A stretch of DNA of 64,000 nucleotides from Ruminococcus flavefaciens (GTDB taxonomy: Bacteria > Bacillota > Clostridia > Oscillospirales > Ruminococcaceae), in NCBI GenBank assembly GCA_023662725.1, contig JAMPIL010000001.1:1381563-1445562 (forward strand). The letters are read 5' to 3'. This document shows positions 1 to 64,000 of the stretch, piece after piece. Every line of letters starts with the position of its first letter. The stretch's first letter is position 1. The notes beneath the pieces are model-generated. The model was given only the letters and a program-made list of their open reading frames with translations. It did no database searches and had not been told where the DNA came from. The translations under genes were made by a program, and so were the position numbers.

Positions 1-439
1 ATACGAAATGCTCGCTGTAATGTCAGCAGAGCATCCTGTTGCAAACGACGACAGTCTTAATTATGCCGAGCTTTCTTCTCAGTATACCGAGCTTTGTCAG
101 GGCGACGATTCCGTTCCGTACATTCCCGGAGCGGTAGAGAAGCTGTTTGCCGAAAACCGTCCGGCAGACGTTCCTGTTAAAAGGGTTTGTATGTTCGACC
201 GTGGAAGCGCACTCGATTTCCTTTTAACCGTTCCGCAGGCTTTCATGCTCGATTCGCCTGTTCCTTCAAGTTTATGCGGAAAATACGGTCTTATCCAGAG
301 AAAATGCGCTTTCAAGGACAACAGTTTTAAAGATATGATCGTCTATTCCTCAGGTCATAAACTCACAGAAAAGGAACTCCAGCTTATAAACAGACTTTAC
401 GAGGTAAGAAATGAAGTTGCTTTTGCTGAATACAAGTAA
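1..439 (+). CDS. Unknown protein, 3' part only
   Basis: The frame is open from the first bases of the window, so this is the C-terminal part (about 145 residues) of a longer gene starting upstream. The visible part is soluble-looking, with no membrane segment or signal. It has a charged C-terminal helix ending in EVAFAEYK. I do not recognise the family. A strong terminator hairpin lies 50 bases after the stop, so it ends its transcription unit and is separate from the nfn operon that follows. Confidence 0.6.
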   Translation, partial: YEMLAVMSAEHPVANDDSLNYAELSSQYTELCQGDDSVPYIPGAVEKLFAENRPADVPVKRVCMFDRGSALDFLLTVPQAFMLDSPVPSSLCGKYGLIQRKCAFKDNSFKDMIVYSSGHKLTEKELQLINRLYEVRNEVAFAEYK

Positions 440-488
440 TTTAGATATGCAATATTTTATATAATAATATTCTTTTTTTAATATGTTT

Positions 489-520
489 GAAGATGTTTTT
501 TTGGAAACATCTTCTTTTTT
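489..520 (+). terminator. Rho-independent terminator
   Basis: A perfect 10-bp stem (489-498 with 505-514) is followed by a run of six T. It ends the unknown gene upstream. Confidence 0.9.
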
Positions 521-590
521 AGTATTGAATTTATTTGCGACACTAAAATTATAATATAAAGAATGGAATATTGTTATTCTTCTGTTATAT

Positions 591-619
591 TTGAAGAAAA
601 AATTAAAATATGATATAAT
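591..619 (+). promoter_or_regulatory. Sigma-A promoter of nfnAB
   Basis: TTGAAG (591-596) and TATAAT (614-619) are spaced 17 bases apart. This predicts a leader of about 85 bases before the nfnA start, containing a small hairpin near 630-648. Confidence 0.7.
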
Positions 620-711
620 TAATGTATATATACACTGCCGATTCCGCAGTAGTTCAACGGCGAGCTGCTGCCGGACAGGTTCTAAATCTATTACGAAGAA
701 GGTATGGACAA

Positions 712-1554
712 ATGTTTGAAATAATTGAGAAAAAAAGTCTTAACCCTACTGTTACTTTAATGAAGATAAACGCTCCCAAAGTTGCCGCAAAGGCAGAACC
801 GGGACAGTTTATTATCCTCAGAACTGACGGCGAGGGTGAGCGTATTCCGCTTACTATCGCTGATTTCGACCGCAGTGAGGGTTCTGTTACCATTATTTTC
901 CAAATAGTCGGCGCTACAACAGAAAAACTTAATCATCTTAACGAGGGCGAATGCCTCCACGATTTTGTAGGACCTCTCGGTAAAGCTACCGAAACAGAAG
1001 GTCTTTCAAAGGTTGCAGTAGTCGGCGGAGGCGTCGGCTGCGCTATCGCTTACCCCGTTGCAAAGAAGCTTCATTCGCTCGGAATAGAGGTTCATTCTAT
1101 CGTTGGATTCAGAAATAAGGATCTCGTAATTCTTGAGGACGAATTCAAGGCTGCTTCATCCAAATTCGTACTTATGTCTGACGATGGCTCCGCCGGAGAA
1201 AAGGGACTTGTTACCGACGCTCTTAAAAAGCTTATCGAAAGCGGTGAAAAATACGACCGTGTTATCACTATCGGTCCGCTTATCATGATGAAATTCGTAT
1301 GCGGACTTACAAAACAGTACGATATCCCGACAGTTGCTTCTATGAATCCGATCATGATCGACGGAACAGGTATGTGCGGCGGATGCCGTTTAACAGTCGG
1401 CGGACAAACCAAGTTTGCCTGCGTTGACGGCCCTGAATTTGACGGTCACCTTATTGATTTCGACGAGGCTATGGCAAGAGGCGCTATGTATAAGGATTTT
1501 GAGCGCAGGGAACACGAAGAAACCTGCAATCTTTTCAAACAGGAGGTAAAGTGA
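712..1554 (+). CDS. nfnA: NfnA, NAD-linked ferredoxin-NADP reductase subunit alpha
   Basis: Small subunit of the electron-bifurcating NADH-dependent reduced ferredoxin:NADP oxidoreductase (also annotated sulfide or dihydroorotate dehydrogenase electron-transfer subunit). It is cytoplasmic and balances NADPH against ferredoxin and NADH. The 280-residue product has an N-terminal FAD-binding barrel, an NAD-binding half with VAVVGGGVGCA (about 101-111), and a [2Fe-2S] segment with C222, C225 and C237 in a DGTGMCGGC context. The start at 712 is chosen because AGAAGG lies 9 bases upstream and the protein then begins like its family. An earlier in-frame ATG at 622 would add 30 unrelated residues. 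It is followed after one base by nfnB. Confidence 0.88.
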   Translation: MFEIIEKKSLNPTVTLMKINAPKVAAKAEPGQFIILRTDGEGERIPLTIADFDRSEGSVTIIFQIVGATTEKLNHLNEGECLHDFVGPLGKATETEGLSKVAVVGGGVGCAIAYPVAKKLHSLGIEVHSIVGFRNKDLVILEDEFKAASSKFVLMSDDGSAGEKGLVTDALKKLIESGEKYDRVITIGPLIMMKFVCGLTKQYDIPTVASMNPIMIDGTGMCGGCRLTVGGQTKFACVDGPEFDGHLIDFDEAMARGAMYKDFERREHEETCNLFKQEVK

Positions 1555-1555
1555 A

Positions 1556-2941
1556 ATGCCTAATATGTCGCTTGTAAAAAATGAAATGCCGGTTCAGGAA
1601 CCGGACGTAAGAAATAAAAACTTCAAGGAAGTTGCTCTTGGCTACACCGAGGAACAGGCTATCGACGAAGCCAAGCGCTGTCTTAACTGCAAAAACAAGC
1701 CATGTTCAAACGGATGTCCTGTACAGATAGATATTCCCGAATTTATTTCCAAGGTCGCAGAGGGAAATTTTGAAGAGGCTTACAAGGTCATCACAAGAGC
1801 AAGTTCGCTTCCTGCTGTCTGTGGAAGAGTATGTCCTCAGGAAACTCAGTGTGAAAGCAAGTGCGTAAGAGGAATCAAGGGCGAACCTGTTGCAATCGGC
1901 AGACTTGAAAGATTCGTTGCCGACTGGCATAATGCCCAGCCTGAAATCAAGATTGAAAAACCGGCTTCAAACGGTCATAAAGCAGCTGTTATCGGCTCAG
2001 GACCTTCTGGTCTTGCCTGTGCGGGCGATCTTGCAAAAAAAGGCTACGACGTTACCGTTTTCGAGGCTCTTCACGTTGCCGGCGGCGTTCTCTCATACGG
2101 AATCCCTGAATTCAGACTGCCCAAAACTATCGTTCAGAAAGAAATTGAAGGACTCAAAGCTCTCGGTGTAAAGATTGAAACGAATACAGTTGTCGGCAAA
2201 ACTGTTTCTGTAGACGAACTTATGAAGCAGGAAGGATTTGAATCGGTATTTATCGGCTCTGGCGCAGGACTTCCGAGATTTATGAACATTCCCGGAGAGA
2301 ACCTTAACGGAGTTTATTCCGCAAACGAATTCCTTACAAGAATCAATCTTATGAAAGCGTACAAAAACGGCAGTTCCACTCCGATAAAAGCCGGAACAAA
2401 GGCTGTTGTAGTCGGCGGAGGAAACGTTGCTATGGACGCTGCCCGCTGTGCAAAAAGACTCGGTGCAGAGGTTTATATCGTTTACAGACGTACCGAAAAT
2501 GAGCTTCCTGCAAGAGCTGAAGAAGTTGAACACGCTAAGGAAGAGGGCATTGTTTTCAAGTTTCTCACTAATCCGACCGAGATCACTTCAACTGAAAATG
2601 GCTGGGTAAAAAGCGTTGTCTGTCAGCAGATGGAACTCTCCGAACCTGACGCTTCCGGCAGAGCAAAGCCTGTTCCGATTCCGGACGCTTTTATCGAAAT
2701 CGACGCAGACTGCGTTATCATGTCTATCGGAACATCACCGAATCCACTTATCAAATCCACTACAGAAGGGCTTGAAACTCAGAAATGGGGCGGAATTATC
2801 GCCGATGACAATGGTCTTACATCTAAAGAGGGCGTTTATGCGGGCGGCGATGCTGTAACAGGCGCTGCTACTGTAATTCTCGCTATGGGTGCAGGTAAAA
2901 AAGCCGCTGCCGCTATGGATGAATATATGCAGAATAAATAA
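1556..2941 (+). CDS. nfnB: NfnB, NADPH-binding flavoprotein subunit beta
   Basis: Large subunit of the Nfn transhydrogenase. It is homologous to glutamate synthase small chains and is often misnamed GltA. The 461 residues begin with a two-cluster [4Fe-4S] domain (cysteine series around 38-50, CLNCKNKPC, and a second around 85-105). An FAD-binding motif GSGPSGLACAG (about 143-153) and an NADPH-binding motif VVGGGNVAMDAARCA (about 283) follow, and the C-terminus carries the family's YAGGDAVTGAATV segment. AGGAGG lies 10 bases upstream of the ATG, inside the end of nfnA, so the two are translationally coupled. With no large glutamate synthase gene next to it, Nfn is preferred over glutamate synthase. 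Confidence 0.88.
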   Translation: MPNMSLVKNEMPVQEPDVRNKNFKEVALGYTEEQAIDEAKRCLNCKNKPCSNGCPVQIDIPEFISKVAEGNFEEAYKVITRASSLPAVCGRVCPQETQCESKCVRGIKGEPVAIGRLERFVADWHNAQPEIKIEKPASNGHKAAVIGSGPSGLACAGDLAKKGYDVTVFEALHVAGGVLSYGIPEFRLPKTIVQKEIEGLKALGVKIETNTVVGKTVSVDELMKQEGFESVFIGSGAGLPRFMNIPGENLNGVYSANEFLTRINLMKAYKNGSSTPIKAGTKAVVVGGGNVAMDAARCAKRLGAEVYIVYRRTENELPARAEEVEHAKEEGIVFKFLTNPTEITSTENGWVKSVVCQQMELSEPDASGRAKPVPIPDAFIEIDADCVIMSIGTSPNPLIKSTTEGLETQKWGGIIADDNGLTSKEGVYAGGDAVTGAATVILAMGAGKKAAAAMDEYMQNK

Positions 2942-3087
2942 TCTTTGATTAATATCTATAAAGGGGACCCGTTACAGACAACGTTGAACCGAGAGCTGGA
3001 ATGCTGTATGTGCCTGCTGAGAATTGCGGACAGGCTGTACATAAGGTAAAATGTAAATGCCAATATAATAAATTCTCACATAATTCG

Positions 3088-3151
3088 GCTGAATTTTCAC
3101 TGATCCAGCCGAATTTTCACTTTTTTCACCTTGACAAAGTGAAAATTCAGC
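3088..3151. promoter_or_regulatory. Operator repeats over the promoter of the AlbA-like gene
   Basis: The 13-mer GCTGAATTTTCAC (3088-3100) recurs with one change at 3108-3120, and as a perfect inverted copy GTGAAAATTCAGC (3139-3151). The inverted copy falls exactly in the 17-base spacer of the promoter at 3131-3159, so a bound protein would block RNA polymerase. The downstream gene encodes a DNA-binding-type protein, so autorepression is the simplest inference. Confidence 0.7.
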
Positions 3152-3159
3152 GTTATAAT
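3131..3159 (+). promoter_or_regulatory. Consensus sigma-A promoter
   Basis: TTGACA (3131-3136), 17-base spacer, TATAAT (3154-3159): both hexamers match consensus exactly. It drives the AlbA-like gene starting at 3188. Confidence 0.85.
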
Positions 3160-3187
3160 AATAAAAAAGTGAAAAGAGGTCGGCAGT

Positions 3188-4477
3188 ATGAATTACGAAA
3201 CTGAAAGTATAGAGTTTAAATTGCGTTTTACTGAGGAAATATACAAGGAAGTCATTGCATTTGCAAATACCGACGGCGGTACTGTTTATGTGGGTATTGA
3301 CGATAGCGGAACCGTGGTCGGGATAGATAATGCTGACGAGGAGCATACCCGTATTTCCAACGGAATACGCGACGCAATTATGCCTGACGTTACGATGTTC
3401 GTTCGTTTCACGATACAAGAAAACAAAGTACTTAAAATAACAGTAAACGAGGGAACGAACAAGCCGTATTACCTGCGCTCAAAAGGCTTGAAGCCAAACG
3501 GAGTTTATGTTCGACAGGGAGCATCTTCCGCTCCGGCTTCCCATGAACTGATAAGGCAACTGATAAAACAAAACGACGGAGATACTTTTGAGGACTCCCG
3601 TTCTTTGGAACAGGAGCTTACCTTTGAAACAGCGGCAAAATCTTTTGACCGGTACGGAGTAGAGTTCTCGCCTAAGAAATATTCTGCGCTGGGAATCACT
3701 CAGCTTTCATCGGGGCTTTATTCCGATCTGGGACTTTTATTGTCAGATCAGTGCCTTCACACCATAAAAATTGCAGTATTCAGCGATGACGCTAAGACCG
3801 TATTTAAAGACAGCAAGGAATTCGGGGGCTCGGTATTTGCTCAGCTTGACAGCGCATTTGATTACCTTATGCTCTGCAATAAAACTGCGGCAAGCTTTAA
3901 AGGTCTGGAGCGTATTGAACGCTCTGAATATCCAGAAGCTGCTATCAGAGAGGCTCTGCTGAATGCCATAGTTCATCGTGACTACAGCTTCAGCGGCAGC
4001 ATAATCATTAATGTGACCGACAGCGAAATGGAGTTTATCTCAATAGGCGGACTTCTCCCAGGTCTTTCCTCCGACGATATACGCAGCGGAATTTCTCAGC
4101 CCAGAAACAAAAAGCTTGCCGAAGTTTTCCACCGCCTGCATCTTATCGAATCCTACGGCACCGGTATCCGCCGTATCTATGATAACTATAAAAACTGTGC
4201 CCAACAGCCTCGCATAGAGATTACAAGCAATACCTTCAAAATGATACTGCCTAATACTAATTCTTCTGCGAATAACGATAAACAAACTGCTACGCATATT
4301 AATGCTCAGATGCAGAAGGTTCTGGATCGTGTAAACGAGTACGGAGCAATAACCGAGAAAGAGATCGGCGAGTTACTGGGCGTAAAGAGCACTCGTTCAT
4401 ATAACATAGCAAATGAGATGTGCAAGCTTGGACTGCTGAAATCAGAGGGAAGAGGAAAAAACAAGCGATATCATTAG
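3188..4477 (+). CDS. AlbA_2/Schlafen-domain ATP-binding regulator
   Basis: The 429 residues have three parts. There is an N-terminal Schlafen AlbA_2 domain (about 1-115; ESIEFKLRF, then FANTDGGTVYVGIDD). A GHKL-type ATP-binding domain follows (about 230-345; REALLNAIVHRDYS carries the N-box asparagine). A C-terminal winged-helix (about 365-429; ITEKEIGELLGVKSTRSYN) ends the protein. This architecture is usually annotated 'RecG-like' or 'ATP-binding protein' and is thought to regulate transcription or act in defence or stress; its biochemical role is not settled. AGAGG precedes the ATG. The gene stands alone with a consensus promoter covered by inverted operator repeats, which suggests tight, probably autogenous, control. 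Confidence 0.8.
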   Translation: MNYETESIEFKLRFTEEIYKEVIAFANTDGGTVYVGIDDSGTVVGIDNADEEHTRISNGIRDAIMPDVTMFVRFTIQENKVLKITVNEGTNKPYYLRSKGLKPNGVYVRQGASSAPASHELIRQLIKQNDGDTFEDSRSLEQELTFETAAKSFDRYGVEFSPKKYSALGITQLSSGLYSDLGLLLSDQCLHTIKIAVFSDDAKTVFKDSKEFGGSVFAQLDSAFDYLMLCNKTAASFKGLERIERSEYPEAAIREALLNAIVHRDYSFSGSIIINVTDSEMEFISIGGLLPGLSSDDIRSGISQPRNKKLAEVFHRLHLIESYGTGIRRIYDNYKNCAQQPRIEITSNTFKMILPNTNSSANNDKQTATHINAQMQKVLDRVNEYGAITEKEIGELLGVKSTRSYNIANEMCKLGLLKSEGRGKNKRYH

Positions 4478-4525
4478 TTTTGTCTGATTATGCATTAAAT
4501 ATTTGGAATTTTACAAAAGTATTTT

Positions 4526-4601
4526 AAAAATATGCAATTTAGCTTTCTGGCAGGCTATAAAAATATGCAAAAACAATTCTAAAACGGTCTTAAAATATGC
4601 A
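4526..4601. repeat. Three direct AAAATATGCA repeats, 32-33 bp period
   Basis: AAAAATATGCA at 4526-4536 and 4559-4569, and AAAATATGCA at 4592-4601. The period is close to three helical turns, and the last copy ends 8 bases before the -35 box of the DUF4143 gene. This looks like an activator or repressor array; what binds is unknown. Confidence 0.55.
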
Positions 4602-4608
4602 TTTTTTA

Positions 4609-4637
4609 TTGACGGCTTGGATATAATATGATATAAT
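4609..4637 (+). promoter_or_regulatory. Sigma-A promoter of the DUF4143 ATPase gene
   Basis: TTGACG (4609-4614), 17-base spacer, TATAAT (4632-4637), 22 bases before the start codon. Confidence 0.75.
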
Positions 4638-4658
4638 ATATCTGACGGAGGTATAATT

Positions 4659-5957
4659 ATGCTTAAACGAAAGTTTTATGACACGCTTATTGAATGGAAA
4701 AATAATAATAATCAGTCCTGCCTGCTGGTAAAGGGCGCAAGGCAGATCGGTAAAACTTACATTATTGATTATTTCGGAAAAAATAATTATACAAGCTATA
4801 TTTATATTAATTTTATTGAATCTCCTCAGACAAAGGACATCTTTAACGACGAACTTTCCGCAGAGGAGATATACAAAAGAATGACTCTTATCATGCCGGA
4901 AATCAAATTTGTGGAAAACAATACGCTGATTTTCCTCGATGAAATTCAGGAATGTCCCAATGCAAGAACGGCGCTAAAGTTTCTTGCAATCGACGGTCGT
5001 TTTGACGTTGTGGCGTCGGGCTCGCTGCTGGGGATAAGCTATCGTGAAGTGCCTTCTATCCCTGTGGGATATGAAACTCAGGTGGAAATGTATTCTCTGG
5101 ATTTTGAAGAATACCTGTGGGCAATAGGATATGAAGAATCCAAGATCAGTATCCTGAAAGAGTACTTTGATAAGCAGGAAAAGGTTCCCGAGGCTGTTCA
5201 TAACACAATGATGAAGCATCTTCGGGAGTACATTACAGTCGGAGGAATGCCTGCGGTTGTAAATCAGTTTATAAGAAACAAGCATTTCGGAGAGGTCCAG
5301 GAACAGCAGCAGCGAATTCTTGACAGCTATTTTGACGATATATCCAAGTACGCTTCCAAAACCGAAAAGCCGAAAGTCAAAAACTGCTATTTATCAGTTC
5401 CGAAACAGCTTGCAAAGGAGAATAAGAAATTTCAGTTTTCCGTAGTTGAAAAAAAAGCTACTGCAAGAAAATACGAAAACAGCGTTGAATGGCTGAGTGA
5501 CGCTAATCTTGTACGGCTTTGCTATAATGTCAGCACTCCCGAATTTCCTCTTGCCGCCTATGAAAAAGGCGAGCAGTACAAAATGTACCTTTCCGATATA
5601 GGCTTGCTTGTTGCTTTGTACGGATTTGAGATCAAAAAGACGATCATAGACGACACTCTCAGCGGCAATGCAAAAGGCGGAATTTATGAAAATCTCATTG
5701 CCGATATGCTAATAAAGCGAGGCTATAAGCTTAATTATTATCGCACAGACAACGGTTCGGTCGAGGTTGAGTTTTTAATTTCAAAGGACGCAAAAATAAT
5801 TCCCATTGAGGTAAAAGCGAACAACGGCTCAACGGTCTCGCTTAATGAAATGCTGAAAAGGAACGATATTCCTTACGGATATAAGCTCATTTCCGGCAAT
5901 GTCGGCGTAAATGACAAGAAAATTGTAATGCCGCTTTATATGGCTATGTTTTTGTGA
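4659..5957 (+). CDS. AAA ATPase with DUF4143 nuclease-like domain
   Basis: The 432-residue protein has an N-terminal AAA ATPase with Walker A GARQIGKT (26-33) and Walker B LIFLDE (about 90-95). The C-terminal DUF4143 region contains EVEFLI and PIEVKAN, the signature of the restriction-like (PD-(D/E)XK) fold found in this family. The family is common in anaerobes and host-associated bacteria, often in several copies per genome, and its substrate is unknown; a role in defence or in protein or nucleic-acid handling has been proposed. A CGGAGG ribosome binding site precedes the ATG. The gene is monocistronic with its own promoter and upstream iterons. Confidence 0.82.
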   Translation: MLKRKFYDTLIEWKNNNNQSCLLVKGARQIGKTYIIDYFGKNNYTSYIYINFIESPQTKDIFNDELSAEEIYKRMTLIMPEIKFVENNTLIFLDEIQECPNARTALKFLAIDGRFDVVASGSLLGISYREVPSIPVGYETQVEMYSLDFEEYLWAIGYEESKISILKEYFDKQEKVPEAVHNTMMKHLREYITVGGMPAVVNQFIRNKHFGEVQEQQQRILDSYFDDISKYASKTEKPKVKNCYLSVPKQLAKENKKFQFSVVEKKATARKYENSVEWLSDANLVRLCYNVSTPEFPLAAYEKGEQYKMYLSDIGLLVALYGFEIKKTIIDDTLSGNAKGGIYENLIADMLIKRGYKLNYYRTDNGSVEVEFLISKDAKIIPIEVKANNGSTVSLNEMLKRNDIPYGYKLISGNVGVNDKKIVMPLYMAMFL

Positions 5958-5965
5958 GCGGATAG

Positions 5966-6066
5966 TATAAGTTTTTGAGCAGCCAATCAAATCCAAAAAA
6001 ATCGGCAGAAACGAGCCTTGTCCGTGCGGCAGCGGAAAGAAATATAAGAAGTGCTGCGGAAGGTAA
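5966..6066 (+). pseudogene. Orphan SEC-C zinc-motif remnant
   Basis: Directly after the ATPase gene, another frame encodes a textbook SEC-C metal-binding tail: [20 protein letters not shown], ending in TAA at 6064. SEC-C is normally the C-terminal tail of SecA or of other multidomain proteins. Here a TAG stands only about 33 codons upstream and no ATG with a ribosome site precedes it. It is therefore read as the left-over 3' end of a lost gene. Confidence 0.7.
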
Positions 6067-6087
6067 GTAAATATATTCCGAAACAAA

Positions 6088-6123
6088 ACGCCCGAAGTAC
6101 CTGCAAAGATACTTCGGGCGTTT
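6088..6123. terminator. Bidirectional terminator
   Basis: An 11-bp perfect stem (6089-6099 with 6110-6120) is flanked by A-rich sequence on the left and TTT on the right. It lies between the converging DUF4143 and PadR genes. Confidence 0.8.
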
Positions 6124-6132
6124 CCTATGCTC

Positions 6133-6663
6133 TCAATTATCAAAATCCTTTTTCAATTCCCTTATCCAATCCTCGATAGCCCGCACCAGCATAAACTGCT
6201 GACGTAATACAGCCATACCCATTTCGGGAATCTCAGGCATATCGCTCTTTGCGGAAATGTTCTTTTCGATCTGCTGTTTTAATGAGCGGACATTATCTTC
6301 AATACGGTTCAGACACAGTATCTGCTCGTCTGAGGGAAGGCTCATTAAATTTACGATAACGGCATTGAAGTCCAGCAGAATATTGATAGGCTTAGCGGAA
6401 ATGTCAAGCATAAGCTTTTCAAATTCGGCTTCTCCTGCGAGAGTCAAAGAGTATACGGCTTTTTCAGCCATGTTGCCCTCTTTTGTAGCCGTGCCTTTGA
6501 TAAGTCCCTTTTCCTCGAGTTGTATTACTTTCTTGTAAATCGAGGGAGTGCTTATTTTCACCCATCTGGATATGTTGCGATATTCCACCTGTTTCTGGAT
6601 ATCGTATGCACTCAAAGCCTTGTTTTTTAACATTCCCAAAACAATTAAATCTATCGTAGCCAA
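6133..6663 (-). CDS. PadR-family transcriptional regulator
   Basis: A 176-residue PadR repressor. The N-terminal winged helix (about 1-85; LIVLGMLKNKALSAYDIQK then STPSIYKKVIQLEEKGLIKG) is followed by a coiled C-terminal dimerisation part (about 100-176; LKQQIEKNIS). It is divergent from a MATE pump, and the shared gap contains three TATAGTA-type palindromes, one on the pump promoter. The likely role is repressing the pump until an inducer (drug or phenolic) binds. Confidence 0.85.
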   Translation of the reverse strand: MATIDLIVLGMLKNKALSAYDIQKQVEYRNISRWVKISTPSIYKKVIQLEEKGLIKGTATKEGNMAEKAVYSLTLAGEAEFEKLMLDISAKPINILLDFNAVIVNLMSLPSDEQILCLNRIEDNVRSLKQQIEKNISAKSDMPEIPEMGMAVLRQQFMLVRAIEDWIRELKKDFDN

Positions 6664-6682
6664 AAAAATTCTCCTTTCTCTA

Positions 6683-6711
6683 TTGACAAATACTATAATT
6701 TATAGTATTAT
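6683..6711 (+). promoter_or_regulatory. Promoter of the MATE gene, overlapped by operator
   Basis: TTGACA (6683-6688), 17-base spacer, TATTAT (6706-6711). The spacer is almost entirely the palindrome at 6690-6708. Confidence 0.65.
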
Positions 6712-6772
6712 ATTTTATAGCACTATAAATTATTTGAAATTGCGGCCGCTTGTTCTATTTTATAGTACTATA
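6690..6772. promoter_or_regulatory. Three palindromic operators between padR-like and MATE genes
   Basis: Site 1 is a 9-bp perfect inverted repeat with one central base (6690-6708, ATACTATAA/TTATAGTAT). Site 2 is TATAGCACTATA (6716-6727). Site 3 is the perfect palindrome TATAGTACTATA (6761-6772). The shared core TATAGNNCTATA fits a dimeric winged-helix protein, most simply the adjacent PadR protein. Confidence 0.65.
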
Positions 6773-6808
6773 TTTTACACCTTGTGTCAAGTCAAAGGAG
6801 TGTTAAAA

Positions 6809-8188
6809 ATGAGTGAACGTAATAAAAAATTAGAACTGCTGGGCAGTGCGCCGATACCAAAAGCCCTCATAGCGCTTGGCGTACCTATTATGATAGGTAT
6901 GCTTATAAATGCGCTTTATAATCTGGCGGACGCCTACTTTGTGGGAGGATTGGGTGAGAGCCAGATGGGAGCGATCTCTGTCGTTTTTCCTTTGGGGCAG
7001 GTAGTTGTGGGTTTAGGTCTGATGTTCGGCAACGGAGCGGCATCGTATCTTTCAAGACTTTTGGGGCGTGGAGATAAAGACACGGCAAACCAAACAGCCA
7101 GCACCGCTTTGTACAGCAGCGTTACGATCGGAGCAGTTATCATACTGCTTGCCGCAGTATTTCTGAAACCAATCTTGAATATGCTGGGAGCAACGGATAC
7201 AATTATGCCCTATGCTCTGAAATATGCAAGGATATATGTGATTTCGTGTATCTTCAACGTTTTCAATGTAACAATGAACAACATTGTGTCAAGCGAGGGA
7301 GCCGCCAAAACGACAATGTGCGCCTTGCTGTCGGGAGCCGTTTTGAACATAGGGTTGGATCCGCTGTTCATTTATGCTCTTGATTTGGGAGTGACCGGTG
7401 CAGCGATAGCCACAGCAATCTCTCAATTTATTTCTACCTTGGTTTATCTGACCTATGTTCTCAGGAAAAAGAGTGCATTTACATTCAGTATCAAAGCGTT
7501 CAGACCCACAAAAGAAATTATGTCGGAAATATTGAAAATCGGCATGCCTACTCTGGCGTTTCAGATTCTTACAAGCCTTTCAATTACGCTTATCAACCGT
7601 GCCGCAAAGGGTTACGGAGATGCGGCTATTGCAGGAATGGGGGCTGTCACAAGAATTACGTCTATGGGAACTTTAGTTGTATTTGGATTTCTCAAAGGCT
7701 TTCAGCCCGTTGCAGGATTTAGTTACGGTGCAAAGAAATTTGACCGTCTTAGGCAAGCAATAAAAACCTCGATTTTGTGGTCGACGATTTTCTGCGTAGT
7801 TGCGGGGCTTATAATGGCTTTATTTTCCCCACAGATCATTTCCTGGTTTGGCGAGGGCAATACGACTATGATTTCCATAGGTAAAAAATCTCTTACAGCA
7901 AACGGATTTTCATTTATGCTGTTCGGATTTTATACGGTATATTCCTCTCTGCTGCTTGCTCTGGGAAAAGGTTCAGCGGGCTTTATTATCGGAGCATTAA
8001 GACAGGGAATTTGCTTTGTTCCGCTTATTCTTGTTCTTCCAATGGTATGGGGACTTAACGGGATCTTGTATGCACAGCCGATAGCGGACGTTGTTTCTGC
8101 ATTGATTACGGCTTTTATGGCGGTTAAACTACATAGAGAATTGGCGCTTGAGGAAGAAATCAGTAAAGCTGATAATTTGCAAGTATAA
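6809..8188 (+). CDS. MATE-family multidrug efflux transporter
   Basis: The 459-residue integral membrane protein has about 12 hydrophobic segments and the MatE repeat pattern (two halves, each opening PxxIGMLINALYNLADAYFVG-like or MGAVTRITSMGTLVVFGFLKG-like). It is a cation-coupled drug exporter in the cytoplasmic membrane. The frame is open further upstream, but the start at 6809 has AAAGGAG 8 bases before it and gives the normal family N-terminus. It is divergent from the PadR gene, with operators between. Only the substrate is unknown. Confidence 0.88.
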   Translation: MSERNKKLELLGSAPIPKALIALGVPIMIGMLINALYNLADAYFVGGLGESQMGAISVVFPLGQVVVGLGLMFGNGAASYLSRLLGRGDKDTANQTASTALYSSVTIGAVIILLAAVFLKPILNMLGATDTIMPYALKYARIYVISCIFNVFNVTMNNIVSSEGAAKTTMCALLSGAVLNIGLDPLFIYALDLGVTGAAIATAISQFISTLVYLTYVLRKKSAFTFSIKAFRPTKEIMSEILKIGMPTLAFQILTSLSITLINRAAKGYGDAAIAGMGAVTRITSMGTLVVFGFLKGFQPVAGFSYGAKKFDRLRQAIKTSILWSTIFCVVAGLIMALFSPQIISWFGEGNTTMISIGKKSLTANGFSFMLFGFYTVYSSLLLALGKGSAGFIIGALRQGICFVPLILVLPMVWGLNGILYAQPIADVVSALITAFMAVKLHRELALEEEISKADNLQV

Positions 8189-8236
8189 AATCCTAGCTTG
8201 TGTCAAAGTACACAGTAATCAGTAAAATACAGAGAT

Positions 8237-8280
8237 GGTGCGTAACAAATCGGGTATTCCGAAACGTTACGCACCTGTTT
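8237..8280 (+). terminator. Terminator-like hairpin built from GTGCGTAAC repeats
   Basis: GGTGCGTAAC (8237-8246) pairs with GTTACGCACC (8266-8275), followed by TGTTTTAGTTT. It ends the MATE transcript. The arm matches a short motif found in several other gaps of this window. Confidence 0.65.
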
Positions 8281-8310
8281 TAGTTTATAGGATAGATCAA
8301 ATTTTCCCGA

Positions 8311-8814
8311 TTATTCCCAGATCACGCTGTCTGCCAACGGCTTTCTGTCCTTTTCTTTAACGGGAGGCTTTTCGTCGGCATATCCTATGGCGAGAATATT
8401 TACAGGCTCGATATTATCGGGAATGTTAAAGTTTTTTCTGACAACATCGGGCTTGAAATAGCATATCCACACACTGCCAAGACCGAGATCGACTGCCTCA
8501 AGCATCATGTGGTCGGTGACGATCGAGGTGTCTATGTCCGTTGTAAGCTTGCCGTCAAACGGGCGTTTCCACGCCTTTGTTTTGTCTGCGCAAACAATAA
8601 GCGCAAGAGGAGCGCCGTATATATTTGCGGCTTCTCCGAGCTTTTTCAGACCGTCCTCACTGCGAACGGCTATGATTTTCTGCGGCTGTAAATTTGCCGC
8701 AGTGGGCGCAAGTCTTCCTGCCTCGAGAATTGCGTTCAGCTTGTCGTCCTCTACCTTTCGGTTTGCATAACTGCGCACCGAGTAACGTGTTTTGCATAAT
8801 TCAATAAAGTCCAT
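8311..8814 (-). CDS. Nitroreductase-family FMN oxidoreductase
   Basis: A 167-residue NAD(P)H-dependent, FMN-binding reductase of the nitroreductase fold. The N-terminus MDFIELCKTRYSVRSY has the conserved RxSxR-type FMN phosphate contact. LAPTAANLQPQ is the second FMN-binding segment, and GSVWICYF is the usual core. It reduces nitro compounds, quinones or flavin-like substrates. Its N-terminus faces an HxlR-type regulator encoded divergently, an arrangement typical of redox-sensing pairs. Confidence 0.85.
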   Translation of the reverse strand: MDFIELCKTRYSVRSYANRKVEDDKLNAILEAGRLAPTAANLQPQKIIAVRSEDGLKKLGEAANIYGAPLALIVCADKTKAWKRPFDGKLTTDIDTSIVTDHMMLEAVDLGLGSVWICYFKPDVVRKNFNIPDNIEPVNILAIGYADEKPPVKEKDRKPLADSVIWE

Positions 8815-8974
8815 GATAAATTCTGCTCCTTTTCTTGAAAATTGCCGCGCGGCTTGACTGTGTTAATCGATTATGATATAATTGTATCATATAAATATAC
8901 TTTTGGCAAGTACGCACTTTATTGTAATATACTATACAAAAAGTAAGTATAAGTTTTTGATGAGGAGAATAAAT

Positions 8975-9316
8975 ATGGCGAAATGTCCCAACAGCTATTA
9001 CTGTCCCGTAGAGGCTACGATCGATCTGATAGGTGGAAAGTACAAGGCGGTGATTTTATGGCATCTGACCGACGGAACAAAGCGTTTCAGCGAGTTTAAA
9101 CGCCTGATGCCCGAAATAACCGAAAAAATGCTTGCACAGCAGCTCAGAGATCTGGAAAGCGACGGCTTGATCACGAGAACCGTTTATCCTGTTGTTCCGC
9201 CGAAGGTTGAATATAACCTGAGCGAATTCGGACTTACTATTGTTCCTGTTCTGCAAGCTATGTGCGATTGGGGCAGAGGATATATTGAGAGAAAGCTTGG
9301 TGAAAGCAGTCGGTAA
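8975..9316 (+). CDS. HxlR-family transcriptional regulator
   Basis: The 113-residue winged-helix protein has the HxlR signature (CPVEATIDLIGGKYKAVILWHL, then RFSEFKRLMPEITEKMLAQQLRDLE). Cys4 and Cys10 near the N-terminus sit where redox- or electrophile-sensing members carry their sensor cysteine. GAGGAG lies 8 bases before the ATG at 8975; the longer open frame from 8882 runs through the promoter and is not used. It probably controls the divergent nitroreductase and itself through the AT-rich gap with TATACTATAC/AGTATA elements (about 8928-8950). Confidence 0.82.
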   Translation: MAKCPNSYYCPVEATIDLIGGKYKAVILWHLTDGTKRFSEFKRLMPEITEKMLAQQLRDLESDGLITRTVYPVVPPKVEYNLSEFGLTIVPVLQAMCDWGRGYIERKLGESSR

Positions 9317-9341
9317 ACATATTATAGGGAGGCGCATAACG

Positions 9342-10451
9342 ATGAACACAAATTCAATAGGAAACAGCGGAGATACCATAGAGAAAATCATTGCTCTGTT
9401 TCACAGTAAAAAGCAGATTTCATACGAGCTTAAAGAAATACGTCTGCAAGAGGACGACAGCAGGTGGATAGTCTATGTGAATTTTAAAGATGAAAAATAT
9501 ATTATCAAAATTGCCGCAAATAATTTCACTACACCCGAGAGAGTGAATTCATGGGTCGGTCTGATTGAGGAATATAGGAAAATGGGCTATTACAGTCCCG
9601 CAATGATGTTAAGCCGAAACGGGAATTATTCCGAACAGGTCGCATTCAAGGGAAAGCAGTGCGTTGTCTGGGAAGACGAGTTTGCAAAATATAATTTTCA
9701 GGACGATCTGGATAAATCGGTTTATATCGGTGCAGATAACCGTCCCGTTTATTTTAATGAGGTCATTGAATTTATCGGAAGAATAGCACAAAAGCATTTT
9801 AAGGGCTTTCCGGGGAAATCGGGTTATGTGAGATTAGAACCGTGGGTGCAGGAGGATACTGTCGACGAAGTGACCGAATGCGTTCAGGAGCTTGACAAGC
9901 TTGTCAAAAGCAAGGCTCCGCATTTTACGGAGCGTTGGCAGGAGATTTTAAAGCTCTGGGAGAAAAACCGAGATGAACTGCGGAAAATATACTGTCAACT
10001 TCCGACATCTGTTTTTCAGGCTGACTGGAGCGAAAGCAATCTCCTGCTTGATAACAACGGACATTTCAAGGGAGTTATTGACTATAATCTTGCAGGAGAA
10101 GATACCTGTCTGAATATATTTTTGTCCATGATAATTTTTGGATATACATACGGGCATTTTGAATTAAACGATATGAACGAAAACACTCGGTATCTTGTCA
10201 AGGATTGGTTTATTGAAGTCATGCTTGAAAATCTCAGAGAGTTTAGGAAATACTATGATTTTACCGAGATAGAAGCGGCTGCTGCGCCAATGCTGTACAA
10301 ATATATCATTACGATCTATTATATGGAGATCGACACATTTAATGAAAATGTCGACGATGACGGTAAGCTTAGTTTGCTTTTTGACCTCATAGAGCGTGAA
10401 TTGACGAGGGCGGATATTGATTTTAGTGGGGCAATGTTGGGAAAACGCTAG
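9342..10451 (+). CDS. APH/choline-kinase-fold phosphotransferase-like protein
   Basis: A 369-residue protein of the aminoglycoside phosphotransferase (APH) superfamily. The ATP-binding N-lobe is about 30-125. The catalytic region (about 225-250) reads QADWSESNLLLD, then GVIDYN, matching the H-x-D-x(4)-N and IDW motifs of the family with Gln in place of the usual His. This gap means either an altered kinase or a pseudo-kinase. An AGGGAGG site precedes the ATG at 9342. It follows the HxlR gene after 25 bases and may be co-transcribed. The substrate is unknown; resistance is not implied. Confidence 0.7.
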   Translation: MNTNSIGNSGDTIEKIIALFHSKKQISYELKEIRLQEDDSRWIVYVNFKDEKYIIKIAANNFTTPERVNSWVGLIEEYRKMGYYSPAMMLSRNGNYSEQVAFKGKQCVVWEDEFAKYNFQDDLDKSVYIGADNRPVYFNEVIEFIGRIAQKHFKGFPGKSGYVRLEPWVQEDTVDEVTECVQELDKLVKSKAPHFTERWQEILKLWEKNRDELRKIYCQLPTSVFQADWSESNLLLDNNGHFKGVIDYNLAGEDTCLNIFLSMIIFGYTYGHFELNDMNENTRYLVKDWFIEVMLENLREFRKYYDFTEIEAAAAPMLYKYIITIYYMEIDTFNENVDDDGKLSLLFDLIERELTRADIDFSGAMLGKR

Positions 10452-10507
10452 TATGTTGTACAGAACCTATGATTCTTGCAATAGAAAAAACAATGAATAA
10501 TATCAAC

Positions 10508-10529
10508 ACTAATGAAAATTAGTTTTTTA
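10508..10529 (+). terminator. Small terminator hairpin
   Basis: A six-bp stem ACTAAT/ATTAGT (10508-10513 with 10518-10523) with a GAAA tetraloop and a T run. It ends the APH-like transcript. Confidence 0.6.
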
Positions 10530-10598
10530 TTATAGAAACAGTCAATAATATTGATATATCAAATTTACATTGTTTTTATCAAGAGGAGAAAAATAAAT

Positions 10599-11180
10599 AT
10601 GTTTGACGAACTAAAACAGGAAATACTAAACTGCCGTAAATGCCAGGAAAGATTCGGATTTGAACCTCAGCCCATAGTTATGGGAAATGCAAATTCAAAA
10701 ATAATCCACATCAGTCAGGCGCCGTCGCAGAATGTGCATAATACCTTAAAGCCGTGGAACGACGCAAGCGGCAACCGACTGAGGAACGAATGGTATCACA
10801 TCTCTGACGAGGTATTTTACGATCCGGATAATTTTTATTTTACTTCTATAGCCCATTGCTATCCGGGAAAGTCACCTAACGGCGGAGACAGGCTTCCGCC
10901 TAAGATATGTGCGAAGACTTGGCTTATGAGGGAAATCAAAGCGGTAAACAATAAAATGTTTATACTTGTCGGCAGTAAAGCGGCGGATTTTTTCTTTCCC
11001 AATGAGGATTTTACGTCATTGGTATTCGAGGATCACGTTATAAACGGCAAGCCTGCGTATGTTCTTCCGCACCCGTCGCCGCTGAATGTAAAGTGGTTTA
11101 AGGATAATCCGGATTTTCTGAATGCGAGGGTCAAGGTGATTGAAAGGAAAGTGCATGAGGTGTTGGGGATAATCAATTAA
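10599..11180 (+). CDS. Uracil-DNA glycosylase superfamily protein
   Basis: The 193-residue protein resembles iron-sulfur uracil-DNA glycosylases of the family 4/5 type. It has an N-terminal C-x2-C (CRKC, about 12-15), two later cysteines (AHCYPG and PKICAKT) that would complete a [4Fe-4S] cluster, and a C-terminal HPSPLN loop that matches the catalytic H-P-S-P motif. It would excise uracil or related deaminated bases from DNA. The first loop (ISQAPSQNVHN) differs from the canonical GEAPG motif, so substrate preference may be altered. AGAGGAGA precedes the ATG at 10599. Confidence 0.72.
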   Translation: MFDELKQEILNCRKCQERFGFEPQPIVMGNANSKIIHISQAPSQNVHNTLKPWNDASGNRLRNEWYHISDEVFYDPDNFYFTSIAHCYPGKSPNGGDRLPPKICAKTWLMREIKAVNNKMFILVGSKAADFFFPNEDFTSLVFEDHVINGKPAYVLPHPSPLNVKWFKDNPDFLNARVKVIERKVHEVLGIIN

Positions 11181-11560
11181 TTTTATTATCAGTGTTATTC
11201 ATATTAACTGAGATATTACAAAAGCTAAATTTTGCAATGAACGAAGAGACCTAAATAGAGTGTTTATCTGGGAGTTCAGAATCAACTTTGAAGCTGCAAA
11301 TGTCCTTTGTAAATTCTTGAGTATATATTTTGACTTAATCATAATAGTCAAGGTGATAATTTTGATTATCACGATGCTCAGCTTTTGTATACACAAATAG
11401 TGCAACGATGCTGTAAATACAATGGATTTTAATATTCTTGCTCGGATGTGCTTTGTTATCCTGCGGATAAATATAGATATAATAAGTGAATCGTTTTAAC
11501 CTTATAGATTAGAATGCTTTTATATTTTCTTGGTGAAAACAGATAAAAAGCTCGGAGTTT
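11181..11560. other. Gene-free A/T-rich stretch with a direct repeat and a hairpin
   Basis: No convincing ORF. It holds the hairpin GTGATAAT/ATTATCAC (about 11354-11373) and the left copy of a 17-bp direct repeat (11328-11344) whose other copy is at 12273-12289. It is probably the decayed left edge of a mobile element. Confidence 0.4.
11328..11344 (+). repeat. 17-bp direct repeat, left copy
   Basis: TTTTGACTTAATCATAA, identical to 12273-12289. The two copies bracket the broken recombinase-associated gene and could be att-like scars. Confidence 0.5.
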
Positions 11561-12220
11561 TGTAAGGAAGACCAATGTCCGGCATTCAACGCATATGACA
11601 AGCTGCTGTATTTCTCGGCACATGAAATAGCAATGGAAGCGGTATACAAGAGTAATATTGATCAATCTGTGGCGGAGGTAGTACTGCCACTTTTGTCGGA
11701 CAACAGAATGAAAAAGATTATGGTCTGGCTGCGAGATTTTCGATTACGGGATATCTGGTGGCTACAATCGGATGAAGAAGACATCGTCCTTATTATAAAT
11801 AAAATCATGGTCATTAAGGATAGCGCAGCAAAAGTACAATTTATTGATGACAGCGTTTAACAATACACATTCCAGGGATTCCATCCAGCGAAGTATAAGG
11901 TGGCGAATCAGAAGCAGAAACCACTACGGAAGAAGACGGCAAGAAAGCCTGTCATACAAGAACGGGATGTTACGCCAGTCATTACTGCCTTTCAGAATTG
12001 CGTGACGGAGATTATTCAGAAACCGAAGGTCAAGCCACAGAAGTTTTGCTGTAACGAGTGTTGGAATCAGTGGTGGAATGCCTATCCTGATCAGATAAAT
12101 CAAAAAGCTTACTACGAAATCACTTATCAGCACTGCGGAAAGCTCACAACGCTCTATGGAGATAGGCAGATGAAGTTCTTCAGCCATAAGTGTTACATAG
12201 CGAATCGATATGGAAACTGA
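11561..12220 (+). pseudogene. Mobile-element gene broken by an in-frame stop
   Basis: One continuous frame runs from at least 11561 (CKEDQCPAFNAYDKLLYF...) to 12220 with a single TAA at 11858-11860. The reading continues unchanged after it (QYTFQGFHPAKYK...), so a single base change probably killed the gene. The C-terminal half has a cysteine/tryptophan-rich motif (FCCNECWNQWW, YQHCGKL, FSHKCYIANRYG) like small ORFs carried with recombinases in Clostridia and often annotated as sigma-70-like. No ribosome site or start is evident at the left. The exact function of the intact form is not known to me. Confidence 0.6.
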
Positions 12221-12272
12221 TTAATATACAGTATATTCGATATAACCAATAATTTTCAACTTTAAGGCGTTT

Positions 12273-12289
12273 TTTTGACTTAATCATAA
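12273..12289 (+). repeat. 17-bp direct repeat, right copy
   Basis: TTTTGACTTAATCATAA, identical to 11328-11344; it lies just upstream of the promoter of the restriction island. Confidence 0.5.
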
Positions 12290-12305
12290 AAAATACAAAA
12301 TGCTA

Positions 12306-12334
12306 TTGAAATGCGGGATGTTTTATGATATGAT
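12306..12334 (+). promoter_or_regulatory. Promoter of the first restriction-modification operon
   Basis: TTGAAA (12306-12311), 17-base spacer, TATGAT (12329-12334). It is followed after 51 bases by the XRE gene. Confidence 0.6.
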
Positions 12335-12385
12335 GTTATAAACTTGTTATATAAGTGCTGGGGACATGATAGCGAGGTAGAAAAT

Positions 12386-12595
12386 ATGAGTTTTTCAGAG
12401 GACATAAAGCGAATTCGCCGAAAGGCATTCATGACGCAAAAGGATTTTGCCCAAGCAATAGGTGTTTCTTTTGCCACAATTAATCGTTGGGAAACTGGAA
12501 AATCTATTCCTAATCTTAAAACAATGAAGTTGATTGATGACTACTGCAAAAATAACAGAATTGACTTCGATATTAAAGAAGAACTAATTGATTAA
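12386..12595 (+). CDS. XRE-family regulator, likely controller (C) protein
   Basis: A 69-residue single-domain helix-turn-helix protein (SFSEDIKRIRRKAFMTQKDFAQAIGVSFATINRWETGKSIPN). It is first in the restriction operon, 20 bases before the methylase gene. This position and size match controller proteins that delay nuclease expression until DNA is methylated, although single XRE proteins of this type can also simply repress. The start at 12386 has a GAGGT site 7 bases upstream; the ATG at 12344 lies close to the predicted transcription start and is not favoured. Confidence 0.75.
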   Translation: MSFSEDIKRIRRKAFMTQKDFAQAIGVSFATINRWETGKSIPNLKTMKLIDDYCKNNRIDFDIKEELID

Positions 12596-12615
12596 GAGTA
12601 AGGAGGAACACCACT

Positions 12616-13722
12616 GTGTCGAATGTTGAGAAGATCTACGAACCGACAATAGTCTCTATTTTTTCTGGTTGTGGCGGTTTGGATTTAGGGTTCCATCAAG
12701 AGGGTTACCAAACAATCTGGGCTAACGATTTTGCGGAATGGGCGGTTGAATCATTCCGTGCCAATTTTGGCGATGTAATTCATATGAAGGACATCACTAA
12801 AATCAATCCTTATGAAGATAAGACAATACCTGCCTGTGATTTAGTATTGGGTGGTTTCCCTTGCCAGGATTTTTCGATAATCTGGAAGCAACCTGGATTA
12901 AACGGAACAAGAGGCGGGTTATTTAGACATTTTGCAGAATTTGTTGATGCAAAGAAACCGAAAGCGTTTGTAGCCGAAAATGTAAAAGGTTTGCTGACTG
13001 CAAATGGCGGAAAGGCTATGGAAACAATCGTCAAGGACTTCGAAAGCATCGTACCAGGGTATGTCGTAAAGCCACATCTTTACAATTTTGCTGAATATGG
13101 AGTTCCTCAATTCAGAGAACGTGTTCTATTTGTCGGCGTCCGTATTGATACCGGCTTTAATTTCGTGCATCCTCTTCCTACACATGGTCCCAATGCAGAT
13201 AAGCCATATTTCACAGCTGGTGAAGCTCTGGAGGGTGTGGAGAATGTCCCTCATAACAACGAAAAGATCAATATAAAAGAGAAAACGCGACAGATGCTCG
13301 AACTAATTCCGGAAGGTGGCAATTTTACAGATATTCCAGAGGATAGTCCCCTTTATGTCAAAGGAATGATCAGCCATGTTTATAGAAGGATAAAAAGAGA
13401 CGAACCAGCAAAAACGATAATTGCAGCTGGTGGCGGAGGTACATGGGGATATCATTATCCGGAACCTCGTGCCTTAACAAATCGTGAGAGAGCAAGGCTT
13501 CAATCATTTCCTGATGACTTTGTTTTAAAAGGTAACATTACAGAGGTCAGGAGACAAATTGGAAACGCAGTCCCTCCAGAAGGTGTCCGCCTTGTGGCAA
13601 GAAGACTAAAGCCTCTTTTTATAGGAGACTATACACCAGTAGATCTTCAGCCCGAATATGAAGCAATGAAAGCAATGTCCGTAAAAGAGCGATTGGAATA
13701 TGTAACAGCGCAGATGAATTGA
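12616..13722 (+). CDS. C5-cytosine DNA methyltransferase
   Basis: The 368-residue Dcm-family enzyme has motif I SIFSGCGGLDLGF (14-26), motif IV GGFPCQDFS with catalytic Cys83, motif VI ENV (121-123), motif VIII-IX RERARLQSFPDDF and motif X QIGNAVPP. It transfers methyl from AdoMet to C5 of cytosine in the target sequence and protects it from the partner nuclease. The start is GTG at 12616 with AAGGAGGA upstream. The downstream Vsr gene, which repairs T:G mismatches from deaminated 5-methylcytosine, fits a C5 methylase. The recognition sequence cannot be read from the protein. Confidence 0.93.
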   Translation: MSNVEKIYEPTIVSIFSGCGGLDLGFHQEGYQTIWANDFAEWAVESFRANFGDVIHMKDITKINPYEDKTIPACDLVLGGFPCQDFSIIWKQPGLNGTRGGLFRHFAEFVDAKKPKAFVAENVKGLLTANGGKAMETIVKDFESIVPGYVVKPHLYNFAEYGVPQFRERVLFVGVRIDTGFNFVHPLPTHGPNADKPYFTAGEALEGVENVPHNNEKINIKEKTRQMLELIPEGGNFTDIPEDSPLYVKGMISHVYRRIKRDEPAKTIIAAGGGGTWGYHYPEPRALTNRERARLQSFPDDFVLKGNITEVRRQIGNAVPPEGVRLVARRLKPLFIGDYTPVDLQPEYEAMKAMSVKERLEYVTAQMN

Positions 13723-13732
13723 GGAGGATGTA

Positions 13733-14788
13733 ATGGAAATCTTACAGTCAAACTATCCGCCGGTAAGAACGAACAACAACACTTTCCTTGATATGTTTTA
13801 TAATCTTCTGTCAAGGACAGAGAACCTGGATATCGCCGTAGGCTATATCACAGCAGATTCGCTTGTTGAACTGCAACAGCTTGCAGAACAAAATAATCTT
13901 ACGGAACTAAATTTAACCATAGGAATGCACTACTTGGAACGTTTTACTCGCGTTCAATACAATGCAGCTAAAAGTCTCAACGATTATTTGCTGGAGAGTG
14001 GCAAAGGGCAAGTACGTTTAGTTACACCATTCAAATATCATGGGAAACTTTATTCGTATAGCGATGGCTTGGGTGCTTTTGCAGGCATCGTAGGATCAAA
14101 TAACCTTGGAAGCATTGTTGAAGGAGGCAGTCGCATTTACGAGACATCTTTCTTAATTGATGATCGGCAACAGGCTGAATCAATTCGGGCATTCATATGG
14201 CAACTGAACCGTGAGGCTACATCAAACATCAGTGATTGTGATATTCAGCATTTTAATGAGAATAACTCTGTCTTGGAAGAACACGAGAATGTACACAAAG
14301 CTACTCCGCAGGAAATTGCCGAGTGTCTTTCGGCGCTTACTACAACAACATTTGAAATACCAATTAAAGGGGCTGAAGTTTCCCCTCAAAGTAACTTAAA
14401 TGCTTTCTTTGGTAGAGGCAGAGTTTCGCAGAACGGTCTTGTAAAGCCACGGCATTGGTATGAGGTTGAGTTAATTGTTCCGCGGACTGTTGCGATGCAG
14501 CACGGGTATCCAAGAGCACAGACAGAAGAAGCGGTTTTTCAGGTTGTTACGGACGATGGATGGAAATTCTCGTGCAAAGTCAGTGGAACTAACAATAAAA
14601 ATTTCCGTTCTGAGGGTGACTTAAAAATACTTGGAAAATGGTTAAAAGGTAGGCTTGAGAATGCGGGAGCTTTAACAGTAGGGGCGCTTGTGACTAATGA
14701 TACATTAAGGCGATATGGTCGCAATACGTTTACACTGACTAAAACTACGATACCTAATATATGGTATTTAGATTTCGGAGTGAGATAA
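13733..14788 (+). CDS. NgoFVII-type restriction endonuclease (PLD fold)
   Basis: The 351-residue protein has an N-terminal phospholipase-D nuclease domain with a single HxK motif (H103, K105 in KYHGKLYSY) followed by GIVGSNN (118-124), as in the NgoFVII/BfiI-like restriction enzymes. These work as dimers without a metal ion. The C-terminal half (about 210-351; HWYEVELIVP...) would be the DNA-recognition B3-like part. It starts 10 bases after the methylase stop with GAGGAGG upstream, and its TAA overlaps the next ATG by one base. Confidence 0.8.
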   Translation: MEILQSNYPPVRTNNNTFLDMFYNLLSRTENLDIAVGYITADSLVELQQLAEQNNLTELNLTIGMHYLERFTRVQYNAAKSLNDYLLESGKGQVRLVTPFKYHGKLYSYSDGLGAFAGIVGSNNLGSIVEGGSRIYETSFLIDDRQQAESIRAFIWQLNREATSNISDCDIQHFNENNSVLEEHENVHKATPQEIAECLSALTTTTFEIPIKGAEVSPQSNLNAFFGRGRVSQNGLVKPRHWYEVELIVPRTVAMQHGYPRAQTEEAVFQVVTDDGWKFSCKVSGTNNKNFRSEGDLKILGKWLKGRLENAGALTVGALVTNDTLRRYGRNTFTLTKTTIPNIWYLDFGVR

Positions 14789-16680
14789 TGGGACGATATT
14801 TGGATAATTACCTAAACCAAATACAAAATAGAGGAAACAGTTCTCTTGCGGCAGCAATTAACAAGACTGTTGAAGATGTGGTTCCGAAATATATATCTAA
14901 TTTTTCATATACAGAACACGTTGTCAGTCTGCTTGTCGGCGATGTGCAGAGCGGAAAAACGAGTCATATGTTTGGGCTTATGTGCGCAGCTGCTGACGAG
15001 GGTTTTGGCATTTTCATACTATTAACAACAGATAATATTTTACTACAGCAGCAAACATTTAAACGCACAGAAAGGGATTTGTCTGATTTCTGCATCTGCG
15101 ATGAAAATGATTATATTAAGTTCGCAGAGAACAACATGAGAAGACCTGCGGTCATAGTCCTGAAGAAAAACGGTAGAGTGCTAAAGCAGTGGAAGAATAA
15201 TTTATCATCCACGCATTTTGTTGCGGGCAATCCGCTCTTTGTAGTAGATGATGAGGCTGATGCTGCAAGTCTTAATACACAGGTTAATAGAAATAAGCAG
15301 AGTACGATAAATAAATGCTTGGAGGATATTAAGAAAACTACCTCAAGTAGCATTTATCTTGAGGTTACAGGCACACCGCAATCAATATTGCTGCAGAGCA
15401 ATCGCAGCGGATGGAAACCGCTTTTTGTATATTATTTTAAGCCAGGTAATGGTTACATGGGCGGAGAGTTCTTTTTTTCAGATGAAAATCATCCTCATAT
15501 TATTCTTACAAATAACACTGAGGCAACAGAACTTCTTGATGATGATGAATTCCCTGAAAATGGGCTTAAGACTGCGTTGGTAATGCATCTGATTACGGCA
15601 GCACACATAAAGTTGCAAGGTGGTACAGTATGCAATTTTCTAATACATCCCAGCTTTAAGACCTCCGAACATAGTATATTTGCTGAAAAAATTGGTACTT
15701 ATATTAACGAATTGTTTGGCACGTATGATGAACTGGAAACACAAGAAAGTATTCGCCAGGTTTACGAATATTTGAGAGAAACCAAGACAGATATTGCTGA
15801 TTTTGAAAGAATTTACGCTTTCATTGGCGAAGAGATGCGGAATGATAATATAAATATCCTTATCTTGAATTCAATGGTTTCATATGAGGAAAATACTCAG
15901 TATGAAACGGGTAACAACATCATTATCGGTGGCAACAGCCTCGGAAGAGGAGTGACATTCCCTCAGCTTCAAACAATCTACTATTGTAGGGTTGCCAAGA
16001 ATCCGCAAGCGGATACTATGTGGCAGCACGCGAGAATGTTTGGATACGATAGAGACCCTGATCTTATGAGGGTTTTTATGCCTCCGAAACTTTTTAAGTT
16101 GTTTTCAGATATTAATACCACGAATAACAGTATCATTGCTCAGATTGAAAGTTCTGAAAACGGCAGTGACATCAAAATATTCTATCCGACAGGCCTTAGA
16201 CCGACAAGAAAGAATGTTCTTGACAAAAAAGTGGTTGGCGTCTTTTCTGGCGGAGTTAACTATTTTCCATTTTATCCTACTAACAATGATATATCAGTCA
16301 TTGATGAACTGTTATCTTCTTTTGACGAGGAAACATATAGTGTCAGTCTTAAGTTAATGGTAAAGATAATAAACCAGGTAGGTTCAGAGGGAGATGATTG
16401 GAGCCCGAAAGCGTTTGCCGGATTCGTAAACACTTTTATTGCAGAGAATCCATTAGCTCAAGGGACGCTTATAGTTAGGAGAAATAGAGACATCGGACGC
16501 GGGACAGGGACATTATTGTCTCCTAATGACCGTGCTCTTGGAGATTCCATAACAGACAGGGTAGTATTAACGCTCTATAAAGTGACTGGCACAAAAGGCT
16601 GGAACGGACAGCAAATTTGGATTCCAAATATAAAATTGCCTGGAGATGTCACCTATTATAGTGGAGATTTTCAAGTGTAG
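14788..16680 (+). CDS. Z1-domain ATPase of a restriction system
   Basis: The 630-residue superfamily-2-like ATPase of the Z1 family has Walker A GDVQSGKTS (51-59), Walker B DDEAD (154-158), and a C-terminal helicase half with SLGRGVTFPQLQTIYY (about 385-400) and the arginine-rich MWQHARMFGYDRD. Z1 proteins are found in operons with methylases, PLD nucleases and Vsr, where they probably translocate DNA or couple recognition to cleavage. The start at 14788 overlaps the nuclease stop (TAATG), so the two are translationally coupled. An ATG at 14761 would only extend it back into the nuclease gene. Confidence 0.82.
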   Translation: MGRYLDNYLNQIQNRGNSSLAAAINKTVEDVVPKYISNFSYTEHVVSLLVGDVQSGKTSHMFGLMCAAADEGFGIFILLTTDNILLQQQTFKRTERDLSDFCICDENDYIKFAENNMRRPAVIVLKKNGRVLKQWKNNLSSTHFVAGNPLFVVDDEADAASLNTQVNRNKQSTINKCLEDIKKTTSSSIYLEVTGTPQSILLQSNRSGWKPLFVYYFKPGNGYMGGEFFFSDENHPHIILTNNTEATELLDDDEFPENGLKTALVMHLITAAHIKLQGGTVCNFLIHPSFKTSEHSIFAEKIGTYINELFGTYDELETQESIRQVYEYLRETKTDIADFERIYAFIGEEMRNDNINILILNSMVSYEENTQYETGNNIIIGGNSLGRGVTFPQLQTIYYCRVAKNPQADTMWQHARMFGYDRDPDLMRVFMPPKLFKLFSDINTTNNSIIAQIESSENGSDIKIFYPTGLRPTRKNVLDKKVVGVFSGGVNYFPFYPTNNDISVIDELLSSFDEETYSVSLKLMVKIINQVGSEGDDWSPKAFAGFVNTFIAENPLAQGTLIVRRNRDIGRGTGTLLSPNDRALGDSITDRVVLTLYKVTGTKGWNGQQIWIPNIKLPGDVTYYSGDFQV

Positions 16681-16692
16681 AAAGGATTAAAA

Positions 16693-17112
16693 ATGGATGG
16701 ATTGTCTCGAGAAAAACGCAGTTGGAATATGTCCCGGATCAAGGCTAAAGACACAAAGATTGAGGTTGCAACAAGAAAATACCTGTTTGCGGAAGGCTTT
16801 AGATACAGAAAGAATGATAAAAGATTTCCTGGAAAGCCTGACATAGTTTTACCAAAATATAAAACTGCTATTTTTGTAAATGGATGTTTCTGGCATATGC
16901 ATAATGGCTGCAAGTATGGACGATTGCCAAAATCGAATATCGATTACTGGAAGGAAAAACTTGAAAAAAATGCAAAAAATGATGCTATCCACATCCAGCA
17001 AATAAGGGACATGGGGTGGAATGTAATAATCCTTTGGGAATGTGAATTAAAAAAGGATTTCAAGGGTAGCATGAATACGGTTGTAGCACAGTTGAAAAAT
17101 AACACAGATTAA
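16693..17112 (+). CDS. vsr: Very short patch repair endonuclease Vsr
   Basis: The 139-residue nuclease nicks 5' of the T in T:G mismatches that arise when 5-methylcytosine deaminates at methylase sites. Family hallmarks are present: the RSWNMSRIKAKDTKIE N-terminus, PGKPDIVLPKYK with catalytic Asp50, FVNGCFWHMH (histidine pair 68-70 and a zinc-binding cysteine), and the C-terminal WNVIILWECEL. It is last in the operon, 12 bases after the Z1 gene, with AAGGA upstream. Its presence supports a C5-methylase specificity for the whole island. Confidence 0.93.
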   Translation: MDGLSREKRSWNMSRIKAKDTKIEVATRKYLFAEGFRYRKNDKRFPGKPDIVLPKYKTAIFVNGCFWHMHNGCKYGRLPKSNIDYWKEKLEKNAKNDAIHIQQIRDMGWNVIILWECELKKDFKGSMNTVVAQLKNNTD

Positions 17113-17157
17113 AAGGAGATTATTCGTTTGGCGTGAAGCAGGTCATTCAAATATTAT

Positions 17158-17322
17158 ATGTCGAAGCGATTTGACAATGAAATATTTAATTCCATAGTGT
17201 CTTATATTGAAGAAGTCGGGTGCGAGGATTTTGACAGACTCGGTCTGAGATTACGCAGAATCCATCAGGTCGGGTGCTTCGAATTTGCGGAAGAAAATGT
17301 GTTACTCAATGGATTAGTATAA
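17158..17322 (+). CDS. Doubtful small ORF after the Vsr gene
   Basis: A 54-residue frame (MSKRFDNEIFNSIVSYIEEVGCEDFDRLG...) with plausible amino-acid composition but no good ribosome site. GTCGGGTGC occurs twice inside it. It could be a decayed end of a longer element gene rather than a functional gene. Family unknown. Confidence 0.25.
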   Translation: MSKRFDNEIFNSIVSYIEEVGCEDFDRLGLRLRRIHQVGCFEFAEENVLLNGLV

Positions 17323-17742
17323 GAAAAAACTGTATGACTGCCTTGTTCCCGTTATTAACAAAATGGATTATTTTATTTGGTCATTTTATTATACAACTTT
17401 CAGGTTTTTAGTAAAGAAAGCCGTTTTTTGAAAGCATATTAGATTGAAGCTGATTGACCAAATCAGTATTTTCATCGAAGAATTCCATATAGAATCACTA
17501 GTAAGTAAAATTTATTCGCTGTTAAGATTTTTTGTTAAGTATCTGTTGTATCATATCCTCTTGACAGGAACGAAATATAGTATAATTCAAATTAGTATAA
17601 AACAAATTATACTAATGATTTGGTGCTCTTGACAATTAGTACTACTGCAACGGTGGCGTTGTGGTTGGTTACGGTTGTTGGCGAATAAATAAAACAATTA
17701 AAATCTTGGGGTTGCTTATTGAAAATTTTTTTCTGTCCCATA

Positions 17743-17771
17743 TTGACAAACGCACGTTCCGATGATATAAT
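17743..17771 (+). promoter_or_regulatory. Consensus promoter with no ORF behind it
   Basis: TTGACA (17743-17748), 17-base spacer, TATAAT (17766-17771). Both hexamers are exact consensus. The predicted start near 17778 leads into a structured, terminator-ended, non-coding stretch. Confidence 0.8.
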
Positions 17772-17777
17772 AAATAA

Positions 17778-17962
17778 AGACAACAACATTCAACATAAAA
17801 TAACAATTTAATAAATAAGTGCCTCTTACTTACATAAACATATTGGCAAACACATTTAGAGCAAAATGCTCGTACATATTTAAGGCACGATTTTGGTAGC
17901 AACGGGATAACTATATCCTTTTGCACTAATCGTGAACTTGAAATATGTGCGAGCTTTTTTGT
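17778..17962 (+). ncRNA. Candidate structured small RNA
   Basis: About 185 bases between a perfect promoter and a terminator. The closing stem pairs 17868-17880 (GCTCGTACATATT) with 17942-17954 (AATATGTGCGAGC), followed directly by TTTTTT. Nested inside are CACGATT/AATCGTG (17886-17892 with 17928-17934), GCAA/TTGC, and GGATA around an ACT-type loop. GTGCCT (17819-17824) can also pair with AGGCAC (17883-17888), which overlaps an inner stem, so two mutually exclusive folds are possible. No ORF of note lies inside. It does not match 6S, tmRNA, SRP or RNase P features that I know. Confidence 0.55.
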
Positions 17963-18083
17963 TTGTCTAAATAAATTCAATGTGGTATGTAACGAATTGG
18001 CAACGCGGTCAGAGTTACATAAATTGCGATACCCTCCGTGTCACAGAGACATACCTTTAATATAACATACTAATAATATTAAT

Positions 18084-18188
18084 ATAGCAGAAGAAAGAAT
18101 GTATAGTAGATATAAGTATTGGTAGGTGCGTAACGAAATGGAGGCGGAATATCAAATTGCGCATCTGCGATTTTAATTCTTCTGCTAT
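18084..18188 (+). promoter_or_regulatory. 12-bp inverted repeat in the leader of the Bro-N gene
   Basis: ATAGCAGAAGAA (18084-18095) is perfectly complementary to TTCTTCTGCTAT (18177-18188), enclosing about 80 bases. The right arm ends 2 bases before the AAAGGAA ribosome site. It could be a leader hairpin controlling translation or an element end. Confidence 0.5.
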
Positions 18189-18202
18189 GGAAAGGAATTT
18201 TT

Positions 18203-18832
18203 ATGAAGTTGAAAGAAATAATCAAAGTTGACGGTAATCCTTTTGCAGACACAGAGTTTGGTCAGCTTGAGTGTGTTGAGGTTAACGGCAAGCTGTATTT
18301 TCCAGCATCAGAGTGTGCAAAGGTTCTCGGATATCACAATCCGAGAAAAGCTATCATAGACCATTGCGACGAGCCGATAAAACTTACTGTTCCGCATCCG
18401 CAAAGTCCGTTAAAAACTATCGTGAAGAATTATATCAGCGAGGGAGATCTGTATTCGCTGATTTTCAATTCAAGGTTACCGATCGGCAGACAGTTTCGTG
18501 ATTGGATATGCGAAGAGGTTCTTCCGACTATAAGGAAGTACGGATTTTATGTCACACCGAAAGTTCTTGCGGAGTGCGGCGGTGATCCCGAAAAGCTTAA
18601 GCGTAAGCTAATGGAAATACAATGTTATCAGTTCTGGAACTACTGTCTGGAGCATCCTGATAAGGCGGCAGATTTGATATCGAAATTTTATGAAAAGGCT
18701 ATGAGAGAAGATGATATTATAGACGCTGAGTTTTGTGGTGAGGTGAGTAACGAAACAGAGCGCCTGATTGAATGCTCTGCGGTGCGTAACGAACTGCGTA
18801 CGGCAAGAAACGCCGAAATCTCGTCCGTGTGA
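18203..18832 (+). CDS. Bro-N (BRO family) phage-type antirepressor
   Basis: A 209-residue protein. The N-terminal Bro-N DNA-binding domain is about 20-120 (LYFPASECAKVLGYHNPRKAIIDHCDE, and the typical QFRDWICEEVLPTIRKYGFY). A helical middle follows, then a C-terminal tail with no recognisable domain. Such proteins act as phage antirepressors or regulators on integrative elements. The last 30 residues are encoded across two copies of the AGGTGCGTAACGAA-type motif (18741 and 18780). This suggests the original C-terminus was replaced or extended by repeat sequence. Confidence 0.78.
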   Translation: MKLKEIIKVDGNPFADTEFGQLECVEVNGKLYFPASECAKVLGYHNPRKAIIDHCDEPIKLTVPHPQSPLKTIVKNYISEGDLYSLIFNSRLPIGRQFRDWICEEVLPTIRKYGFYVTPKVLAECGGDPEKLKRKLMEIQCYQFWNYCLEHPDKAADLISKFYEKAMREDDIIDAEFCGEVSNETERLIECSAVRNELRTARNAEISSV

Positions 18833-19323
18833 GCCTTCCGTTTCTCGGTGGTATTCTTGCCCCAACTAGGGAATATTAAAGCCCATACACGCCGAATGTG
18901 TGCGACGTCCGAGGAAGTTAACGAAGATTTCTGATGAGAGAATGAAAGTCCGGTAAAAATTGCTCCTGTCAGTATTGCACGATCACCGATATGCAGAGGT
19001 TAAAGCAAATCGAAATATTGTAAAGCAAGTTAAAGCATCGGGGTCGTAAGCCCCCGATGCAGTCACACCGGACAGCAAAGCTGACCGCAAAAGTGCCGAA
19101 AATACGCCGTTTTAGCATAGGTCTTGTGCATATTTTCAGCAGTCGCCTTATGGGGTCAAAATACGGATCGTTCATAAATTTAGGGGTCGCAGGTGCAGAA
19201 TAGTGCTTAAAATCGGCGTATTTTCAGGAGTCGTGTCAGAAAATCAAAGGACATTGCCGCATTTTTCAAAATTGAATAACTTAAATCCCAAAGTCAAAAA
19301 TGAATCAAAAGGAGTGTTGCCTA
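18833..19323. other. 0.5-kb gap with hairpins and repeats, no gene
   Basis: It holds a 9-bp hairpin GCATCGGGG/CCCCGATGC (19035-19043 with 19052-19060), a 12-bp inverted repeat GAAAATACGCCG/CGGCGTATTTTC (19098-19109 with 19214-19225), and direct copies of TATTTTCAG[C/G]AGTCG (19131-19145 and 19219-19233). There is no T run after the hairpin. This may be a recombination, transfer or regulatory region of the element. Confidence 0.45.
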
Positions 19324-19530
19324 TTGGAAATTAACGTCAGTGAAAATAAGCGGATCGTAGAGATCTGGCTGACAAATCAGGAGCAGGAGGACGATAGTAT
19401 CAGCGAATTCGTGCAGAATACGGCGGACAAGTACAGCGATAAAAAATACAAGGTTGCCGTATTTATGTCGGGGGACAGCGACCTGTTGGACTGCACGGAG
19501 GGCTTGATGGAACACAATCTCTGCCTATGA
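19324..19530 (+). CDS. Small recombinase-companion protein
   Basis: A 68-residue protein (LEINVSENKRIVEIWLTNQEQED..., then KYKVAVFMSGDSDLLDCTEGL). It closely resembles a small protein commonly found next to serine recombinases on clostridial elements (pattern ENKRLVEIWLTN ... KKYLVAVFESG). The family form usually continues about 20 residues further, so this one appears C-terminally shortened. The start is taken as TTG at 19324 because AAGGAG lies 9 bases upstream and homologues begin there; the ATG at 19300 overlaps the ribosome site. Function unknown. Confidence 0.6.
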   Translation: MEINVSENKRIVEIWLTNQEQEDDSISEFVQNTADKYSDKKYKVAVFMSGDSDLLDCTEGLMEHNLCL

Positions 19531-19633
19531 TTTGTGGTGCGTAATCAGGCGCACCCTACATAACTGACGTGAAAAAACATAAATTGCGGCAAAGTCATAA
19601 AATCTTCACTCGGATATTTATTGCCTTTGCCTA

Positions 19634-19662
19634 TTGCAATTCTGAAAGATATATGATACAAT
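19634..19662 (+). promoter_or_regulatory. Promoter of the large serine recombinase
   Basis: TTGCAA (19634-19639), 17-base spacer, TACAAT (19657-19662), about 100 bases before the start codon. Confidence 0.55.
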
Positions 19663-19760
19663 ATTGATATAAATTAAAACGAATATTTCTGGCAACATTG
19701 TAAGTATTCGCAAAGGTAAAACCGAACCGAAAAAATAATTAACATTGAAAGGGTGAAACA

Positions 19761-21629
19761 ATGAGCATAAAGTACAGCATAGCAGGCTACTGCCGAATTT
19801 CCGTCGATGAGGAAATGGACAGGGACAATACCTCGATAGAAAACCAGAAGGCTATCATAGCCGACTTTGTTAAACGCAAGTTCCCCGACAGCACGCTTGA
19901 TTTCTATGAGGACCGTGACCGATCGGGATATACGTTTGAACAACGTGAGGGCTATCAGGAGCTGCGGAAGAAAATGCTCCGATTAGAGTACGATATTCTG
20001 ATCGTCAAGGATTTCTCCAGATTTTCCCGACGAAACAGCAAAGGACTTGTGGAGCTTGAGGACTTGCGTGATGCGGGAATGAGAATTATCTCGATTGGCG
20101 ACAGCATAGACTATCCGACCTATGACGACTGGACGGCAATTCAGTTTCGGTTTCTCATAAACGAAATGCCTGTTACCGATACGTCCAAAAAGGTCAAATC
20201 GGTCATAAAACGCCGTCAGGAGGAGGGCAAGTGGATATGCGCCGTGCCCTACGGCTACGTTATGATAAACAACAAGACCATGCAGTTCGAGGTTGACGAG
20301 CCTGCGGCGGAGGTTGTCCGTGATATCTTCGACAAGTACAACAGCGGCTGGGGTTACAAAAAAATCGCCAATTATCTTACGGACAAGCATATTCCCACGC
20401 CTAGAATGTGCGAAAAAATGCGCAGGGAGGCTAAAGGCGAGGAGTGCAAGCGTGAGGTAAAGCAGACGTGGAGTATCATAACCGTCAGCGAGATATTGCA
20501 GAACGATTTCTATATCGGCACGCTCCGTCAGGGTAAGTACAGGCGCAGGAAGATAAACGGCGGAGAGGTCAAGCAGGACGAAACTGACCACATAGTTTTT
20601 GAAAACAATCACACTCCTATTGTCGATTACAAGGTGTTCGCTCTGGCTCAGGAGCAGCTGAAAAAGCGAACGACCTCTCACTATCGGGGAGTAAAAAAGT
20701 ACGACAATGTGTACTCTGGCTATCTTTTCTGCGGAGACTGCGGCTCGCCCATGTTCGCAATGAGCCGTACCGATCTTGCTTCTGCCTACACCTGCGGAAC
20801 CTACCACAAGCGAGGAACAAAGGGCTGTACCTCCCACCACACCAGAGTTGATATGCTGGACGGTCTGCTGAAAAGCTATATCAAAAAGGTGCGTGACAAC
20901 TCCGCAGAGATGATCGAACGCTTGCAGGAGTCCATTGCTAAAGAACAGCATGAAACGAAAAGCAGTCAGTCCACCGTTGATGTGATAAAGGGGCAGATAG
21001 AGGACGCAAAGGCGGAAATGAAAATGCTCACCCGTCAGCAGGCGAGGGACGTTATGAAACACCCCGACCGTGCGGAGATAATCGAGGAGACCTACACCGA
21101 GATGATAGACGAGCTTACTTTGCGTATCGAGGGACTGAAAAATCAGATGCAGCTTGCAGTGGACAAGCACAACACAGTTGTCAGAGTGAACCGCACAGCC
21201 AGAACTGTGCTGGAGATTTTTGATGACATCATTAACAAGCCCTCTCTTGACAAGAACGACCTGAATTTTATAATAGACAAGATTGTGGTTTTTGAAAACA
21301 GAATTGAAATTCATCTCAAAGCGGATATCGACTGTCTGCTGAAATACGGCACGCTTACAGAACAGCAGCTTGTGACAGTCGGAGCAGAGGGAACAGTCGA
21401 AAATTTTAATCAAGGCACTGAGATCGGAAAGTCAGCCGGACAGCTTGCTGATGCCGTCACGGACAGCAGAGGCAGGGTTCTTGGTGTCAAGGTTGTAAGC
21501 AACGTTGACACTGTCAACGTTATCAGTAACGGCGACGCTGTCCTTTTTAACCTATTTGAAAATTCATACTTAATAAATAATAATACCCCATTAAGGGGTA
21601 TTATTATTTATTGGGACAAAATACCATGA
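19761..21629 (+). CDS. Large serine recombinase (integrase)
   Basis: The 622-residue site-specific recombinase has a resolvase catalytic domain (1-150; YCRISVDEE with nucleophile Ser14; IVKDFSRFSRR). The Recombinase domain is about 165-290 (VPYGYVM...GWGYKKIANYLTDKHIPTP). A zinc ribbon follows (about 325-355; CGDCGSPM, CGTYHKRGTKGC), then a long coiled coil (about 375-470). It integrates or excises the element carrying it. The last about 15 codons read straight through an 18-bp palindrome (21572-21612) that belongs to the intergenic repeat family, so the native C-terminus may have been lost. Confidence 0.9.
   Translation: MSIKYSIAGYCRISVDEEMDRDNTSIENQKAIIADFVKRKFPDSTLDFYEDRDRSGYTFEQREGYQELRKKMLRLEYDILIVKDFSRFSRRNSKGLVELEDLRDAGMRIISIGDSIDYPTYDDWTAIQFRFLINEMPVTDTSKKVKSVIKRRQEEGKWICAVPYGYVMINNKTMQFEVDEPAAEVVRDIFDKYNSGWGYKKIANYLTDKHIPTPRMCEKMRREAKGEECKREVKQTWSIITVSEILQNDFYIGTLRQGKYRRRKINGGEVKQDETDHIVFENNHTPIVDYKVFALAQEQLKKRTTSHYRGVKKYDNVYSGYLFCGDCGSPMFAMSRTDLASAYTCGTYHKRGTKGCTSHHTRVDMLDGLLKSYIKKVRDNSAEMIERLQESIAKEQHETKSSQSTVDVIKGQIEDAKAEMKMLTRQQARDVMKHPDRAEIIEETYTEMIDELTLRIEGLKNQMQLAVDKHNTVVRVNRTARTVLEIFDDIINKPSLDKNDLNFIIDKIVVFENRIEIHLKADIDCLLKYGTLTEQQLVTVGAEGTVENFNQGTEIGKSAGQLADAVTDSRGRVLGVKVVSNVDTVNVISNGDAVLFNLFENSYLINNNTPLRGIIIYWDKIP
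21572..21612. repeat. Mosaic repeat, fragment A (central palindrome)
   Basis: 18-bp perfect arms (21572-21589 with 21595-21612) around a 5-base loop, with the family core TACCCC...GGGGTA. Only this module is clear here, and it is read as the 3' codons of the recombinase. It can also act as the transcription terminator. Confidence 0.7.
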
Positions 21630-21710
21630 CGGTTGATGATTCTTTGCCCTAAACAAAAGAATAGTATCGTCATTATACATCCCCGATATGATTAATTTTG
21701 ACTTTAACTC

Positions 21711-21739
21711 TTGATTTAATTACTATAATATGTTATAAT
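21711..21739 (+). promoter_or_regulatory. Promoter of the small helical protein gene
   Basis: TTGATT (21711-21716), 17-base spacer, TATAAT (21734-21739). Confidence 0.65.
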
Positions 21740-21773
21740 ATAGTTATAATAATTTTCTGAAAGAAGGTTCTTT

Positions 21774-21971
21774 ATGGATATTAAAGGCAAAATCGGCGAG
21801 ATCACTGATAAGGTAAAAAACGATAAAGATTTCACAAACAACCTTAAAAATGATCCTATCAAAGCTGTAGAGGGAATTACAGGAATCGACCTTCCCGATG
21901 ATAAAATCAATAAAGCAGTTGATACAGCTAAAGATAAGCTCGGTGACGTGATTGGCAAAATCAAAAAGTAA
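21774..21971 (+). CDS. Small charged helical protein
   Basis: A 65-residue, lysine/aspartate-rich, helix-forming protein. The middle segment DPIKAVEGITGIDLPDDKI is shared by a group of unnamed clostridial small proteins and vaguely recalls Nif11/nitrile-hydratase-leader peptides; that link is weak. It has no signal peptide or membrane helix. GAAGG precedes the ATG, and it has its own promoter. It lies upstream of and in line with the yitT-type gene, with a GAGGCGC/GCGTCTC hairpin (about 21990-22015) between. Function unknown. Confidence 0.6.
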   Translation: MDIKGKIGEITDKVKNDKDFTNNLKNDPIKAVEGITGIDLPDDKINKAVDTAKDKLGDVIGKIKK

Positions 21972-22048
21972 AGCTAACAAGTGCAAAGAGGCGCTTTCCG
22001 CAAGAAGGCGTCTCTTAATTATAGTCTCACCCGACGAAAGGAGTAAAA

Positions 22049-22927
22049 ATGAAAAAAATTTTCGAATCAGTAAAACCATTCAATCTCGTAATGCTTACTG
22101 TCGCCGGAATTATAAATGCTTTCGGGATAACGCTCTTCCTTATGCCGGTAAAACTTTACGACAGCGGAATTTCAGGAACTTCCATGCTTCTTGCACAAGT
22201 AACTCCACAGTGGCTTTCACTTTCGATTTTCCTCATTCTGCTAAACGTTCCACTTTTTCTCTACGGACTGAAAAAACAGGGCAAAGCATTCACATTCTAT
22301 GCGATTTATACTGTTATGATCTACTCGGTAACATCGTGGCTTATAACCGATATTCTTCCGGTCGATGTGAGTCTTGCTTCTCCGCTCGCCGGTACAGATC
22401 TACTTCTTTGCGCTCTCTTCGGCGGAGTTATCTCCGGAACAGGAAGCGGACTTGCTATACGTTTCGGCGGAGCTATGGACGGCATTGAAGTTATGGCGGT
22501 CATTTTTGCCAAACGCCTCGGATTGTCGGTCGGATCATTTGTCATGATATACAATATTATTCTGTACATTATCTGTGGAATGGTGATAAACAGCTGGATT
22601 CTTCCGCTTTACTCAATAGTTACATACTATGCTGCACTAAAAACCATAGACTTTATCGTAGACGGCTTACAACGTTCAAAAGCCGCAATGATAATCACAT
22701 CCAAACCGGATAAAATCTGCAAACAGCTTATGGATGAGTTCGGCTGCGGAGTTACCATTATCGACGCTAAAGGCGGCTTTTCCGGAACAGAACGGAGTGC
22801 GCTGTATTTCGTTGTAAACCGATTTCAGGTCATGCGGATGAAAGATATAGTCCAGAAAATCGATCCTCTTGCATATATAACCCTGAGCGAAGTTGCAGAT
22901 ATTTTTTCAGCTAACCACAGTAAATAA
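22049..22927 (+). CDS. YitT-family membrane protein
   Basis: The 292-residue protein has five to six transmembrane helices in the first 200 residues (DUF161/YitT: GITLFLMPVKLYDSGISGTSML, GSGLAIRFGGAMDGIEV). The cytoplasmic C-terminal DUF2179 domain is about 205-285 (GCGVTIIDAKGGFSGTERSALYFVV). The transport function of the family is not established. The start has GAAAGGAG upstream. The stop codon sits on the first bases of repeat copy B. Confidence 0.85.
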   Translation: MKKIFESVKPFNLVMLTVAGIINAFGITLFLMPVKLYDSGISGTSMLLAQVTPQWLSLSIFLILLNVPLFLYGLKKQGKAFTFYAIYTVMIYSVTSWLITDILPVDVSLASPLAGTDLLLCALFGGVISGTGSGLAIRFGGAMDGIEVMAVIFAKRLGLSVGSFVMIYNIILYIICGMVINSWILPLYSIVTYYAALKTIDFIVDGLQRSKAAMIITSKPDKICKQLMDEFGCGVTIIDAKGGFSGTERSALYFVVNRFQVMRMKDIVQKIDPLAYITLSEVADIFSANHSK

Positions 22928-23110
22928 GGGGAACTCCGTCCCCTTAAGTCTCACCTGTCGGTTCGGTCGGTACTTCTGCTTCCCAGAGGTGTTCGCTGGA
23001 CACCCGCACCCCTGCCAAAGGGACGTACAGTCCCTTTGGAAACCCACAATTAAATAATACCGATACCCCATAAAGGAGTATCGGTATTATTTAGGGTAAA
23101 ACCCAAAGAA
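22926..23110 (+). repeat. Mosaic repeat, copy B
   Basis: Modules in order: AAGGGGA/TCCCCTT hairpin (22926-22944), a spacer shared with copy D (GGTTCGGTCGGT, CTTCTGCT, AGAGGTG), CCAAAGGGA/TCCCTTTGG hairpin (23015-23039), and the central palindrome 23052-23092 with arms AAATAATACCGATACCCC and GGAGTATCGGTATTATTT. It lies in the convergent gap between the YitT and YkgJ genes and starts at the YitT stop codon. Confidence 0.8.
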
Positions 23111-23177
23111 CCGCTGCACTTTGCAGAAAATAACGGCAACCAAATCTCATATCACTTGTCATGAGCAAATATATAAC

Positions 23178-23657
23178 CTACTCTTCCTCGAATATCAGCA
23201 CGGGGTAGCCGTTGTAATACGGCTTGACTATCTCCGGGTGAGCGTCAGCATAACGAAAAATAGTTTCCGCCAGACCTTCTTTGAGGAATTCCGTGAGTTG
23301 TGAAAGCGGGCGGTTATACAGCTCCTCGCAGATGGAAGCTATTGCTATTGCTCTTTTTCCTCCGACCTCCATGATTCGATACGGCCATATATGGCAATCA
23401 AAAGGTTTATCGTCTCCAAGCATACAGCCGTTTTCGGTCAAAGCCGGACAGGAAAAACGCTCATCTCCTTTAAGCTCTCCTGCAAGGAAAGTATATCCTC
23501 CGTCCTTGGGAATAAATTCCGCATCCGGTTTTACTTTCAGGATTTTCTGACGTATCTCGTCGGTAAAAACAGGAGTTTCCCATATATCATCCTTATCGAA
23601 AACGCAGCAAAGCCTGCACTCTGCACAGGAACTTCCGTCCAAAATTTTTTTAAGCAT
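23178..23657 (-). CDS. YkgJ-family cysteine cluster protein
   Basis: The 159-residue protein has the CxxCxxxCC-type zinc/iron-binding cluster (SSCAECRLCCVF, about 9-20) and further cysteines at FSCPAL, NGCML and FDCHIW, as in the YkgJ/CxxCxxCC family. It is cytoplasmic and its function is not firmly known. It is divergent from the GIY-YIG gene with only 33 bases between starts. Confidence 0.8.
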   Translation of the reverse strand: MLKKILDGSSCAECRLCCVFDKDDIWETPVFTDEIRQKILKVKPDAEFIPKDGGYTFLAGELKGDERFSCPALTENGCMLGDDKPFDCHIWPYRIMEVGGKRAIAIASICEELYNRPLSQLTEFLKEGLAETIFRYADAHPEIVKPYYNGYPVLIFEEE

Positions 23658-23690
23658 GGTTTTATCCTTTCTGAATCGGAGAATCGTTTA

Positions 23691-24008
23691 ATGTATTACA
23701 TTTATATAATAAAATGCTCCGGAAACAGGCTGTACACCGGCATAACGACCGATTTAAGCCGTCGGATGAGCGAGCATTTCAGTCAAAGCTCAAAATGCGC
23801 AAAATTCACACGTTCCCACAAAGCCGAATCGCTGGAAGCCTGCTGGAGCGCTGAGAATCGTAGCCTCGCTTCAAAACTAGAGTATAAGATAAAGTCACTG
23901 ACAAAGCCGCAGAAACTCCGTCTGATAAGCGAAACCGGCTCTTTAGAGGAGTTTTTTGGCAATGATGCGAAATTTTACAAGCGTGAATCCACAAATATAG
24001 AAATATGA
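23691..24008 (+). CDS. GIY-YIG domain protein, UPF0213 type
   Basis: The 105-residue single-domain GIY-YIG nuclease-fold protein (MYYIYIIKCSGNRLYTGITTDLSRRMSEH) has the YIYIIKC...LYTGIT core, catalytic-type Arg, and KLEYKIKSL near the C-terminal half, as in the YhbQ/YazA group. These are suspected DNA-repair or processing nucleases. The frame is open far upstream over the YkgJ gene, but the ATG at 23691 gives the standard family N-terminus. Confidence 0.85.
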   Translation: MYYIYIIKCSGNRLYTGITTDLSRRMSEHFSQSSKCAKFTRSHKAESLEACWSAENRSLASKLEYKIKSLTKPQKLRLISETGSLEEFFGNDAKFYKRESTNIEI

Positions 24009-24009
24009 G

Positions 24010-24040
24010 CTGCCGCAAATCATGCGGCAGTTTTTGTTTT
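24010..24040 (+). terminator. Terminator of the GIY-YIG gene
   Basis: CTGCCGC (24010-24016) pairs with GCGGCAG (24024-24030), then TTTTTGTTTT. Confidence 0.85.
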
Positions 24041-24084
24041 AGCAGAATAATTCAAAAATTCTATCCACCTATTCCTGTCAATGA

Positions 24085-24216
24085 TTTATCCTCTTAGGGC
24101 ATTCGCTCTAATAAAATCAAATCCCCTTTATGGAGATTTGATTTTATTAATACCGGGTTTCCAAAGGGATAATATCCCTTTGGCAGAGGGTTTCAGGGAG
24201 ACAGAGTCTCCCTGAG
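24085..24216 (-). repeat. Mosaic repeat, copy C (reverse orientation)
   Basis: Read on the minus strand it gives, in the same order as the other copies, the GGGAGAC/GTCTCCC hairpin, CCAAAGGGATATTATCCCTTTGG, AAACCCGGTATTA, then the central palindrome (24110-24126 with 24132-24148, arms AATAAAATCAAATCCCC, one mismatch) and AGGGC. It lies in the convergent gap between the GIY-YIG gene and tex, ending 2 bases from the tex stop. Confidence 0.8.
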
Positions 24217-24217
24217 A

Positions 24218-26488
24218 TCATTTCTGCTTAATTCTGAAACTGCTGTTGCGGAGTTTGCTTGCATCAAATCCCTTTGGTTTTCTGTTTTCACGCTTCTTTT
24301 CGTTTCTGGGACGGGACTGCTTTTTCTCCTCCTCGTCGTTAAGACGCATGGTGAGGGAAATCCGGCTGCGCTTAACATCCACGTCAATTACACGAACCTT
24401 TACAACTTCTCCTACCTTTACGGCTTCAAGAGGGTGCTTGATGAATCGGTTGCAGATCTGAGAAATATGAACAAGACCGTCTTCATGTACTCCGATGTCA
24501 ACGAAAACTCCGAAATCAATAATGTTGCGGACTGTTCCGACAAGCTCCATACCGGGCTTGAGATCCTTAATTTCCATAACGTCTCCGCTTCTGAGCAGAG
24601 GAGGAGGAAGCTCGTCACGAAGATCACGTCCCGGCTTTTTAAGCTCGCTGATAATGTCTGTAAGCGTAGGAACGCCTATTTCAAGCGAACTGCTGATATT
24701 TTCTATGCCAAGACTGTCCGCTTTTTCCTTTATATCAGCAGCTCCGCCGTTTGAGATGTCGGCAAGAGTAAATCCGCACTCGCTTAAAAGTGCAGACGCC
24801 GCCTTATAGCTTTCGGGATGAACTGCCGTGTTATCGAGAGGATTCTTTCCGTCTCTTACTCTTAAAAATCCGGCGCACTGTTCAAAGGCTTTTTTACCAA
24901 GCTTCGGAACTTTAAGAAGTTCTTTTCTGTCAGTAAATTTACCGTTTTCCTCACGGTATGTCACTATATTTTTCGCTACAGCAGAGTTGATTCCGGCAAT
25001 ATAGGAAAGCAGCGAATGCGAAGCCGTATTAAGGTCAACTCCGACCGAGTTTACGCAGTCCTCGACCACTCCGGAAAGAGCGTCGCTCATACGAGCCTGC
25101 GGCATATCGTGCTGATACTGTCCGACTCCGATAGCTTTCGGATCGATCTTAACAAGCTCCGCAAGCGGATCCTGCAAGCGGCGTGCTATCGAAACTGCGC
25201 TTCTGAGCGAAACATCGTAATCGGGAAATTCCTCGGCGGCAAGCTTGGAAGCGGAATAAACGGACGCTCCGGCTTCGCTTACAACCATATAGCTGACCTT
25301 CTGCGGAATTTCTTTGAGAAGTTCGGCAACAAACGATTCCGTTTCACGGGAAGCCGTACCGTTTCCGATAGAAATTGTCGTAACGTTATGCTTTTCTATA
25401 AGCGAACGGATAGTTCTTTTAGAAGCCTCCATATTTGTTTTCGGTCCGGGAGTACAGTAGACGATGTTTGTATCGAGAACTTTTCCCGTAGAGTCGATAA
25501 CTGCGACCTTACATCCGGTTCTGTAGCCCGGATCGAGTCCGAGGATAACGCTGTTTTTCAAAGGCGACTGGAGAAGAAGCTGACGTAGATTTGAAGCAAA
25601 TACCTTGATAGATTCTTCAGCAGCATTGGCAGTCATCTCGGACCGTATTTCACGTTCGATAGACGGGAAAATGAGTCTTTTATAGCTGTCCTCGGCGGCG
25701 GCACGGACAAGTTCGCCGCAGGCATTGTTGTTTTTGATATATTTTTCGAGGATTATTCCCGTTGCGGCAGCTTCATCCAGACTTATCGAAACCTTGAGGA
25801 AATTCTCTTTCTCACCCCTGTCGAGAGCGAGAACACGGTGATTTGCAATTTTTGAAATCGGCTCGGAATATTCATAATAATTGGTGTAAACGCTTTCTGC
25901 CTCGGGATCGGACGCTTTTGAAGCTATTTCGCCCTTTTCGTTCGCCAGACTGCGGAGCTTCTTTCTTATGCCTGCGTCATCGGAGATATCCTCGGCAATA
26001 ATATCCATAGCTCCCTGAATAGCCGATTTAACATCGGGAACGTTCTTTTCCTCGTTCACAAAAGCTTCAGCTTCTTTTTCAGGCTCGGTCGAGTTATCCT
26101 GCTCCATGATAAGAACAGCGAGCGGTTCAAGTCCGGCTTCTCTTGCAACGCTTGCACGAGTTTTTCTCTTCGGCTTGAACGGACGATAAATATCTTCTAC
26201 CTCAACAAGAGTCACAGCAGCGCTGATAGCTACCTCTATTTCCGGAGTCATCTTCTCCTGCTCCGTAATGGAATTTGTGATCTCTTCCTTACGTTTTTCA
26301 AGATTTCGGAGATAAGTAAGTCTGTCGTTAAGCTCACGAAGAACCTGATCGTCGAGCGAACCTGTAAGTTCTTTACGGTAACGTGCAATAAACGGTATAG
26401 TTTTTCCGTCGTCAATAAGATCTATTGTATTATCGACCTGTTCCTGTTTTAATCCGAATTCTTTTGCAATTGTTTTATTGATATCCAT
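24218..26488 (-). CDS. tex: Tex, S1-domain transcription accessory protein
   Basis: The 756-residue Tex/YhgF protein has an N-terminal helical HTH-like region (INKTIAKEFGLKQEQV; TIPFIARYRKELTGSLDD). A YqgF-like RNase-H fold (about 315-440) carries ILGLDPGYRTGCKVAVID. Helix-hairpin-helix repeats (about 480-560; GVDLNTASHSLLSYIAGINSAVAKNIV) and a C-terminal S1 RNA-binding domain (about 635-710; GMELVGTVRNIIDFGVFVDIG) follow. It binds nucleic acids and influences transcription and RNA turnover. Length is normal for the family. An alpha/beta hydrolase gene lies 21 bases upstream, so they may be co-transcribed. Confidence 0.93.
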   Translation of the reverse strand: MDINKTIAKEFGLKQEQVDNTIDLIDDGKTIPFIARYRKELTGSLDDQVLRELNDRLTYLRNLEKRKEEITNSITEQEKMTPEIEVAISAAVTLVEVEDIYRPFKPKRKTRASVAREAGLEPLAVLIMEQDNSTEPEKEAEAFVNEEKNVPDVKSAIQGAMDIIAEDISDDAGIRKKLRSLANEKGEIASKASDPEAESVYTNYYEYSEPISKIANHRVLALDRGEKENFLKVSISLDEAAATGIILEKYIKNNNACGELVRAAAEDSYKRLIFPSIEREIRSEMTANAAEESIKVFASNLRQLLLQSPLKNSVILGLDPGYRTGCKVAVIDSTGKVLDTNIVYCTPGPKTNMEASKRTIRSLIEKHNVTTISIGNGTASRETESFVAELLKEIPQKVSYMVVSEAGASVYSASKLAAEEFPDYDVSLRSAVSIARRLQDPLAELVKIDPKAIGVGQYQHDMPQARMSDALSGVVEDCVNSVGVDLNTASHSLLSYIAGINSAVAKNIVTYREENGKFTDRKELLKVPKLGKKAFEQCAGFLRVRDGKNPLDNTAVHPESYKAASALLSECGFTLADISNGGAADIKEKADSLGIENISSSLEIGVPTLTDIISELKKPGRDLRDELPPPLLRSGDVMEIKDLKPGMELVGTVRNIIDFGVFVDIGVHEDGLVHISQICNRFIKHPLEAVKVGEVVKVRVIDVDVKRSRISLTMRLNDEEEKKQSRPRNEKKRENRKPKGFDASKLRNSSFRIKQK

Positions 26489-26509
26489 TTTATATATCCT
26501 TTCATTTTG

Positions 26510-27508
26510 TCATATATTTTCTTCGTCAGAGGCTGTTTCTTCGGGAGTTTCCTCAATAATCTCTGCGACTGAATCGTTATAGCGGTCTATCCATGAAAAA
26601 AGCGTTTTCGCTATATCTTTCCATACATTTATGCTGTTTTTTTCGTTGAGAATTTCATGACGCATACCCTCAAAAAGCCTGTGGGAGATACTTTCATAGC
26701 CAACTTTTTCAAGTGAGAAAATAGCGGAAAAAAACTTCTTTTCAGAAATAAAGCATGGATCGTCCTTTCCGGAAACGAATCTTACCGGAAGCGACGGATT
26801 TTTAAGTTCCCAGCCGTCCGACGAATATGCACGGCGTATAAGACCGAGCATTTCCTCATATTCGTTAAGCGTAGCCTTAAAGCTGCAAAGCGGATCGCTA
26901 TTAAATTCCGCAACAACCTCCGAATCGCTGCACCGCCATGAATTTTCAGGCTGTTCAAAGCTTTTTCCGAGAGTACTATTAATAGTATCGTAAATTTTTT
27001 CGCTTCTGAAACGGCTTCCCGGTTTTTTTGATGAAACCGCATGAATACATCTTGTAATAGGCGAAAATCTGCTGTAACACGGTGTTCCGAGCAGAACAAG
27101 TCCGTTTAAGCTGTCATCGTGTTCTTTTATATAGCACCTTGCACCGACAGAACCCATTCCCTGCGCCATCATAAAAATCGGAAGCTGAGAATATGTTTCT
27201 CTTATAATTTTATTCAGCTGAGCAATATCGCTTACAAAACCGTCTCCGCCGTTTCTGAACATAAATCCGAGGTCGTCGGGGGTACAGATACTTTTCCCGT
27301 GACCTCTGCAATCGTGGATAACGGTAATAAAACCTTCTTCAGCGAGATAATCCATAAAGGGATAATAACGTTCCTTATGCTCGTTCAAGCCGTGAACGAT
27401 CTGAACAACGCCGCATACATTTCCAACCGGAACGGCAATCACGGCAGAGATCACCAGTTCATCGAATGAAGAGGTAAATTCAAACTCCTTTAAATCCGCA
27501 TTCAGCAT
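26510..27508 (-). CDS. Alpha/beta hydrolase, monoacylglycerol-lipase type
   Basis: The 332-residue serine hydrolase of the Hydrolase_4/lysophospholipase group begins with QIVHGLNEHKERYYPFMDYLAEEGF and DCRGHGKS, as in monoglyceride lipases. The nucleophile elbow reads AQGMGS, so the usual GHSMG is altered: Gly-Met-Gly-Ser instead of His-Ser-Met-Gly. This raises doubt about catalytic serine placement. SGKDDPCF and the C-terminal GMRHEILNE supply the Asp and His of the triad. It is cytoplasmic with no signal peptide. Substrate unknown. Confidence 0.75.
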   Translation of the reverse strand: MLNADLKEFEFTSSFDELVISAVIAVPVGNVCGVVQIVHGLNEHKERYYPFMDYLAEEGFITVIHDCRGHGKSICTPDDLGFMFRNGGDGFVSDIAQLNKIIRETYSQLPIFMMAQGMGSVGARCYIKEHDDSLNGLVLLGTPCYSRFSPITRCIHAVSSKKPGSRFRSEKIYDTINSTLGKSFEQPENSWRCSDSEVVAEFNSDPLCSFKATLNEYEEMLGLIRRAYSSDGWELKNPSLPVRFVSGKDDPCFISEKKFFSAIFSLEKVGYESISHRLFEGMRHEILNEKNSINVWKDIAKTLFSWIDRYNDSVAEIIEETPEETASDEENI

Positions 27509-27591
27509 AAAAATCCTCCTATTTAAAAGGGTATTATTAATATTATACCATAAATTTCAAATTAAATCAAGAGAACGATAGCAGTTTTCAC

Positions 27592-27880
27592 GGTAACAGC
27601 ATTTACTTTTCCTGTTAGTTGTTAAGGGGACACTATCCCCTTAAGTCTCACCTTTCGGTTCGGTCGGTGCTTCTGCTCCGCAGAGGTGTCCACTGGACAC
27701 CCTCACCCCCTTCCAAAGGGATATTATCCCTTTGGAAACCCAGTATTAATAATTTCAAATCCAAATAAGAGGTTTGAAATTATTAGGGCAGGATGCCCAG
27801 ACGGAAATAACTCCATTCAGCAAGGGATTCAAGACACAAAGTTCACTTGATAAACATAACAAAAAGTAAATGCTGTTACC
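27592..27880 (+). repeat. Mosaic repeat, copy D, with 19-bp terminal inverted repeats
   Basis: A complete-looking 289-bp element. Perfect terminal inverted repeats are at 27592-27610 (GGTAACAGCATTTACTTTT) and 27862-27880. Inside are TTAAGGGGA/TCCCCTTAA, the GGTTCGGTCGG/CTTCTGCT spacer, CCAAAGGGATATTATCCCTTTGG, a central palindrome with arms AATAATTTCAAATCC (27748-27762) and GGTTTGAAATTATT (27771-27784), and AGGGCAGGATGCCC. It fills the gap between the hydrolase start and the ogt stop. Confidence 0.85.
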
Positions 27881-27892
27881 CTGAGCAGTTTT

Positions 27893-28354
27893 TCAGGCAA
27901 TGGTATTCTTCTTTTCAATAGAAAGCAGTTTTTCTTTCATATCAATTCCGCAGGCGTAACCTGTAAGTCTGCCGTTTGCGCCTATAACTCTATGGCACGG
28001 AACAATAAGCCATATAGGATTCTTATTGCAAGCTCCTCCGACTGCTCTTGCCGCTTTGGGATTTCCAATTCTTTCGGCGGCTTCGGCATAGGATATCGTG
28101 CTGCCATAGGGAATTGTTTCAAGTATATGCCAGACTTTTTTCTGAAAGGTCGTGCCGTGAAGCTCGTATTTAACGTCAAATTTCTTTCTTTTTCCGCAGA
28201 GGAATTCGCATATCTGCCGATACACGCTTTCTGTGAACGGAGAGAAAACACTGTTTTCAGGCGCAAAATCTCCTGCATTCAGAGCAAAGAGAGTATTATT
28301 CTCGTAAACCATACGCAGAGTTCCAATACTGCATTTATAATAAGCTGTTTTCAT
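27893..28354 (-). CDS. ogt: Methylated-DNA-protein cysteine methyltransferase
   Basis: The 153-residue suicide repair protein takes O6-alkyl groups from guanine onto its active-site cysteine. The motif IVPCHRVI places that Cys at about 120; the helix-turn-helix (TISYAEAAERIGNPKAARAVGGACNKNP) and the N-terminal ribonuclease-like domain are as expected. There is no Ada regulatory domain, so it is of Ogt type. It has its own short upstream region; the recombinase gene ends 65 bases upstream. Confidence 0.92.
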   Translation of the reverse strand: MKTAYYKCSIGTLRMVYENNTLFALNAGDFAPENSVFSPFTESVYRQICEFLCGKRKKFDVKYELHGTTFQKKVWHILETIPYGSTISYAEAAERIGNPKAARAVGGACNKNPIWLIVPCHRVIGANGRLTGYACGIDMKEKLLSIEKKNTIA

Positions 28355-28418
28355 ATAGTCCTCGCAAATATTTTATTGAATCTTATTATACATTAATTAT
28401 GCCGTAATTGTCAACAAT

Positions 28419-29888
28419 TCAGTCCGTATGAAATGTTACGTCTATGATTTTTACATTGCCTCTTCTGCTGTTTCGCATTTCATTTACTACAACGATTTTG
28501 TCAACGAATTTCAGCAGAAATAATCGCTTCTCCGAATCATTAAGCATCTCCCAGTTTTCCTTAAAATTTTTGATAATATCCTCCTGCTCGATCACTAATT
28601 CTTCTTTCATAGCCGAAAGTTCATCAAGCTGATCGAGAGTTTTGATTTTCTCGGATTCAATATATTCCTTTAGCTGAATATACTGCTCAAAATTCAGTTT
28701 GTTTTCCGCATACGAGCCTATAATTTCCCTTTCCTTGCACTCAAGAGTTTTCAGAAAACGATTCAGATTTTGCATCTCCTTATTTTCTTTTATATCGTTC
28801 ATTTCCTTCGGTTGAACTTCGTCCGCTGCGGAAAAATCTTCGATCTGCTCAAGATAATTCAGGAATGCCTTTTCAGCATTTTTATGCAGTATGTTACTGG
28901 CATTGCAAGTCTTTCGTCTGTATCCGCCGCAGCGGTAGCCTCCCCTGAACACTTTTTCGCCGTTTTTATTTTTAGTGCTGTCGTTATGAGTTACCAAACC
29001 TGCTCCGCATTTTCCGCAGTATAAAATACCGGAAAAATAATTTTCCTCCTTTGGACGTTTTGTATAGCTCTTTGTAGAAATCCTGCCTATGAGTTCCTGA
29101 GCTTCATTATACAGTTCTTCGGAAATAATTGGCTCATGATTTCCTTTGACCTCAAAATTGCGCTTCTCATCCTTTGTCGCATATCTGACATTGCCTATGT
29201 AATTGCAGTTTGTAAGCATATTTTTTACGCTTCTTGCCTGCCAGACTGAATTTTCTTTCGTTGGAATATTTCTCTCATTAAGACTTTTTGCTATATCAAG
29301 AAACGACATCCCCCTGTTTACGAACATCTCAAAAACTTCCTTTACAATAACCGCCTCTTTTTTATTGATTTTCTGTAATTTATCTCCTCGCCACTTATCG
29401 TAACCGTAGCTTGCCGTTCTGGTACAGAGACTATAGCCCTCTTTCACCTTTCTTTCAAAACCCAATTTGGTTCTTTCGACTATATTTTCCCGTTCGAATT
29501 CAGCAAAAATGCCGATTATTTTTATAAACATTCTTCCTGAGGGCGTTTGCGTATCTATACTTTCACAAAGCGAATTAAATGCGCATCCGTATTCGTTAAA
29601 CAGATTTATCAAATATATTAAATCTGACGTACTTCTTGTAAGACGGTCTATCTTAAAAACCAGAACATTTTTTATATGTCCGTTTTTTATGTCCTGGATC
29701 AGCTCTTTTATCTGCGGACGGCATTCAATACTCTTTCCGCTTATTCCCTCGTCGGAATAAATCCGATATATAGTCCAATCCTTTATTTTTGCGTAGTCCT
29801 TCAGCTTTTCCTCCTGCGCCCTTATCGAAAAACCCTCTTTTGCCTGTTCCTCGGTCGATACCCTGACGTAGATTCCGGTTGACGGCAT
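28419..29888 (-). CDS. Serine recombinase
   Basis: The 489-residue recombinase has a resolvase domain (1-150; GIYVRVSTEEQA with nucleophile Ser11; VFKIDRLTRSTSDL; EFERENIVERTK). The Recombinase domain is about 160-260 (TASYGYDKW; NYIGNVRYATKDE). A zinc ribbon follows (LYCGKCGAGLV, YRCGGYRRKTCNA), and a coiled C-terminus. It is likely the integrase of an element. A 39-residue companion ORF lies directly upstream. On the other side of that ORF the feoB coding sequence begins in mid-gene. Confidence 0.9.
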   Translation of the reverse strand: MPSTGIYVRVSTEEQAKEGFSIRAQEEKLKDYAKIKDWTIYRIYSDEGISGKSIECRPQIKELIQDIKNGHIKNVLVFKIDRLTRSTSDLIYLINLFNEYGCAFNSLCESIDTQTPSGRMFIKIIGIFAEFERENIVERTKLGFERKVKEGYSLCTRTASYGYDKWRGDKLQKINKKEAVIVKEVFEMFVNRGMSFLDIAKSLNERNIPTKENSVWQARSVKNMLTNCNYIGNVRYATKDEKRNFEVKGNHEPIISEELYNEAQELIGRISTKSYTKRPKEENYFSGILYCGKCGAGLVTHNDSTKNKNGEKVFRGGYRCGGYRRKTCNASNILHKNAEKAFLNYLEQIEDFSAADEVQPKEMNDIKENKEMQNLNRFLKTLECKEREIIGSYAENKLNFEQYIQLKEYIESEKIKTLDQLDELSAMKEELVIEQEDIIKNFKENWEMLNDSEKRLFLLKFVDKIVVVNEMRNSRRGNVKIIDVTFHTD

Positions 29889-29903
29889 GATAAATCGCTC
29901 CTA

Positions 29904-30023
29904 TCATTTTTCTTTTGAAAGCAGATTCTTTTTCTTCCTCGGAATTGACGTTTTTAAGAAAAATTTCAGCATCCTTATCTGGAGTTCCTTCGGCAGAACT
30001 ATCTTTTTCCGTTCATTTTCCAT
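29904..30023 (-). CDS. 39-residue recombinase-companion protein
   Basis: A very small basic protein (MENERKKIVLPKELQIRMLKFFLKTSIPRKKKNLLSKEK) preceded by a strong GGAGGTGAGAT ribosome site and ending 15 bases before the recombinase ATG, so clearly translated with it. The LPKELQ...MLKFFLKTSIPR pattern recurs in short ORFs upstream of clostridial serine recombinases. Function unknown; possibly a recombination directionality or assembly factor. Confidence 0.65.
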   Translation of the reverse strand: MENERKKIVLPKELQIRMLKFFLKTSIPRKKKNLLSKEK

Positions 30024-30058
30024 ATCTCACCTCCAACATTCTGATAAAATTATATTAA

Positions 30059-31060
30059 TTTGAAAGATATTTATTCCGGTTTATTTTGAATCCGGCCATG
30101 GCAATATTCTTCCCGCTTTTCACAATTCTGGAGGATGCAGGATATCTTCCGAGAATCGCATTTAATCTCGATCGCTGTTTCCGATGCTGCAATGCCTGCG
30201 GAAAACAATCAATCACAATGGCAATGGGATTCGGCTGTAACGCCTGCGGAGTAACGGGATGCCGTATTATCGACTCTCCCCGTGAACGTCTCATTGCAAT
30301 TCTGACCAACAGTTTTGTCCCCTGCAACGGTCGATTTCCGACTATTATAGCTATAATCACTATGTTTTTTGTCACGGCAGGAAACAAGTTTTCATCTGTA
30401 ATATCTGCGCTTCTGCTCCTCGGAGCAATTCTGCTTGGCGTAGCGGCAACGCTTGCTATGTCCAAACTTTTGTCCCATACTCTGCTTAAAGGAATCCCCT
30501 CATCTTTTACTTTGGAACTTCCTCCATACCGCCGCCCGCAGTTCGGCAAAGTTTTAGTGCGTTCGATCTTCGACAGAACAATTTTTGTTCTTGGAAGAGC
30601 CTGCACCGCCGCTGCTCCATGCGGACTTATAATATGGCTTCTTGCGAACATAAATGCCGGAGACGCCTCGCTGCTCTCCCATGCATCGGATTTCCTCGAT
30701 CCATTCGGACGCTTCATCGGTCTTGACGGAGTCATACTACTGGGATTTATTCTCGGATTTCCGGCAAACGAGATCGTCGTTCCGATAATACTTATGACCT
30801 ATCTTGCGCAGGGAAGCCTTATAGAACTGACTGATCCGGCACAGCTTCATGCGGTTTTAAGCGCAAATGGATGGGATTTCACTACTGCGCTCTGTATGAT
30901 AATTTTCACACTGTTTCATTTCCCCTGCGCCACCACCTGTCTTACAATAAAAAAAGAAACCGGCAGCCTTAAATGGACGGCTGTCAGTTTCATTCTTCCG
31001 GTTTTAACGGGAATCATTCTTTGTGCGGCAGTGAACGGCGTTTCAATGATATTCACATAA
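30059..31060 (+). pseudogene. feoB: FeoB C-terminal half, 5'-truncated
   Basis: About 330 codons match the membrane part of the ferrous iron transporter FeoB (FFPLFTILEDAGYLPRIAFNLDR, MGFGCNACGVTGCRIIDSPRERL, FVPCNGRFPT, then Gate/FeoB_C segments ending near GFPANEIVVPI). The N-terminal G-protein domain and first helices (roughly 370-400 residues) are missing. A stop lies at 30056 and there is no ribosome site or ATG before NPAMAIFF. The break falls 35 bases from the recombinase companion gene, so recombination probably separated the two halves. Confidence 0.82.
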
Positions 31061-31063
31061 AAT

Positions 31064-31089
31064 AAAAAAACCTGTAGAAAATTACAGGT
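31064..31089 (-). terminator. Terminator of the GH13 gene
   Basis: CCTGTA (31071-31076) pairs with TACAGG (31083-31088); on the minus strand it is followed by seven T. It lies between the converging GH13 gene and feoB fragment. Confidence 0.8.
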
Positions 31090-31203
31090 CAAGAAAAATA
31101 AAATGAATTTAGAGGGGGAATTGGGGGATTATTTAATCCTCTATAAGTATAGCCTCGCTTTCTTAAAATAATCTTAAAAGAGTATCTTTACCAGAGAATT
31201 TTT

Positions 31204-33087
31204 TCATCCGATAAAATCAGCCTTTATGATAGAATAACCATATGGCTCTATTTTAAGGGAATTATCACTTAATTCACCCACATACGGCTTTAAATTCTTA
31301 AATCTCGGAAGAAGAGAAGCAATATCGCTCAGCATTACGTTTTCAGCGCTCCTGTTTACAAAAACAATGTAATCGGTCTTGCCTACTCTTGCAAACGCAA
31401 TAATTCTGTCATCAACAACTGCCTTGTCATTCAGCACAAAGTAAGTCTGACCGTCTTTCATGTTCGGGATAGATTTTCTCACACGGCTAAGTTCTGAAAC
31501 ATACTCAATAAGCTCGTGATCTTCATTTCCCCAAGGATAACAGCGGCGGTTGAACGGATCTTTATAGCCCTGAAGTCCGGCTTCGTCGCCGTAATAAATG
31601 CTCGGAACTCCGGGCAGGAAAAACTGGAGCGCCATTGCTGCTTTCAGTCTGTTTTTACCAAGAGCATATTCGCTTTCGGTCAGGTATCTTTCCGCCATCC
31701 AGTCTTTGCTCTTATTGTCGCAGTTTTCGCCGCCAAGACGGTTTATAGCACGCTCAATATCGTGAGTTGAAACAAAATTCATCAGAACGTCGATAGTCGG
31801 CTTCGGATAATTCTCTACAATCGTCATCACCGAATTAATGAAATGTCTCGGATCTCCGCCCTTGATGAAGTTGATTATCGCCTCACGGAAAGGATAGTTC
31901 ATAACGGAATCGAGCTGATCGCCGAGGAGATAACGACGTTTTATACCATAGCTTTCCTTGTTTGAAGCGTCCTCCCAAACCTCGCCGATAACGATTTTAT
32001 CGTCACCGAAGCCTTTAACAGACTTACGGAGATTATTCAGGAACTGATCAGGAAGCTCGTCGGCAACGTCAAGACGGTATCCTGCCGCACCTTTGCTGAG
32101 CCAGTATTGTAAAACACCCTCTTCACCGCAGATGAAATCGGTGTAATTCTCGTTATTTTCCCATACATTCGGGAGTGTATCTATTCCCCACCAGGCTTCG
32201 TAGGTGTCGGGAAAATTGGTGAAAGAGTACCATTCGTAATACTTGCTGTCCTTAGACTGATATGCGCCTGCTTCGGGATAACGTCCGAATTTGTTGAAGT
32301 AAACGCTGTCAGCTCCGGTATGAGAGAAAACTCCGTCAAGAATTACGGATATACCGTACTTTTCGGCCTCTCTGCAAAGCTCCTCAAACTCATCGTTAGT
32401 GCCAAGCAGCGGATCGGCTTTCATATAATCGGCGGTATTGTATCTGTGATTTTCGTGGGATTCAAAAATCGGGTTGAGATAAATGCAGGTAACTCCGAGG
32501 TCTTTAAGATAACCGAGTTTCGACTGGATTCCGGCAAAGTCGCCGCCGAAATAGTCGTTATTCCATACATGACCATTCTCATCCGGTTTATAATAAGGAG
32601 TACCGTTCCAGTCTTCACGGATAACACGTCCATAAGGAATGTTTTCGTGAACCTTTCCGCTCTTGCAGAAACGATCGGGGAAAATCTGATACATAACTCC
32701 GCCCTTGAGGAAATCCGGGGTTTCATAAGTATTTTTGTAAACGGTAAGCTGAAAGAGGTCGCCGTTGTCAACACATCCCCCGTGAACATTGATCTTCTTG
32801 ATGTAATGACGGATTCCCTCATGAGTATACGAGAAATAATAGTAGTGAACATCGCTGTATCTTGCGGTATATTCAGTAGAATATGCAATACAGTCATCCT
32901 CTTCGGTTATTTCATTCATATTAAGGAAACGTTCTTTGAAGCCCGTTCTGAAAAGCACCAGTACAGGCGGAAAATCAGGAACTACATCCTTCGAGAGCCT
33001 TATGGTGAAGCGGCAAGTCTCAAACTGCTTTACCGCTCCGAAAATCGATTTATAATTAAGATTCCATGAGTCATAAATCGGTTTCAT
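31204..33087 (-). CDS. GH13 alpha-glucan hydrolase (neopullulanase/cyclomaltodextrinase type)
   Basis: The 627-residue enzyme has an N-terminal beta-sandwich (about 1-130) and a GH13 barrel. Conserved regions are visible: GVFSHTG, GYRLDVADE (nucleophile Asp), VIGEVWED (acid/base Glu) and FVSTHDIER (transition-state Asp). It has no signal peptide, so it would act inside the cell on imported malto-oligosaccharides, alongside glycogen phosphorylase encoded nearby. The start is set at 33087, where GGAGG precedes the ATG; an open frame 31 codons longer runs into repeat copy E. Confidence 0.9.
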   Translation of the reverse strand: MKPIYDSWNLNYKSIFGAVKQFETCRFTIRLSKDVVPDFPPVLVLFRTGFKERFLNMNEITEEDDCIAYSTEYTARYSDVHYYYFSYTHEGIRHYIKKINVHGGCVDNGDLFQLTVYKNTYETPDFLKGGVMYQIFPDRFCKSGKVHENIPYGRVIREDWNGTPYYKPDENGHVWNNDYFGGDFAGIQSKLGYLKDLGVTCIYLNPIFESHENHRYNTADYMKADPLLGTNDEFEELCREAEKYGISVILDGVFSHTGADSVYFNKFGRYPEAGAYQSKDSKYYEWYSFTNFPDTYEAWWGIDTLPNVWENNENYTDFICGEEGVLQYWLSKGAAGYRLDVADELPDQFLNNLRKSVKGFGDDKIVIGEVWEDASNKESYGIKRRYLLGDQLDSVMNYPFREAIINFIKGGDPRHFINSVMTIVENYPKPTIDVLMNFVSTHDIERAINRLGGENCDNKSKDWMAERYLTESEYALGKNRLKAAMALQFFLPGVPSIYYGDEAGLQGYKDPFNRRCYPWGNEDHELIEYVSELSRVRKSIPNMKDGQTYFVLNDKAVVDDRIIAFARVGKTDYIVFVNRSAENVMLSDIASLLPRFKNLKPYVGELSDNSLKIEPYGYSIIKADFIG

Positions 33088-33129
33088 CAAAATACCTCCA
33101 AATAAAATTATTGAAAAACCGCCGCTGAA

Positions 33130-33318
33130 ACAGCAGTATTGGTCTTTATCGGCTATTATATAGAGAACTCTGTCCCCCATTCCCCCTGCCAGAGAGTGAA
33201 TACAACCTTTGGAAACTCGGTATTGATTAGGGCGATGCCCCTAAGAGAAATCATCTTTTTGACAGAGAGTATGAGGGAAAAATCCCCCTACAATAGCAGA
33301 CAAAGTCAATACTGCTGT
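33130..33318 (+). repeat. Mosaic repeat, copy E (deletion derivative)
   Basis: 12-bp perfect terminal inverted repeats ACAGCAGTATTG (33130-33141) and CAATACTGCTGT (33307-33318). Inside, CTGTCCCCC, CCCCCTGCC, ACCTTTGGAAACTCGGTATT and AGGGCGATGCCC remain, but the central palindrome is missing. GGTATT joins directly to GATTAGGGC. It ends 1 base from the stop codon of the membrane-bound XRE gene. Confidence 0.75.
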
Positions 33319-33319
33319 C

Positions 33320-34309
33320 CTAACGCCGATCTCTGAAAACAAGTCCCACAGCGGCTGAAATTCCTGCAAGACCGATAATAACTGCCGAAACTACAGCTGT
33401 AGAAACGTCATCGCTTATTGTAATCGAAAAATCCACATTCGACGGCAGAAAATGCAGAGCAAGTTTTTCCGCCGATAAGAGCCATACGCCAAGCATTGCA
33501 AGAACGGCGGACGATTTGAGAAAAATATTTATCTTAGCATATCTTATAACTGCAAAAATTGCCCATACCAATACCAGAACGCACGCTGCGGCGACCATTC
33601 CCGTAACGAAGCTTTCCCAGACTCCGTATTTCAGCGTTCCATAGGCAACAACCACCAATATCATAGCCGTATCGGCAGCCATACATATAAGCGATTTGTT
33701 ATTTCCGATATATTTACTTATAAAATCACATCGAATAATAAACGGCAGAAAAACGATGCACAGTCCCAGTGTAACGGACAAAAATGCCATAACAAACCAG
33801 TCTCCGCCGCTGTAAACATTTCCCGAAAGCAGAAGAAGAGTAAGCGAAACGTAAGAGCTTGCCAGCGTGAGTATTCCCCTGTTTTTAGCCGTAAATGTCG
33901 GAACATTCAGCAATGAAGCCGACAACATCAGCGACGTTAGAAGAATACAAAACTTTGATGTATTATGTTCATTAAGAATAAAAATTATAAAGCACGGTAT
34001 AATTGCCGATAAATAGCCCAAAGCCAGAATCGCATTATATATTGCAATAAATAATTTATACTTTTTTGCCATTTTCACAATTTTTCGCTGATTTTCGTCA
34101 TCGCTTGCCGTACAAAGCTCATGCTCTGTAATATTGAGAGCGCTGCATATCTCGGAAATCATGGTAATATCGGGATAGGATATACCTCTCTCCCACTTGC
34201 TGACAGCAGATTCAGTAACGTAAAGTCTTTCAGCAAGAACTTTCTGAGATATCCCCGCCTCTTTCCGTTTGGACTGAATGAACTTTCCAAAAGTAATTTT
34301 ATCCTGCAT
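33320..34309 (-). CDS. XRE regulator with C-terminal membrane domain
   Basis: The 329-residue protein has an N-terminal helix-turn-helix (about 6-62; FGKFIQSKRKEAGISQKVLAERLYVTESAVSKWERG). About seven hydrophobic segments follow from residue 85 to the end. Such membrane-tethered XRE proteins are common in Firmicutes and may sense envelope or membrane signals. The ATG at 34309 has GAGGTGA 7 bases upstream; the frame extends 17 codons further without support. It is monocistronic, flanked by repeat copies E and F. Confidence 0.8.
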   Translation of the reverse strand: MQDKITFGKFIQSKRKEAGISQKVLAERLYVTESAVSKWERGISYPDITMISEICSALNITEHELCTASDDENQRKIVKMAKKYKLFIAIYNAILALGYLSAIIPCFIIFILNEHNTSKFCILLTSLMLSASLLNVPTFTAKNRGILTLASSYVSLTLLLLSGNVYSGGDWFVMAFLSVTLGLCIVFLPFIIRCDFISKYIGNNKSLICMAADTAMILVVVAYGTLKYGVWESFVTGMVAAACVLVLVWAIFAVIRYAKINIFLKSSAVLAMLGVWLLSAEKLALHFLPSNVDFSITISDDVSTAVVSAVIIGLAGISAAVGLVFRDRR

Positions 34310-34484
34310 ATTTTTCACCTCAAATAAATTTGGTACACTGCAATGTTTTCCATAAGCCAATTATAAATAATGCTTAGAGAAATGTCAACATTTTTCAGTG
34401 AAAACAGGGGTGGATTGGCAGTCGAGTAACGTAAATACGTCGTTTCCGGCAATATAACAGTAACAAAAACAGGCGGCAATGTCC

Positions 34485-34709
34485 TGACATTATTTACTTT
34501 CTCTGTAATTATAAGGGGACACTGTCCCCTTATACCCCTGCCAAAGGGTTATATAACCCTTTGGAAACCCAGTATTATATTATTACAAATACCCCATAAA
34601 GGGGTATTTGTAATAATTAGAACAGGTATTCTATAGAGTTAAATTTCCTTTAACAGCGAATAGAAAAGACAGGTGTCCCCCTTATAATTACAGAAAAAGC
34701 AAATACTGC
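34485..34709 (+). repeat. Mosaic repeat, copy F, with about 30-bp imperfect terminal repeats
   Basis: The left end (34485-34522) and the reverse complement of the right end (34674-34709) share TTTCTCTGTAATTATAAGGGG-like sequence with few mismatches. Inside are AAGGGGACACTGTCCCCTT, CCAAAGGGTTATATAACCCTTTGG, AAACCCAGTATTA, and a perfect 17-bp central palindrome (34579-34595 with 34601-34617, ATTATTACAAATACCCC). Confidence 0.85.
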
Positions 34710-34741
34710 CAAGCAACGCCAGCCCATTTGAAATATCTGAA

Positions 34742-37150
34742 TTATCTTAAATGCCAGATGTTGTCGGCATATTCCGTAACAGCACGGTCTGCGGAGAAGA
34801 TTCCTGCGCCGGCAATGTTGTTGAGAGACATCTTAGCCCACTTCATCTTGTCGTTATAGCACTCAGTAACGTATCTCTGAGCGTTCTTATAGCTTTCAAA
34901 ATCAGCCAAAACCATATACGGATCACGGTCCTTAAGAGAATTTGCAACGTCGTTGAATGTGCATCCGTTGATTCCGTGGTACATACGCTCGATAGCCTCG
35001 TGGATAATTCCGTTGTTGTTGAAGTATTCAGTCGGGTTATAACCTCTTGCCTTGAGAGCGTTAACTTCGGGAGTCGTCATACCGAAGATTATATTGTTGC
35101 CTTCTCCGGCAGCCTCATTTATTTCGATGTTAGCGCCGTCAAGCGTACCGAGAGTTACAGCGCCGTTCAGCATAAACTTCATATTTCCTGTACCGGAGGC
35201 CTCTGTTCCTGCGAGGGATATCTGTTCGGAAATTTCCGAAGCCGGCATAAGAAGCTCTGAAAGCGTTACACAGTAGTTTTCAAGGAATACAACCTGCAAC
35301 TTCTGGCTGATTCTCGGATTCTTTCTGATCTCCTCAGAAATAGCCCAGATCATCTTGATTATCTGCTTTGCAAGGTAATATCCGGGAGCAGCCTTAGCGG
35401 CGAAAATATATGTTTTAGGAGTGAAGTCCGCATCAGGATTATTGAGAAGATAAGCATAATCGGAAAGAATATTCATAACGTTAAGGTGCTGTCTCTTGTA
35501 TTCGTGAAGACGTTTTACCTGAACGTCAAAAATGCTGTCGGTATTAAGAATTATACCGTTTGTATTTTTAACGTATTTAGCAAAATGTTCCTTGTTAGCC
35601 TTTTTAACGTCCATAAGCTTTGTAAGAACATTTTTATCGTTCTCAAACTTTCTGAACTTTTCAAGCTCCGCGCCGTCCTTGATAAATTTAGTTCCGATAG
35701 TTTCACTAAGAAGCTTTGTAAGTCCGGGATTCGACTGATAAAGCCATCTTCTGTAAGCAATACCGTTGGTAACGTTCTTAAACTTTTCAGGAGTATTCTC
35801 GTATTCATCGTGGAATACAGATTCCTTGATGATCTCGGAATGAAGCTTTGAAACGCCGTTTACGCTGTGTGATACGGCAACGCAGAGTGTTGCCATGTGG
35901 ATCATGTTGTCCTTGATGATAGACATACGGGTAGTCTTAGCACTGTCGTAGCCATTTCTCTCCATAAGCGACTGGCAGTAACGATTGTTGATCTCAACGA
36001 TGATCGAGAAAATTCTCGGAATAACGTGCTTAACGAGATTTACATCCCACTTTTCAAGGGCTTCAGCCATAACAGTGTGATTAGTGTAAGCGAAAGTCTT
36101 GACAACGATATCCCATGATTTCTCCCATGTGTAGCCGCAGTCGTCGAGAAGGATTCTCATAAGCTCCGGAATAGCAAGAGTCGGGTGAGTATCGTTGATG
36201 TGTATAGCAACCTTTTCAGCAAGATTGTCAAGAGTTCCGTAAACGTTCATATGAGTGTTTACGATATCGCCAACAGCTGCTGCGCAGAGGAAATACTGCT
36301 GACGGAGACGAAGCGATTTGCCCTCGTTGTGGTTATCGTTAGGATAAAGGATCTTTGAGATAGCGTTTGCGATAGAATTCTGAGCAAGAGCACTTTCATA
36401 GTTACCCTTATTGAACATATCCATATCGAAGCTCGGAGCTTTAGCCGACCAGAGACGAAGAACGGAAACGCCCTCTCCGCCGTAGCCTGAAACGTACATA
36501 TCATAAGGAGTAGCGACAACTGTATTGTAGTTTACATGAGAGATGTAGTGATACTGATTATCCCAGTATTCCTGAAGATCGCCTTCAAAATGAATATCAA
36601 TTGAAAGCTCGGGCTTAGGAACAAGCCATACTGAACCGCCGGGGAGCCAGTTATCCGGAAGCTCTGTCTGCCAGCCGTCTTCAAGCTTCTGCTGGAAGAT
36701 TCCGTATTCGTAGCAGATGGAATGTCCCATTGCAGGGAAATTCTGAGTTGCGAGACCATCGAGGTAGCAGGCTGCAAGACGTCCGAGACCGCCGTTTCCA
36801 AGACCGGCGTCGGGTTCGTAATCATAAATTTTATCAAGATTGATGTCATACTGTTTGAGCATTGCCTTGATATCGTCGGCAAGCTCTAAGTTGTAAATGC
36901 TTGTTTTTAAAGAACGTCCCATAAGGAATTCCATAGAGAGATAGTATATCTGCTTTCCGCCGACAGAGTGAGTGTGGTTGATAAAGCTCTGTCTTTTTGC
37001 GCCGAGGATCTCCACGATTATTGAGGAAAGAACATGATAAACCTGCTTATCAGAGGCCTCTTCAGGGGAAACGCTGTAGAGAAGCTGCAGCTTTCTCGGG
37101 AATTCGTCTTTAATTCTGTCCATGAGTGGATTTACGTTTTTATTTGCCAT
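34742..37150 (-). CDS. glgP: Glycogen/starch/alpha-glucan phosphorylase
   Basis: The 802-residue GT35 enzyme releases glucose-1-phosphate from alpha-1,4-glucans using pyridoxal phosphate. Conserved parts include QIYYLSMEFLMGRSL, GNGGLGRLAACYLDG, HINDTHPTLAIPELMR, VKRLHEYKRQHLN, and the PLP-lysine region EASGTGNMKFMLNGA, GTLDGANIEI. Length is normal. The ATG at 37150 has GGAG 8 bases upstream and follows a predicted promoter at 37271-37299. Together with the GH13 enzyme it points to intracellular glycogen or maltodextrin breakdown. Confidence 0.95.
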   Translation of the reverse strand: MANKNVNPLMDRIKDEFPRKLQLLYSVSPEEASDKQVYHVLSSIIVEILGAKRQSFINHTHSVGGKQIYYLSMEFLMGRSLKTSIYNLELADDIKAMLKQYDINLDKIYDYEPDAGLGNGGLGRLAACYLDGLATQNFPAMGHSICYEYGIFQQKLEDGWQTELPDNWLPGGSVWLVPKPELSIDIHFEGDLQEYWDNQYHYISHVNYNTVVATPYDMYVSGYGGEGVSVLRLWSAKAPSFDMDMFNKGNYESALAQNSIANAISKILYPNDNHNEGKSLRLRQQYFLCAAAVGDIVNTHMNVYGTLDNLAEKVAIHINDTHPTLAIPELMRILLDDCGYTWEKSWDIVVKTFAYTNHTVMAEALEKWDVNLVKHVIPRIFSIIVEINNRYCQSLMERNGYDSAKTTRMSIIKDNMIHMATLCVAVSHSVNGVSKLHSEIIKESVFHDEYENTPEKFKNVTNGIAYRRWLYQSNPGLTKLLSETIGTKFIKDGAELEKFRKFENDKNVLTKLMDVKKANKEHFAKYVKNTNGIILNTDSIFDVQVKRLHEYKRQHLNVMNILSDYAYLLNNPDADFTPKTYIFAAKAAPGYYLAKQIIKMIWAISEEIRKNPRISQKLQVVFLENYCVTLSELLMPASEISEQISLAGTEASGTGNMKFMLNGAVTLGTLDGANIEINEAAGEGNNIIFGMTTPEVNALKARGYNPTEYFNNNGIIHEAIERMYHGINGCTFNDVANSLKDRDPYMVLADFESYKNAQRYVTECYNDKMKWAKMSLNNIAGAGIFSADRAVTEYADNIWHLR

Positions 37151-37270
37151 ATAAAATCTCCATTCCGCCGCCTGATGCGGCAACATTACTGTGCGTATAT
37201 TGTCCCAAACTCTATACAAACGGTCTATCGCCAATTATCACAGGACAAATCTACTAACGGTATTATTTTA

Positions 37271-37299
37271 ATTATACTATGTTTCAGATTTTTTTGCAA
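37271..37299 (-). promoter_or_regulatory. Promoter of glgP
   Basis: On the minus strand, TTGCAA (37299-37294), 17-base spacer, TATAAT (37276-37271). The leader is about 115 bases. Confidence 0.65.
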
Positions 37300-37509
37300 C
37301 TGTATATTTCAACAAATATTTATCCACTTAATTTACATATTGCGAAAAAACATCAAATTTGCGTTATTTTATGAACAAGTTCGCTTGTTGCGTATTGTGC
37401 AATATGACAAACCGTAAATAATTACTGTCTCAATTTTGTTGAATACTAACAAAATAGTGTGTATTAGTTATATTCCATACATTTTTAAAAAATAAAACAT
37501 GAAAAACAT

Positions 37510-37538
37510 TTGAAATTTCTCTCAATATGTGGTATAAT
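37510..37538 (+). promoter_or_regulatory. Promoter with long leader before the membrane-protein gene
   Basis: TTGAAA (37510-37515), 17-base spacer, TATAAT (37533-37538). Confidence 0.65.
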
Positions 37539-37698
37539 AAATATAACCTCCTGTAAAGTAGCCGGATACGGCTCTGAATCAATCGTTGAACAATAGTTTC
37601 ACCGCCACTATATTATTTGAAAAAGCTTTTGAGTTATTCATACAGGGGAAAAAGTGTAGAATAAAACAGATCGACAAAATGAAAAGGAATGATTATTT

Positions 37699-38889
37699 AT
37701 GGAAAAGAAAAAGAGATTCTCGCTACTTAAAATCCTGATTACAATTATTTGTATTGTTTTCATCATTATTTCACTTTTAATAAATATTACATTTTCAGGC
37801 GGAAAAACTCCGCATATTTTCGGAAGATATATTTACATCGTCGGCGAAGGAGATAACCTTGGCAACAATGTTACATCCGGAGCTGCGCTTATCGCCAAAG
37901 AAATAAAAAACGAATCGGTTTTAGCGCGTGATATTGTTCTCTGTTACCCTGCCGACTCTCCCGATACGCTTAGTCTGCGCAGTATTTATGACGTTGTTAC
38001 AAGCGAGGACGGAATAGAAAAATTTTCAACAGCAAATGCCTCAAGCGTTGACGAAAACACGATCACAAAAGATAAGATCGTCGCTCTTTGTACAGGATAT
38101 CCCGAAAGCAAAGAGCTGGGAAAATTCATAAAATTCACGAGGAACATTAAGGGAATTCTTCTCGAACTTCTGCTCCCTTGCGTCATTCTTGTTATCTTCC
38201 TTATAGTTAAGATCGCTTCTTCAAAAAACGCTGCCGAAGACGATGAGATCGAATACGATTTCTATGAGTACGAAAACAACGGCAGCGATTCCAGAGTAAA
38301 TTCTCATGCAAAAACCAATTCTCCTCTTTTTGAGAATATTCAGGAAATACAGCCAAGCGATGAGCTTGAACGCAAAAAAATGTCTATAGTTGAAAACTTC
38401 AGCCAGAAAAAAGTCAATCCCGATTCTCCTTATCAGAAGGAAAAAGAACGTACAATGCAGTTTAAAGCACAGCGCAGTGCGGAATCTTCTTTTGCTGCAA
38501 GAAATGTCGGCGGAACTTCCTCAACTGCTCCTACAGCGGACGCTTTAAGAGAGGAAATGCTCCGAAAAACTGCTGAAGCTGAGCGTACAGGAACTTTCTC
38601 CATCAAGAGCGCAGGCTCAAAGCAGCCGACAGAATCGGTTTCCGACATTACAGGTATTCTTCCGAAGGCACAGCTTACTGAAATGTCAAGAAACGATATT
38701 CCGAAAACAACTCCTCTCAGAAGTCAGTCTGCACAGCCGCAGGCAAATAAAGCACCGAAAAAGAGCAGTTCGCCCGATATTTCCGATATTATCAAGCGTA
38801 CCGATTCTTCTGCAAGAAAAAAATCCGCCGCAGATATGTCTGTTGACGATCTTCTCAAGCTTATTGAGGATGAGAAAAAGAAATTCTGA
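37699..38889 (+). CDS. Two-helix membrane protein with disordered tail
   Basis: A 396-residue protein: N-terminal membrane helix (about 9-31), extracytoplasmic part (about 32-150), second helix (about 152-172, LLELLLPCVILVIFLIVKI), and a long low-complexity, serine/lysine-rich cytoplasmic tail ending DLLKLIEDEKKKF. The extracytoplasmic part (HIFGRYIYIVGEGDN...SGAALIAKEI) is spaced like SipW-type signal peptidases but lacks the catalytic SGSMEP serine. It could be a non-catalytic relative; this is inference. AAAAGGA precedes the ATG. Confidence 0.55.
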   Translation: MEKKKRFSLLKILITIICIVFIIISLLINITFSGGKTPHIFGRYIYIVGEGDNLGNNVTSGAALIAKEIKNESVLARDIVLCYPADSPDTLSLRSIYDVVTSEDGIEKFSTANASSVDENTITKDKIVALCTGYPESKELGKFIKFTRNIKGILLELLLPCVILVIFLIVKIASSKNAAEDDEIEYDFYEYENNGSDSRVNSHAKTNSPLFENIQEIQPSDELERKKMSIVENFSQKKVNPDSPYQKEKERTMQFKAQRSAESSFAARNVGGTSSTAPTADALREEMLRKTAEAERTGTFSIKSAGSKQPTESVSDITGILPKAQLTEMSRNDIPKTTPLRSQSAQPQANKAPKKSSSPDISDIIKRTDSSARKKSAADMSVDDLLKLIEDEKKKF

Positions 38890-38908
38890 GATATCTATAG
38901 CAATATTA

Positions 38909-38946
38909 AAGGCTGCCGCACCCCAAAGTGCAGCAGCCTTTTTTTA
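38909..38946 (+). terminator. Terminator after the two-helix membrane protein
   Basis: AAGGCTGC (38909-38916) pairs with GCAGCCTT (38933-38940), followed by six T. On the minus strand it may also serve the converging glycosyltransferase gene. Confidence 0.88.
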
Positions 38947-38950
38947 CTGT

Positions 38951-39970
38951 TTATAACTCATTATTGCCAATGTTTGTTCCATTTATATTCTCGTTATTAT
39001 GAAATTCCACACCAAGTTCGTTCAGAAAATCCGCCACGATAAATCGTGGTCTTTGCTTGACCTCTGCATATATCTTTCCGACATACTCTCCGATTATACC
39101 AAGACAGAAAAGCTGCAACCCGCCGATCAGCCAGATCGAACATATTGTGCTTGACCAGCCAAGCTCGGAAAATCCGGCGAATTTTGCAATAAATGCCCAT
39201 ATAAACGCCAGAATGCTTATCATTGACATTATAAAGCCAAGACTCGTTATCAGTTTAAGCGGCTTTGTGCTGAAAGAAGTTATTCCATTTATGGCAAACG
39301 AAAGCATCTTCCTAAGCGGATATTTGCTTTCTCCGGCAAGCCTTTCACGGCGTTCGTAATAAACGCTGCAGCTTTTAAAGCCTATCAGCGGAACCATTCC
39401 CCTCAGAAACAGATTCACCTCTTTGAATTCAGAAAGTTCCTGCAAAACTCTTTTGCTCATAAGACGGAAATCAGCATGGTTGTACACAACATCCGCTCCC
39501 ATCGCTTTCATGAACTTATAAAACCTTTCGGCAGTGAATTTCTTGAAAAACGTATCGGTTTTTCTTGCGCTTCTTACACCATAAACGACTTGATTTCCCT
39601 CATAATATTTCTGCATCATCTTGTCAATAGCGTTAATATCGTCCTGAAGATCGGCGTCCATGGTGATACAGACATCGCATATATCCTTAACGGTCATAAG
39701 TCCGGCAAGCACAGCATTCTGATGACCGCTGTTGCGGGCAAGATTGATTCCGGAAAAAAACTCCGGTTCATCGCAGTGAAGCTTTTCAATAATGCTCCAG
39801 GTTTCGTCACTTGAACCGTCGTTGACAAAAACTATACGGCTTTGCGGCGAAATAAGACTGCTTTCTATAAGAAAACGGTACTTTTCTTTAAGCTGTCTTG
39901 CAGTTTCAGGAAGAACCTCCTGCTCGTTATAGCATGGAACTATCATATATAAAATCTCTGGCGGACGCAT
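38951..39970 (-). CDS. Family 2 glycosyltransferase, GtrB/DPM type
   Basis: The 339-residue membrane glycosyltransferase has a GT-A domain (1-235; IVPCYNEQEVLPET, FVNDGSSDETW, MDADLQDD, and QVVYGVRSARKTD). Two C-terminal transmembrane helices follow (about 245-310). Members transfer sugars to polyprenyl phosphate or to wall/LPS-like polymers. It stands alone, with repeat copy G and then the YfhO gene upstream. YfhO-type proteins need lipid-linked sugar donors of the kind GtrB-type enzymes make, so the two may act together; that link is inference. Confidence 0.88.
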   Translation of the reverse strand: MRPPEILYMIVPCYNEQEVLPETARQLKEKYRFLIESSLISPQSRIVFVNDGSSDETWSIIEKLHCDEPEFFSGINLARNSGHQNAVLAGLMTVKDICDVCITMDADLQDDINAIDKMMQKYYEGNQVVYGVRSARKTDTFFKKFTAERFYKFMKAMGADVVYNHADFRLMSKRVLQELSEFKEVNLFLRGMVPLIGFKSCSVYYERRERLAGESKYPLRKMLSFAINGITSFSTKPLKLITSLGFIMSMISILAFIWAFIAKFAGFSELGWSSTICSIWLIGGLQLFCLGIIGEYVGKIYAEVKQRPRFIVADFLNELGVEFHNNENINGTNIGNNEL

Positions 39971-40034
39971 TTTTCAACCTCTTTTAACAATTCTTTCTTA
40001 AAGTATATCATATCCCCCGAAATATGTCAACTGC

Positions 40035-40303
40035 TTATAAGGGGACGCTCAGGAAAATCAATTTTTACACTTTCCGTGGTTATTCAAGGGAGGCTCTGCC
40101 TCCCTTATACCCTCCGCCAAAGGGATATTCTCCCAACGGTCGCCCCTCCCCTTTGTCAGCCTTGCTGACATTTCCCCACACTGTGGGGAATCGCCCTTTG
40201 GAATCCCGGTATTAATCATACAGAATCCCCATAAAGGGACTTCTGTATGATTAGGGCAATGCCCATAGTTAGGATACCATTTGGCAAAAGTTAAAGTAAA
40301 CAG
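40035..40303 (+). repeat. Mosaic repeat, copy G, with a nested insertion
   Basis: Modules are AAGGGAGGC/GCCTCCCTT, then CCAAAGGGATATTCTCCC whose right half is displaced by about 55 bases containing two further hairpins (GTCAGCCTTGCTGAC and TCCCCACACTGTGGGGA). CCCTTTGGAATCCCGGTATTA, the central palindrome (arms AATCATACAGAA 40214-40225 and TTCTGTATGATT 40241-40252), and AGGGCAATGCCC follow. The left end is degraded; the right end near 40303 resembles the terminal repeats (GATACTGTTTACTTT on the minus strand). Confidence 0.75.
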
Positions 40304-40385
40304 TATCTATTTAAAATACCAAAAATTATAAGAATTTATTTCCCTGAGGTGATAGCATCCCTTAAATAATTATTGTAATTGTAAC

Positions 40386-40413
40386 AAAAAAGGAGGACAA
40401 TGTCCTCCTTTTT
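40386..40413. terminator. Terminator of the yfhO-type gene
   Basis: AAAAAGGAGGACA with TGTCCTCCTTTTT, symmetrical, so it works on both strands. Confidence 0.85.
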
Positions 40414-40445
40414 AATCGCATAAAAGTTAAAAGGCTGTTTATAAA

Positions 40446-43400
40446 TTATTTCTTTTTCTTGTTTTTGCCTTTGTTTTTATTCTGGTTTCCGCCGTTATTT
40501 TTAGGCTTCTGATCGGAAGTCTTTGGTTTCGTTTCAACAGCTTTTTCAGGATTTTCAGCTTTTGCGAAAGCCTGCTCATTCTGTGATTTTTCAGATTCTT
40601 CCTCTGCCTTTTCAGCGTAAGCCTTACCCTTATTCAAAAGCTCTTCGTTCTGTTTTTTTATTTTCTCCTCTTCGGCACGGGATTTTTCCGCTTTTTGCTT
40701 TGCAGCTTCTGCTGCCTGCGAATCAACCGCTCCCTTTGATTTGATGATCTGAACCTTTTTCTTCATTTCCGGAATCTGTGATTCAGGAGTATCGGACGGA
40801 ATCCCAAGCTTTTCAATCTCTCTTGCCTTGCGTCTTGCTTTAAGAACAGGATTATGCTTTCTGTCGTAAATATAGAACATTACGATAATAGCAATTCCGA
40901 GAATAAGAGTAAATATTCCCATATTGAATCCGGGAGGAGTATACTTCATAGAAACGGTATGCTCGCCCTCCGGCAGACGGATTCCGATAAGAGAACCGAG
41001 AACGATAACTTCTCCGGTATCTCCGTTATCGTTTCTGAGATAAGTTGCTCCCGTTTCGTTATTGGTTTCTTCAAGGATAAGACTGTCGACCTTCTTGCCA
41101 TCGACCTCGATAGTCCAGCCCGGCTCGTAAGGAATTGTAGTTACAAGAACCTGTCCTGCCTTAGCTGTTATCTTACCCTCAAGATAACGGTCGTTGGATT
41201 TTTCAGGATCGATCTCCCACTGATTTTGTTTAAGAATGTTGATATCCTGTTCAAATGCCGCACGATCGAGCTGATAGAAGTTGAAACCGAATGTCTTTGT
41301 TACCATAAAGTATTCGTTTGAACCTGTGTAAGTTCCATTTGTAGGAACGATAGTAAATCTTACCTCAAGTTCTGTTCCGGCATCGAACGGGCCCAATCTT
41401 ACGACAGGAGAAGAATTGGTGGTGAAATAGCTGCCGTAGCCGACATGATTTGTGAAATTTCCATTTTCATCCTTTGTATCCGATACCCAGACATTGCACT
41501 GCTTTCTCATTTCAGAGCCGAGATGCATATAAACATCGCCTGTTTCCTTGACTGTCATGTGAACGTTTACAACAGCGTCTGATGCTCCCGGAAGAGCGTC
41601 GTAGCAATCGTGAACGGTTTTTCTCGGAGTAGCAGTATTTACATAATCACTGTGTCTTACCTGAGTTTCATCAAAAGAAACTTCAGTTTCAAGCGGTGTG
41701 TAATACTCCTTAGGAATAATAGGCTCTGTAAAGTCCGCAGTATTTCCCGTCATAGCGCTGAGAACGTTATTAAGGCTGTTGAAAGGATTATCCCTTCCAA
41801 GTCCTGTAATTATCATGATATCATCGTCAGCCATAAATCCGATAGAAAGCGCATTTGGATTCTCGTAAATATTAACTGTCGATTGCTGATTATCTTCTCT
41901 GAGATAAGTCGTTGTAAGCTCGTCGATCTTCTTGTAGGAAGCGTCGAGCATATGCGAACCGGAACTTCTTGTCGGATCATCCAGAATATATTTTATTCCG
42001 AGAAGTGAATCTGCAACAGGGTTGCTTCCCTCGTACTTGGATTCAAAGCTCTGGGTAAAGTATCCCATAGTTTCGATAAATGTAATAGCTCTTGCATTCA
42101 TTACCGAGCTTGAATGCGAAATACCTTTCAGTCCGTAAGCGAGGTTATCGTTTACCATACGGGAATACGTTTTCTCGGCTCTGTAGAAACCGTTATCGTA
42201 GTTTTCAAGCTTTTCAACGATCTCCGGAGCGCTTATAATATCCGTATACGACTTTTTATCGGAATTGCCGACTTCTTTATAGATCTTTCTGAAAGAGTCG
42301 TAACAGTTGTAGCCAGCTTCAAACATTACTACCGCCGCAACACAGCAGGTAAGAATATTTTTAACCTTTTTGTCTTTGATGATGCTGTAGAAATGGATAT
42401 AAAGCAGATAAACCGCTGCGAGCAGAACTCCTATCGCAAGTGTTCCGAGCCACAGCTCCTCCCATTTTTCATTGCCGTAATTCATTTCAGCCTTATATGG
42501 AAGAGTTGCAACGTATTTATATCCCTTATAGTGAGGACTGTCCTCGGTAGTATAGCCGTATGTTCCCATTTTTGCTTCAAATATAAATACAAGAATGGCT
42601 ATCAGACCGAAAGTTCCTCCCGTTGCCTGCAAGCTGAGATTATAGCCGTCAAGGTTGGCAAAAACCTCCGCCGCCATAGAAACAAGCAGGAATGAAACGA
42701 TAAACGAATATCTGTAAGGAAGCCAGTTCGGATCCTGTCCGCCGTGCCACATCATATTAAAAGGCTTGATATACATACTCATAAACATGATAAACAGAAG
42801 CAGAGCGTTACCTATCTTTTTATTTGATTTTATCTTCTTGTTAAGGAAGAAAAGCGGTACGAGAACCAGTGTAAGAACACCGCAGTATATCTCCGGACGT
42901 CCGTAATATCCTGTTCCCGTATCAACGTTTACGGAGTAATACTGATTCGGCAGCAGACAGCCGAGAAGCTCAAGCGGCTTAAACATGGTCTGGAAGCTGT
43001 AATCAGGATCTGAGAAGTCAAATTTACCAAGTGCAAGAGCATTATATACCGGAAGTATCATAAATGCGCTGCACATCAAGACGACGACGGTTGAAACTCC
43101 CATGATGCCGAAGGTTTTTCCGTACTCATTGATATTTTTGAACTTTCTTGTCGTTCCAAAGAACAGATAATAAACGAAATAGAGTGCAACGAAAATTGCG
43201 ATCATAAATCCGATATAGAAGTTTGCCACGAACATTATTGCAAGCGGAATGATATAATTTATTTTTCTTCCGTCGTCAATAAGATATTCAACGCCGAGAA
43301 TAATAAGCGGCAGGAATATCGGTCCGTCTATCCACATCGGGTCGATGAGCTGAATAACAACGTAGCTCATCATAGAGTACATCGTTGAGAAAACTACTGA

Positions 43401-43913
43401 CGGAAGCGGCTTGACACGCTTTGATTTCTGAGCGTAAATGCAGAATGCCGCACCTGCTGCGCCGACCTTGCACATCTGCATTATCATCATGCTTTCAAGG
43501 ATCATTTTCCTCGGCAGGAGCATGATTATCAGCGTGAACGGACTCGCAAGATAGTAGCCTATGATGCCCATGAATCCGCCTGAAAGGTTACGGCTCCAGC
43601 TGTAAAAAGCGCTTCCGTCGCCCCAGAATGCGTCACGCAGTGCCTCGAAATAGTAAATGTACTGACCGTTGAGGTCAAGAGTGAGGACTGAACGTTCTCC
43701 AAATGGGTAAACATCGAAGCACGCATAGGAGATAAGCGTCAGAACGAATGGAATAATAAAAGCCGGAATGCAATACCAGAGGTTTGACTTATGCCCTCTT
43801 GCTTCGGCTATTACATCGGCGGCAGTTCTTGCTGGTTTCTGCCCGTATGTGTTTTTTCTTGCTCTCGTACCGGCATTTTTTGTTCCGGCACGGGAAGCCT
43901 TTGATTTAGCCAA
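40446..43913 (-). CDS. YfhO-family multi-membrane protein
   Basis: A 1155-residue protein with about 12 transmembrane helices (about 45-520), a large extracytoplasmic domain (about 540-970), one more helix (about 985-1005, MGIFTLILGIAIIVMFYIYD) and an unusual lysine/glutamate-rich cytoplasmic tail (about 1010-1155). The GT-C-like start (LTLISYACFDVYPFGERSVLTLDLNGQYIYYF) and the GxMWIDGPIFLPLI-type segments are characteristic. YfhO proteins are thought to add sugars to lipoteichoic acid or other wall polymers. Monocistronic; TTGTTCCTCC on the plus strand shows a GGAGGAA ribosome site. Confidence 0.88.
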   Translation of the reverse strand: MAKSKASRAGTKNAGTRARKNTYGQKPARTAADVIAEARGHKSNLWYCIPAFIIPFVLTLISYACFDVYPFGERSVLTLDLNGQYIYYFEALRDAFWGDGSAFYSWSRNLSGGFMGIIGYYLASPFTLIIMLLPRKMILESMMIMQMCKVGAAGAAFCIYAQKSKRVKPLPSVVFSTMYSMMSYVVIQLIDPMWIDGPIFLPLIILGVEYLIDDGRKINYIIPLAIMFVANFYIGFMIAIFVALYFVYYLFFGTTRKFKNINEYGKTFGIMGVSTVVVLMCSAFMILPVYNALALGKFDFSDPDYSFQTMFKPLELLGCLLPNQYYSVNVDTGTGYYGRPEIYCGVLTLVLVPLFFLNKKIKSNKKIGNALLLFIMFMSMYIKPFNMMWHGGQDPNWLPYRYSFIVSFLLVSMAAEVFANLDGYNLSLQATGGTFGLIAILVFIFEAKMGTYGYTTEDSPHYKGYKYVATLPYKAEMNYGNEKWEELWLGTLAIGVLLAAVYLLYIHFYSIIKDKKVKNILTCCVAAVVMFEAGYNCYDSFRKIYKEVGNSDKKSYTDIISAPEIVEKLENYDNGFYRAEKTYSRMVNDNLAYGLKGISHSSSVMNARAITFIETMGYFTQSFESKYEGSNPVADSLLGIKYILDDPTRSSGSHMLDASYKKIDELTTTYLREDNQQSTVNIYENPNALSIGFMADDDIMIITGLGRDNPFNSLNNVLSAMTGNTADFTEPIIPKEYYTPLETEVSFDETQVRHSDYVNTATPRKTVHDCYDALPGASDAVVNVHMTVKETGDVYMHLGSEMRKQCNVWVSDTKDENGNFTNHVGYGSYFTTNSSPVVRLGPFDAGTELEVRFTIVPTNGTYTGSNEYFMVTKTFGFNFYQLDRAAFEQDINILKQNQWEIDPEKSNDRYLEGKITAKAGQVLVTTIPYEPGWTIEVDGKKVDSLILEETNNETGATYLRNDNGDTGEVIVLGSLIGIRLPEGEHTVSMKYTPPGFNMGIFTLILGIAIIVMFYIYDRKHNPVLKARRKAREIEKLGIPSDTPESQIPEMKKKVQIIKSKGAVDSQAAEAAKQKAEKSRAEEEKIKKQNEELLNKGKAYAEKAEEESEKSQNEQAFAKAENPEKAVETKPKTSDQKPKNNGGNQNKNKGKNKKKK

Positions 43914-44062
43914 TTTTGTTCCTCCTTTGTTTTAAAAAATGTATTGATAGATAGTATAGACACACTATCCTATAATACTCCCATTATACTATACTTTAAT
44001 TTATTTTGCAATAGTTATTGAAAATTTCACAAAAAATCTAAGAACTTTTCTCATACAATTTT

Positions 44063-44097
44063 AAAAAAATGAAAGCCCCCGATAAACGAGGGCTTTA
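44063..44097 (-). terminator. Terminator of the dockerin protease gene
   Basis: On the minus strand, AAAGCCC (44096-44090) pairs with GGGCTTT (44078-44072), followed by CATTTTTTT. Confidence 0.8.
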
Positions 44098-44121
44098 GGA
44101 TACGTTACATATCTGTTGAAA

Positions 44122-45726
44122 TTATTTTTTAGAGATAGTAATGCTGTAATTATCTCCGTTATTTTCCCCGACAGTTATTTGAACTCCGGGATCTATTATC
44201 TGGTTGCCGAATTCATCATACCAGTTAAAGCCCAATATATTATTATCAACTACATCTCCTGCACGGTACATATTATCGGTTTCCCGATCGTCTATTACAC
44301 GTATAAACCGTCGGCCTTCATCATTATTGGTAAACTCAGAACCGCTTGCATACTTATAAGATGTCCACCAGCCGTTATCATGAAGCGTTGCATCCACATG
44401 ATATACTCTTATTCCGCTTGACATCATCTGCCACCAGCCCGCATTGCTGTTATTTCTATCCTCTGTTGTATATTCTATAAGCATATATTCACTGTGGTAT
44501 CTGTCATTCAATTCTCCGCATGGAATTATAACAACATTTCCGTTATCAGTTTGAGCGTTTGTGAGAGTAAACGTCTGTGAATCCTGCGACCAATCATACA
44601 CCTGTATCTGATGTTGTCTGTACCAGCCGAGCTGAAGCTTAGAAACGCCGCTGAAATCAGTTGTGGCGTCAACATCCATCATTTCACTTCCGGCAGTACC
44701 ATGCATACCTTCCGTATCGCTGCCATGATATAAATAAAGATCAGGAAGTCCCATGCAATGTCCCATTTCATGAAGAACAGTGCTGTTGAACCCTAAATAA
44801 TCATCAATTGCATTTATCTGTGAATTACTCGTAATAAGATGTCCTAATTTCTTGCCGTCTATATAAAAACCGTCATTATCAACAGGTCCTGCACAAGGCC
44901 ACCAGTTATCATCTCCCGCTGCTTTTGGAACAGACACAAGTGTTGCGTCTATAAATCCATCATTATTACCATCAAAAACGGAAAAGTCAACATATTCATC
45001 CAGCGACTGATATATTTCCATAGTCAGATTTATTCTTCCGCTTACACCATCGTAATTGGAAACGTTATTTTTGGCAGTATACCTGTACGCTTTACCCTGA
45101 AGACTCATTGACCCCTTTGATGAACGGTTGTAAAAAGCGCTCATGCTGTCGAAAGGATAATTTTTATCAGACGTATCTTCAGCACCGAAAGCAATTTCCT
45201 CTATTTCTTCTGCCGTAGGTGTAAATTCGTATCTGCAATCAGGAAAATCAACGTAAAAAATCACAAGATCAGCTTCACCCTGCGATGGAAGAAACTTTTT
45301 AACATCATTTATCGGAGCATCAATAAAATCTGATCGTTCATCTTCGAACCACTGCCATACCCATGGTCCATCGTTATTTAAAACATTTTTACGGAGAAGA
45401 ACTAAATCAAAGCAATCGACGATCCCATCCTGATTTATATCTGCTGTAACAAGATACTCCCCCGCCTGAAATCCGTCCGAACCGTCTATCCCTATATAGC
45501 CGTTGTCTACAAAATATCCGTTTTCTTGTGTAAGCGGCTTTTCACCTAAAATGTGCTGATTCAGAATATTCAGATCTTCAGCGTCAACGGCTCTGTCTCC
45601 ATTGAGATCTCCGAGACATCCGATATGTTCCCAGCCTGCTGATGTATCGAAAGTAAATGTACAAACAGAACAAGCCAGCGATACTATACCTAAAACTGAT
45701 CCGAACAACATGGATTTGATTTTCAT
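44122..45726 (-). CDS. Secreted M6-type metalloprotease with N-terminal dockerin
   Basis: A 534-residue secreted protein with a signal peptide (about 1-29). A type I dockerin (about 36-117) has two calcium loops: GDLNGDRAVDAEDL and ADINQDGIVDCFDL. The zinc metalloprotease domain has HEMGHCMGLPD (319-329), the HExxHxxGxxD signature of immune-inhibitor-A/M6-like enzymes. The dockerin would plug the enzyme into a cohesin scaffold on the cell surface or in a cellulosome/amylosome-type complex. Dockerins are usually C-terminal; here it follows the signal directly. The start at 45726 has GGAAGG upstream; an ATG 14 codons earlier would bury the signal. Confidence 0.9.
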   Translation of the reverse strand: MKIKSMLFGSVLGIVSLACSVCTFTFDTSAGWEHIGCLGDLNGDRAVDAEDLNILNQHILGEKPLTQENGYFVDNGYIGIDGSDGFQAGEYLVTADINQDGIVDCFDLVLLRKNVLNNDGPWVWQWFEDERSDFIDAPINDVKKFLPSQGEADLVIFYVDFPDCRYEFTPTAEEIEEIAFGAEDTSDKNYPFDSMSAFYNRSSKGSMSLQGKAYRYTAKNNVSNYDGVSGRINLTMEIYQSLDEYVDFSVFDGNNDGFIDATLVSVPKAAGDDNWWPCAGPVDNDGFYIDGKKLGHLITSNSQINAIDDYLGFNSTVLHEMGHCMGLPDLYLYHGSDTEGMHGTAGSEMMDVDATTDFSGVSKLQLGWYRQHQIQVYDWSQDSQTFTLTNAQTDNGNVVIIPCGELNDRYHSEYMLIEYTTEDRNNSNAGWWQMMSSGIRVYHVDATLHDNGWWTSYKYASGSEFTNNDEGRRFIRVIDDRETDNMYRAGDVVDNNILGFNWYDEFGNQIIDPGVQITVGENNGDNYSITISKK

Positions 45727-45845
45727 CTTAAACCTTCCTTTCGCAAAATACATATATTTTACTAACAATATTATAATATTTTTTACAATTCAGATAACTA
45801 TGTAATTATATTATCATTATTTTGACCATAAGTCAAGTATTTTCC

Positions 45846-45891
45846 CCAAAAAATCTCCTCTCCACTGAAATTTTGTTTCAGTGGAGAGGAG
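45846..45891 (-). terminator. Terminator of the aspartate kinase gene
   Basis: 16-bp perfect stem (45855-45870 with 45876-45891), followed on the minus strand by ATTTTTT. Confidence 0.9.
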
Positions 45892-45903
45892 ATACATTAT
45901 TAT

Positions 45904-47238
45904 TTACTTTTCTGAATTGATAAACATATCGTATATTCTTCTTATAGCTTCGGCAAGCTCGTGTTCGCTGACGCCTATAATTACGTTAAGCTCGCTTGAA
46001 CCCTGATCTATAAGCTTTACATTGATTCTTGCATGAGCCATTGCTGCGAAAATACGTGCAACAGTACCTCTTGTGTTCTTCATTCTGCGTCCTACTACGG
46101 CAAGAATAGCGATTCCGTCCTCGATCTCAAGATGATCGGGATTAACTGCCTTTCTTATTTCGGCAAGAACCTTTTCACGTACAGGTTCAAGCTTCTCTGT
46201 GCTTACGGTAATGCTCATTGTGTCGATACCGGAAGGCATATGCTCGAACGAAATGCCGTTTTCAGCAAGAACAGTGAGGATTTTCATACCGAATCCGGTT
46301 TCATTGTTCATCATTGCTTTTTCTATATTGATAGTGCTGAAGCCCTTTTTGCCTGCGATACCTGTTATTGTGTGGCAAAGACTTTCCTTGCTGAAATCGT
46401 AATCATCGGAAACGATCATCGTGCCAGCATCTTCAGGTCTGTTTGTATTTTTTATGTTGATCGGAATACCTGCGCTGCGGACTGGGAAAATTGCGTCCTC
46501 ATGAAGAACGGACGCTCCCATATAAGCAAGCTCACGAAGCTCACGATATGTGATAACCTCGATAACGTCTGGCTCTTCAACTATTCTCGGATCTGCAACG
46601 AGGAATCCGGAAACGTCGGTCCAGTTCTCGTAAATTTCAGCCTTGACTGCATTTGCAATGATAGAACCGGTAACATCAGAGCCTCCTCTTGAGAAAGTCT
46701 TGATGCAGCCCTCCGTCGTTCTTCCGTAAAATCCCGGAATAACGGCGTTATCCAGTTCCTTGAGCTTTAAACGTACCGCTTTTACCGTTTCATCGAGAAG
46801 AAGAACGCCCTTTGTATCAAAAACAATAACGTCGGCAGCGTCCACAAAATTGAATCCGAGATAATTTGCAAGAACCTTACCGTTGAGAAATTCACCTCGG
46901 CTTGCAGCAAAATCCTTAGCCGGACGCTCTTTAAGCTCTTTAACGATAGCCTCAAATTCATCTTCGAGCGACATATCCATTCCAAGCTCTGAAATAATAC
47001 CGTTGTAACGGTCTTTTATCATCTGGAAATCTTCGGAAAAATCCATACCGCTTCCTGCAAGCTCACAGCATTTATAAAGCATATCGGTAACTTTGATATC
47101 GTCGGAAAACCTCTTTCCCGGTGCGGACGGAACGACATACTTTCTTTTTTCGTCGCTTTTTATAATAGCGGCAACTTTTCTGAACTGATTAGCATCGGCA
47201 AGACTGCTTCCGCCGAATTTTACAACCTTATTACCCAT
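45904..47238 (-). CDS. lysC: Aspartate kinase
   Basis: The 444-residue enzyme catalyses the first step of lysine, threonine and methionine synthesis (aspartate to beta-aspartyl phosphate). KVVKFGGSSLAD opens the kinase domain, SRGGSDVTGSIIA is the substrate loop, and two ACT domains at the C-terminus (about 300-440) give feedback control. The ATG at 47238 is chosen because AAAGGA lies 9 bases upstream; the earlier ATG touches that site. Monocistronic. No lysine riboswitch is visible in the short leader. Confidence 0.92.
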   Translation of the reverse strand: MGNKVVKFGGSSLADANQFRKVAAIIKSDEKRKYVVPSAPGKRFSDDIKVTDMLYKCCELAGSGMDFSEDFQMIKDRYNGIISELGMDMSLEDEFEAIVKELKERPAKDFAASRGEFLNGKVLANYLGFNFVDAADVIVFDTKGVLLLDETVKAVRLKLKELDNAVIPGFYGRTTEGCIKTFSRGGSDVTGSIIANAVKAEIYENWTDVSGFLVADPRIVEEPDVIEVITYRELRELAYMGASVLHEDAIFPVRSAGIPINIKNTNRPEDAGTMIVSDDYDFSKESLCHTITGIAGKKGFSTINIEKAMMNNETGFGMKILTVLAENGISFEHMPSGIDTMSITVSTEKLEPVREKVLAEIRKAVNPDHLEIEDGIAILAVVGRRMKNTRGTVARIFAAMAHARINVKLIDQGSSELNVIIGVSEHELAEAIRRIYDMFINSEK

Positions 47239-47447
47239 AAAAACCATTCCTTTATAATAATGTATATATTCATTTTGATATCAATATCTATTATATTCCT
47301 ATTTTTCAAGAAAATCAATTGATAGATAAGACAAATTTAAGGATTCATTCCGTGTATTTTTGGTGAATACGCTTGTACGCCCACAGCGGACAACTCTTGA
47401 TTTGACAATAAAAAACGCTTTTGTTCACTCCTAATACAAATTTAAGA

Positions 47448-47476
47448 TTGACAATTTTTGCTGAAAATGATATAAT
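47448..47476 (+). promoter_or_regulatory. Promoter of proS
   Basis: TTGACA (47448-47453), 17-base spacer, TATAAT (47471-47476). The leader is only about 35 bases, so there is no T-box here. Confidence 0.8.
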
Positions 47477-47516
47477 AAATGTATATGCAATTATTCAGAA
47501 AAGAGGTTTTGTATAA

Positions 47517-48959
47517 ATGGCAAAGAATAAAAAAATGGTCACCGAAATTACCGCTATGGACGAGGATTTCGCTCAGTGGTATACCGATATATGTAAAAAA
47601 GCGGAGCTTGTTGAATACACAAGCGTTAAGGGATGCATGGTAATAAGACCTTACGGCTATGCTATATGGGAGAATATTCAGCGTATTCTTGACGGAATGT
47701 TCAAGGATACAGGTCACGAAAATGTTTGTATGCCTATGTTTATTCCGGAAAGCCTGCTCCAGAAGGAAAAAGATCACGTTGAAGGATTCGCCCCCGAAGT
47801 TGCATGGGTAACTCACGGCGGAAGCGAAAAGCTTGAGGACAGACTCTGCGTTCGTCCGACTTCCGAAACCCTCTTCTGCGAACATTATGCCAATATCATT
47901 CACTCATACCGTGATCTCCCCAAACTTTACAACCAGTGGGTAAGCGTTGTTCGCTGGGAGAAAACCACACGTCCGTTCCTCCGTTCAAGGGAGTTCCTCT
48001 GGCAGGAAGGTCACACTATTCACGCAACTGCTGAGGAGGCAATCGAGGAAACAGAGCGTATGCTCAATGTTTATGCCGAATTCTGCGAAAACGCTCTTGC
48101 AATGCCTGTGGTGAAAGGTAAAAAGACCGAGAGCGACAAGTTCGCCGGAGCTGTTTCAACATACGCTATCGAGGCTCTTATGCACGACGGTAAGGCTCTT
48201 CAGGCAGGAACTTCCCACTATTTCGGCGACGGATTTGCTCAGGCTTTTGAAATTCAGTACACCGATAAGGAAAACAAAAGAGTTTTCCCGCATCAGACAA
48301 GCTGGGGCGTTACTACACGTCTTATCGGCGCAGTTATCATGACTCACGGCGACAACGAGGGACTTGTTCTTCCGCCTGCTGTTGCTCCGATTCAAGCAGT
48401 TATCATCCCTATTGCACAGCACAAAGAGGGCGTTCTCGATAAGGCTAACGCGCTTAAAGAACGTCTTGCCGCAAGCGGATGCCGTGTTAAACTTGACGAC
48501 AGCGAAAATTCTCCGGGTTGGAAGTTCTCAGAGTACGAAATGAAAGGCGTTCCGGTTCGTGTGGAGATCGGTCCTAAGGATATCGAAGCTGGTCAGTGCG
48601 TTATCGCATCACGCTGGAACGGCGAAAAGGTTGTTGTTTCGCTCGATAAGCTTGAGGAAACAGTTGCCGTAAAGCTCATTGAAGCCCGTGACGGAATGTT
48701 CGCAAAGGCTCTTGCCAATCAGCAGAAGAGAACCTACGCTTGCCGTACAGTCGACGAGATAACAAAGTCGCTTGAAGAAAACGGCGACGGCTTCGTTAAA
48801 GCAATGTGGTGCGGCGAGGAAGCCTGCGAGGACGAGGTTAAGGAAAAAACCGGAGTTGGTTCAAGATGCATTCCTTTTGAACAGGAACAGCTCAGCGACA
48901 AGTGCGTTTGCTGCGGAAAACCTGCTAAATGCATGGTTTACTGGGGCAAGGCTTATTAA
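47517..48959 (+). CDS. proS: Prolyl-tRNA synthetase, archaeal/eukaryotic type
   Basis: The 480-residue class II synthetase of the short ProS type 3 form lacks the bacterial editing insertion. Motif 2 ([25 protein letters not shown]) and motif 3 ([19 protein letters not shown]) are clear. The C-terminal zinc-binding part has [33 protein letters not shown] ending in the family's tyrosine. It charges tRNA-Pro in the cytosol. GAAAAGAGG precedes the ATG. Confidence 0.96.
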
Positions 48960-48975
48960 TTCAAAACAAAAATTG

Positions 48976-49007
48976 TCCCTGCGAGCTGTTCTTGCAGGGA
49001 TTTTTTT
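48976..49007 (+). terminator. Terminator of proS
   Basis: TCCCTGC (48976-48982) pairs with GCAGGGA (48994-49000), then seven T. Confidence 0.9.
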
Positions 49008-49029
49008 CATATATATTCAAAGAAAGGTC

Positions 49030-49689
49030 ATGGTCATATTGTCTAAAAAAGAAATCGCAAAAAGGTACATACTGCTTGTTATAAGCTTGTTTTTCTCCGC
49101 AGTCGGAGTCGCTTTCACCAAAAAAGCGGAACTTGGAGTATCGCCTATTTCGTCCACTGCAAATGTTATGAGCTATAAATTTTCGTCGTTGTCACTTGGG
49201 ACTTGGCTCATCATCTGGAACTGCGTTCTCATTCTGGGGCAGATTCTGATTCTGCGCAAAAAATTTCAGCTTATACAGCTTCTTCAGATTCCCCTTTCGT
49301 TCCTTTTCGGCTATTTTACGGACCTCGGTTTGCGGATGGTATCGTTCATCCCCGTGAATTCGTATCCGGTAAGGCTGATAATGGTTTTTGTCGGAATAAT
49401 AATTCTCGGTCTTGGAATCTCTCTGTCCGTTACCGCAAACGTCATTATGAATTCCGGAGAAGCCTTCGTCAAGGCGGTTTCCGACACTATCCACAAGAAT
49501 TTCGGCAGCGTTAAAATCGTTTTTGATGTGGGATGCGTTGTTGCTGCGGTCATCTTATCGCTTATTTTCTTTGATTTCACTATCGTCGGCACAAGAGAAG
49601 GCACGATCATTTCCGCCCTGCTTACGGGAGTTGTGGTCAAGTTCTTCCAGAAATATCTGCATGAACCTGTAAACAGGCTCGTTTCATAA
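49030..49689 (+). CDS. YczE/YitT-like five-helix membrane protein
   Basis: The 219-residue integral membrane protein has five to six helices and the group's conserved GVAFTKKAELGVSPISSTANVMSY near the N-terminus and LGISLSVTANVIMNSGEAFVKAVS in the middle. Similar proteins are annotated DUF6198 or YitT family; function unknown. AGAAAGG lies only 2 bases before the ATG at 49030 but 11 bases before an in-frame TTG at 49039, so the TTG may be the real start. A hairpin terminator follows. Confidence 0.75.
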   Translation: MVILSKKEIAKRYILLVISLFFSAVGVAFTKKAELGVSPISSTANVMSYKFSSLSLGTWLIIWNCVLILGQILILRKKFQLIQLLQIPLSFLFGYFTDLGLRMVSFIPVNSYPVRLIMVFVGIIILGLGISLSVTANVIMNSGEAFVKAVSDTIHKNFGSVKIVFDVGCVVAAVILSLIFFDFTIVGTREGTIISALLTGVVVKFFQKYLHEPVNRLVS

Positions 49690-49695
49690 TATACC

Positions 49696-49735
49696 AAAAA
49701 GCTTCTGCATGGATTTTTGCAGAAGCTTTTTATTT
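49696..49735 (+). terminator. Terminator between YitT-like gene and yafQ
   Basis: AAAAGCTTCTGCA pairs with TGCAGAAGCTTTT around a short loop, then TTATTT. It can serve both converging genes. Confidence 0.85.
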
Positions 49736-50012
49736 AAAAATCGAAATCGCTGTGAGTACCGGTTCGGGTAAGAGATAGTATCAATTTATCTTCACTTATA
49801 CGATATACAAGAAGCCAATCAGGTTCAATATGACACTCACGATAACCTTGCCAGTTTCCGGTTAAAGTATGATCCTTGTTTTTTTCCGGCAATGGTTGCC
49901 CATTTGCTAATAATGAAACCACTTCTTTGAGCAAATTGATTTTAAATCCACGTTTAACAGCTAATTTATAATCCTTTTTAAATTGAGATGTTCGCTTTAT
50001 TTCATATTTCAT
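49734..50012 (-). CDS. YafQ-family type II toxin
   Basis: The 92-residue RelE-superfamily mRNA interferase of the YafQ group (MKYEIKRTSQFKKDYKLAVKRG; LTGNWQGYRECHIEPDWLLVYRI; LTRTGTHSDFDF) retains the family's catalytic-type residues, including His in the RECHIEPDW segment, His near THSD and the C-terminal Phe. It cleaves ribosome-bound mRNA when freed from its antitoxin. Its ATG overlaps the antitoxin stop (ATGA). Confidence 0.9.
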   Translation of the reverse strand: MKYEIKRTSQFKKDYKLAVKRGFKINLLKEVVSLLANGQPLPEKNKDHTLTGNWQGYRECHIEPDWLLVYRISEDKLILSLTRTGTHSDFDF

Positions 50013-50197
50013 TCGCTGTCTAACTCCTCAAACAAATCGTCTACGCTCTTGAAACTTAATGATGTAGGATCATTTAACATCATTTCAGTTTCCATTCTTG
50101 CAATAGTGTTTTTATCTGCAAAGAGCATTATAAACTCTTTCATTTTTTCTTCAGATAGTGAAGCCAGTACACTTACGGCATAATCTCTTGTACTCAT
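50009..50197 (-). CDS. Antitoxin partner of YafQ
   Basis: A 62-residue acidic protein (MSTRDYAVSVLASLSEEKMKEFIMLFAD...SFKSVDDLFEELDSE). It sits immediately upstream of the toxin with a 4-base overlap, the normal antitoxin-first order. GGAGGAG lies 7 bases before the ATG at 50197. The C-terminal acidic tail would wrap the toxin. It is not a clear RelB/DinJ by sequence, so the antitoxin class is uncertain. Confidence 0.75.
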   Translation of the reverse strand: MSTRDYAVSVLASLSEEKMKEFIMLFADKNTIARMETEMMLNDPTSLSFKSVDDLFEELDSE

Positions 50198-50405
50198 AAA
50201 TAACTCCTCCAATCACATCTATATTTATTAATTATATTATATCCAAAACATTTAATATTGTCAAGGTAATAAAGCGGATTTAAGAAAACAAATCTTAAAT
50301 CCGCTAAATTTTCAGCAATTCGAACTCATTAGCGTTGACATATCTTATAAACATTTAACCTAAAACAAATTATAAATCTCTTAGAGTATTCCAAATTTGT
50401 TATAA

Positions 50406-50624
50406 TCAAATATATTTATAATAAACAGGATTATCCGTTAAACCCAGCAGATAATCGACATTTGTTTTGTGAAATTCAGCTAACAGAATTAATATGTTTG
50501 TCGGAATATCATTTTCACCCGTTTCATATTTGGAATATCCGGTTTGCGACATATTTAAAATCTTAGCCATTTGCGTTTGATTCATGTCTTTATCTTCTCT
50601 GAGATTTCTGATTCTTGAATACAC
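50406..50624 (-). CDS. XRE-family regulator
   Basis: A 72-residue single helix-turn-helix protein (YSRIRNLREDKDMNQTQMAKILNMSQTGYSKYETGENDIPTNIL) of the type that ends LLGLTDNP. GTG at 50624 is taken as start, with TGAGGTGG 6 bases upstream. It lies directly downstream of a ribbon-helix-helix gene (30 bases), so the two may form a regulatory unit. Confidence 0.8.
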   Translation of the reverse strand: MYSRIRNLREDKDMNQTQMAKILNMSQTGYSKYETGENDIPTNILILLAEFHKTNVDYLLGLTDNPVYYKYI

Positions 50625-50654
50625 GACTAACCACCTCAAAACAAGCCATAAACA

Positions 50655-50843
50655 TTATGAATTTCCATTATTAATACTATTCTCTGACTCATCCAAATGC
50701 TCCAAAGCATATTCGCAGCATTGAACTATTAATTGATTAAATGAGATGTCATTTTTTGCGGCAAGTTTTTCGAGTTTATCAATTAGTGAATCAGACATAC
50801 GAATGGTTTTGTTAGATGCAGACGGTTTCTTAATTTTAAACAC
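50655..50843 (-). CDS. Ribbon-helix-helix protein, paralogue 1
   Basis: A 62-residue CopG/Arc-like protein (KKPSASNKTIRMSDSLIDKLEKLAAKNDISFNQLIVQCCEYALEHL). The beta strand KTIRMSDSL and two helices match the RHH fold. GTG start with AAGGAG 7 bases upstream. It is closely similar to the protein at 51014-51196, so a local duplication. Either a DNA-binding repressor or the antitoxin of a lost toxin. Confidence 0.78.
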   Translation of the reverse strand: MFKIKKPSASNKTIRMSDSLIDKLEKLAAKNDISFNQLIVQCCEYALEHLDESENSINNGNS

Positions 50844-51013
50844 TAAATCACTCCTTTTTATCTCATTTATATTTTACATTATATTTAAGCCAAAAGATAT
50901 ATTCAAATTAACATTCAAAATTAACTTGTATTTTTATGTATTATATGATATAATATTGAAAACAGTATTTATAACAAATATAGCAAATCTTTTAGTATTT
51001 CAAAGTCGAAATA

Positions 51014-51196
51014 TTATTTTTTTTCGTCAGCATCTGCTTGTTGCTTAAGATGTTCGAGAGCATATTCACAACACTGAACAACTAACTGATTGAATGATAT
51101 TTCATTTTGCCCTGCTAATTGTTCAAGTTTTTCAATTAATGAATCAGGCATACGAACTGTTTTATTAGATGCAGACGGCTTTTTTATTTCAAACAA
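51014..51196 (-). CDS. Ribbon-helix-helix protein, paralogue 2
   Basis: 60 residues, nearly the same as paralogue 1 up to CCEYALEHL, then a different tail (KQQADADEKK). The TTG at 51196 is chosen because AAGGAG lies 8 bases upstream and the protein then aligns exactly with paralogue 1. The gene at 51337 runs the other way, so the RHH protein could control that divergent unit as well as itself. Confidence 0.75.
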   Translation of the reverse strand: MFEIKKPSASNKTVRMPDSLIEKLEQLAGQNEISFNQLVVQCCEYALEHLKQQADADEKK

Positions 51197-51336
51197 TTCA
51201 CTCACTCCTTTTTAAATCATACTTTTATTTTACCCTATTTCAGAAATAATTGATAGATTCAAAATAATGATTATTATTTAAATACCGTTTTAAGTATTAA
51301 TTTACATCACAATATAATTATTTATTGGAGGAAAAA

Positions 51337-51438
51337 ATGCTTTTATTCATTTTAGGCTGCGTATTAGGCGCAACGATAGGTTTTTTTGCAGCTTCATTAT
51401 GCTCTGCCGCAAAGCAGGACGACGAATCGGACAATTAA
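51337..51438 (+). CDS. DUF3789-type small membrane protein
   Basis: A 33-residue protein: one hydrophobic helix (LLFILGCVLGATIGFFAASLCSAA) and a short acidic tail. It matches the DUF3789 group of tiny single-pass proteins of Firmicutes and their elements. A strong GGAGG lies 8 bases before the ATG. The stop is 14 bases before the sigma-like gene, so both are probably on one message. Function unknown. Confidence 0.7.
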   Translation: MLLFILGCVLGATIGFFAASLCSAAKQDDESDN

Positions 51439-51452
51439 AGGAGCAATAATTT

Positions 51453-52157
51453 TTGAACAAGATAGATGAAAGATACGAACAGGTCTATAAACGGTGTATA
51501 GAATTATTTCCCGATATGAGGCCGATTGTCAACAAAATACGTAAGATTCAGCCTCCCCAAACTCGGGAATGCGGAATCTTATTGGAAAAATTATTCGCAG
51601 GCGACAAGGCGGCAGCAAAAAGACTTGTCGAAATGTACCTGAGAAACGCTCTCCGCATTTCTCTCGAAGTGGCGGAGAAGTTTTCCATGCCTTTGGACGA
51701 AATCTTCTCCGAAACGGTTATGGGACTGACTGAAGCCCTGCACAAAAAGAGCAATGCAACAAATTATTTGACGTATATCACCCACAAAATGAGTTCGAAA
51801 GCGCTTAAGTATGTCCGCAGAAACAAAAAGCAATTCTTGTCGTATGAGGAATACTGCGAAAGAATCAAGGACAAAGCCTACTACGACGGCGAAAGACTGA
51901 TGATACAACGGATATATCTCCAGCAGCTCAACAAGGTGCTGGACGAAGCAATGCGCTCATGGATAATGGACGACAGGAGCGTTAAAATTCTTAGTCTGCG
52001 ATTCGGAATCGGAATCTATACGAAGCATTCCTACAAGGAAATCGCCGATTTGTACGGCACGGACGTCAAGCGAATTCGTTTCATCGAAAGACGTGCTTTG
52101 CATAAATTAAAAGTTATTTATAATATCTCTGATGAACTCGAAAAATTTTTAGAATAG
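51453..52157 (+). CDS. Sigma-70-like RNA polymerase sigma factor
   Basis: A 234-residue protein with a sigma region 2-like segment (about 75-130; AKRLVEMYLRNALRISLEVAEKF...LDEIFSETVMGLTEAL) and a C-terminal region 4 helix-turn-helix (about 170-225; SLRFGIGIYTKHSYKEIADLYGTDVKRIRFIERRALHKLK). TTG start with AAAGGAG upstream. It is shorter than a primary sigma factor and lacks region 1, so an alternative or element-linked factor. Its regulon cannot be guessed; the next genes are sporulation genes but separated by their own gap. Confidence 0.75.
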   Translation: MNKIDERYEQVYKRCIELFPDMRPIVNKIRKIQPPQTRECGILLEKLFAGDKAAAKRLVEMYLRNALRISLEVAEKFSMPLDEIFSETVMGLTEALHKKSNATNYLTYITHKMSSKALKYVRRNKKQFLSYEEYCERIKDKAYYDGERLMIQRIYLQQLNKVLDEAMRSWIMDDRSVKILSLRFGIGIYTKHSYKEIADLYGTDVKRIRFIERRALHKLKVIYNISDELEKFLE

Positions 52158-52224
52158 TTTGCGTCATATTTTACTTTCCTCACGAATATAATAGACCATA
52201 ATCAAAATTTCGGAGGATAAATAT

Positions 52225-52503
52225 ATGCAGGATAAAACAATTAAACAAAACCATAATCTTATTCTTGAAAACCGCAAAAACCTCAGTATTTCGGGAATAA
52301 CCGACGTTGACAGCTTCGACGAAAAGGCGATTTGTCTTTATACCGAAATGGGCGAGCTTACCATTCAGGGACGTGACCTCCACATCGACTCGATGAGCGT
52401 CGATACTGGAAATATGACCATAACCGGCGATATCTGGGCGATAGTCTACGGCGACCGTGACAGAAAAGGTCCAATTTCAGCCCTGGGGAGATTATTCCGA
52501 TGA
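52225..52503 (+). CDS. yabP: Sporulation protein YabP
   Basis: The 92-residue YabP/YqfC-family spore protein (HNLILENRKNLSISGITDVDSFDEKAICLYTEMGELTIQG) is known from Bacillus to be needed for spore formation and to act with YabQ. TCGGAGG precedes the ATG. Its stop overlaps the yabQ start by 4 bases (ATGA), so they are coupled. Confidence 0.9.
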   Translation: MQDKTIKQNHNLILENRKNLSISGITDVDSFDEKAICLYTEMGELTIQGRDLHIDSMSVDTGNMTITGDIWAIVYGDRDRKGPISALGRLFR

Positions 52504-53048
52504 ACGTTCCGGAGACGTTTTTCTCGATAAACGAGGAGCTTATCCTCTTCGGCATCTCATGCGTTTTCGGTCTGCTTATAGGCGTTTGCTACGACGTTTT
52601 CAGGACGGCAAGAGTCATTTTTCCGCATAACAAATGGCTTGTCTGCATAGAAGATATTGTTTTTCTGATTTTATACTGCATTTTTCTCTCGTCCTTTGCT
52701 TCCGCCGCCTCAAGAGGTGAACTGCGATTGTATTTCGTTATAGGAAACGCTATCGGTTTCACGCTCTATCTTATGACCGTCGGCAGCATTGTTATACGCA
52801 CTATGAAAAAGCTCTTTTACATAGTTAAAAAAGTTGTTTTTGTCATTTTTTATCCCTTTATACGCTTTTATGCATTTATAAGTAAAAAAGCAGCATCAAA
52901 ATTTGTGGGATGTTCCAAAGTTATTGTAAAGTGTTTTAAAAAAGTGAGAATTCTCTTGCTAAAACCACATCAGTTGTTGTATAATAAAAGGGAAAATAAA
53001 AAGAGAAAGAACGTGAAAAGCGTTGCCAAAAAGGTCAAAACAGGATAA
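52500..53048 (+). CDS. yabQ: Spore cortex protein YabQ
   Basis: The 182-residue membrane protein has an N-terminal region with four hydrophobic segments (about 15-125; ELILFGISCVFGLLIGVCYDVFRTARV is the family start). A basic C-terminal tail follows. In Bacillus YabQ sits in the forespore envelope and is needed for cortex formation. The tail overlaps the start of the divIC-like gene by 26 bases. Confidence 0.9.
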   Translation: MNVPETFFSINEELILFGISCVFGLLIGVCYDVFRTARVIFPHNKWLVCIEDIVFLILYCIFLSSFASAASRGELRLYFVIGNAIGFTLYLMTVGSIVIRTMKKLFYIVKKVVFVIFYPFIRFYAFISKKAASKFVGCSKVIVKCFKKVRILLLKPHQLLYNKRENKKRKNVKSVAKKVKTG

Positions 53049-53328
53049 AAAAGGACTGTTCAACAGAGCTCTTATAAAGGCTCTGGCTGCCGCTTTTGTT
53101 ATAGGCTGCATTGTCACTATTTATGCAACCGAAAGAGACAGAGCCGCAAAAGAAAGAGAACTGGCTTCAATTCAGAGCAAAATCAATACATACGAGCTTG
53201 AAAATGCTGATTTGCAGCGAATTCTCGACAGCGATGATATGTCTGATTATATTGAAAAAATCGCTGTTGAAGAACGTGGTTATGCATATCCTGATGAACG
53301 CAGATTCTACGATACATCAAGGGATTAA
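53023..53328 (+). CDS. divIC: FtsB/DivIC-type septum initiator
   Basis: A 101-residue single-pass membrane protein: basic cytoplasmic N-terminus, one helix (about 17-36), a coiled coil (about 40-68; ERDRAAKERELASIQSKINTYELENADLQRIL) and the conserved YIEKIAVEERGYAYPDER end. It is part of the FtsL-FtsB(DivIC)-DivIB division complex. The start is the TTG at 53023, inside yabQ in another frame; the ribosome site is weak, so coupling with yabQ is likely. The yabP-yabQ-divIC-yabR order matches Bacillus. Confidence 0.88.
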   Translation: MPKRSKQDKKGLFNRALIKALAAAFVIGCIVTIYATERDRAAKERELASIQSKINTYELENADLQRILDSDDMSDYIEKIAVEERGYAYPDERRFYDTSRD

Positions 53329-53351
53329 TTTTAAAGGAGTTATATATACAT

Positions 53352-53798
53352 ATGCAGGAGCTGGAAATTGGTAAAATCTATACGGGTAAGGTTAAGGGAA
53401 TCACGCAGTACGGCGCTTTTGTCGATATCGACGGCGGCGGAACAGGTATGGTTCACATTTCGGAAATCGCTAACACCTATGTAAGCGAGATTCGTGAGCA
53501 TCTTACCGAAAATCAGGAAGTTAAGGTCAAAGTTATCGGTGTGAACGAAGCCGGAAAGGTCAGCCTTTCCATTAAAAAAGCTGTCGATAATCCGAATCCG
53601 CCTCAGCAGAGACACAGACGTCAGAATGACGGCGGTCAGAATCGCTCGAAGCCCAATGTTTGGGAGCCGAAAAAGCAAGCACCTATTTCAGAATTGTCTT
53701 TCGAGGATATGATGTCACGCTTTAAACAAACGAGTGAGGAGCGTATGTGCGATCTTAAAAGAAGTACCGACCGCAAAAATGGTACCAGAAGAAAGTAA
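53352..53798 (+). CDS. yabR: S1 RNA-binding protein, YabR type
   Basis: The 148-residue protein has one S1 domain (about 1-75; LEIGKIYTGKVKGITQYGAFVDIDGGGTGMVHISEIA...VKVKVIGVNEAGKVSLSIKKA). A low-complexity, glutamine/arginine-rich linker and a C-terminal SFEDMMSRFKQTSEERM...DRKNGTRRK helix follow, as in Firmicutes YabR (general stress protein 13 relatives). It probably binds RNA or ribosomes. AAAGGAG lies 12 bases before the ATG. Confidence 0.88.
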   Translation: MQELEIGKIYTGKVKGITQYGAFVDIDGGGTGMVHISEIANTYVSEIREHLTENQEVKVKVIGVNEAGKVSLSIKKAVDNPNPPQQRHRRQNDGGQNRSKPNVWEPKKQAPISELSFEDMMSRFKQTSEERMCDLKRSTDRKNGTRRK

Positions 53799-53817
53799 AT
53801 CAATTGTAATTTTAATG

Positions 53818-53846
53818 CCATCCTCTTTCTGGGGATGTTTTTTTTT
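53818..53846 (+). terminator. Terminator of the yabP-yabR operon
   Basis: CATCC (53819-53823) pairs with GGATG (53833-53837), followed by nine T. Confidence 0.75.
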
Positions 53847-53936
53847 CCTTAGTTGTTATATTTTTTCAAAACAATATTGATTTTGTTGTAGTTTATTGTG
53901 ATATATTACAAATATTATTTTTTTCTCATTTTTCTA

Positions 53937-53965
53937 TTGACATTTCTCTTTTTTTGTATTATAAT
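53937..53965 (+). promoter_or_regulatory. Strong promoter of the tRNA pair
   Basis: TTGACA (53937-53942), 17-base spacer, TATAAT (53960-53965): exact consensus, as expected for stable RNA. Confidence 0.85.
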
Positions 53966-54007
53966 AATTAAGTCGTAAGCGATTAGTAATAAGAGCGGCA
54001 CAATAAT

Positions 54008-54084
54008 GGCGGCATAGCTCAGTTGGCTAGAGTACTCGGTTCATACCCGATTGGTCGTTGGTTCAAATCCTACTGCCGCTACCA
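54008..54084 (+). tRNA. tRNA-Met (anticodon CAU)
   Basis: 77 bases with encoded CCA. The 7-bp acceptor stem closes with a G-U pair (GGCGGCA with TGCCGCT), the anticodon loop is GTTCATACC, and the T loop is GTTCAAATCC. Similar to elongator tRNA-Met of Firmicutes rather than initiator (first pair present). Confidence 0.92.
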
Positions 54085-54089
54085 TTTAC

Positions 54090-54164
54090 GGCCCGTTGGT
54101 CAAGAGGTTAAGACATCGCCCTTTCACGGCGGAATCATGGGTTCAATTCCCGTACGGGTCACCA
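54090..54164 (+). tRNA. tRNA-Glu (anticodon UUC)
   Basis: 75 bases with encoded CCA. Acceptor GGCCCGT with ACGGGTC, anticodon loop CCTTTCACG, T loop GTTCAATTCC. It is 5 bases after tRNA-Met and co-transcribed with it. Confidence 0.93.
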
Positions 54165-54173
54165 TTCAACATT

Positions 54174-54210
54174 CCCATAAATGTTTAAGCATTTGTGGGT
54201 TTTGTTTTTG
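54174..54210 (+). terminator. Terminator of the tRNA pair
   Basis: CCCATAAATG (54174-54183) pairs with CATTTGTGGG (54190-54199), then TTTTGTTTTTG. Confidence 0.9.
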
Positions 54211-54255
54211 TATGGAAATACCGACTCTCTTTTTTTGAAATCACTCTTTATGTAT

Positions 54256-54284
54256 ACCACAGGAGCTCTCCTGTGGTCTTTTTT
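54256..54284 (+). terminator. Second terminator hairpin after the tRNA pair
   Basis: ACCACAGGA (54256-54264) pairs with TCCTGTGGT (54269-54277), followed by CTTTTTT. No gene lies between it and the previous terminator; it may be a back-up. Confidence 0.8.
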
Positions 54285-54339
54285 ATCTAAGTCCAGGGAT
54301 TTTGCAATCAGAAAATATAGGATTTGCTTTCATATAACA

Positions 54340-54380
54340 AAGAGGCGCCTAACACTTTGATTCGTTACGCACCTCTTTGA
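54340..54380 (-). terminator. Terminator-like hairpin of the ABC exporter operon
   Basis: AAAGAGG...TAAC pairs imperfectly with GTTACGCACCTCTTT; one arm carries the AGGTGCGTAACGAA motif seen elsewhere. It lies 13 bases after the permease stop on the minus strand. Confidence 0.6.
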
Positions 54381-54392
54381 AAATGACATATT

Positions 54393-55196
54393 TTACGATC
54401 CAGTTCCGCTGTATTTCAATGCACCGTGCATCCAGAATTTATAGCTTATCCAGAAGAATATCACACCAATCAGCGGTGACAGCCACGACAGAAGCGGTAT
54501 TTCATCAGGACGCAGTATTACAATACTCGGATAGTAAGCAATAAATGCGATTGGCATTACAAATGTAAATATAAATCGAAATACCGGACTGAAAATTGTA
54601 ATCGGATATTTTGCATAATCCTTGAATCTTGTTACGAGGTCAAGAACATAAAACGAATTCTGAATCCAGAAACAGGTCGCTGCCGCCGCATTCTGAAGAG
54701 CGATCATAATCAGCGAGGCGGTAATCAGAAATATAATAAGCTTCAGCAACATGATCGGTGTAAATTCAAGTCCCAGCTTGCTCCATGAATAGGCAATCGT
54801 GCCGATACCGAATGCGAACTGTCCAAGTCCTTTGATGTCAAAAACTTCAGATTGATAGTAGAAAAACAGGTTGATTGGACGGAAGCAGTATTTGACGAAA
54901 TCGCCGGAATATACATACATTCTCAAGCTCCAGTTATTATCAAAAAAGCACTGAACCGGTGTTAACGAAACAAGCGAAAAGCCGTACAGGAACAGCATTT
55001 CGTAATAGCTCCAACCGTTAATTGACGGAAAACTGCGAAATAATATCCAGAAACTTACAAATCCTGCAATATTAGTGAAAATCATGCCGATAGTGGAAAT
55101 AATAAAATCTGCACGATAGCTCATTTTACTCTTTAAATCCTGTGCGAGAATTTTTCCGTATATCCGCAGATAGAAACCTAAACCTTTCCTTTTCAT
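54393..55196 (-). CDS. ABC-2 type exporter permease, second subunit
   Basis: The 267-residue membrane protein has six helices of the ABC-2/DUF990 group (KMSYRADFIISTIGMIFTNIAGFVSFWILFRSF; YSGDFVKYCFRPINLFFYY). It is last in the three-gene operon, 3 bases after the first permease, and would form a heterodimeric channel with it. Substrate unknown. Confidence 0.85.
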   Translation of the reverse strand: MKRKGLGFYLRIYGKILAQDLKSKMSYRADFIISTIGMIFTNIAGFVSFWILFRSFPSINGWSYYEMLFLYGFSLVSLTPVQCFFDNNWSLRMYVYSGDFVKYCFRPINLFFYYQSEVFDIKGLGQFAFGIGTIAYSWSKLGLEFTPIMLLKLIIFLITASLIMIALQNAAAATCFWIQNSFYVLDLVTRFKDYAKYPITIFSPVFRFIFTFVMPIAFIAYYPSIVILRPDEIPLLSWLSPLIGVIFFWISYKFWMHGALKYSGTGS

Positions 55197-55199
55197 AAC

Positions 55200-56003
55200 T
55201 CAGCCTCCATTCACGGTAATCTGCCTCAGCGATACTTTCCAGAAAAGTTTGCTGAGAATTGTCATAACAATACACCAGAAAAGCTGTATGCCAAGCGTTG
55301 TAAGAAGAGTCAGCGGCTGAGGACTTCCGTCCAGAAGAACGGAAAGCGGCGCATTGTATATTGACTGAAACGGCAGATAATATGTAATGGTTTTCAAAGG
55401 TTCAGGAAAAAAGGCAATCGGAATTGTTGCACCCGACAAAAGCATAACAATTACCTGCTTCATGATGTTGATACCCCATATAGACTCGGTATAAAGGCAG
55501 ATAGTTCCCACAAGAAAATCTATGCTGTAATTGATAGAAACTGCCATAATAACAGAAACCACGAAAAACAGCAGATTAAGTCCTAAGTGTATTGCTCCGT
55601 GCGTAACGGCTGCCACAACGATGAATGTAGGGAGAAATGTGAAGAAAAACTGCGTTACAAACGAACCTGAGTACGACCAGAACATATACTTTCGGTATTC
55701 CATAGGTTTAAGCAGGTCAAGTGCAATTTTTCCCGATTGAATGCCACGTCCCATTTCCCATACAATATACATTTCCATAAAGTTGAAAAGCGCCGTTGCC
55801 AGTACCAGATAGATAAGCGTATCGGAGAATGTCATGCCGTTCACAATATCCGTTCCGACAGAGGCGTAGATCGCTTTCCACAGGAAATAGACCACGATCA
55901 GATACAGGAGATTTCCTGCAACTATAACAAGCGTTCCAAGACGGAATTGCAAAGACTCGATAATGCCTGCACGGGTAAGGGTGAGAAATTTTTTCAGCTT
56001 CAT
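55200..56003 (-). CDS. ABC-2 type exporter permease, first subunit
   Basis: The 267-residue membrane protein has six helices (RAGIIESLQFRLGTLVIVAGNLLYLIVVYFLWKAIY; GRGIQSGKIALDLLKPMEYRKYMF). The LLKPM segment is the cytoplasmic coupling helix typical of this permease pair. It overlaps the ATPase gene by 4 bases (ATGA). Confidence 0.87.
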   Translation of the reverse strand: MKLKKFLTLTRAGIIESLQFRLGTLVIVAGNLLYLIVVYFLWKAIYASVGTDIVNGMTFSDTLIYLVLATALFNFMEMYIVWEMGRGIQSGKIALDLLKPMEYRKYMFWSYSGSFVTQFFFTFLPTFIVVAAVTHGAIHLGLNLLFFVVSVIMAVSINYSIDFLVGTICLYTESIWGINIMKQVIVMLLSGATIPIAFFPEPLKTITYYLPFQSIYNAPLSVLLDGSPQPLTLLTTLGIQLFWCIVMTILSKLFWKVSLRQITVNGG

Positions 56004-57001
56004 TGCACACCCTCCTCGTATATTTTTTTGATAACCTCCTCTGTGGAAATCTCCTCAAGCTGCATATCACGTATTTCATAAGACTTCTGAAGCTGATTAA
56101 GAACCTCCATCACTTTTGATTTTTCCTCGTCAACCAAAATGGAAATCCATTCGTCATCAGCAGAAATACTGAAATGAGGAAGTCCCTTCCGTATCTTCTC
56201 CGCAAGATTTTGCAAATCACCATCAATGCGGATTTTCAGTGTTCTGTAAGAGCCGAAGAAGCCTTTGAGATGTTCGATATCGTTATCGTAGAGCATTTTG
56301 CCCTTGTCGATGATAACGATCCTTTGGCATAGTGCGTCCACATCGCCCATATCATGGGTAGTGAGAATAACTGTTGTATTCTTTTCCTTGTTCAGAGCGT
56401 GAATGAGCGTGCGTATCTTCGCCTTCATGGAAACGTCAAGACCTATAGTCGGCTCATCCAGAAAAACAATTTTCGGATTATGCAGAAACGCCGCAAGAAT
56501 ATCGCTGAGTGTGCGCTGTCCGAGAGACATCTGACGTACAGGCTTATGCAGTAAGGGCTCAATATCCACAAGTGATTTGTAGAGGGCTATCATATTGTCG
56601 TAATCTTCATCGCTGACGCCATAGATATCCTTGAGAATCCGGAACGATTCGACCAGCGGAAGCGCCCACCAGAGCTGTGAACGCTGTCCGAATACAACAC
56701 CGATTTTCTGTGCGTTCTTTGTCCTGTTATGATATGGGATATTGCCTCCTACCAGAATTTCTCCCGAAGTAGGTTCAAGAATGCCCGTCATCATTTTGAT
56801 CGTAGTGGATTTTCCTGCGCCGTTAGGTCCCAGGTAACCAACAATTTCGCCCTGCTGAATATTCATACTGATATTGTCCACAGCACGGACGATTTTATAG
56901 TCCCTTGAAAACAGGTCTTTCAGACTGCCTTTCAATCCTTCACGGCGGTTAAGTACCTTGAATTCCTTTGTGATATTTTTGATCTCGATAACATTTGCCA
57001 T
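56000..57001 (-). CDS. ABC exporter ATP-binding subunit
   Basis: The 333-residue ATPase has Walker A GPNGAGKST (about 59-67), the signature SLGQRTLSD (in place of LSGGQ), Walker B KIVFLDEPTIGLD, and H-loop LTTHDMGD. A C-terminal extension (about 240-333) is seen in exporters of this class. It powers the two permeases downstream. The start at 57001 has GTGAGGT upstream; the frame is open 21 codons further but without family similarity. ABC-2 pairs of this type export lipids, glycans or peptides; no neighbour narrows this. Confidence 0.92.
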   Translation of the reverse strand: MANVIEIKNITKEFKVLNRREGLKGSLKDLFSRDYKIVRAVDNISMNIQQGEIVGYLGPNGAGKSTTIKMMTGILEPTSGEILVGGNIPYHNRTKNAQKIGVVFGQRSQLWWALPLVESFRILKDIYGVSDEDYDNMIALYKSLVDIEPLLHKPVRQMSLGQRTLSDILAAFLHNPKIVFLDEPTIGLDVSMKAKIRTLIHALNKEKNTTVILTTHDMGDVDALCQRIVIIDKGKMLYDNDIEHLKGFFGSYRTLKIRIDGDLQNLAEKIRKGLPHFSISADDEWISILVDEEKSKVMEVLNQLQKSYEIRDMQLEEISTEEVIKKIYEEGVQ

Positions 57002-57186
57002 GGTTATTACCTCACTTTCGTGTGAACGGAAGATGAAATTTGGATTTGTCTTATGACAGGACATAAAATCGGTTATTTTAGTATATCATATTAATTGTCC
57101 TGTGTCAAGACAAAACGGGCTTTTGTATTCGTTCTGTAACGAAATATTCGTACGAAAATTTCAGATAACCTTCGGAGCGTGAAAAA

Positions 57187-57426
57187 ATGGCGAGAATTAT
57201 TGACGGTGAAAAAATGAATATGATCGGCAGGCAGGTGAGGAGATTCCGTACCGAACAAAAAATGAGCCAGCAGCAGCTATCGGTAAAGCTGGAAACTATT
57301 GCGGTATATATCTGCCGTGGCTCAATTTCGAGAATAGAGGATCAGACAAGAACTGTGTCTGACATCGAGCTTTGGGGTTTGGCAAAAATTCTTGATAAAC
57401 CAATACAAAGCTTTTTTGAAGATTGA
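57187..57426 (+). CDS. XRE-family regulator
   Basis: A 79-residue helix-turn-helix protein (MIGRQVRRFRTEQKMSQQQLSVKLETIAVYICRGSISRIEDQTRTVSDIELWGLAKIL) with an insert between the recognition helices typical of a clostridial subgroup. It is divergent from the ABC operon and converges on YgjP. It may regulate the ABC operon; no operator is obvious. Confidence 0.82.
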   Translation: MARIIDGEKMNMIGRQVRRFRTEQKMSQQQLSVKLETIAVYICRGSISRIEDQTRTVSDIELWGLAKILDKPIQSFFED

Positions 57427-57445
57427 ATACATTACTGAAAGTTAA

Positions 57446-57480
57446 GAAAACACCGCACGATCTTTGTGCGGTGTTTTCTA
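57446..57480. terminator. Bidirectional terminator
   Basis: 13-bp perfect stem GAAAACACCGCAC (57446-57458) with GTGCGGTGTTTTC (57466-57478), between the XRE and YgjP genes. Confidence 0.9.
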
Positions 57481-58206
57481 TATGATCGCTGTTTTTTCCA
57501 GAAGTTCTTTTCGTTCCCTCCAGTCGGGAAGCATTATCTGTAATAATGAATAAAACTGTTTTGAATGATTGGGTTGGATAAAGTGACAGAATTCATGGCA
57601 AACAACATATTCAATACAGTTTCTCGGAGCTTCTATCAGACACTTATTCAGCGTTATCACTCCTTTGTACGGATGGCAGCTTCCCCAGCGGGATGTCATG
57701 TTTCGTAATTTCAGCTGTGGAAATTCTACATTATACGGAATAAATTTCTTGTGTACTTCCCTCATTATCCCTGTAAAAATTGTTTCACACTGCTCATTAA
57801 GCCATGAATTCAGCAGATTCTTTTTTCGATTGTAATATTCGGGACGTTTTACATGGAGATACACGTATACTCCGTCGCAGCTGACATACTCCAGAGCGTC
57901 TTTAACTACGTTTATACGCATATTTTTGCCAAGAAGCGTTACATTTTCTCCGCTTACATACTGCATTTCCGATTTTGGAACATCATTCTGGTTAAAATGA
58001 TTGAGTGCATTCTGAATATAACTGCATTTGCTTATAACAAAAGTATCCACAATTTCTTTAGGTACATTTCGTGGAGCTGAAACGCATATATCTCCGTTAT
58101 GTTTTATTCTGAGATTTATATTCTTTACGTTTTTAAGCTCGAAGGTATACGATATTTCTCCGCAGGCGGTCTGAACTTTTCTTGTTTCCGTTAATACCGC
58201 TTTCAT
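57478..58206 (-). CDS. YgjP-type (DUF45) zinc metalloprotease
   Basis: A 242-residue SprT/WLM-like metal-dependent protein with the zinc motif HEFCH (204-208), a further His in NHSKQFY, and the family's TSRWGSC and ITLNKCL segments. Such genes often trail type I restriction operons. Here the ATG overlaps the hsdR stop by one base, so it was translated with hsdR. It is probably still intact, although its operon has lost its centre. Confidence 0.87.
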   Translation of the reverse strand: MKAVLTETRKVQTACGEISYTFELKNVKNINLRIKHNGDICVSAPRNVPKEIVDTFVISKCSYIQNALNHFNQNDVPKSEMQYVSGENVTLLGKNMRINVVKDALEYVSCDGVYVYLHVKRPEYYNRKKNLLNSWLNEQCETIFTGIMREVHKKFIPYNVEFPQLKLRNMTSRWGSCHPYKGVITLNKCLIEAPRNCIEYVVCHEFCHFIQPNHSKQFYSLLQIMLPDWRERKELLEKTAII

Positions 58207-59131
58207 CAGAACCTCCTGAGCGCAATAGTTTTTACATTATCAATTATCTTATCCATTGTTTCAAAATTTAGATTCCAGCCGTTATTGTCGCTGTAATCAT
58301 AAAGCAAATTATCAAGGGCATGGGAAATTTTTTTGTGAATGTCAATATTGGAAGTCCAGTCTATTTTACTGAATCCTCTGATAATGTCCGTTATATCGGC
58401 AGACAGACCGGCAACTGTATCCCTGTTCTCAGCGAGTGGGACGATTTCATCAAGTATAGCTGAAATCACACCATAGAAAGCCTGTGCATGAACGTTATTT
58501 TTAATTCTGTCGGGATACGTAAGTTCAGTTTTTCCGCTTCGATACTCTTCCATTATCTTTGTCATTTTAGCAAGATATTCCGCCTCGCTTATTACTTGTT
58601 TTTTATACAGCTCAAGAGTCTCTTTGATCTTCTTTGAAAAATTATCATAATAAGCAGGGTTTTCATCGTATTTTTCAGATATGCTCTTGGTCATTCTTGA
58701 ACGTATAGCGTCCGCCTTTGCTCTTGCAGAACCAAGTTCATTAAGCTGTTTTTCAAGTCCTTCGGAATCAAGAATATCAACAGGCGCTGCAATTATTTTA
58801 AGTCCTGTAACGGAAAGGTTCTGGTCAAGAAGATTCTGCATTATCGGTTCATATTCCTTATTGTCAATAGCGTCTGCATAGCGAAGCTTCACAGATTTTC
58901 TAATCTTAGAGAACATAATGAACTCCGACTTATATCTGCTTATTTCATCACCGGAAACAGCTTCGTAAGCTTTTTCGGAGTTTACAACAATAGCGAGCGC
59001 TTTTCCAAATTTGCAAAGACGATCGTAAAAATCCTTCCGAAGCTCTTCATCTTCAAGCCTGTCCTCATATTCATCTATGAGTGGAACGGCAAACTCTCCG
59101 AATCCAGGACAGTTGGATATAACTTCTCTGT
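58206..59131 (-). pseudogene. hsdR: HsdR, C-terminal fragment of a type I restriction subunit
   Basis: About 308 codons match the C-terminal part of HsdR (FGEFAVPLIDEYEDRL, then a helical region DRLCKFGKALAIVVNSEKAYE..., and the DUF3387-like end with KKIKETLELYKKQVISEAEYLAKM). The frame is open upstream of the ATG at 58916 as far as about 59131, where homology stops and a TAA (59133-59135 on the minus strand) follows. The nuclease and motor domains are gone. The right neighbour is foreign sequence, so the fragment is a recombination scar. Confidence 0.82.
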
Positions 59132-59132
59132 C

Positions 59133-60097
59133 TTACGCCAGCAGTATCAATCCGATATAAGGCGTATAGGATTCATTGTTGACGGCGCAGCGAGTATTTC
59201 GCCTGTGCGCAAAAAGGTCAAATGCCCTATTTGTGGTGAGGAAACAGAGCGAGTACAGGATACCACTTTTATTGATGCGTCCGCAGCAGAACTTCAAAAG
59301 ATTAAACGGCATCTATCTGAATTGAGCGATGCACAGCGGAGCGTGGAGCGTCAGCAGGAGGTCATAATTGCAACGATTCGCACGTTGGAGGAAAAGAAGG
59401 ATGCGATCGACACTCTGATTACCGATCAGTTGCAGCCGCAATTATCTTCTTTTGAGGAGAAACTGGAGCAGCAGCTCAAATTGATACGGCTATCAAGCGA
59501 GTTAGAGGTTGTCCGCCAGAATGAAAATCAGTACAGAAGCGAGTTGTTCAGCAAGGAAGCCGAGGAAACACCGGAGCCTCAAAACATAATATCTTTGAGG
59601 ACTATGACTACGATATCATCCACGGTTTTGAAGAAAAGTTAAGAGAGATTCTAAGTTCTTCAAAAATTGGCGGTGCTGCTACAGCCAGACTTAACATGGA
59701 GAACTTCGATATCGAGATTGGTGGATTCAAGAAGTCGGTTTCAATGGGTGGCGGATTCTGCGGAATACTAAACACGATCACTACGCTGGCGATGAGCGCA
59801 TATCTTATCGATCTCGATAGGTATGCGCCTGGTTTCTACGCCGTGGACTCCTCGCTGACACAGCTATCCGAGGCAGAGTTTAAGGAGCAGAGTAACACCA
59901 TAAAGCAGAATTTCATCGAATACCTTATTGCCCATGCACACGAGCGGCAGGTCATCATAGTGGAGCAGACAAAGCGAATGCCTTTCGTTCCTAATGAGGA
60001 TGAAGAAAAAGGCATCCATGTTATTCGTTTCTCCAGAAACAAAGAAGAAGGTCGCTACGGCTTTTTGAACGAAGTTTATAACCCGGAGGATCAATGA
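59133..60097 (+). pseudogene. DUF3732 protein remnant, frameshifted
   Basis: C-terminal part of a DUF3732 coiled-coil ATPase-like protein. The first frame (LRQQYQSDIRR..., KKVKCPICGEETE, long coiled coil, to about 59580) and the second frame (NIFEDYDYDIIHGFEEKLREIL..., SVSMGGGFCGILNTIT, QVIIVEQTKRMPF) join by one frameshift near 59580-59600, in CAAAACATAAT. The N-terminal ATP-binding part is absent; the left edge is the junction with hsdR. Such proteins occur in SMC/Rad50-like defence modules, but this copy is dead. Confidence 0.75.
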
Positions 60098-60140
60098 TTC
60101 TCATTTAATTGCTTTTACGCTCAAAATCAGGAGGCAAACA

Positions 60141-60344
60141 ATGCGTATAAGTTATAACAAATTATGGAAAATGCTGATTGACAAGAATATGAACAAACAT
60201 GACCTCGCAGAAAAAAGCGGTGTGAGTTCAGCCTCCATCGCCAAACTGAGTAAAGGTGCTAACATCACCACAGATGTCTTACTAAAAATATGCGAGGCCA
60301 TGAGTTGCCACATAGAGGATATTCTTGAAACGATTGACGACTGA
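60141..60344 (+). CDS. XRE-family (Cro/YozG-like) regulator, likely controller protein
   Basis: A 67-residue helix-turn-helix protein (MRISYNKLWKMLIDKNMNKHDLAEKSGVSSASIAKLSKGANITTDVLLKICEAMSCHIEDILE). AGGAGG lies upstream of the ATG. It stands 49 bases before the nuclease gene on the same strand, the usual place for a controller that times nuclease expression. Confidence 0.82.
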   Translation: MRISYNKLWKMLIDKNMNKHDLAEKSGVSSASIAKLSKGANITTDVLLKICEAMSCHIEDILETIDD

Positions 60345-60393
60345 CATTGAAATATGGCGCACCCTATATCCAACTATTTATAAGGAGATTCTT

Positions 60394-61032
60394 ATGAGAA
60401 CATTTGTTGATAATTATCTGATTGAAAGAAACTTTATTTTTGATCCAAACCAGGTTATGGTCACAAAAGAAGTAATCAAAGGAAGTATTGTGCATTGCTA
60501 CGAGACCCTCGATATGATAGATCAAAATCTTGTAAGCAAAGGTGTATCCAAAATGTCGAGCTTAGTTGAACTGGCTAACCTTTCTTCGATCATTGGAAAT
60601 TTGTTAGGAGCAGGTTACGCCGATTACAGCCACGGTTTTTATCTTCGCAACAGACCACATACATACCCCGATTTAATAGCAACTGATGACAGATACCCCG
60701 GTATCGAGATAAAAACCGCCCTGGTTAAGAACTCCCTCAAAGGGCATCAACCAAAGCCCGGATACTATCTCACATACCGTTACTGCTTGACCGATGAGGA
60801 TGGTCACAGGAATCCCGGCGAGGAAGACACATGGGACACAGTCACTATCTGGGAAGTAAAATTCGGCTTTTTGAATGCAGAGGATTTTAGTTGCAGTAAC
60901 ACGGACGGGGATTCTGGTAAAACTGCTGTTATCAGAACTGCTTCTTTCAATAATATGAAGCTTCTGTATCTTGATACGGAAATTATTCCCTATCGCCATT
61001 CTGTTGCTAAACCTTATAAGGGATTTAACTGA
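60394..61032 (+). CDS. Type II restriction endonuclease, PD-(D/E)XK fold
   Basis: A 212-residue protein with a clear PD-(D/E)XK core: PD at 92-93 (TYPDLIATDD) and E105-x-K107 (YPGIEIKTA), followed by TYRYCLTDEDG and TIWEVKFGFL. It would cut double-stranded DNA at the site protected by the methylase encoded convergently downstream. The start at 60394 has AAGGAG 9 bases upstream. Recognition site unknown. Confidence 0.82.
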   Translation: MRTFVDNYLIERNFIFDPNQVMVTKEVIKGSIVHCYETLDMIDQNLVSKGVSKMSSLVELANLSSIIGNLLGAGYADYSHGFYLRNRPHTYPDLIATDDRYPGIEIKTALVKNSLKGHQPKPGYYLTYRYCLTDEDGHRNPGEEDTWDTVTIWEVKFGFLNAEDFSCSNTDGDSGKTAVIRTASFNNMKLLYLDTEIIPYRHSVAKPYKGFN

Positions 61033-61042
61033 TAAAATGGAT

Positions 61043-61077
61043 AAGGCCCTTGGTAAGGTGCGAACCAAGTGCCTTAT
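61043..61077. terminator. Bidirectional terminator between nuclease and methylase genes
   Basis: AAGGCCCTTGGT (61043-61054) pairs with ACCAAGTGCCTT (61064-61075) with one mismatch, and has A/T-rich flanks on both sides. Confidence 0.8.
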
Positions 61078-62370
61078 TTATTCTCCTTGAGATATTTCTA
61101 CTATTTGTTTACAAACCATTTCAATTAGCTTGGGAGGAACACTTTCGCCAATAATTTCAGCGCAGAGATTTTTGGAGATATATTCTCCGTTGATGGTAAA
61201 AGAGTACTCATAATCAGCTATTGTCTGTAAAATCAAAGCCTCATAGATAGACAGCACTCTTGTCTGTGATGGATGTACCTTCTTATCAGATGCCTCGAAA
61301 ATGAAGTTCTGCGTCAAGGTCGCTGCCGGAGCATCCCACTCCATCCTTCGGTATGCAGTATCATACCCCTTAAGTAATCGGCGTTGCCCTGTTTTTTTAT
61401 CTACCAATGTAGGGCGAGGTAATAATTCTCCACATTTTTCACAGAATATTGGTGTATCCTTATTTGCTGAGTGGAGGCCGCCATCTGTATTACTCCCATG
61501 TAATCGGTTCCCTTGATATCCACACATAGGGTTAACACACTGGTTATTATATGCTGTACAACCTTCAGGCGTGTTTTCCATCCACCAATATTTCTCTGCA
61601 TTCATAATGGGGACAAAATGCCAAGGGTGATAGTCCTTCCTTTCATTTTTCCCTTTTCGTGCATCCAGTGGTGGAAGGCTACCAATAGCGTCCCGCAAAG
61701 TAATCCACCGTTCTGTAAATAAAGTTTTCTCTTCTGAATGAGTTGCTGGAGGTAAAAAACTACCATGCTTTTTTAGAAATGCCTTTCCATTTTCACTCCG
61801 GGTAAATATTGTTATCAACCTTTTTCGCATCTGGGGGATTCCGTAATCCGCACAATTTACCACGGTCGCAACTCCAGAATACTCTTCACCTAATTCTCGC
61901 TGAACATAATCTATAATGTTAATGTACTCACCATTTTCATCACAAATAATGGTATTGCTCATCGTAGGCACATTTTCAAGTAACATCCAAACGGGATGCA
62001 ATGCCTTTACAATGTGCATTGTTGGGATAACCAACCTATTCCGTGGATCATCTGGATTGCGGTTACCTTTCCGTATTTCGCTCAGCAGCTTACCCGCCCC
62101 ATTAGAAGACATCCCTTGACATGGGGGAGTTGCATATACCAGAAACGGAGCATCGCTACACCGTTCATTCCAGGCTGAAATAATTTCATCTTCCTTTTCC
62201 CAAATGTCACCGCAGATAGTATGAACCGATGGATAATTCTCGCGGTAAATATCACAGCGATTTTGTACCAATTCATTATTAACAAGAATTGACAAACCTG
62301 CCGCCTCAACACCTAACTCGCCTATCCCTGCAGACGAGAAAAGGCTTAAAACATTTCTATTGTTTGACAA
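61078..62370 (-). CDS. C5-cytosine DNA methyltransferase with zinc-ribbon-like insert
   Basis: The 430-residue methylase has motif I LFSSAGIGELGVEAAG, motif IV TPPCQGMSSNGAG with catalytic Cys84, motif VI LLENVP, and a C-terminal ESVPPKLIE in the motif X place. The variable region (about 270-330) carries two CxxxxC/CxxC pairs (CVNPMC and CEKC), suggesting a zinc-binding insert in the target-recognition part. It converges on the nuclease gene. An AbrB-like gene lies 15 bases upstream on the same message. Confidence 0.9.
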   Translation of the reverse strand: MSNNRNVLSLFSSAGIGELGVEAAGLSILVNNELVQNRCDIYRENYPSVHTICGDIWEKEDEIISAWNERCSDAPFLVYATPPCQGMSSNGAGKLLSEIRKGNRNPDDPRNRLVIPTMHIVKALHPVWMLLENVPTMSNTIICDENGEYINIIDYVQRELGEEYSGVATVVNCADYGIPQMRKRLITIFTRSENGKAFLKKHGSFLPPATHSEEKTLFTERWITLRDAIGSLPPLDARKGKNERKDYHPWHFVPIMNAEKYWWMENTPEGCTAYNNQCVNPMCGYQGNRLHGSNTDGGLHSANKDTPIFCEKCGELLPRPTLVDKKTGQRRLLKGYDTAYRRMEWDAPAATLTQNFIFEASDKKVHPSQTRVLSIYEALILQTIADYEYSFTINGEYISKNLCAEIIGESVPPKLIEMVCKQIVEISQGE

Positions 62371-62385
62371 AACCTTTCCTCCTCA

Positions 62386-62583
62386 TCAAATCTGTTGGTC
62401 ATCCTGTTTATCACTATTTGCATGAATTTTCATTATAATGGTGTTGTTAGTAGTGTCCAGGAAAATATCAAACTTTGTTTTCCACTTTTCTACGCCCATA
62501 TTTGACAGGATTGCTTTTGGCATTCTCACCCGCATATCCTGTTGCAACACATAAGTATCAAGATAGATGCATGAATCTGTCAT
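62386..62583 (-). CDS. AbrB/SpoVT-like small protein of the restriction cassette
   Basis: A 65-residue protein (LQQDMRVRMPKAILSNMGVEKWKTKFDIFLDTTNNTIIMKI) with the swapped-hairpin AbrB/MazE pattern: R-x-R-x-P-K-A followed by two strands. GGGAGGAAC on the minus strand serves as ribosome site. It is co-transcribed with the methylase and probably tunes expression of the system. An antitoxin role is possible but there is no toxin next to it. Confidence 0.72.
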   Translation of the reverse strand: MTDSCIYLDTYVLQQDMRVRMPKAILSNMGVEKWKTKFDIFLDTTNNTIIMKIHANSDKQDDQQI

Positions 62584-62660
62584 GATAATGTTCCTCCCGG
62601 TTTGTTCTCAGCCTAATTATAAACTATTTTTAGTCCAAAGTCAACTCCCTGTACCAATTT

Positions 62661-62708
62661 AACGATAGCCTGTACATTTTAACGATAGCCCTATTCCGTA
62701 ACGATAGC
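62661..62708. repeat. Three AACGATAGC repeats, about 20-bp period
   Basis: AACGATAGC at 62661-62669, 62681-62689 and 62700-62708; the first two lie in a longer unit CCTGTAC.ATTTAACGATAG. The arrangement resembles the repeated transposase-binding sites at the ends of IS21-like elements, but no transposase gene is present. Confidence 0.55.
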
Positions 62709-62771
62709 TTTTCAATCGTTACAGAGTTCGGCAAAAAATCGGAGCGTTTCCTGTCCTATCGGCTGCCCCAG

Positions 62772-63482
62772 CTACGCTGCCATAACGATGGGAATAAAGA
62801 AACCGCCCAGAAATGGCGGTTTTACGGCATTTTTGAGGGTATGTGATTGTAGCAATCTCGGCGTGGTTTTGTCATAAATACGTTCGTTTTCTTTAGGAGC
62901 AACCAGTTCTGCCACAAGCTTTGATACATTGCTTGGAGTAAAAAATTCTCCGCCTTTCTTGCCTGCGTCCGACGCAAAATTGGCGATCATATATTCGTAT
63001 GCGTCACCAATAATATCTGCACTGTCAAGCTGAGAGGGACTTAAATCAAGCCCGTTAAAGTCCTCCAGCAAATTGCGGAGTATAGCGTTTTTATCTTTGG
63101 TTTCACCGAAATCAACAGTTGAATTAAAATCAATAGCCCGGAAAACGTTGCGTAGTTTTTCACTATTGTTGTTTTCGATCTCGGAAAGCGCAACGTTTAT
63201 CTTCTGACCGATCTCATTATCCGCCCGGTTATCGTACAGATAATCGAAAGTCGATGTTTCTGTCAAAGTAAAGCGCTCATTACGCATAGCACGTTCTACA
63301 CGTCTTTCATCGCCTTTGTATTCGTCAATATACTTTGATTTTCTTTCGTTATAAACGTCATTAAGATACTTAACAAAAAGCATTGCAAGAATATAATCCT
63401 TGTAACGGGAGCTGTCTATTTTATTTCTGAAGCTGTCACAGGCGCTCCAAAGCACCTTTTCAATATCATTTTTCGTAGTCAT
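62772..63482 (-). pseudogene. hsdM: HsdM N-terminal fragment fused to foreign sequence
   Basis: The first about 204 residues match HsdM of type I systems (N-terminal helical domain, WSACDSFRNKIDSSRYKDYILAMLFVKYLND; then GDAYEYMIANFASDAGKKGGEFFTPSNVSKLVAELVAPK). Homology stops at RIYD, just before the AdoMet motif DPTCGSG, near 62871. The remaining 32 codons (TTPRLLQSHTLKN...) read through a hairpin-containing foreign stretch. No methylase catalytic motif remains, so it cannot be active. Confidence 0.85.
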
Positions 63483-63509
63483 TTTTATTTACCTCATATT
63501 ATGTTTACT

Positions 63510-63587
63510 TTATTTATAATATATTTCTTTCTGTATTCGTACGATAACAAATCCCGTCCTAACAGAAGCTAATTTGTTTAGTTTCAT
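63510..63587 (-). pseudogene. HsdS-like N-terminal peptide
   Basis: A 25-codon ORF (MKLNKLASVRTGFVIVRIQKEIYYK) with a strong GGAGG ribosome site, 27 bases before hsdM. MKLNKLASVRTG is the typical first strand and helix of type I specificity subunits. It is either a truncated hsdS or a leftover start. Being the first codons of the old hsd operon, it supports the view that specificity was lost. Confidence 0.45.
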
Positions 63588-63726
63588 AAATCCTCCAAAT
63601 AAAATTTGTTTTGGGTGAAATGTAACTTTATAACCGTAGTATAACATAACAGATTATAAATGTCAATATTTTCAATTTTTTGTTATGTGCGCAATGTTTG
63701 ACTGTATTTTTTACAAATCTATAATA

Positions 63727-63758
63727 AAAACCGCTTAAACATATTATTTAAGCGGTTT
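63727..63758 (-). terminator. Terminator of the tRNA-Thr unit
   Basis: AACCGCTTAAA pairs with TTTAAGCGGTT, followed on the minus strand by TTTATTAT. Confidence 0.8.
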
Positions 63759-63763
63759 CCACT

Positions 63764-63839
63764 TGGAGCTGGAAAAGGGACTTGAACCCTCGGCTTCCTC
63801 ATTACGAGTGAGGTACTCTACCAACTGAGTTATTCCAGC
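63764..63839 (-). tRNA. tRNA-Thr (anticodon CGU)
   Basis: 76 bases on the minus strand with encoded CCA. Acceptor GCTGGAA with TTCCAGC, anticodon loop ACTCGTAAT, T loop GTTCAAGTCC. Confidence 0.92.
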
Positions 63840-63907
63840 ATATATTCAATTTTATTTGTAAAGCTTACACTCTCCTCTATATCGCTGCTCGCACATTTCT
63901 AATTACG

Positions 63908-63939
63908 ATTATGCAGCACTGTTGAGAGTGCTGCATAAT
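63908..63939. other. 13-bp hairpin between two tRNA genes
   Basis: ATTATGCAGCACT (63908-63920) is perfectly complementary to AGTGCTGCATAAT (63927-63939) around a 6-base loop, with no T run on either strand. It may be an RNA-processing signal in the tRNA transcript. Confidence 0.55.
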
Positions 63940-63953
63940 GCGATCAACAAATC

Positions 63954-64000
63954 TGGTGGGCCATTAGGGACTCGAACCCCAGACCGTCCGGTTATGAGCC
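63954..64000 (-). tRNA. tRNA with anticodon CAU, 3' part (tRNA-Ile2 or Met)
   Basis: The last 47 bases of a minus-strand tRNA cut by the window end: encoded CCA, T loop GTTCGAGTCC, anticodon arm with loop CTCATAA. The GGCTCATAACCGG arm resembles tRNA-Ile2, whose CAU is modified by TilS to read AUA, more than the elongator tRNA-Met at 54008. The 5' half is needed to decide. Confidence 0.75.

What the first reader, a model, noticed from the sequence alone, without database searches (positions are those of the whole stretch)
21572..40303. Mosaic palindromic repeat family in seven gaps
Copies at 21572, 22926, 24085 (reverse), 27592, 33130, 34485 and 40035 share an ordered set of modules: AAGGGGA-type hairpin, optional GGTTCGGTCGG spacer, CCAAAGGGATATTATCCCTTTGG, AAACCCAGTATTA, a central palindrome, and AGGGCNNTGCCC. 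Copies D, E and F have terminal inverted repeats (19, 12 and about 30 bp), as in MITEs. Several begin or end within 0-2 bases of a stop codon. No matching transposase is in the window.
Basis: seen in the sequence. Interest (0 to 1): 0.7.

Follow-up and report, generated by a model that had tools for sequence, protein, structure and literature searches.

The report
Nested hairpin repeats between bacterial genes
A Ruminococcus genome carries a large family of short, self-folding DNA repeats between its genes; a close relative has repeats at most of the same spots that could be compared, but often flipped or apparently swapped for different ones, so the spots seem to persist while their contents turn over fast.

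Summary
The seven copies belong to a genome-wide family: 92 core-pattern hits in the own genome, none for the reversed control, 0-188 hits across 125 genus genomes. Anatomy: outer arms around hairpins H1-H5, with optional three-hairpin modules X and Y. H3 differs between copies, yet its arms pair at 97.5% of variable positions (53% with arms swapped between copies) without G.U excess, so pairing looks DNA-level. Against a sister species (aligned blocks mostly 90-95% identical), 17 of 23 resolvable full copies have a full copy at the same place (about 20% expected), but 8 of 17 lie inverted and 10 of 17 are not clearly the same element. Module Y has with/without pairs inside hairpin loops; one whole element sits in the loop of a terminator-like hairpin that lacks it in a relative. 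'Copy A' is half of an element split by an 18.6-kb serine-recombinase island. MITE-like, but no regular target duplication and no partner transposase was found; RAYT/IS200 is unlikely. Best reading: a non-autonomous mosaic repeat family turning over by nested insertion, in-place inversion and replacement. New variant of a known kind.

The parts
2950..2968 (+). 5' remnant (left arm of H1, ..TATAAAGGGGAC) of the element whose other half is copy A
   Evidence: The sister species G050 has one uninterrupted element here; in the window the match stops at GGGGAC.
2969..21533 (+). island of about 18.6 kb, absent from G050 at this place, integrated within H1 of this copy; carries an NgoFVII-like restriction system and a large serine recombinase at its right end
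   Evidence: No G050 counterpart between window 2968 and 21686 in the aligned stretches; Pfam; junction sequences.
21534..21690 (+). copy A: 3' half of the split element (H1 right arm, decayed H2, intact H3 and tail)
   Evidence: Profile hit 21570-21685, E 1.9e-6; junction.
22925..23150 (+). copy B: H1 22925-22946, module X about 22947-23014, H2 23015-23039, AAACCCACAATTA 23040-23052, H3 23053-23091, tail
   Evidence: Sequence; profile hit 22982-23147, E 2e-27.
24021..24217 (-). copy C: complete, without X or Y; orthologous to the G050 copy with the same orientation and nearly the same H3
   Evidence: Profile hit E 1.2e-39; G050 comparison B 86584.
27588..27884 (+). copy D: outer arms GGTAACAGCATTTACTTTT..AAAAGTAAATGCTGTTACC, H1, X, H2, H3, H4, tail
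   Evidence: Inverted repeat I5; single-strand DNA fold -68.6 kcal/mol, z -12.7.
33111..33337 (+). copy E: decayed, H3 missing; in G050 the same site holds an element with H3 in the opposite orientation
   Evidence: I14; (B 95718).
34485..34711 (+). copy F: complete, 34-nt outer arms; in G050 the same element (identical H3 arms and loop) lies inverted between its flanks and carries Y in H1
   Evidence: I6; fold z -10.3; (B 97068).
40035..40349 (+). copy G: H1, H2 with module Y inserted in its loop (about 40131-40192), H3, H4, tail
   Evidence: Sequence; profile hit E 6.6e-33; Y hit B:102694.

Best explanation
This is a non-autonomous, MITE-like family of nested palindromic elements, usually about 200-320 bp. 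SHOWN: the better-preserved copies have an outer inverted repeat enclosing several hairpins (H1 to H5); small three-hairpin modules (X, Y) come and go, Y often inside the loops of H1 and H2; copies are mostly intergenic with no fixed direction relative to genes; copy number is patchy between species. Between two sister species most comparable sites are shared, but the element at a site is often inverted or not recognisably the same copy. INFERRED: sites were occupied in the common ancestor and have since turned over by (i) in-place inversion of the stretch between the outer arms, (ii) insertion of a copy or module into a hairpin loop followed by loss of older parts, and (iii) replacement by recombination between dispersed copies, which share H1, H2 and AAACCC. 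Because the ends are inverted repeats, a donor fits in either direction, which would explain the near-random orientation. Arms are kept complementary at the DNA level, most plausibly by polymerase template switching between arms, a process described to homogenise arms and invert spacers. New sites are presumably founded by a transposase acting in trans, not identified. No benefit to the host is needed; effects on transcription ends are possible side effects.
For: Genome-wide family and patchiness. Orthology with G050: of 23 resolvable full G000 copies (27 in all), 17 have a full copy at the same site (9 same, 8 inverted), 4 have only other modules or partial copies, 2 have none; background 54 copies per 272 non-divergent spacers, P(>=17 of 23)=3e-8. 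By H3 or H4-H5 similarity, 7 of 17 sites keep the same element (at or above the 99th percentile of 820 non-orthologous pairs: 5 same way round, 2 inverted, F being the clear case); the other 10 fall below it (4 same, 6 inverted). In two of the seven (A 40341, A 21274) H3 differs at several positions on both arms. With/without pairs for Y in the H2 loop (B 5089) and in both H1 and H2 (A 40475). Whole element in the loop of a terminator-like hairpin: G119 filled, G081 without it. H3: 97.5% paired against 53.4% for swapped arms; inner mismatches GT 7, AC 17. Loop ATAAA 15 times and its reverse complement TTTAT 4 times. Orientation in co-directional spacers 23 sense, 19 antisense; 58 of 63 copies intergenic. 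Template switching homogenises arms and inverts spacers: PMC8604942, abstract and passages seen.
Against: No transposase or constant target duplication was found, so the founding step is unproven. Independent insertion in both species at preferred sites could imitate replacement; the 20% background treats non-divergent spacers as equal targets. Three of the 10 'other' sites have tails between the 98th and 99th percentile (A 16010, B 35108, B 55201), so they may be old diverged orthologues, and E (B 95718) has no H3 to compare. In three content-conserved pairs (A 33540, B 4922, B 86584) the H3 difference is one-armed, not homogenised. Spacers inverted in PMC8604942 were up to 5 bp; here they would be some 200 bp. 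An automatic test of complementary flanks around Y gave only 1 of 31 at the 99% background level; its loop placement rests on reading contexts by eye. Orientation was called from the better strand of a partly symmetric profile. G050 is one assembly (a MAG), so some inverted calls could be assembly errors.
Confidence: 0.6

Rival explanations
1. Ordinary MITEs: each copy was inserted by a transposase of an insertion sequence with matching ends; shared sites are hot spots hit independently in both species, in random orientation.
For: Inverted-repeat ends of two classes; random orientation; a composite G050-only insertion with TIR-like ends and an 8-bp direct repeat CGGATATA against a site without it in G000 (read by eye); 14 G050 copies with near-identical H3.
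Against: No constant target duplication at class-1 ends (read by eye). The class-2 end pattern (up to 3 mismatches, 34 hits against 17 control hits) gave no facing pair 0.6-5 kb apart that could hold an autonomous element. Site sharing (17 of 23) far exceeds the 20% occupancy. At some sites the outer parts match while the inner part differs (A 63495, B 51312).
Confidence: 0.25
2. REP/BIME-like elements mobilised by a RAYT (Y1 tyrosine) or IS200/IS605-type transposase acting on hairpins.
For: Hairpin-rich, extragenic, mosaic; two Y1_Tnp matches in G000.
Against: No Y1_Tnp match at E<=0.001 in the genomes with most copies, G050 (188) and G078 (176), nor in G072, G124, G119, G123 or G065; of these, G078, G072, G124 and G065 are only 85-87% complete.
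Confidence: 0.04
3. A structured regulatory RNA or dedicated transcription terminator or 3'-end stabiliser under selection at each site.
For: Covarying stems; extreme folding energy (z -10 and -13); many copies close to gene ends; at B 3224 the sister species has a plain terminator-like hairpin at the place of the element.
Against: No Rfam match; no G.U excess on the strand tested (GT 7, AC 17); orientation to genes random (23:19) and often reversed between sister species; no pattern hit in 70 of 125 genus genomes, drafts included.
Confidence: 0.08

Closest known systems
BOX, RUP and SPRITE repeats of Streptococcus pneumoniae (PMC3049150, passages seen)
   Same: High-copy interspersed repeats; BOX is modular with optional inner modules; predicted stem-loops; elements inserted into one another; variable length at orthologous sites; thought to be moved in trans.
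   Different: No sequence relation was tested. BOX varies by the number of boxB units; here hairpin modules nest, H3 differs copy by copy, and orthologous sites hold inverted or different copies. TSDs are reported for BOX and RUP; none constant here.
Bacterial MITEs in general (review PMC10969869, passages seen)
   Same: Short, inverted-repeat ends, high copy, strong secondary structure.
   Different: No partner insertion sequence and no constant target duplication found; contents of shared sites turn over.
Repetitive hairpin-forming or double-hairpin elements of mitochondrial DNA (PMC2800124, abstract and section list seen; PMC4478555 and others in the search listing)
   Same: Hairpin elements in spacers, scattered between relatives; no transposase known to me (recalled).
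   Different: Organelle genomes and smaller elements (size recalled); homology neither tested nor expected.
REP/BIME with RAYT (PMC2817692, search listing and start of abstract)
   Same: Extragenic palindromes arranged as a mosaic.
   Different: No RAYT/Y1 match in the genomes with most copies; units are larger and nested (size of REP recalled).

Membership tests
MITE | terminal inverted repeats | tested here: met
   D, E and F have 31-44 nt outer arms; 26 of 102 copies exceed the 95% null, which is itself inflated by ends shared between copies; the other 76 do not.
MITE | target site duplication of constant length | tested here: inconclusive
   One composite insertion with an 8-bp direct repeat; about a 14-bp direct repeat at B 615; none seen by eye around the class-1 copies.
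MITE | partner transposase or insertion sequence with the same ends | tested here: inconclusive
   Class-2 end pattern in the own genome gave no facing pair 0.6-5 kb apart; class-1 ends were not searched genome-wide; only PF01797 and PF07508 were searched among transposase and recombinase families.
MITE | many copies, patchy between relatives, with/without sites | tested here: met
   (55 of 125 genomes with a hit, 0-188 hits).
REP/BIME with RAYT | Y1 tyrosine transposase in genomes with the repeats | tested here: not met
   No PF01797 match at E<=0.001 in G050, G078, G072, G124, G119, G123 or G065; G000 itself has two.
BOX element | boxA/boxB/boxC sequences | not tested
   Only the architecture was compared, from passages of PMC3049150.
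structured RNA family (Rfam) | match to a described covariance model | tested here: not met
   Window at gathering scores: three tRNAs only. Nine copy loci at E<=1: one SRP RNA beside a copy and seven matches below their gathering scores.
structured RNA family (Rfam) | compensated stems with G.U bias on the transcribed strand | tested here: not met
   GT 7, AC 17 among inner mismatches of 1366 pairs, binomial p 0.06.

The most novel reading that the evidence does not exclude
The family spreads and renews itself mainly without its own transposase: hairpins are the substrate, and replication template switching or recombination at hairpin loops inverts, swaps and nests elements at long-lived genomic slots, so that 'hairpin loop' is both the target and the vehicle of mobility.
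Probability: 0.2. Interest if true: 0.8.

Novelty: new variant of a known kind. Interest (0 to 1): 0.55.

Why it matters
Bacterial intergenic repeats are usually read as inert MITE fossils. Here two sister species act as a natural experiment: sites persist while contents flip, differ and nest, which can be tested in strains and in E. coli plasmid assays. It would tie repeat turnover to DNA hairpins, bear on how perfect palindromes stay perfect while changing sequence, and offer one way in which non-coding DNA between conserved genes diverges quickly. Copies also lie at rearrangement ends, and one was the landing site of a restriction-system island.

Tried and rejected
Rfam gave no match to the element. 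RAYT/IS200 partner: disfavoured by absence of a match in the high-copy genomes. Large serine recombinases as the family's mobiliser: the one at 19761-21629 belongs to an island inserted into a copy; in the 30 loci returned (of 143 PF07508 matches in ten genomes) the core profile hit only three, partially (L224, L230, L233), so no general link was seen. Autonomous element via class-2 ends: none seen. 'Direct repeats' that I first saw beside D and E proved to be extended inverted repeats; in some other copies the extended arms look like divergent promoters. The automatic arm-complementarity test around Y was uninformative (1 of 31), partly because the Y profile takes in part of the right arm. 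Contexts read by eye: 13 of 31 in the H2 loop, 6 in the H1 loop, 2 in a V hairpin, 5 between an H1-like left arm and an H2-like right arm, 5 other. RNA gene reading: disfavoured by orientation and mismatch pattern. Phage and plasmid collections, queried with copy D: a module-X stretch only, in two Ruminococcus phages (67 nt of 291, 84%); no plasmid match. One similarity script failed and was rewritten (then 59); an early BLAST script found no input (repeated). The first orthology table counted both strands of the palindromic profile and was replaced. The tally merges two meanings of 'none' (2 without anchors, 4 without family sequence); I separated them by its row list.

Literature: searches (open-access library only) showed no description of this family; a stem-loop survey (PMC2267715, passages) does not mention Ruminococcus. 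Subscription papers were not searched.
Full report
WHERE. The window is the end of contig C11 (1,381,563-1,445,562) of a 3.1-Mb genome. Its glycogen phosphorylase is 98% identical to that of a Ruminococcus MAG from roe deer, RGIG4067 (L009). Its six listed DNA blocks match the window stretch at 87-93%, so the window is from a close but different Ruminococcus species.

OBSERVATION. Core pattern CCCTTTGGAAACCCNNNATTA with up to two mismatches: 92 hits in the own genome, none for the reversed pattern; 55 of 125 genus genomes have at least one, the highest being G050 188, G078 176, own 92, G072 88, G124 85; 70 have none. The reversed pattern gave one hit in each of three other genomes. At family level, the H2 pattern followed by AANCCC occurs in 26 of 297 genomes and 21 of 126 genera, never in the reversed control. 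So H2-AANCCC is a scattered motif of the family; whether the full element goes with it outside the genus was not examined.

ANATOMY. Left to right: outer arm (class 2: AGGGTAACAGCATTTACTTTT; class 1: CAATGYCRWCAACTTAAG); H1 GGGGAC..GTCCCC; optional X; CCCCTG; H2 CCAAAGGG..CCCTTTGG with optional Y in its loop; AAACCCRGTATTA; H3, a long palindrome; H4 GGGC..TGCCC; H5 CTCTTT..AAAGAG; and the other outer arm. Single-strand DNA folding of F and D gives a closed multi-branched tree: -53.1 kcal/mol, z -10.3, and -68.6, z -12.7, with none of 200 shuffles as stable.

H3. Of 102 copies examined (one, from L011, was left out), 78 have a good H3 stem (49 G000, 29 G050), with 1366 pairs. Positions 4-15 pair in 97.5% of cells; with the left arm of one copy set against the right arm of another (3242 draws), 53.4%. 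In the 47 of 54 seed copies with a good stem, positions 4 to 15 each show three or four Watson-Crick pair types. Inner mismatches are GT 7, AC 17 (p 0.06), so there is no sign of the G.U intermediates expected if the plus-strand RNA were selected. The loop ATAAA is commonest (15), and its reverse complement TTTAT occurs 4 times.

SISTER-SPECIES COMPARISON. G000 C11:183,010-261,990 and 1,319,000-1,445,562 were compared with stretches of G050 C19, C28 and C27; aligned blocks are 82-97% identical, mostly 90-95%. Of 27 full G000 copies (profile span at least 120), 23 could be placed between unique anchors (3 at inverted junctions and 1 without anchors were set aside): 17 have a full copy in G050, 9 in the same direction and 8 inverted; 4 have only other modules or partial copies; 2 have none. 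One of those two keeps a remnant of H1 (A 44521); the other has a plain terminator-like hairpin at the place (B 3224). In reverse, of 31 full G050 copies, 22 were resolvable: 16 full, 2 partial, 4 none. With 54 copies per 272 non-divergent spacers, chance sharing of 17 of 23 has probability 3e-8, taking spacers as equal targets.

CONTENT. Set against 820 non-orthologous pairs, H3 similarity reaches the 99th percentile at 6 of 17 shared sites, and H4-H5 similarity adds one (A 40341), so 7 keep the same element: 5 the same way round and 2 inverted. F is the clearest inversion: same H3, homologous tail (97.7th percentile), reversed between flanks. A 21274, the other, is a nearly symmetric element. 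At A 40341 and A 21274 H3 differs on both arms; at A 33540, B 4922 and B 86584 it differs on one arm; at B 31330 and F the arms are identical. The other 10 sites (4 same, 6 inverted) fall below the 99th percentile; A 16010, B 35108 and B 55201 have tails between the 98th and 99th, so are undecided, and E (B 95718) has lost H3, so its H3 score means nothing.

NESTING. Y has a with/without pair in the H2 loop (B 5089) and appears in both H1 and H2 at A 40475 in G050, in neither in G000. At A 63495 a class-1 element lies within class-2 arms in G000, where G050 has a class-2 element (read by eye). In G119 a whole element sits in the loop of a terminator-like hairpin after glgP (ACGGGCGG..CCGCCCGT); G081 has that hairpin without it. 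A G050-only composite at A 48893 has an 8-bp direct repeat.

GENES. 58 of 63 copies with a profile span of at least 100 (both species) lie between ORFs of 70 aa or more: 42 in co-directional, 12 in convergent and 4 in divergent spacers; 23 sense and 19 antisense to the upstream gene. Copies B and D stand at the ends of a segment (window 23,191-27,644) that is inverted in G050. All seven in-contig junctions of this kind have a family hit, some partial and some shared between junctions, at the junction or within 350 bp in one of the genomes; the chance level was not computed.

MECHANISM. Shown: modularity, covarying H3 arms, shared sites, inverted and differing contents, Y in loops, one insertion in a terminator-like loop. 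Inferred: that sites are ancestral; that differing contents are replacements; that inversion and arm homogenisation come from template switching (described for inverted repeats in yeast, with bacterial work cited there, PMC8604942, passages) or from recombination; and that a transposase in trans founds new sites. The nearest bacterial precedent seen is pneumococcal BOX/RUP/SPRITE, which insert into one another, BOX being modular (PMC3049150, passages).

VERDICT. A real, recently active-looking repeat family; a new variant of a known kind (mosaic, MITE-like bacterial repeats). Its fast turnover at shared sites is the interesting part.

Noticed in passing
window 2969-21533: Integrated island of about 18.6 kb with a large serine recombinase and an NgoFVII-like restriction system, absent from the sister species at this place and lying inside a family copy.
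   Followed up: partly
window 33320-34309: HTH-domain gene flanked by copies E and F. In the rows that I could see the alpha-amylase-like gene and glgP of other genomes are 28-577 bp apart, except L009 (same arrangement as the window) and two rows with 1.2-kb gaps whose content was not read.
   Followed up: partly
G050 C19/C28/C27 (A 57213, B 54092, B 49397, B 41989, B 9986, A 76147): Other inverted-repeat elements of about 160 bp, present in G050 and cleanly absent in G000, some with short direct repeats at the ends (such as TTTAAA-like and TTAAG, by eye): separate MITE-like families.
   Followed up: no
L009 10202-10579 (window position about 30071 lacks it): Two other inverted-repeat elements side by side, one (ends ATACTAATC..GATTAGTAT) carrying a module-Y-like stretch: Y is shared between different element types.
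   Followed up: partly
window 23191-27644: Segment inverted in G050; its ends coincide with family copies B and D.
   Followed up: partly
PV036433.1 38343-38411 and PV036441.1 27763-27831: Module-X-like stretch in two Ruminococcus phage records.
   Followed up: no
window 28419-29888: Second large serine recombinase gene, also found in the matching part of G050 contig C27.
   Followed up: no
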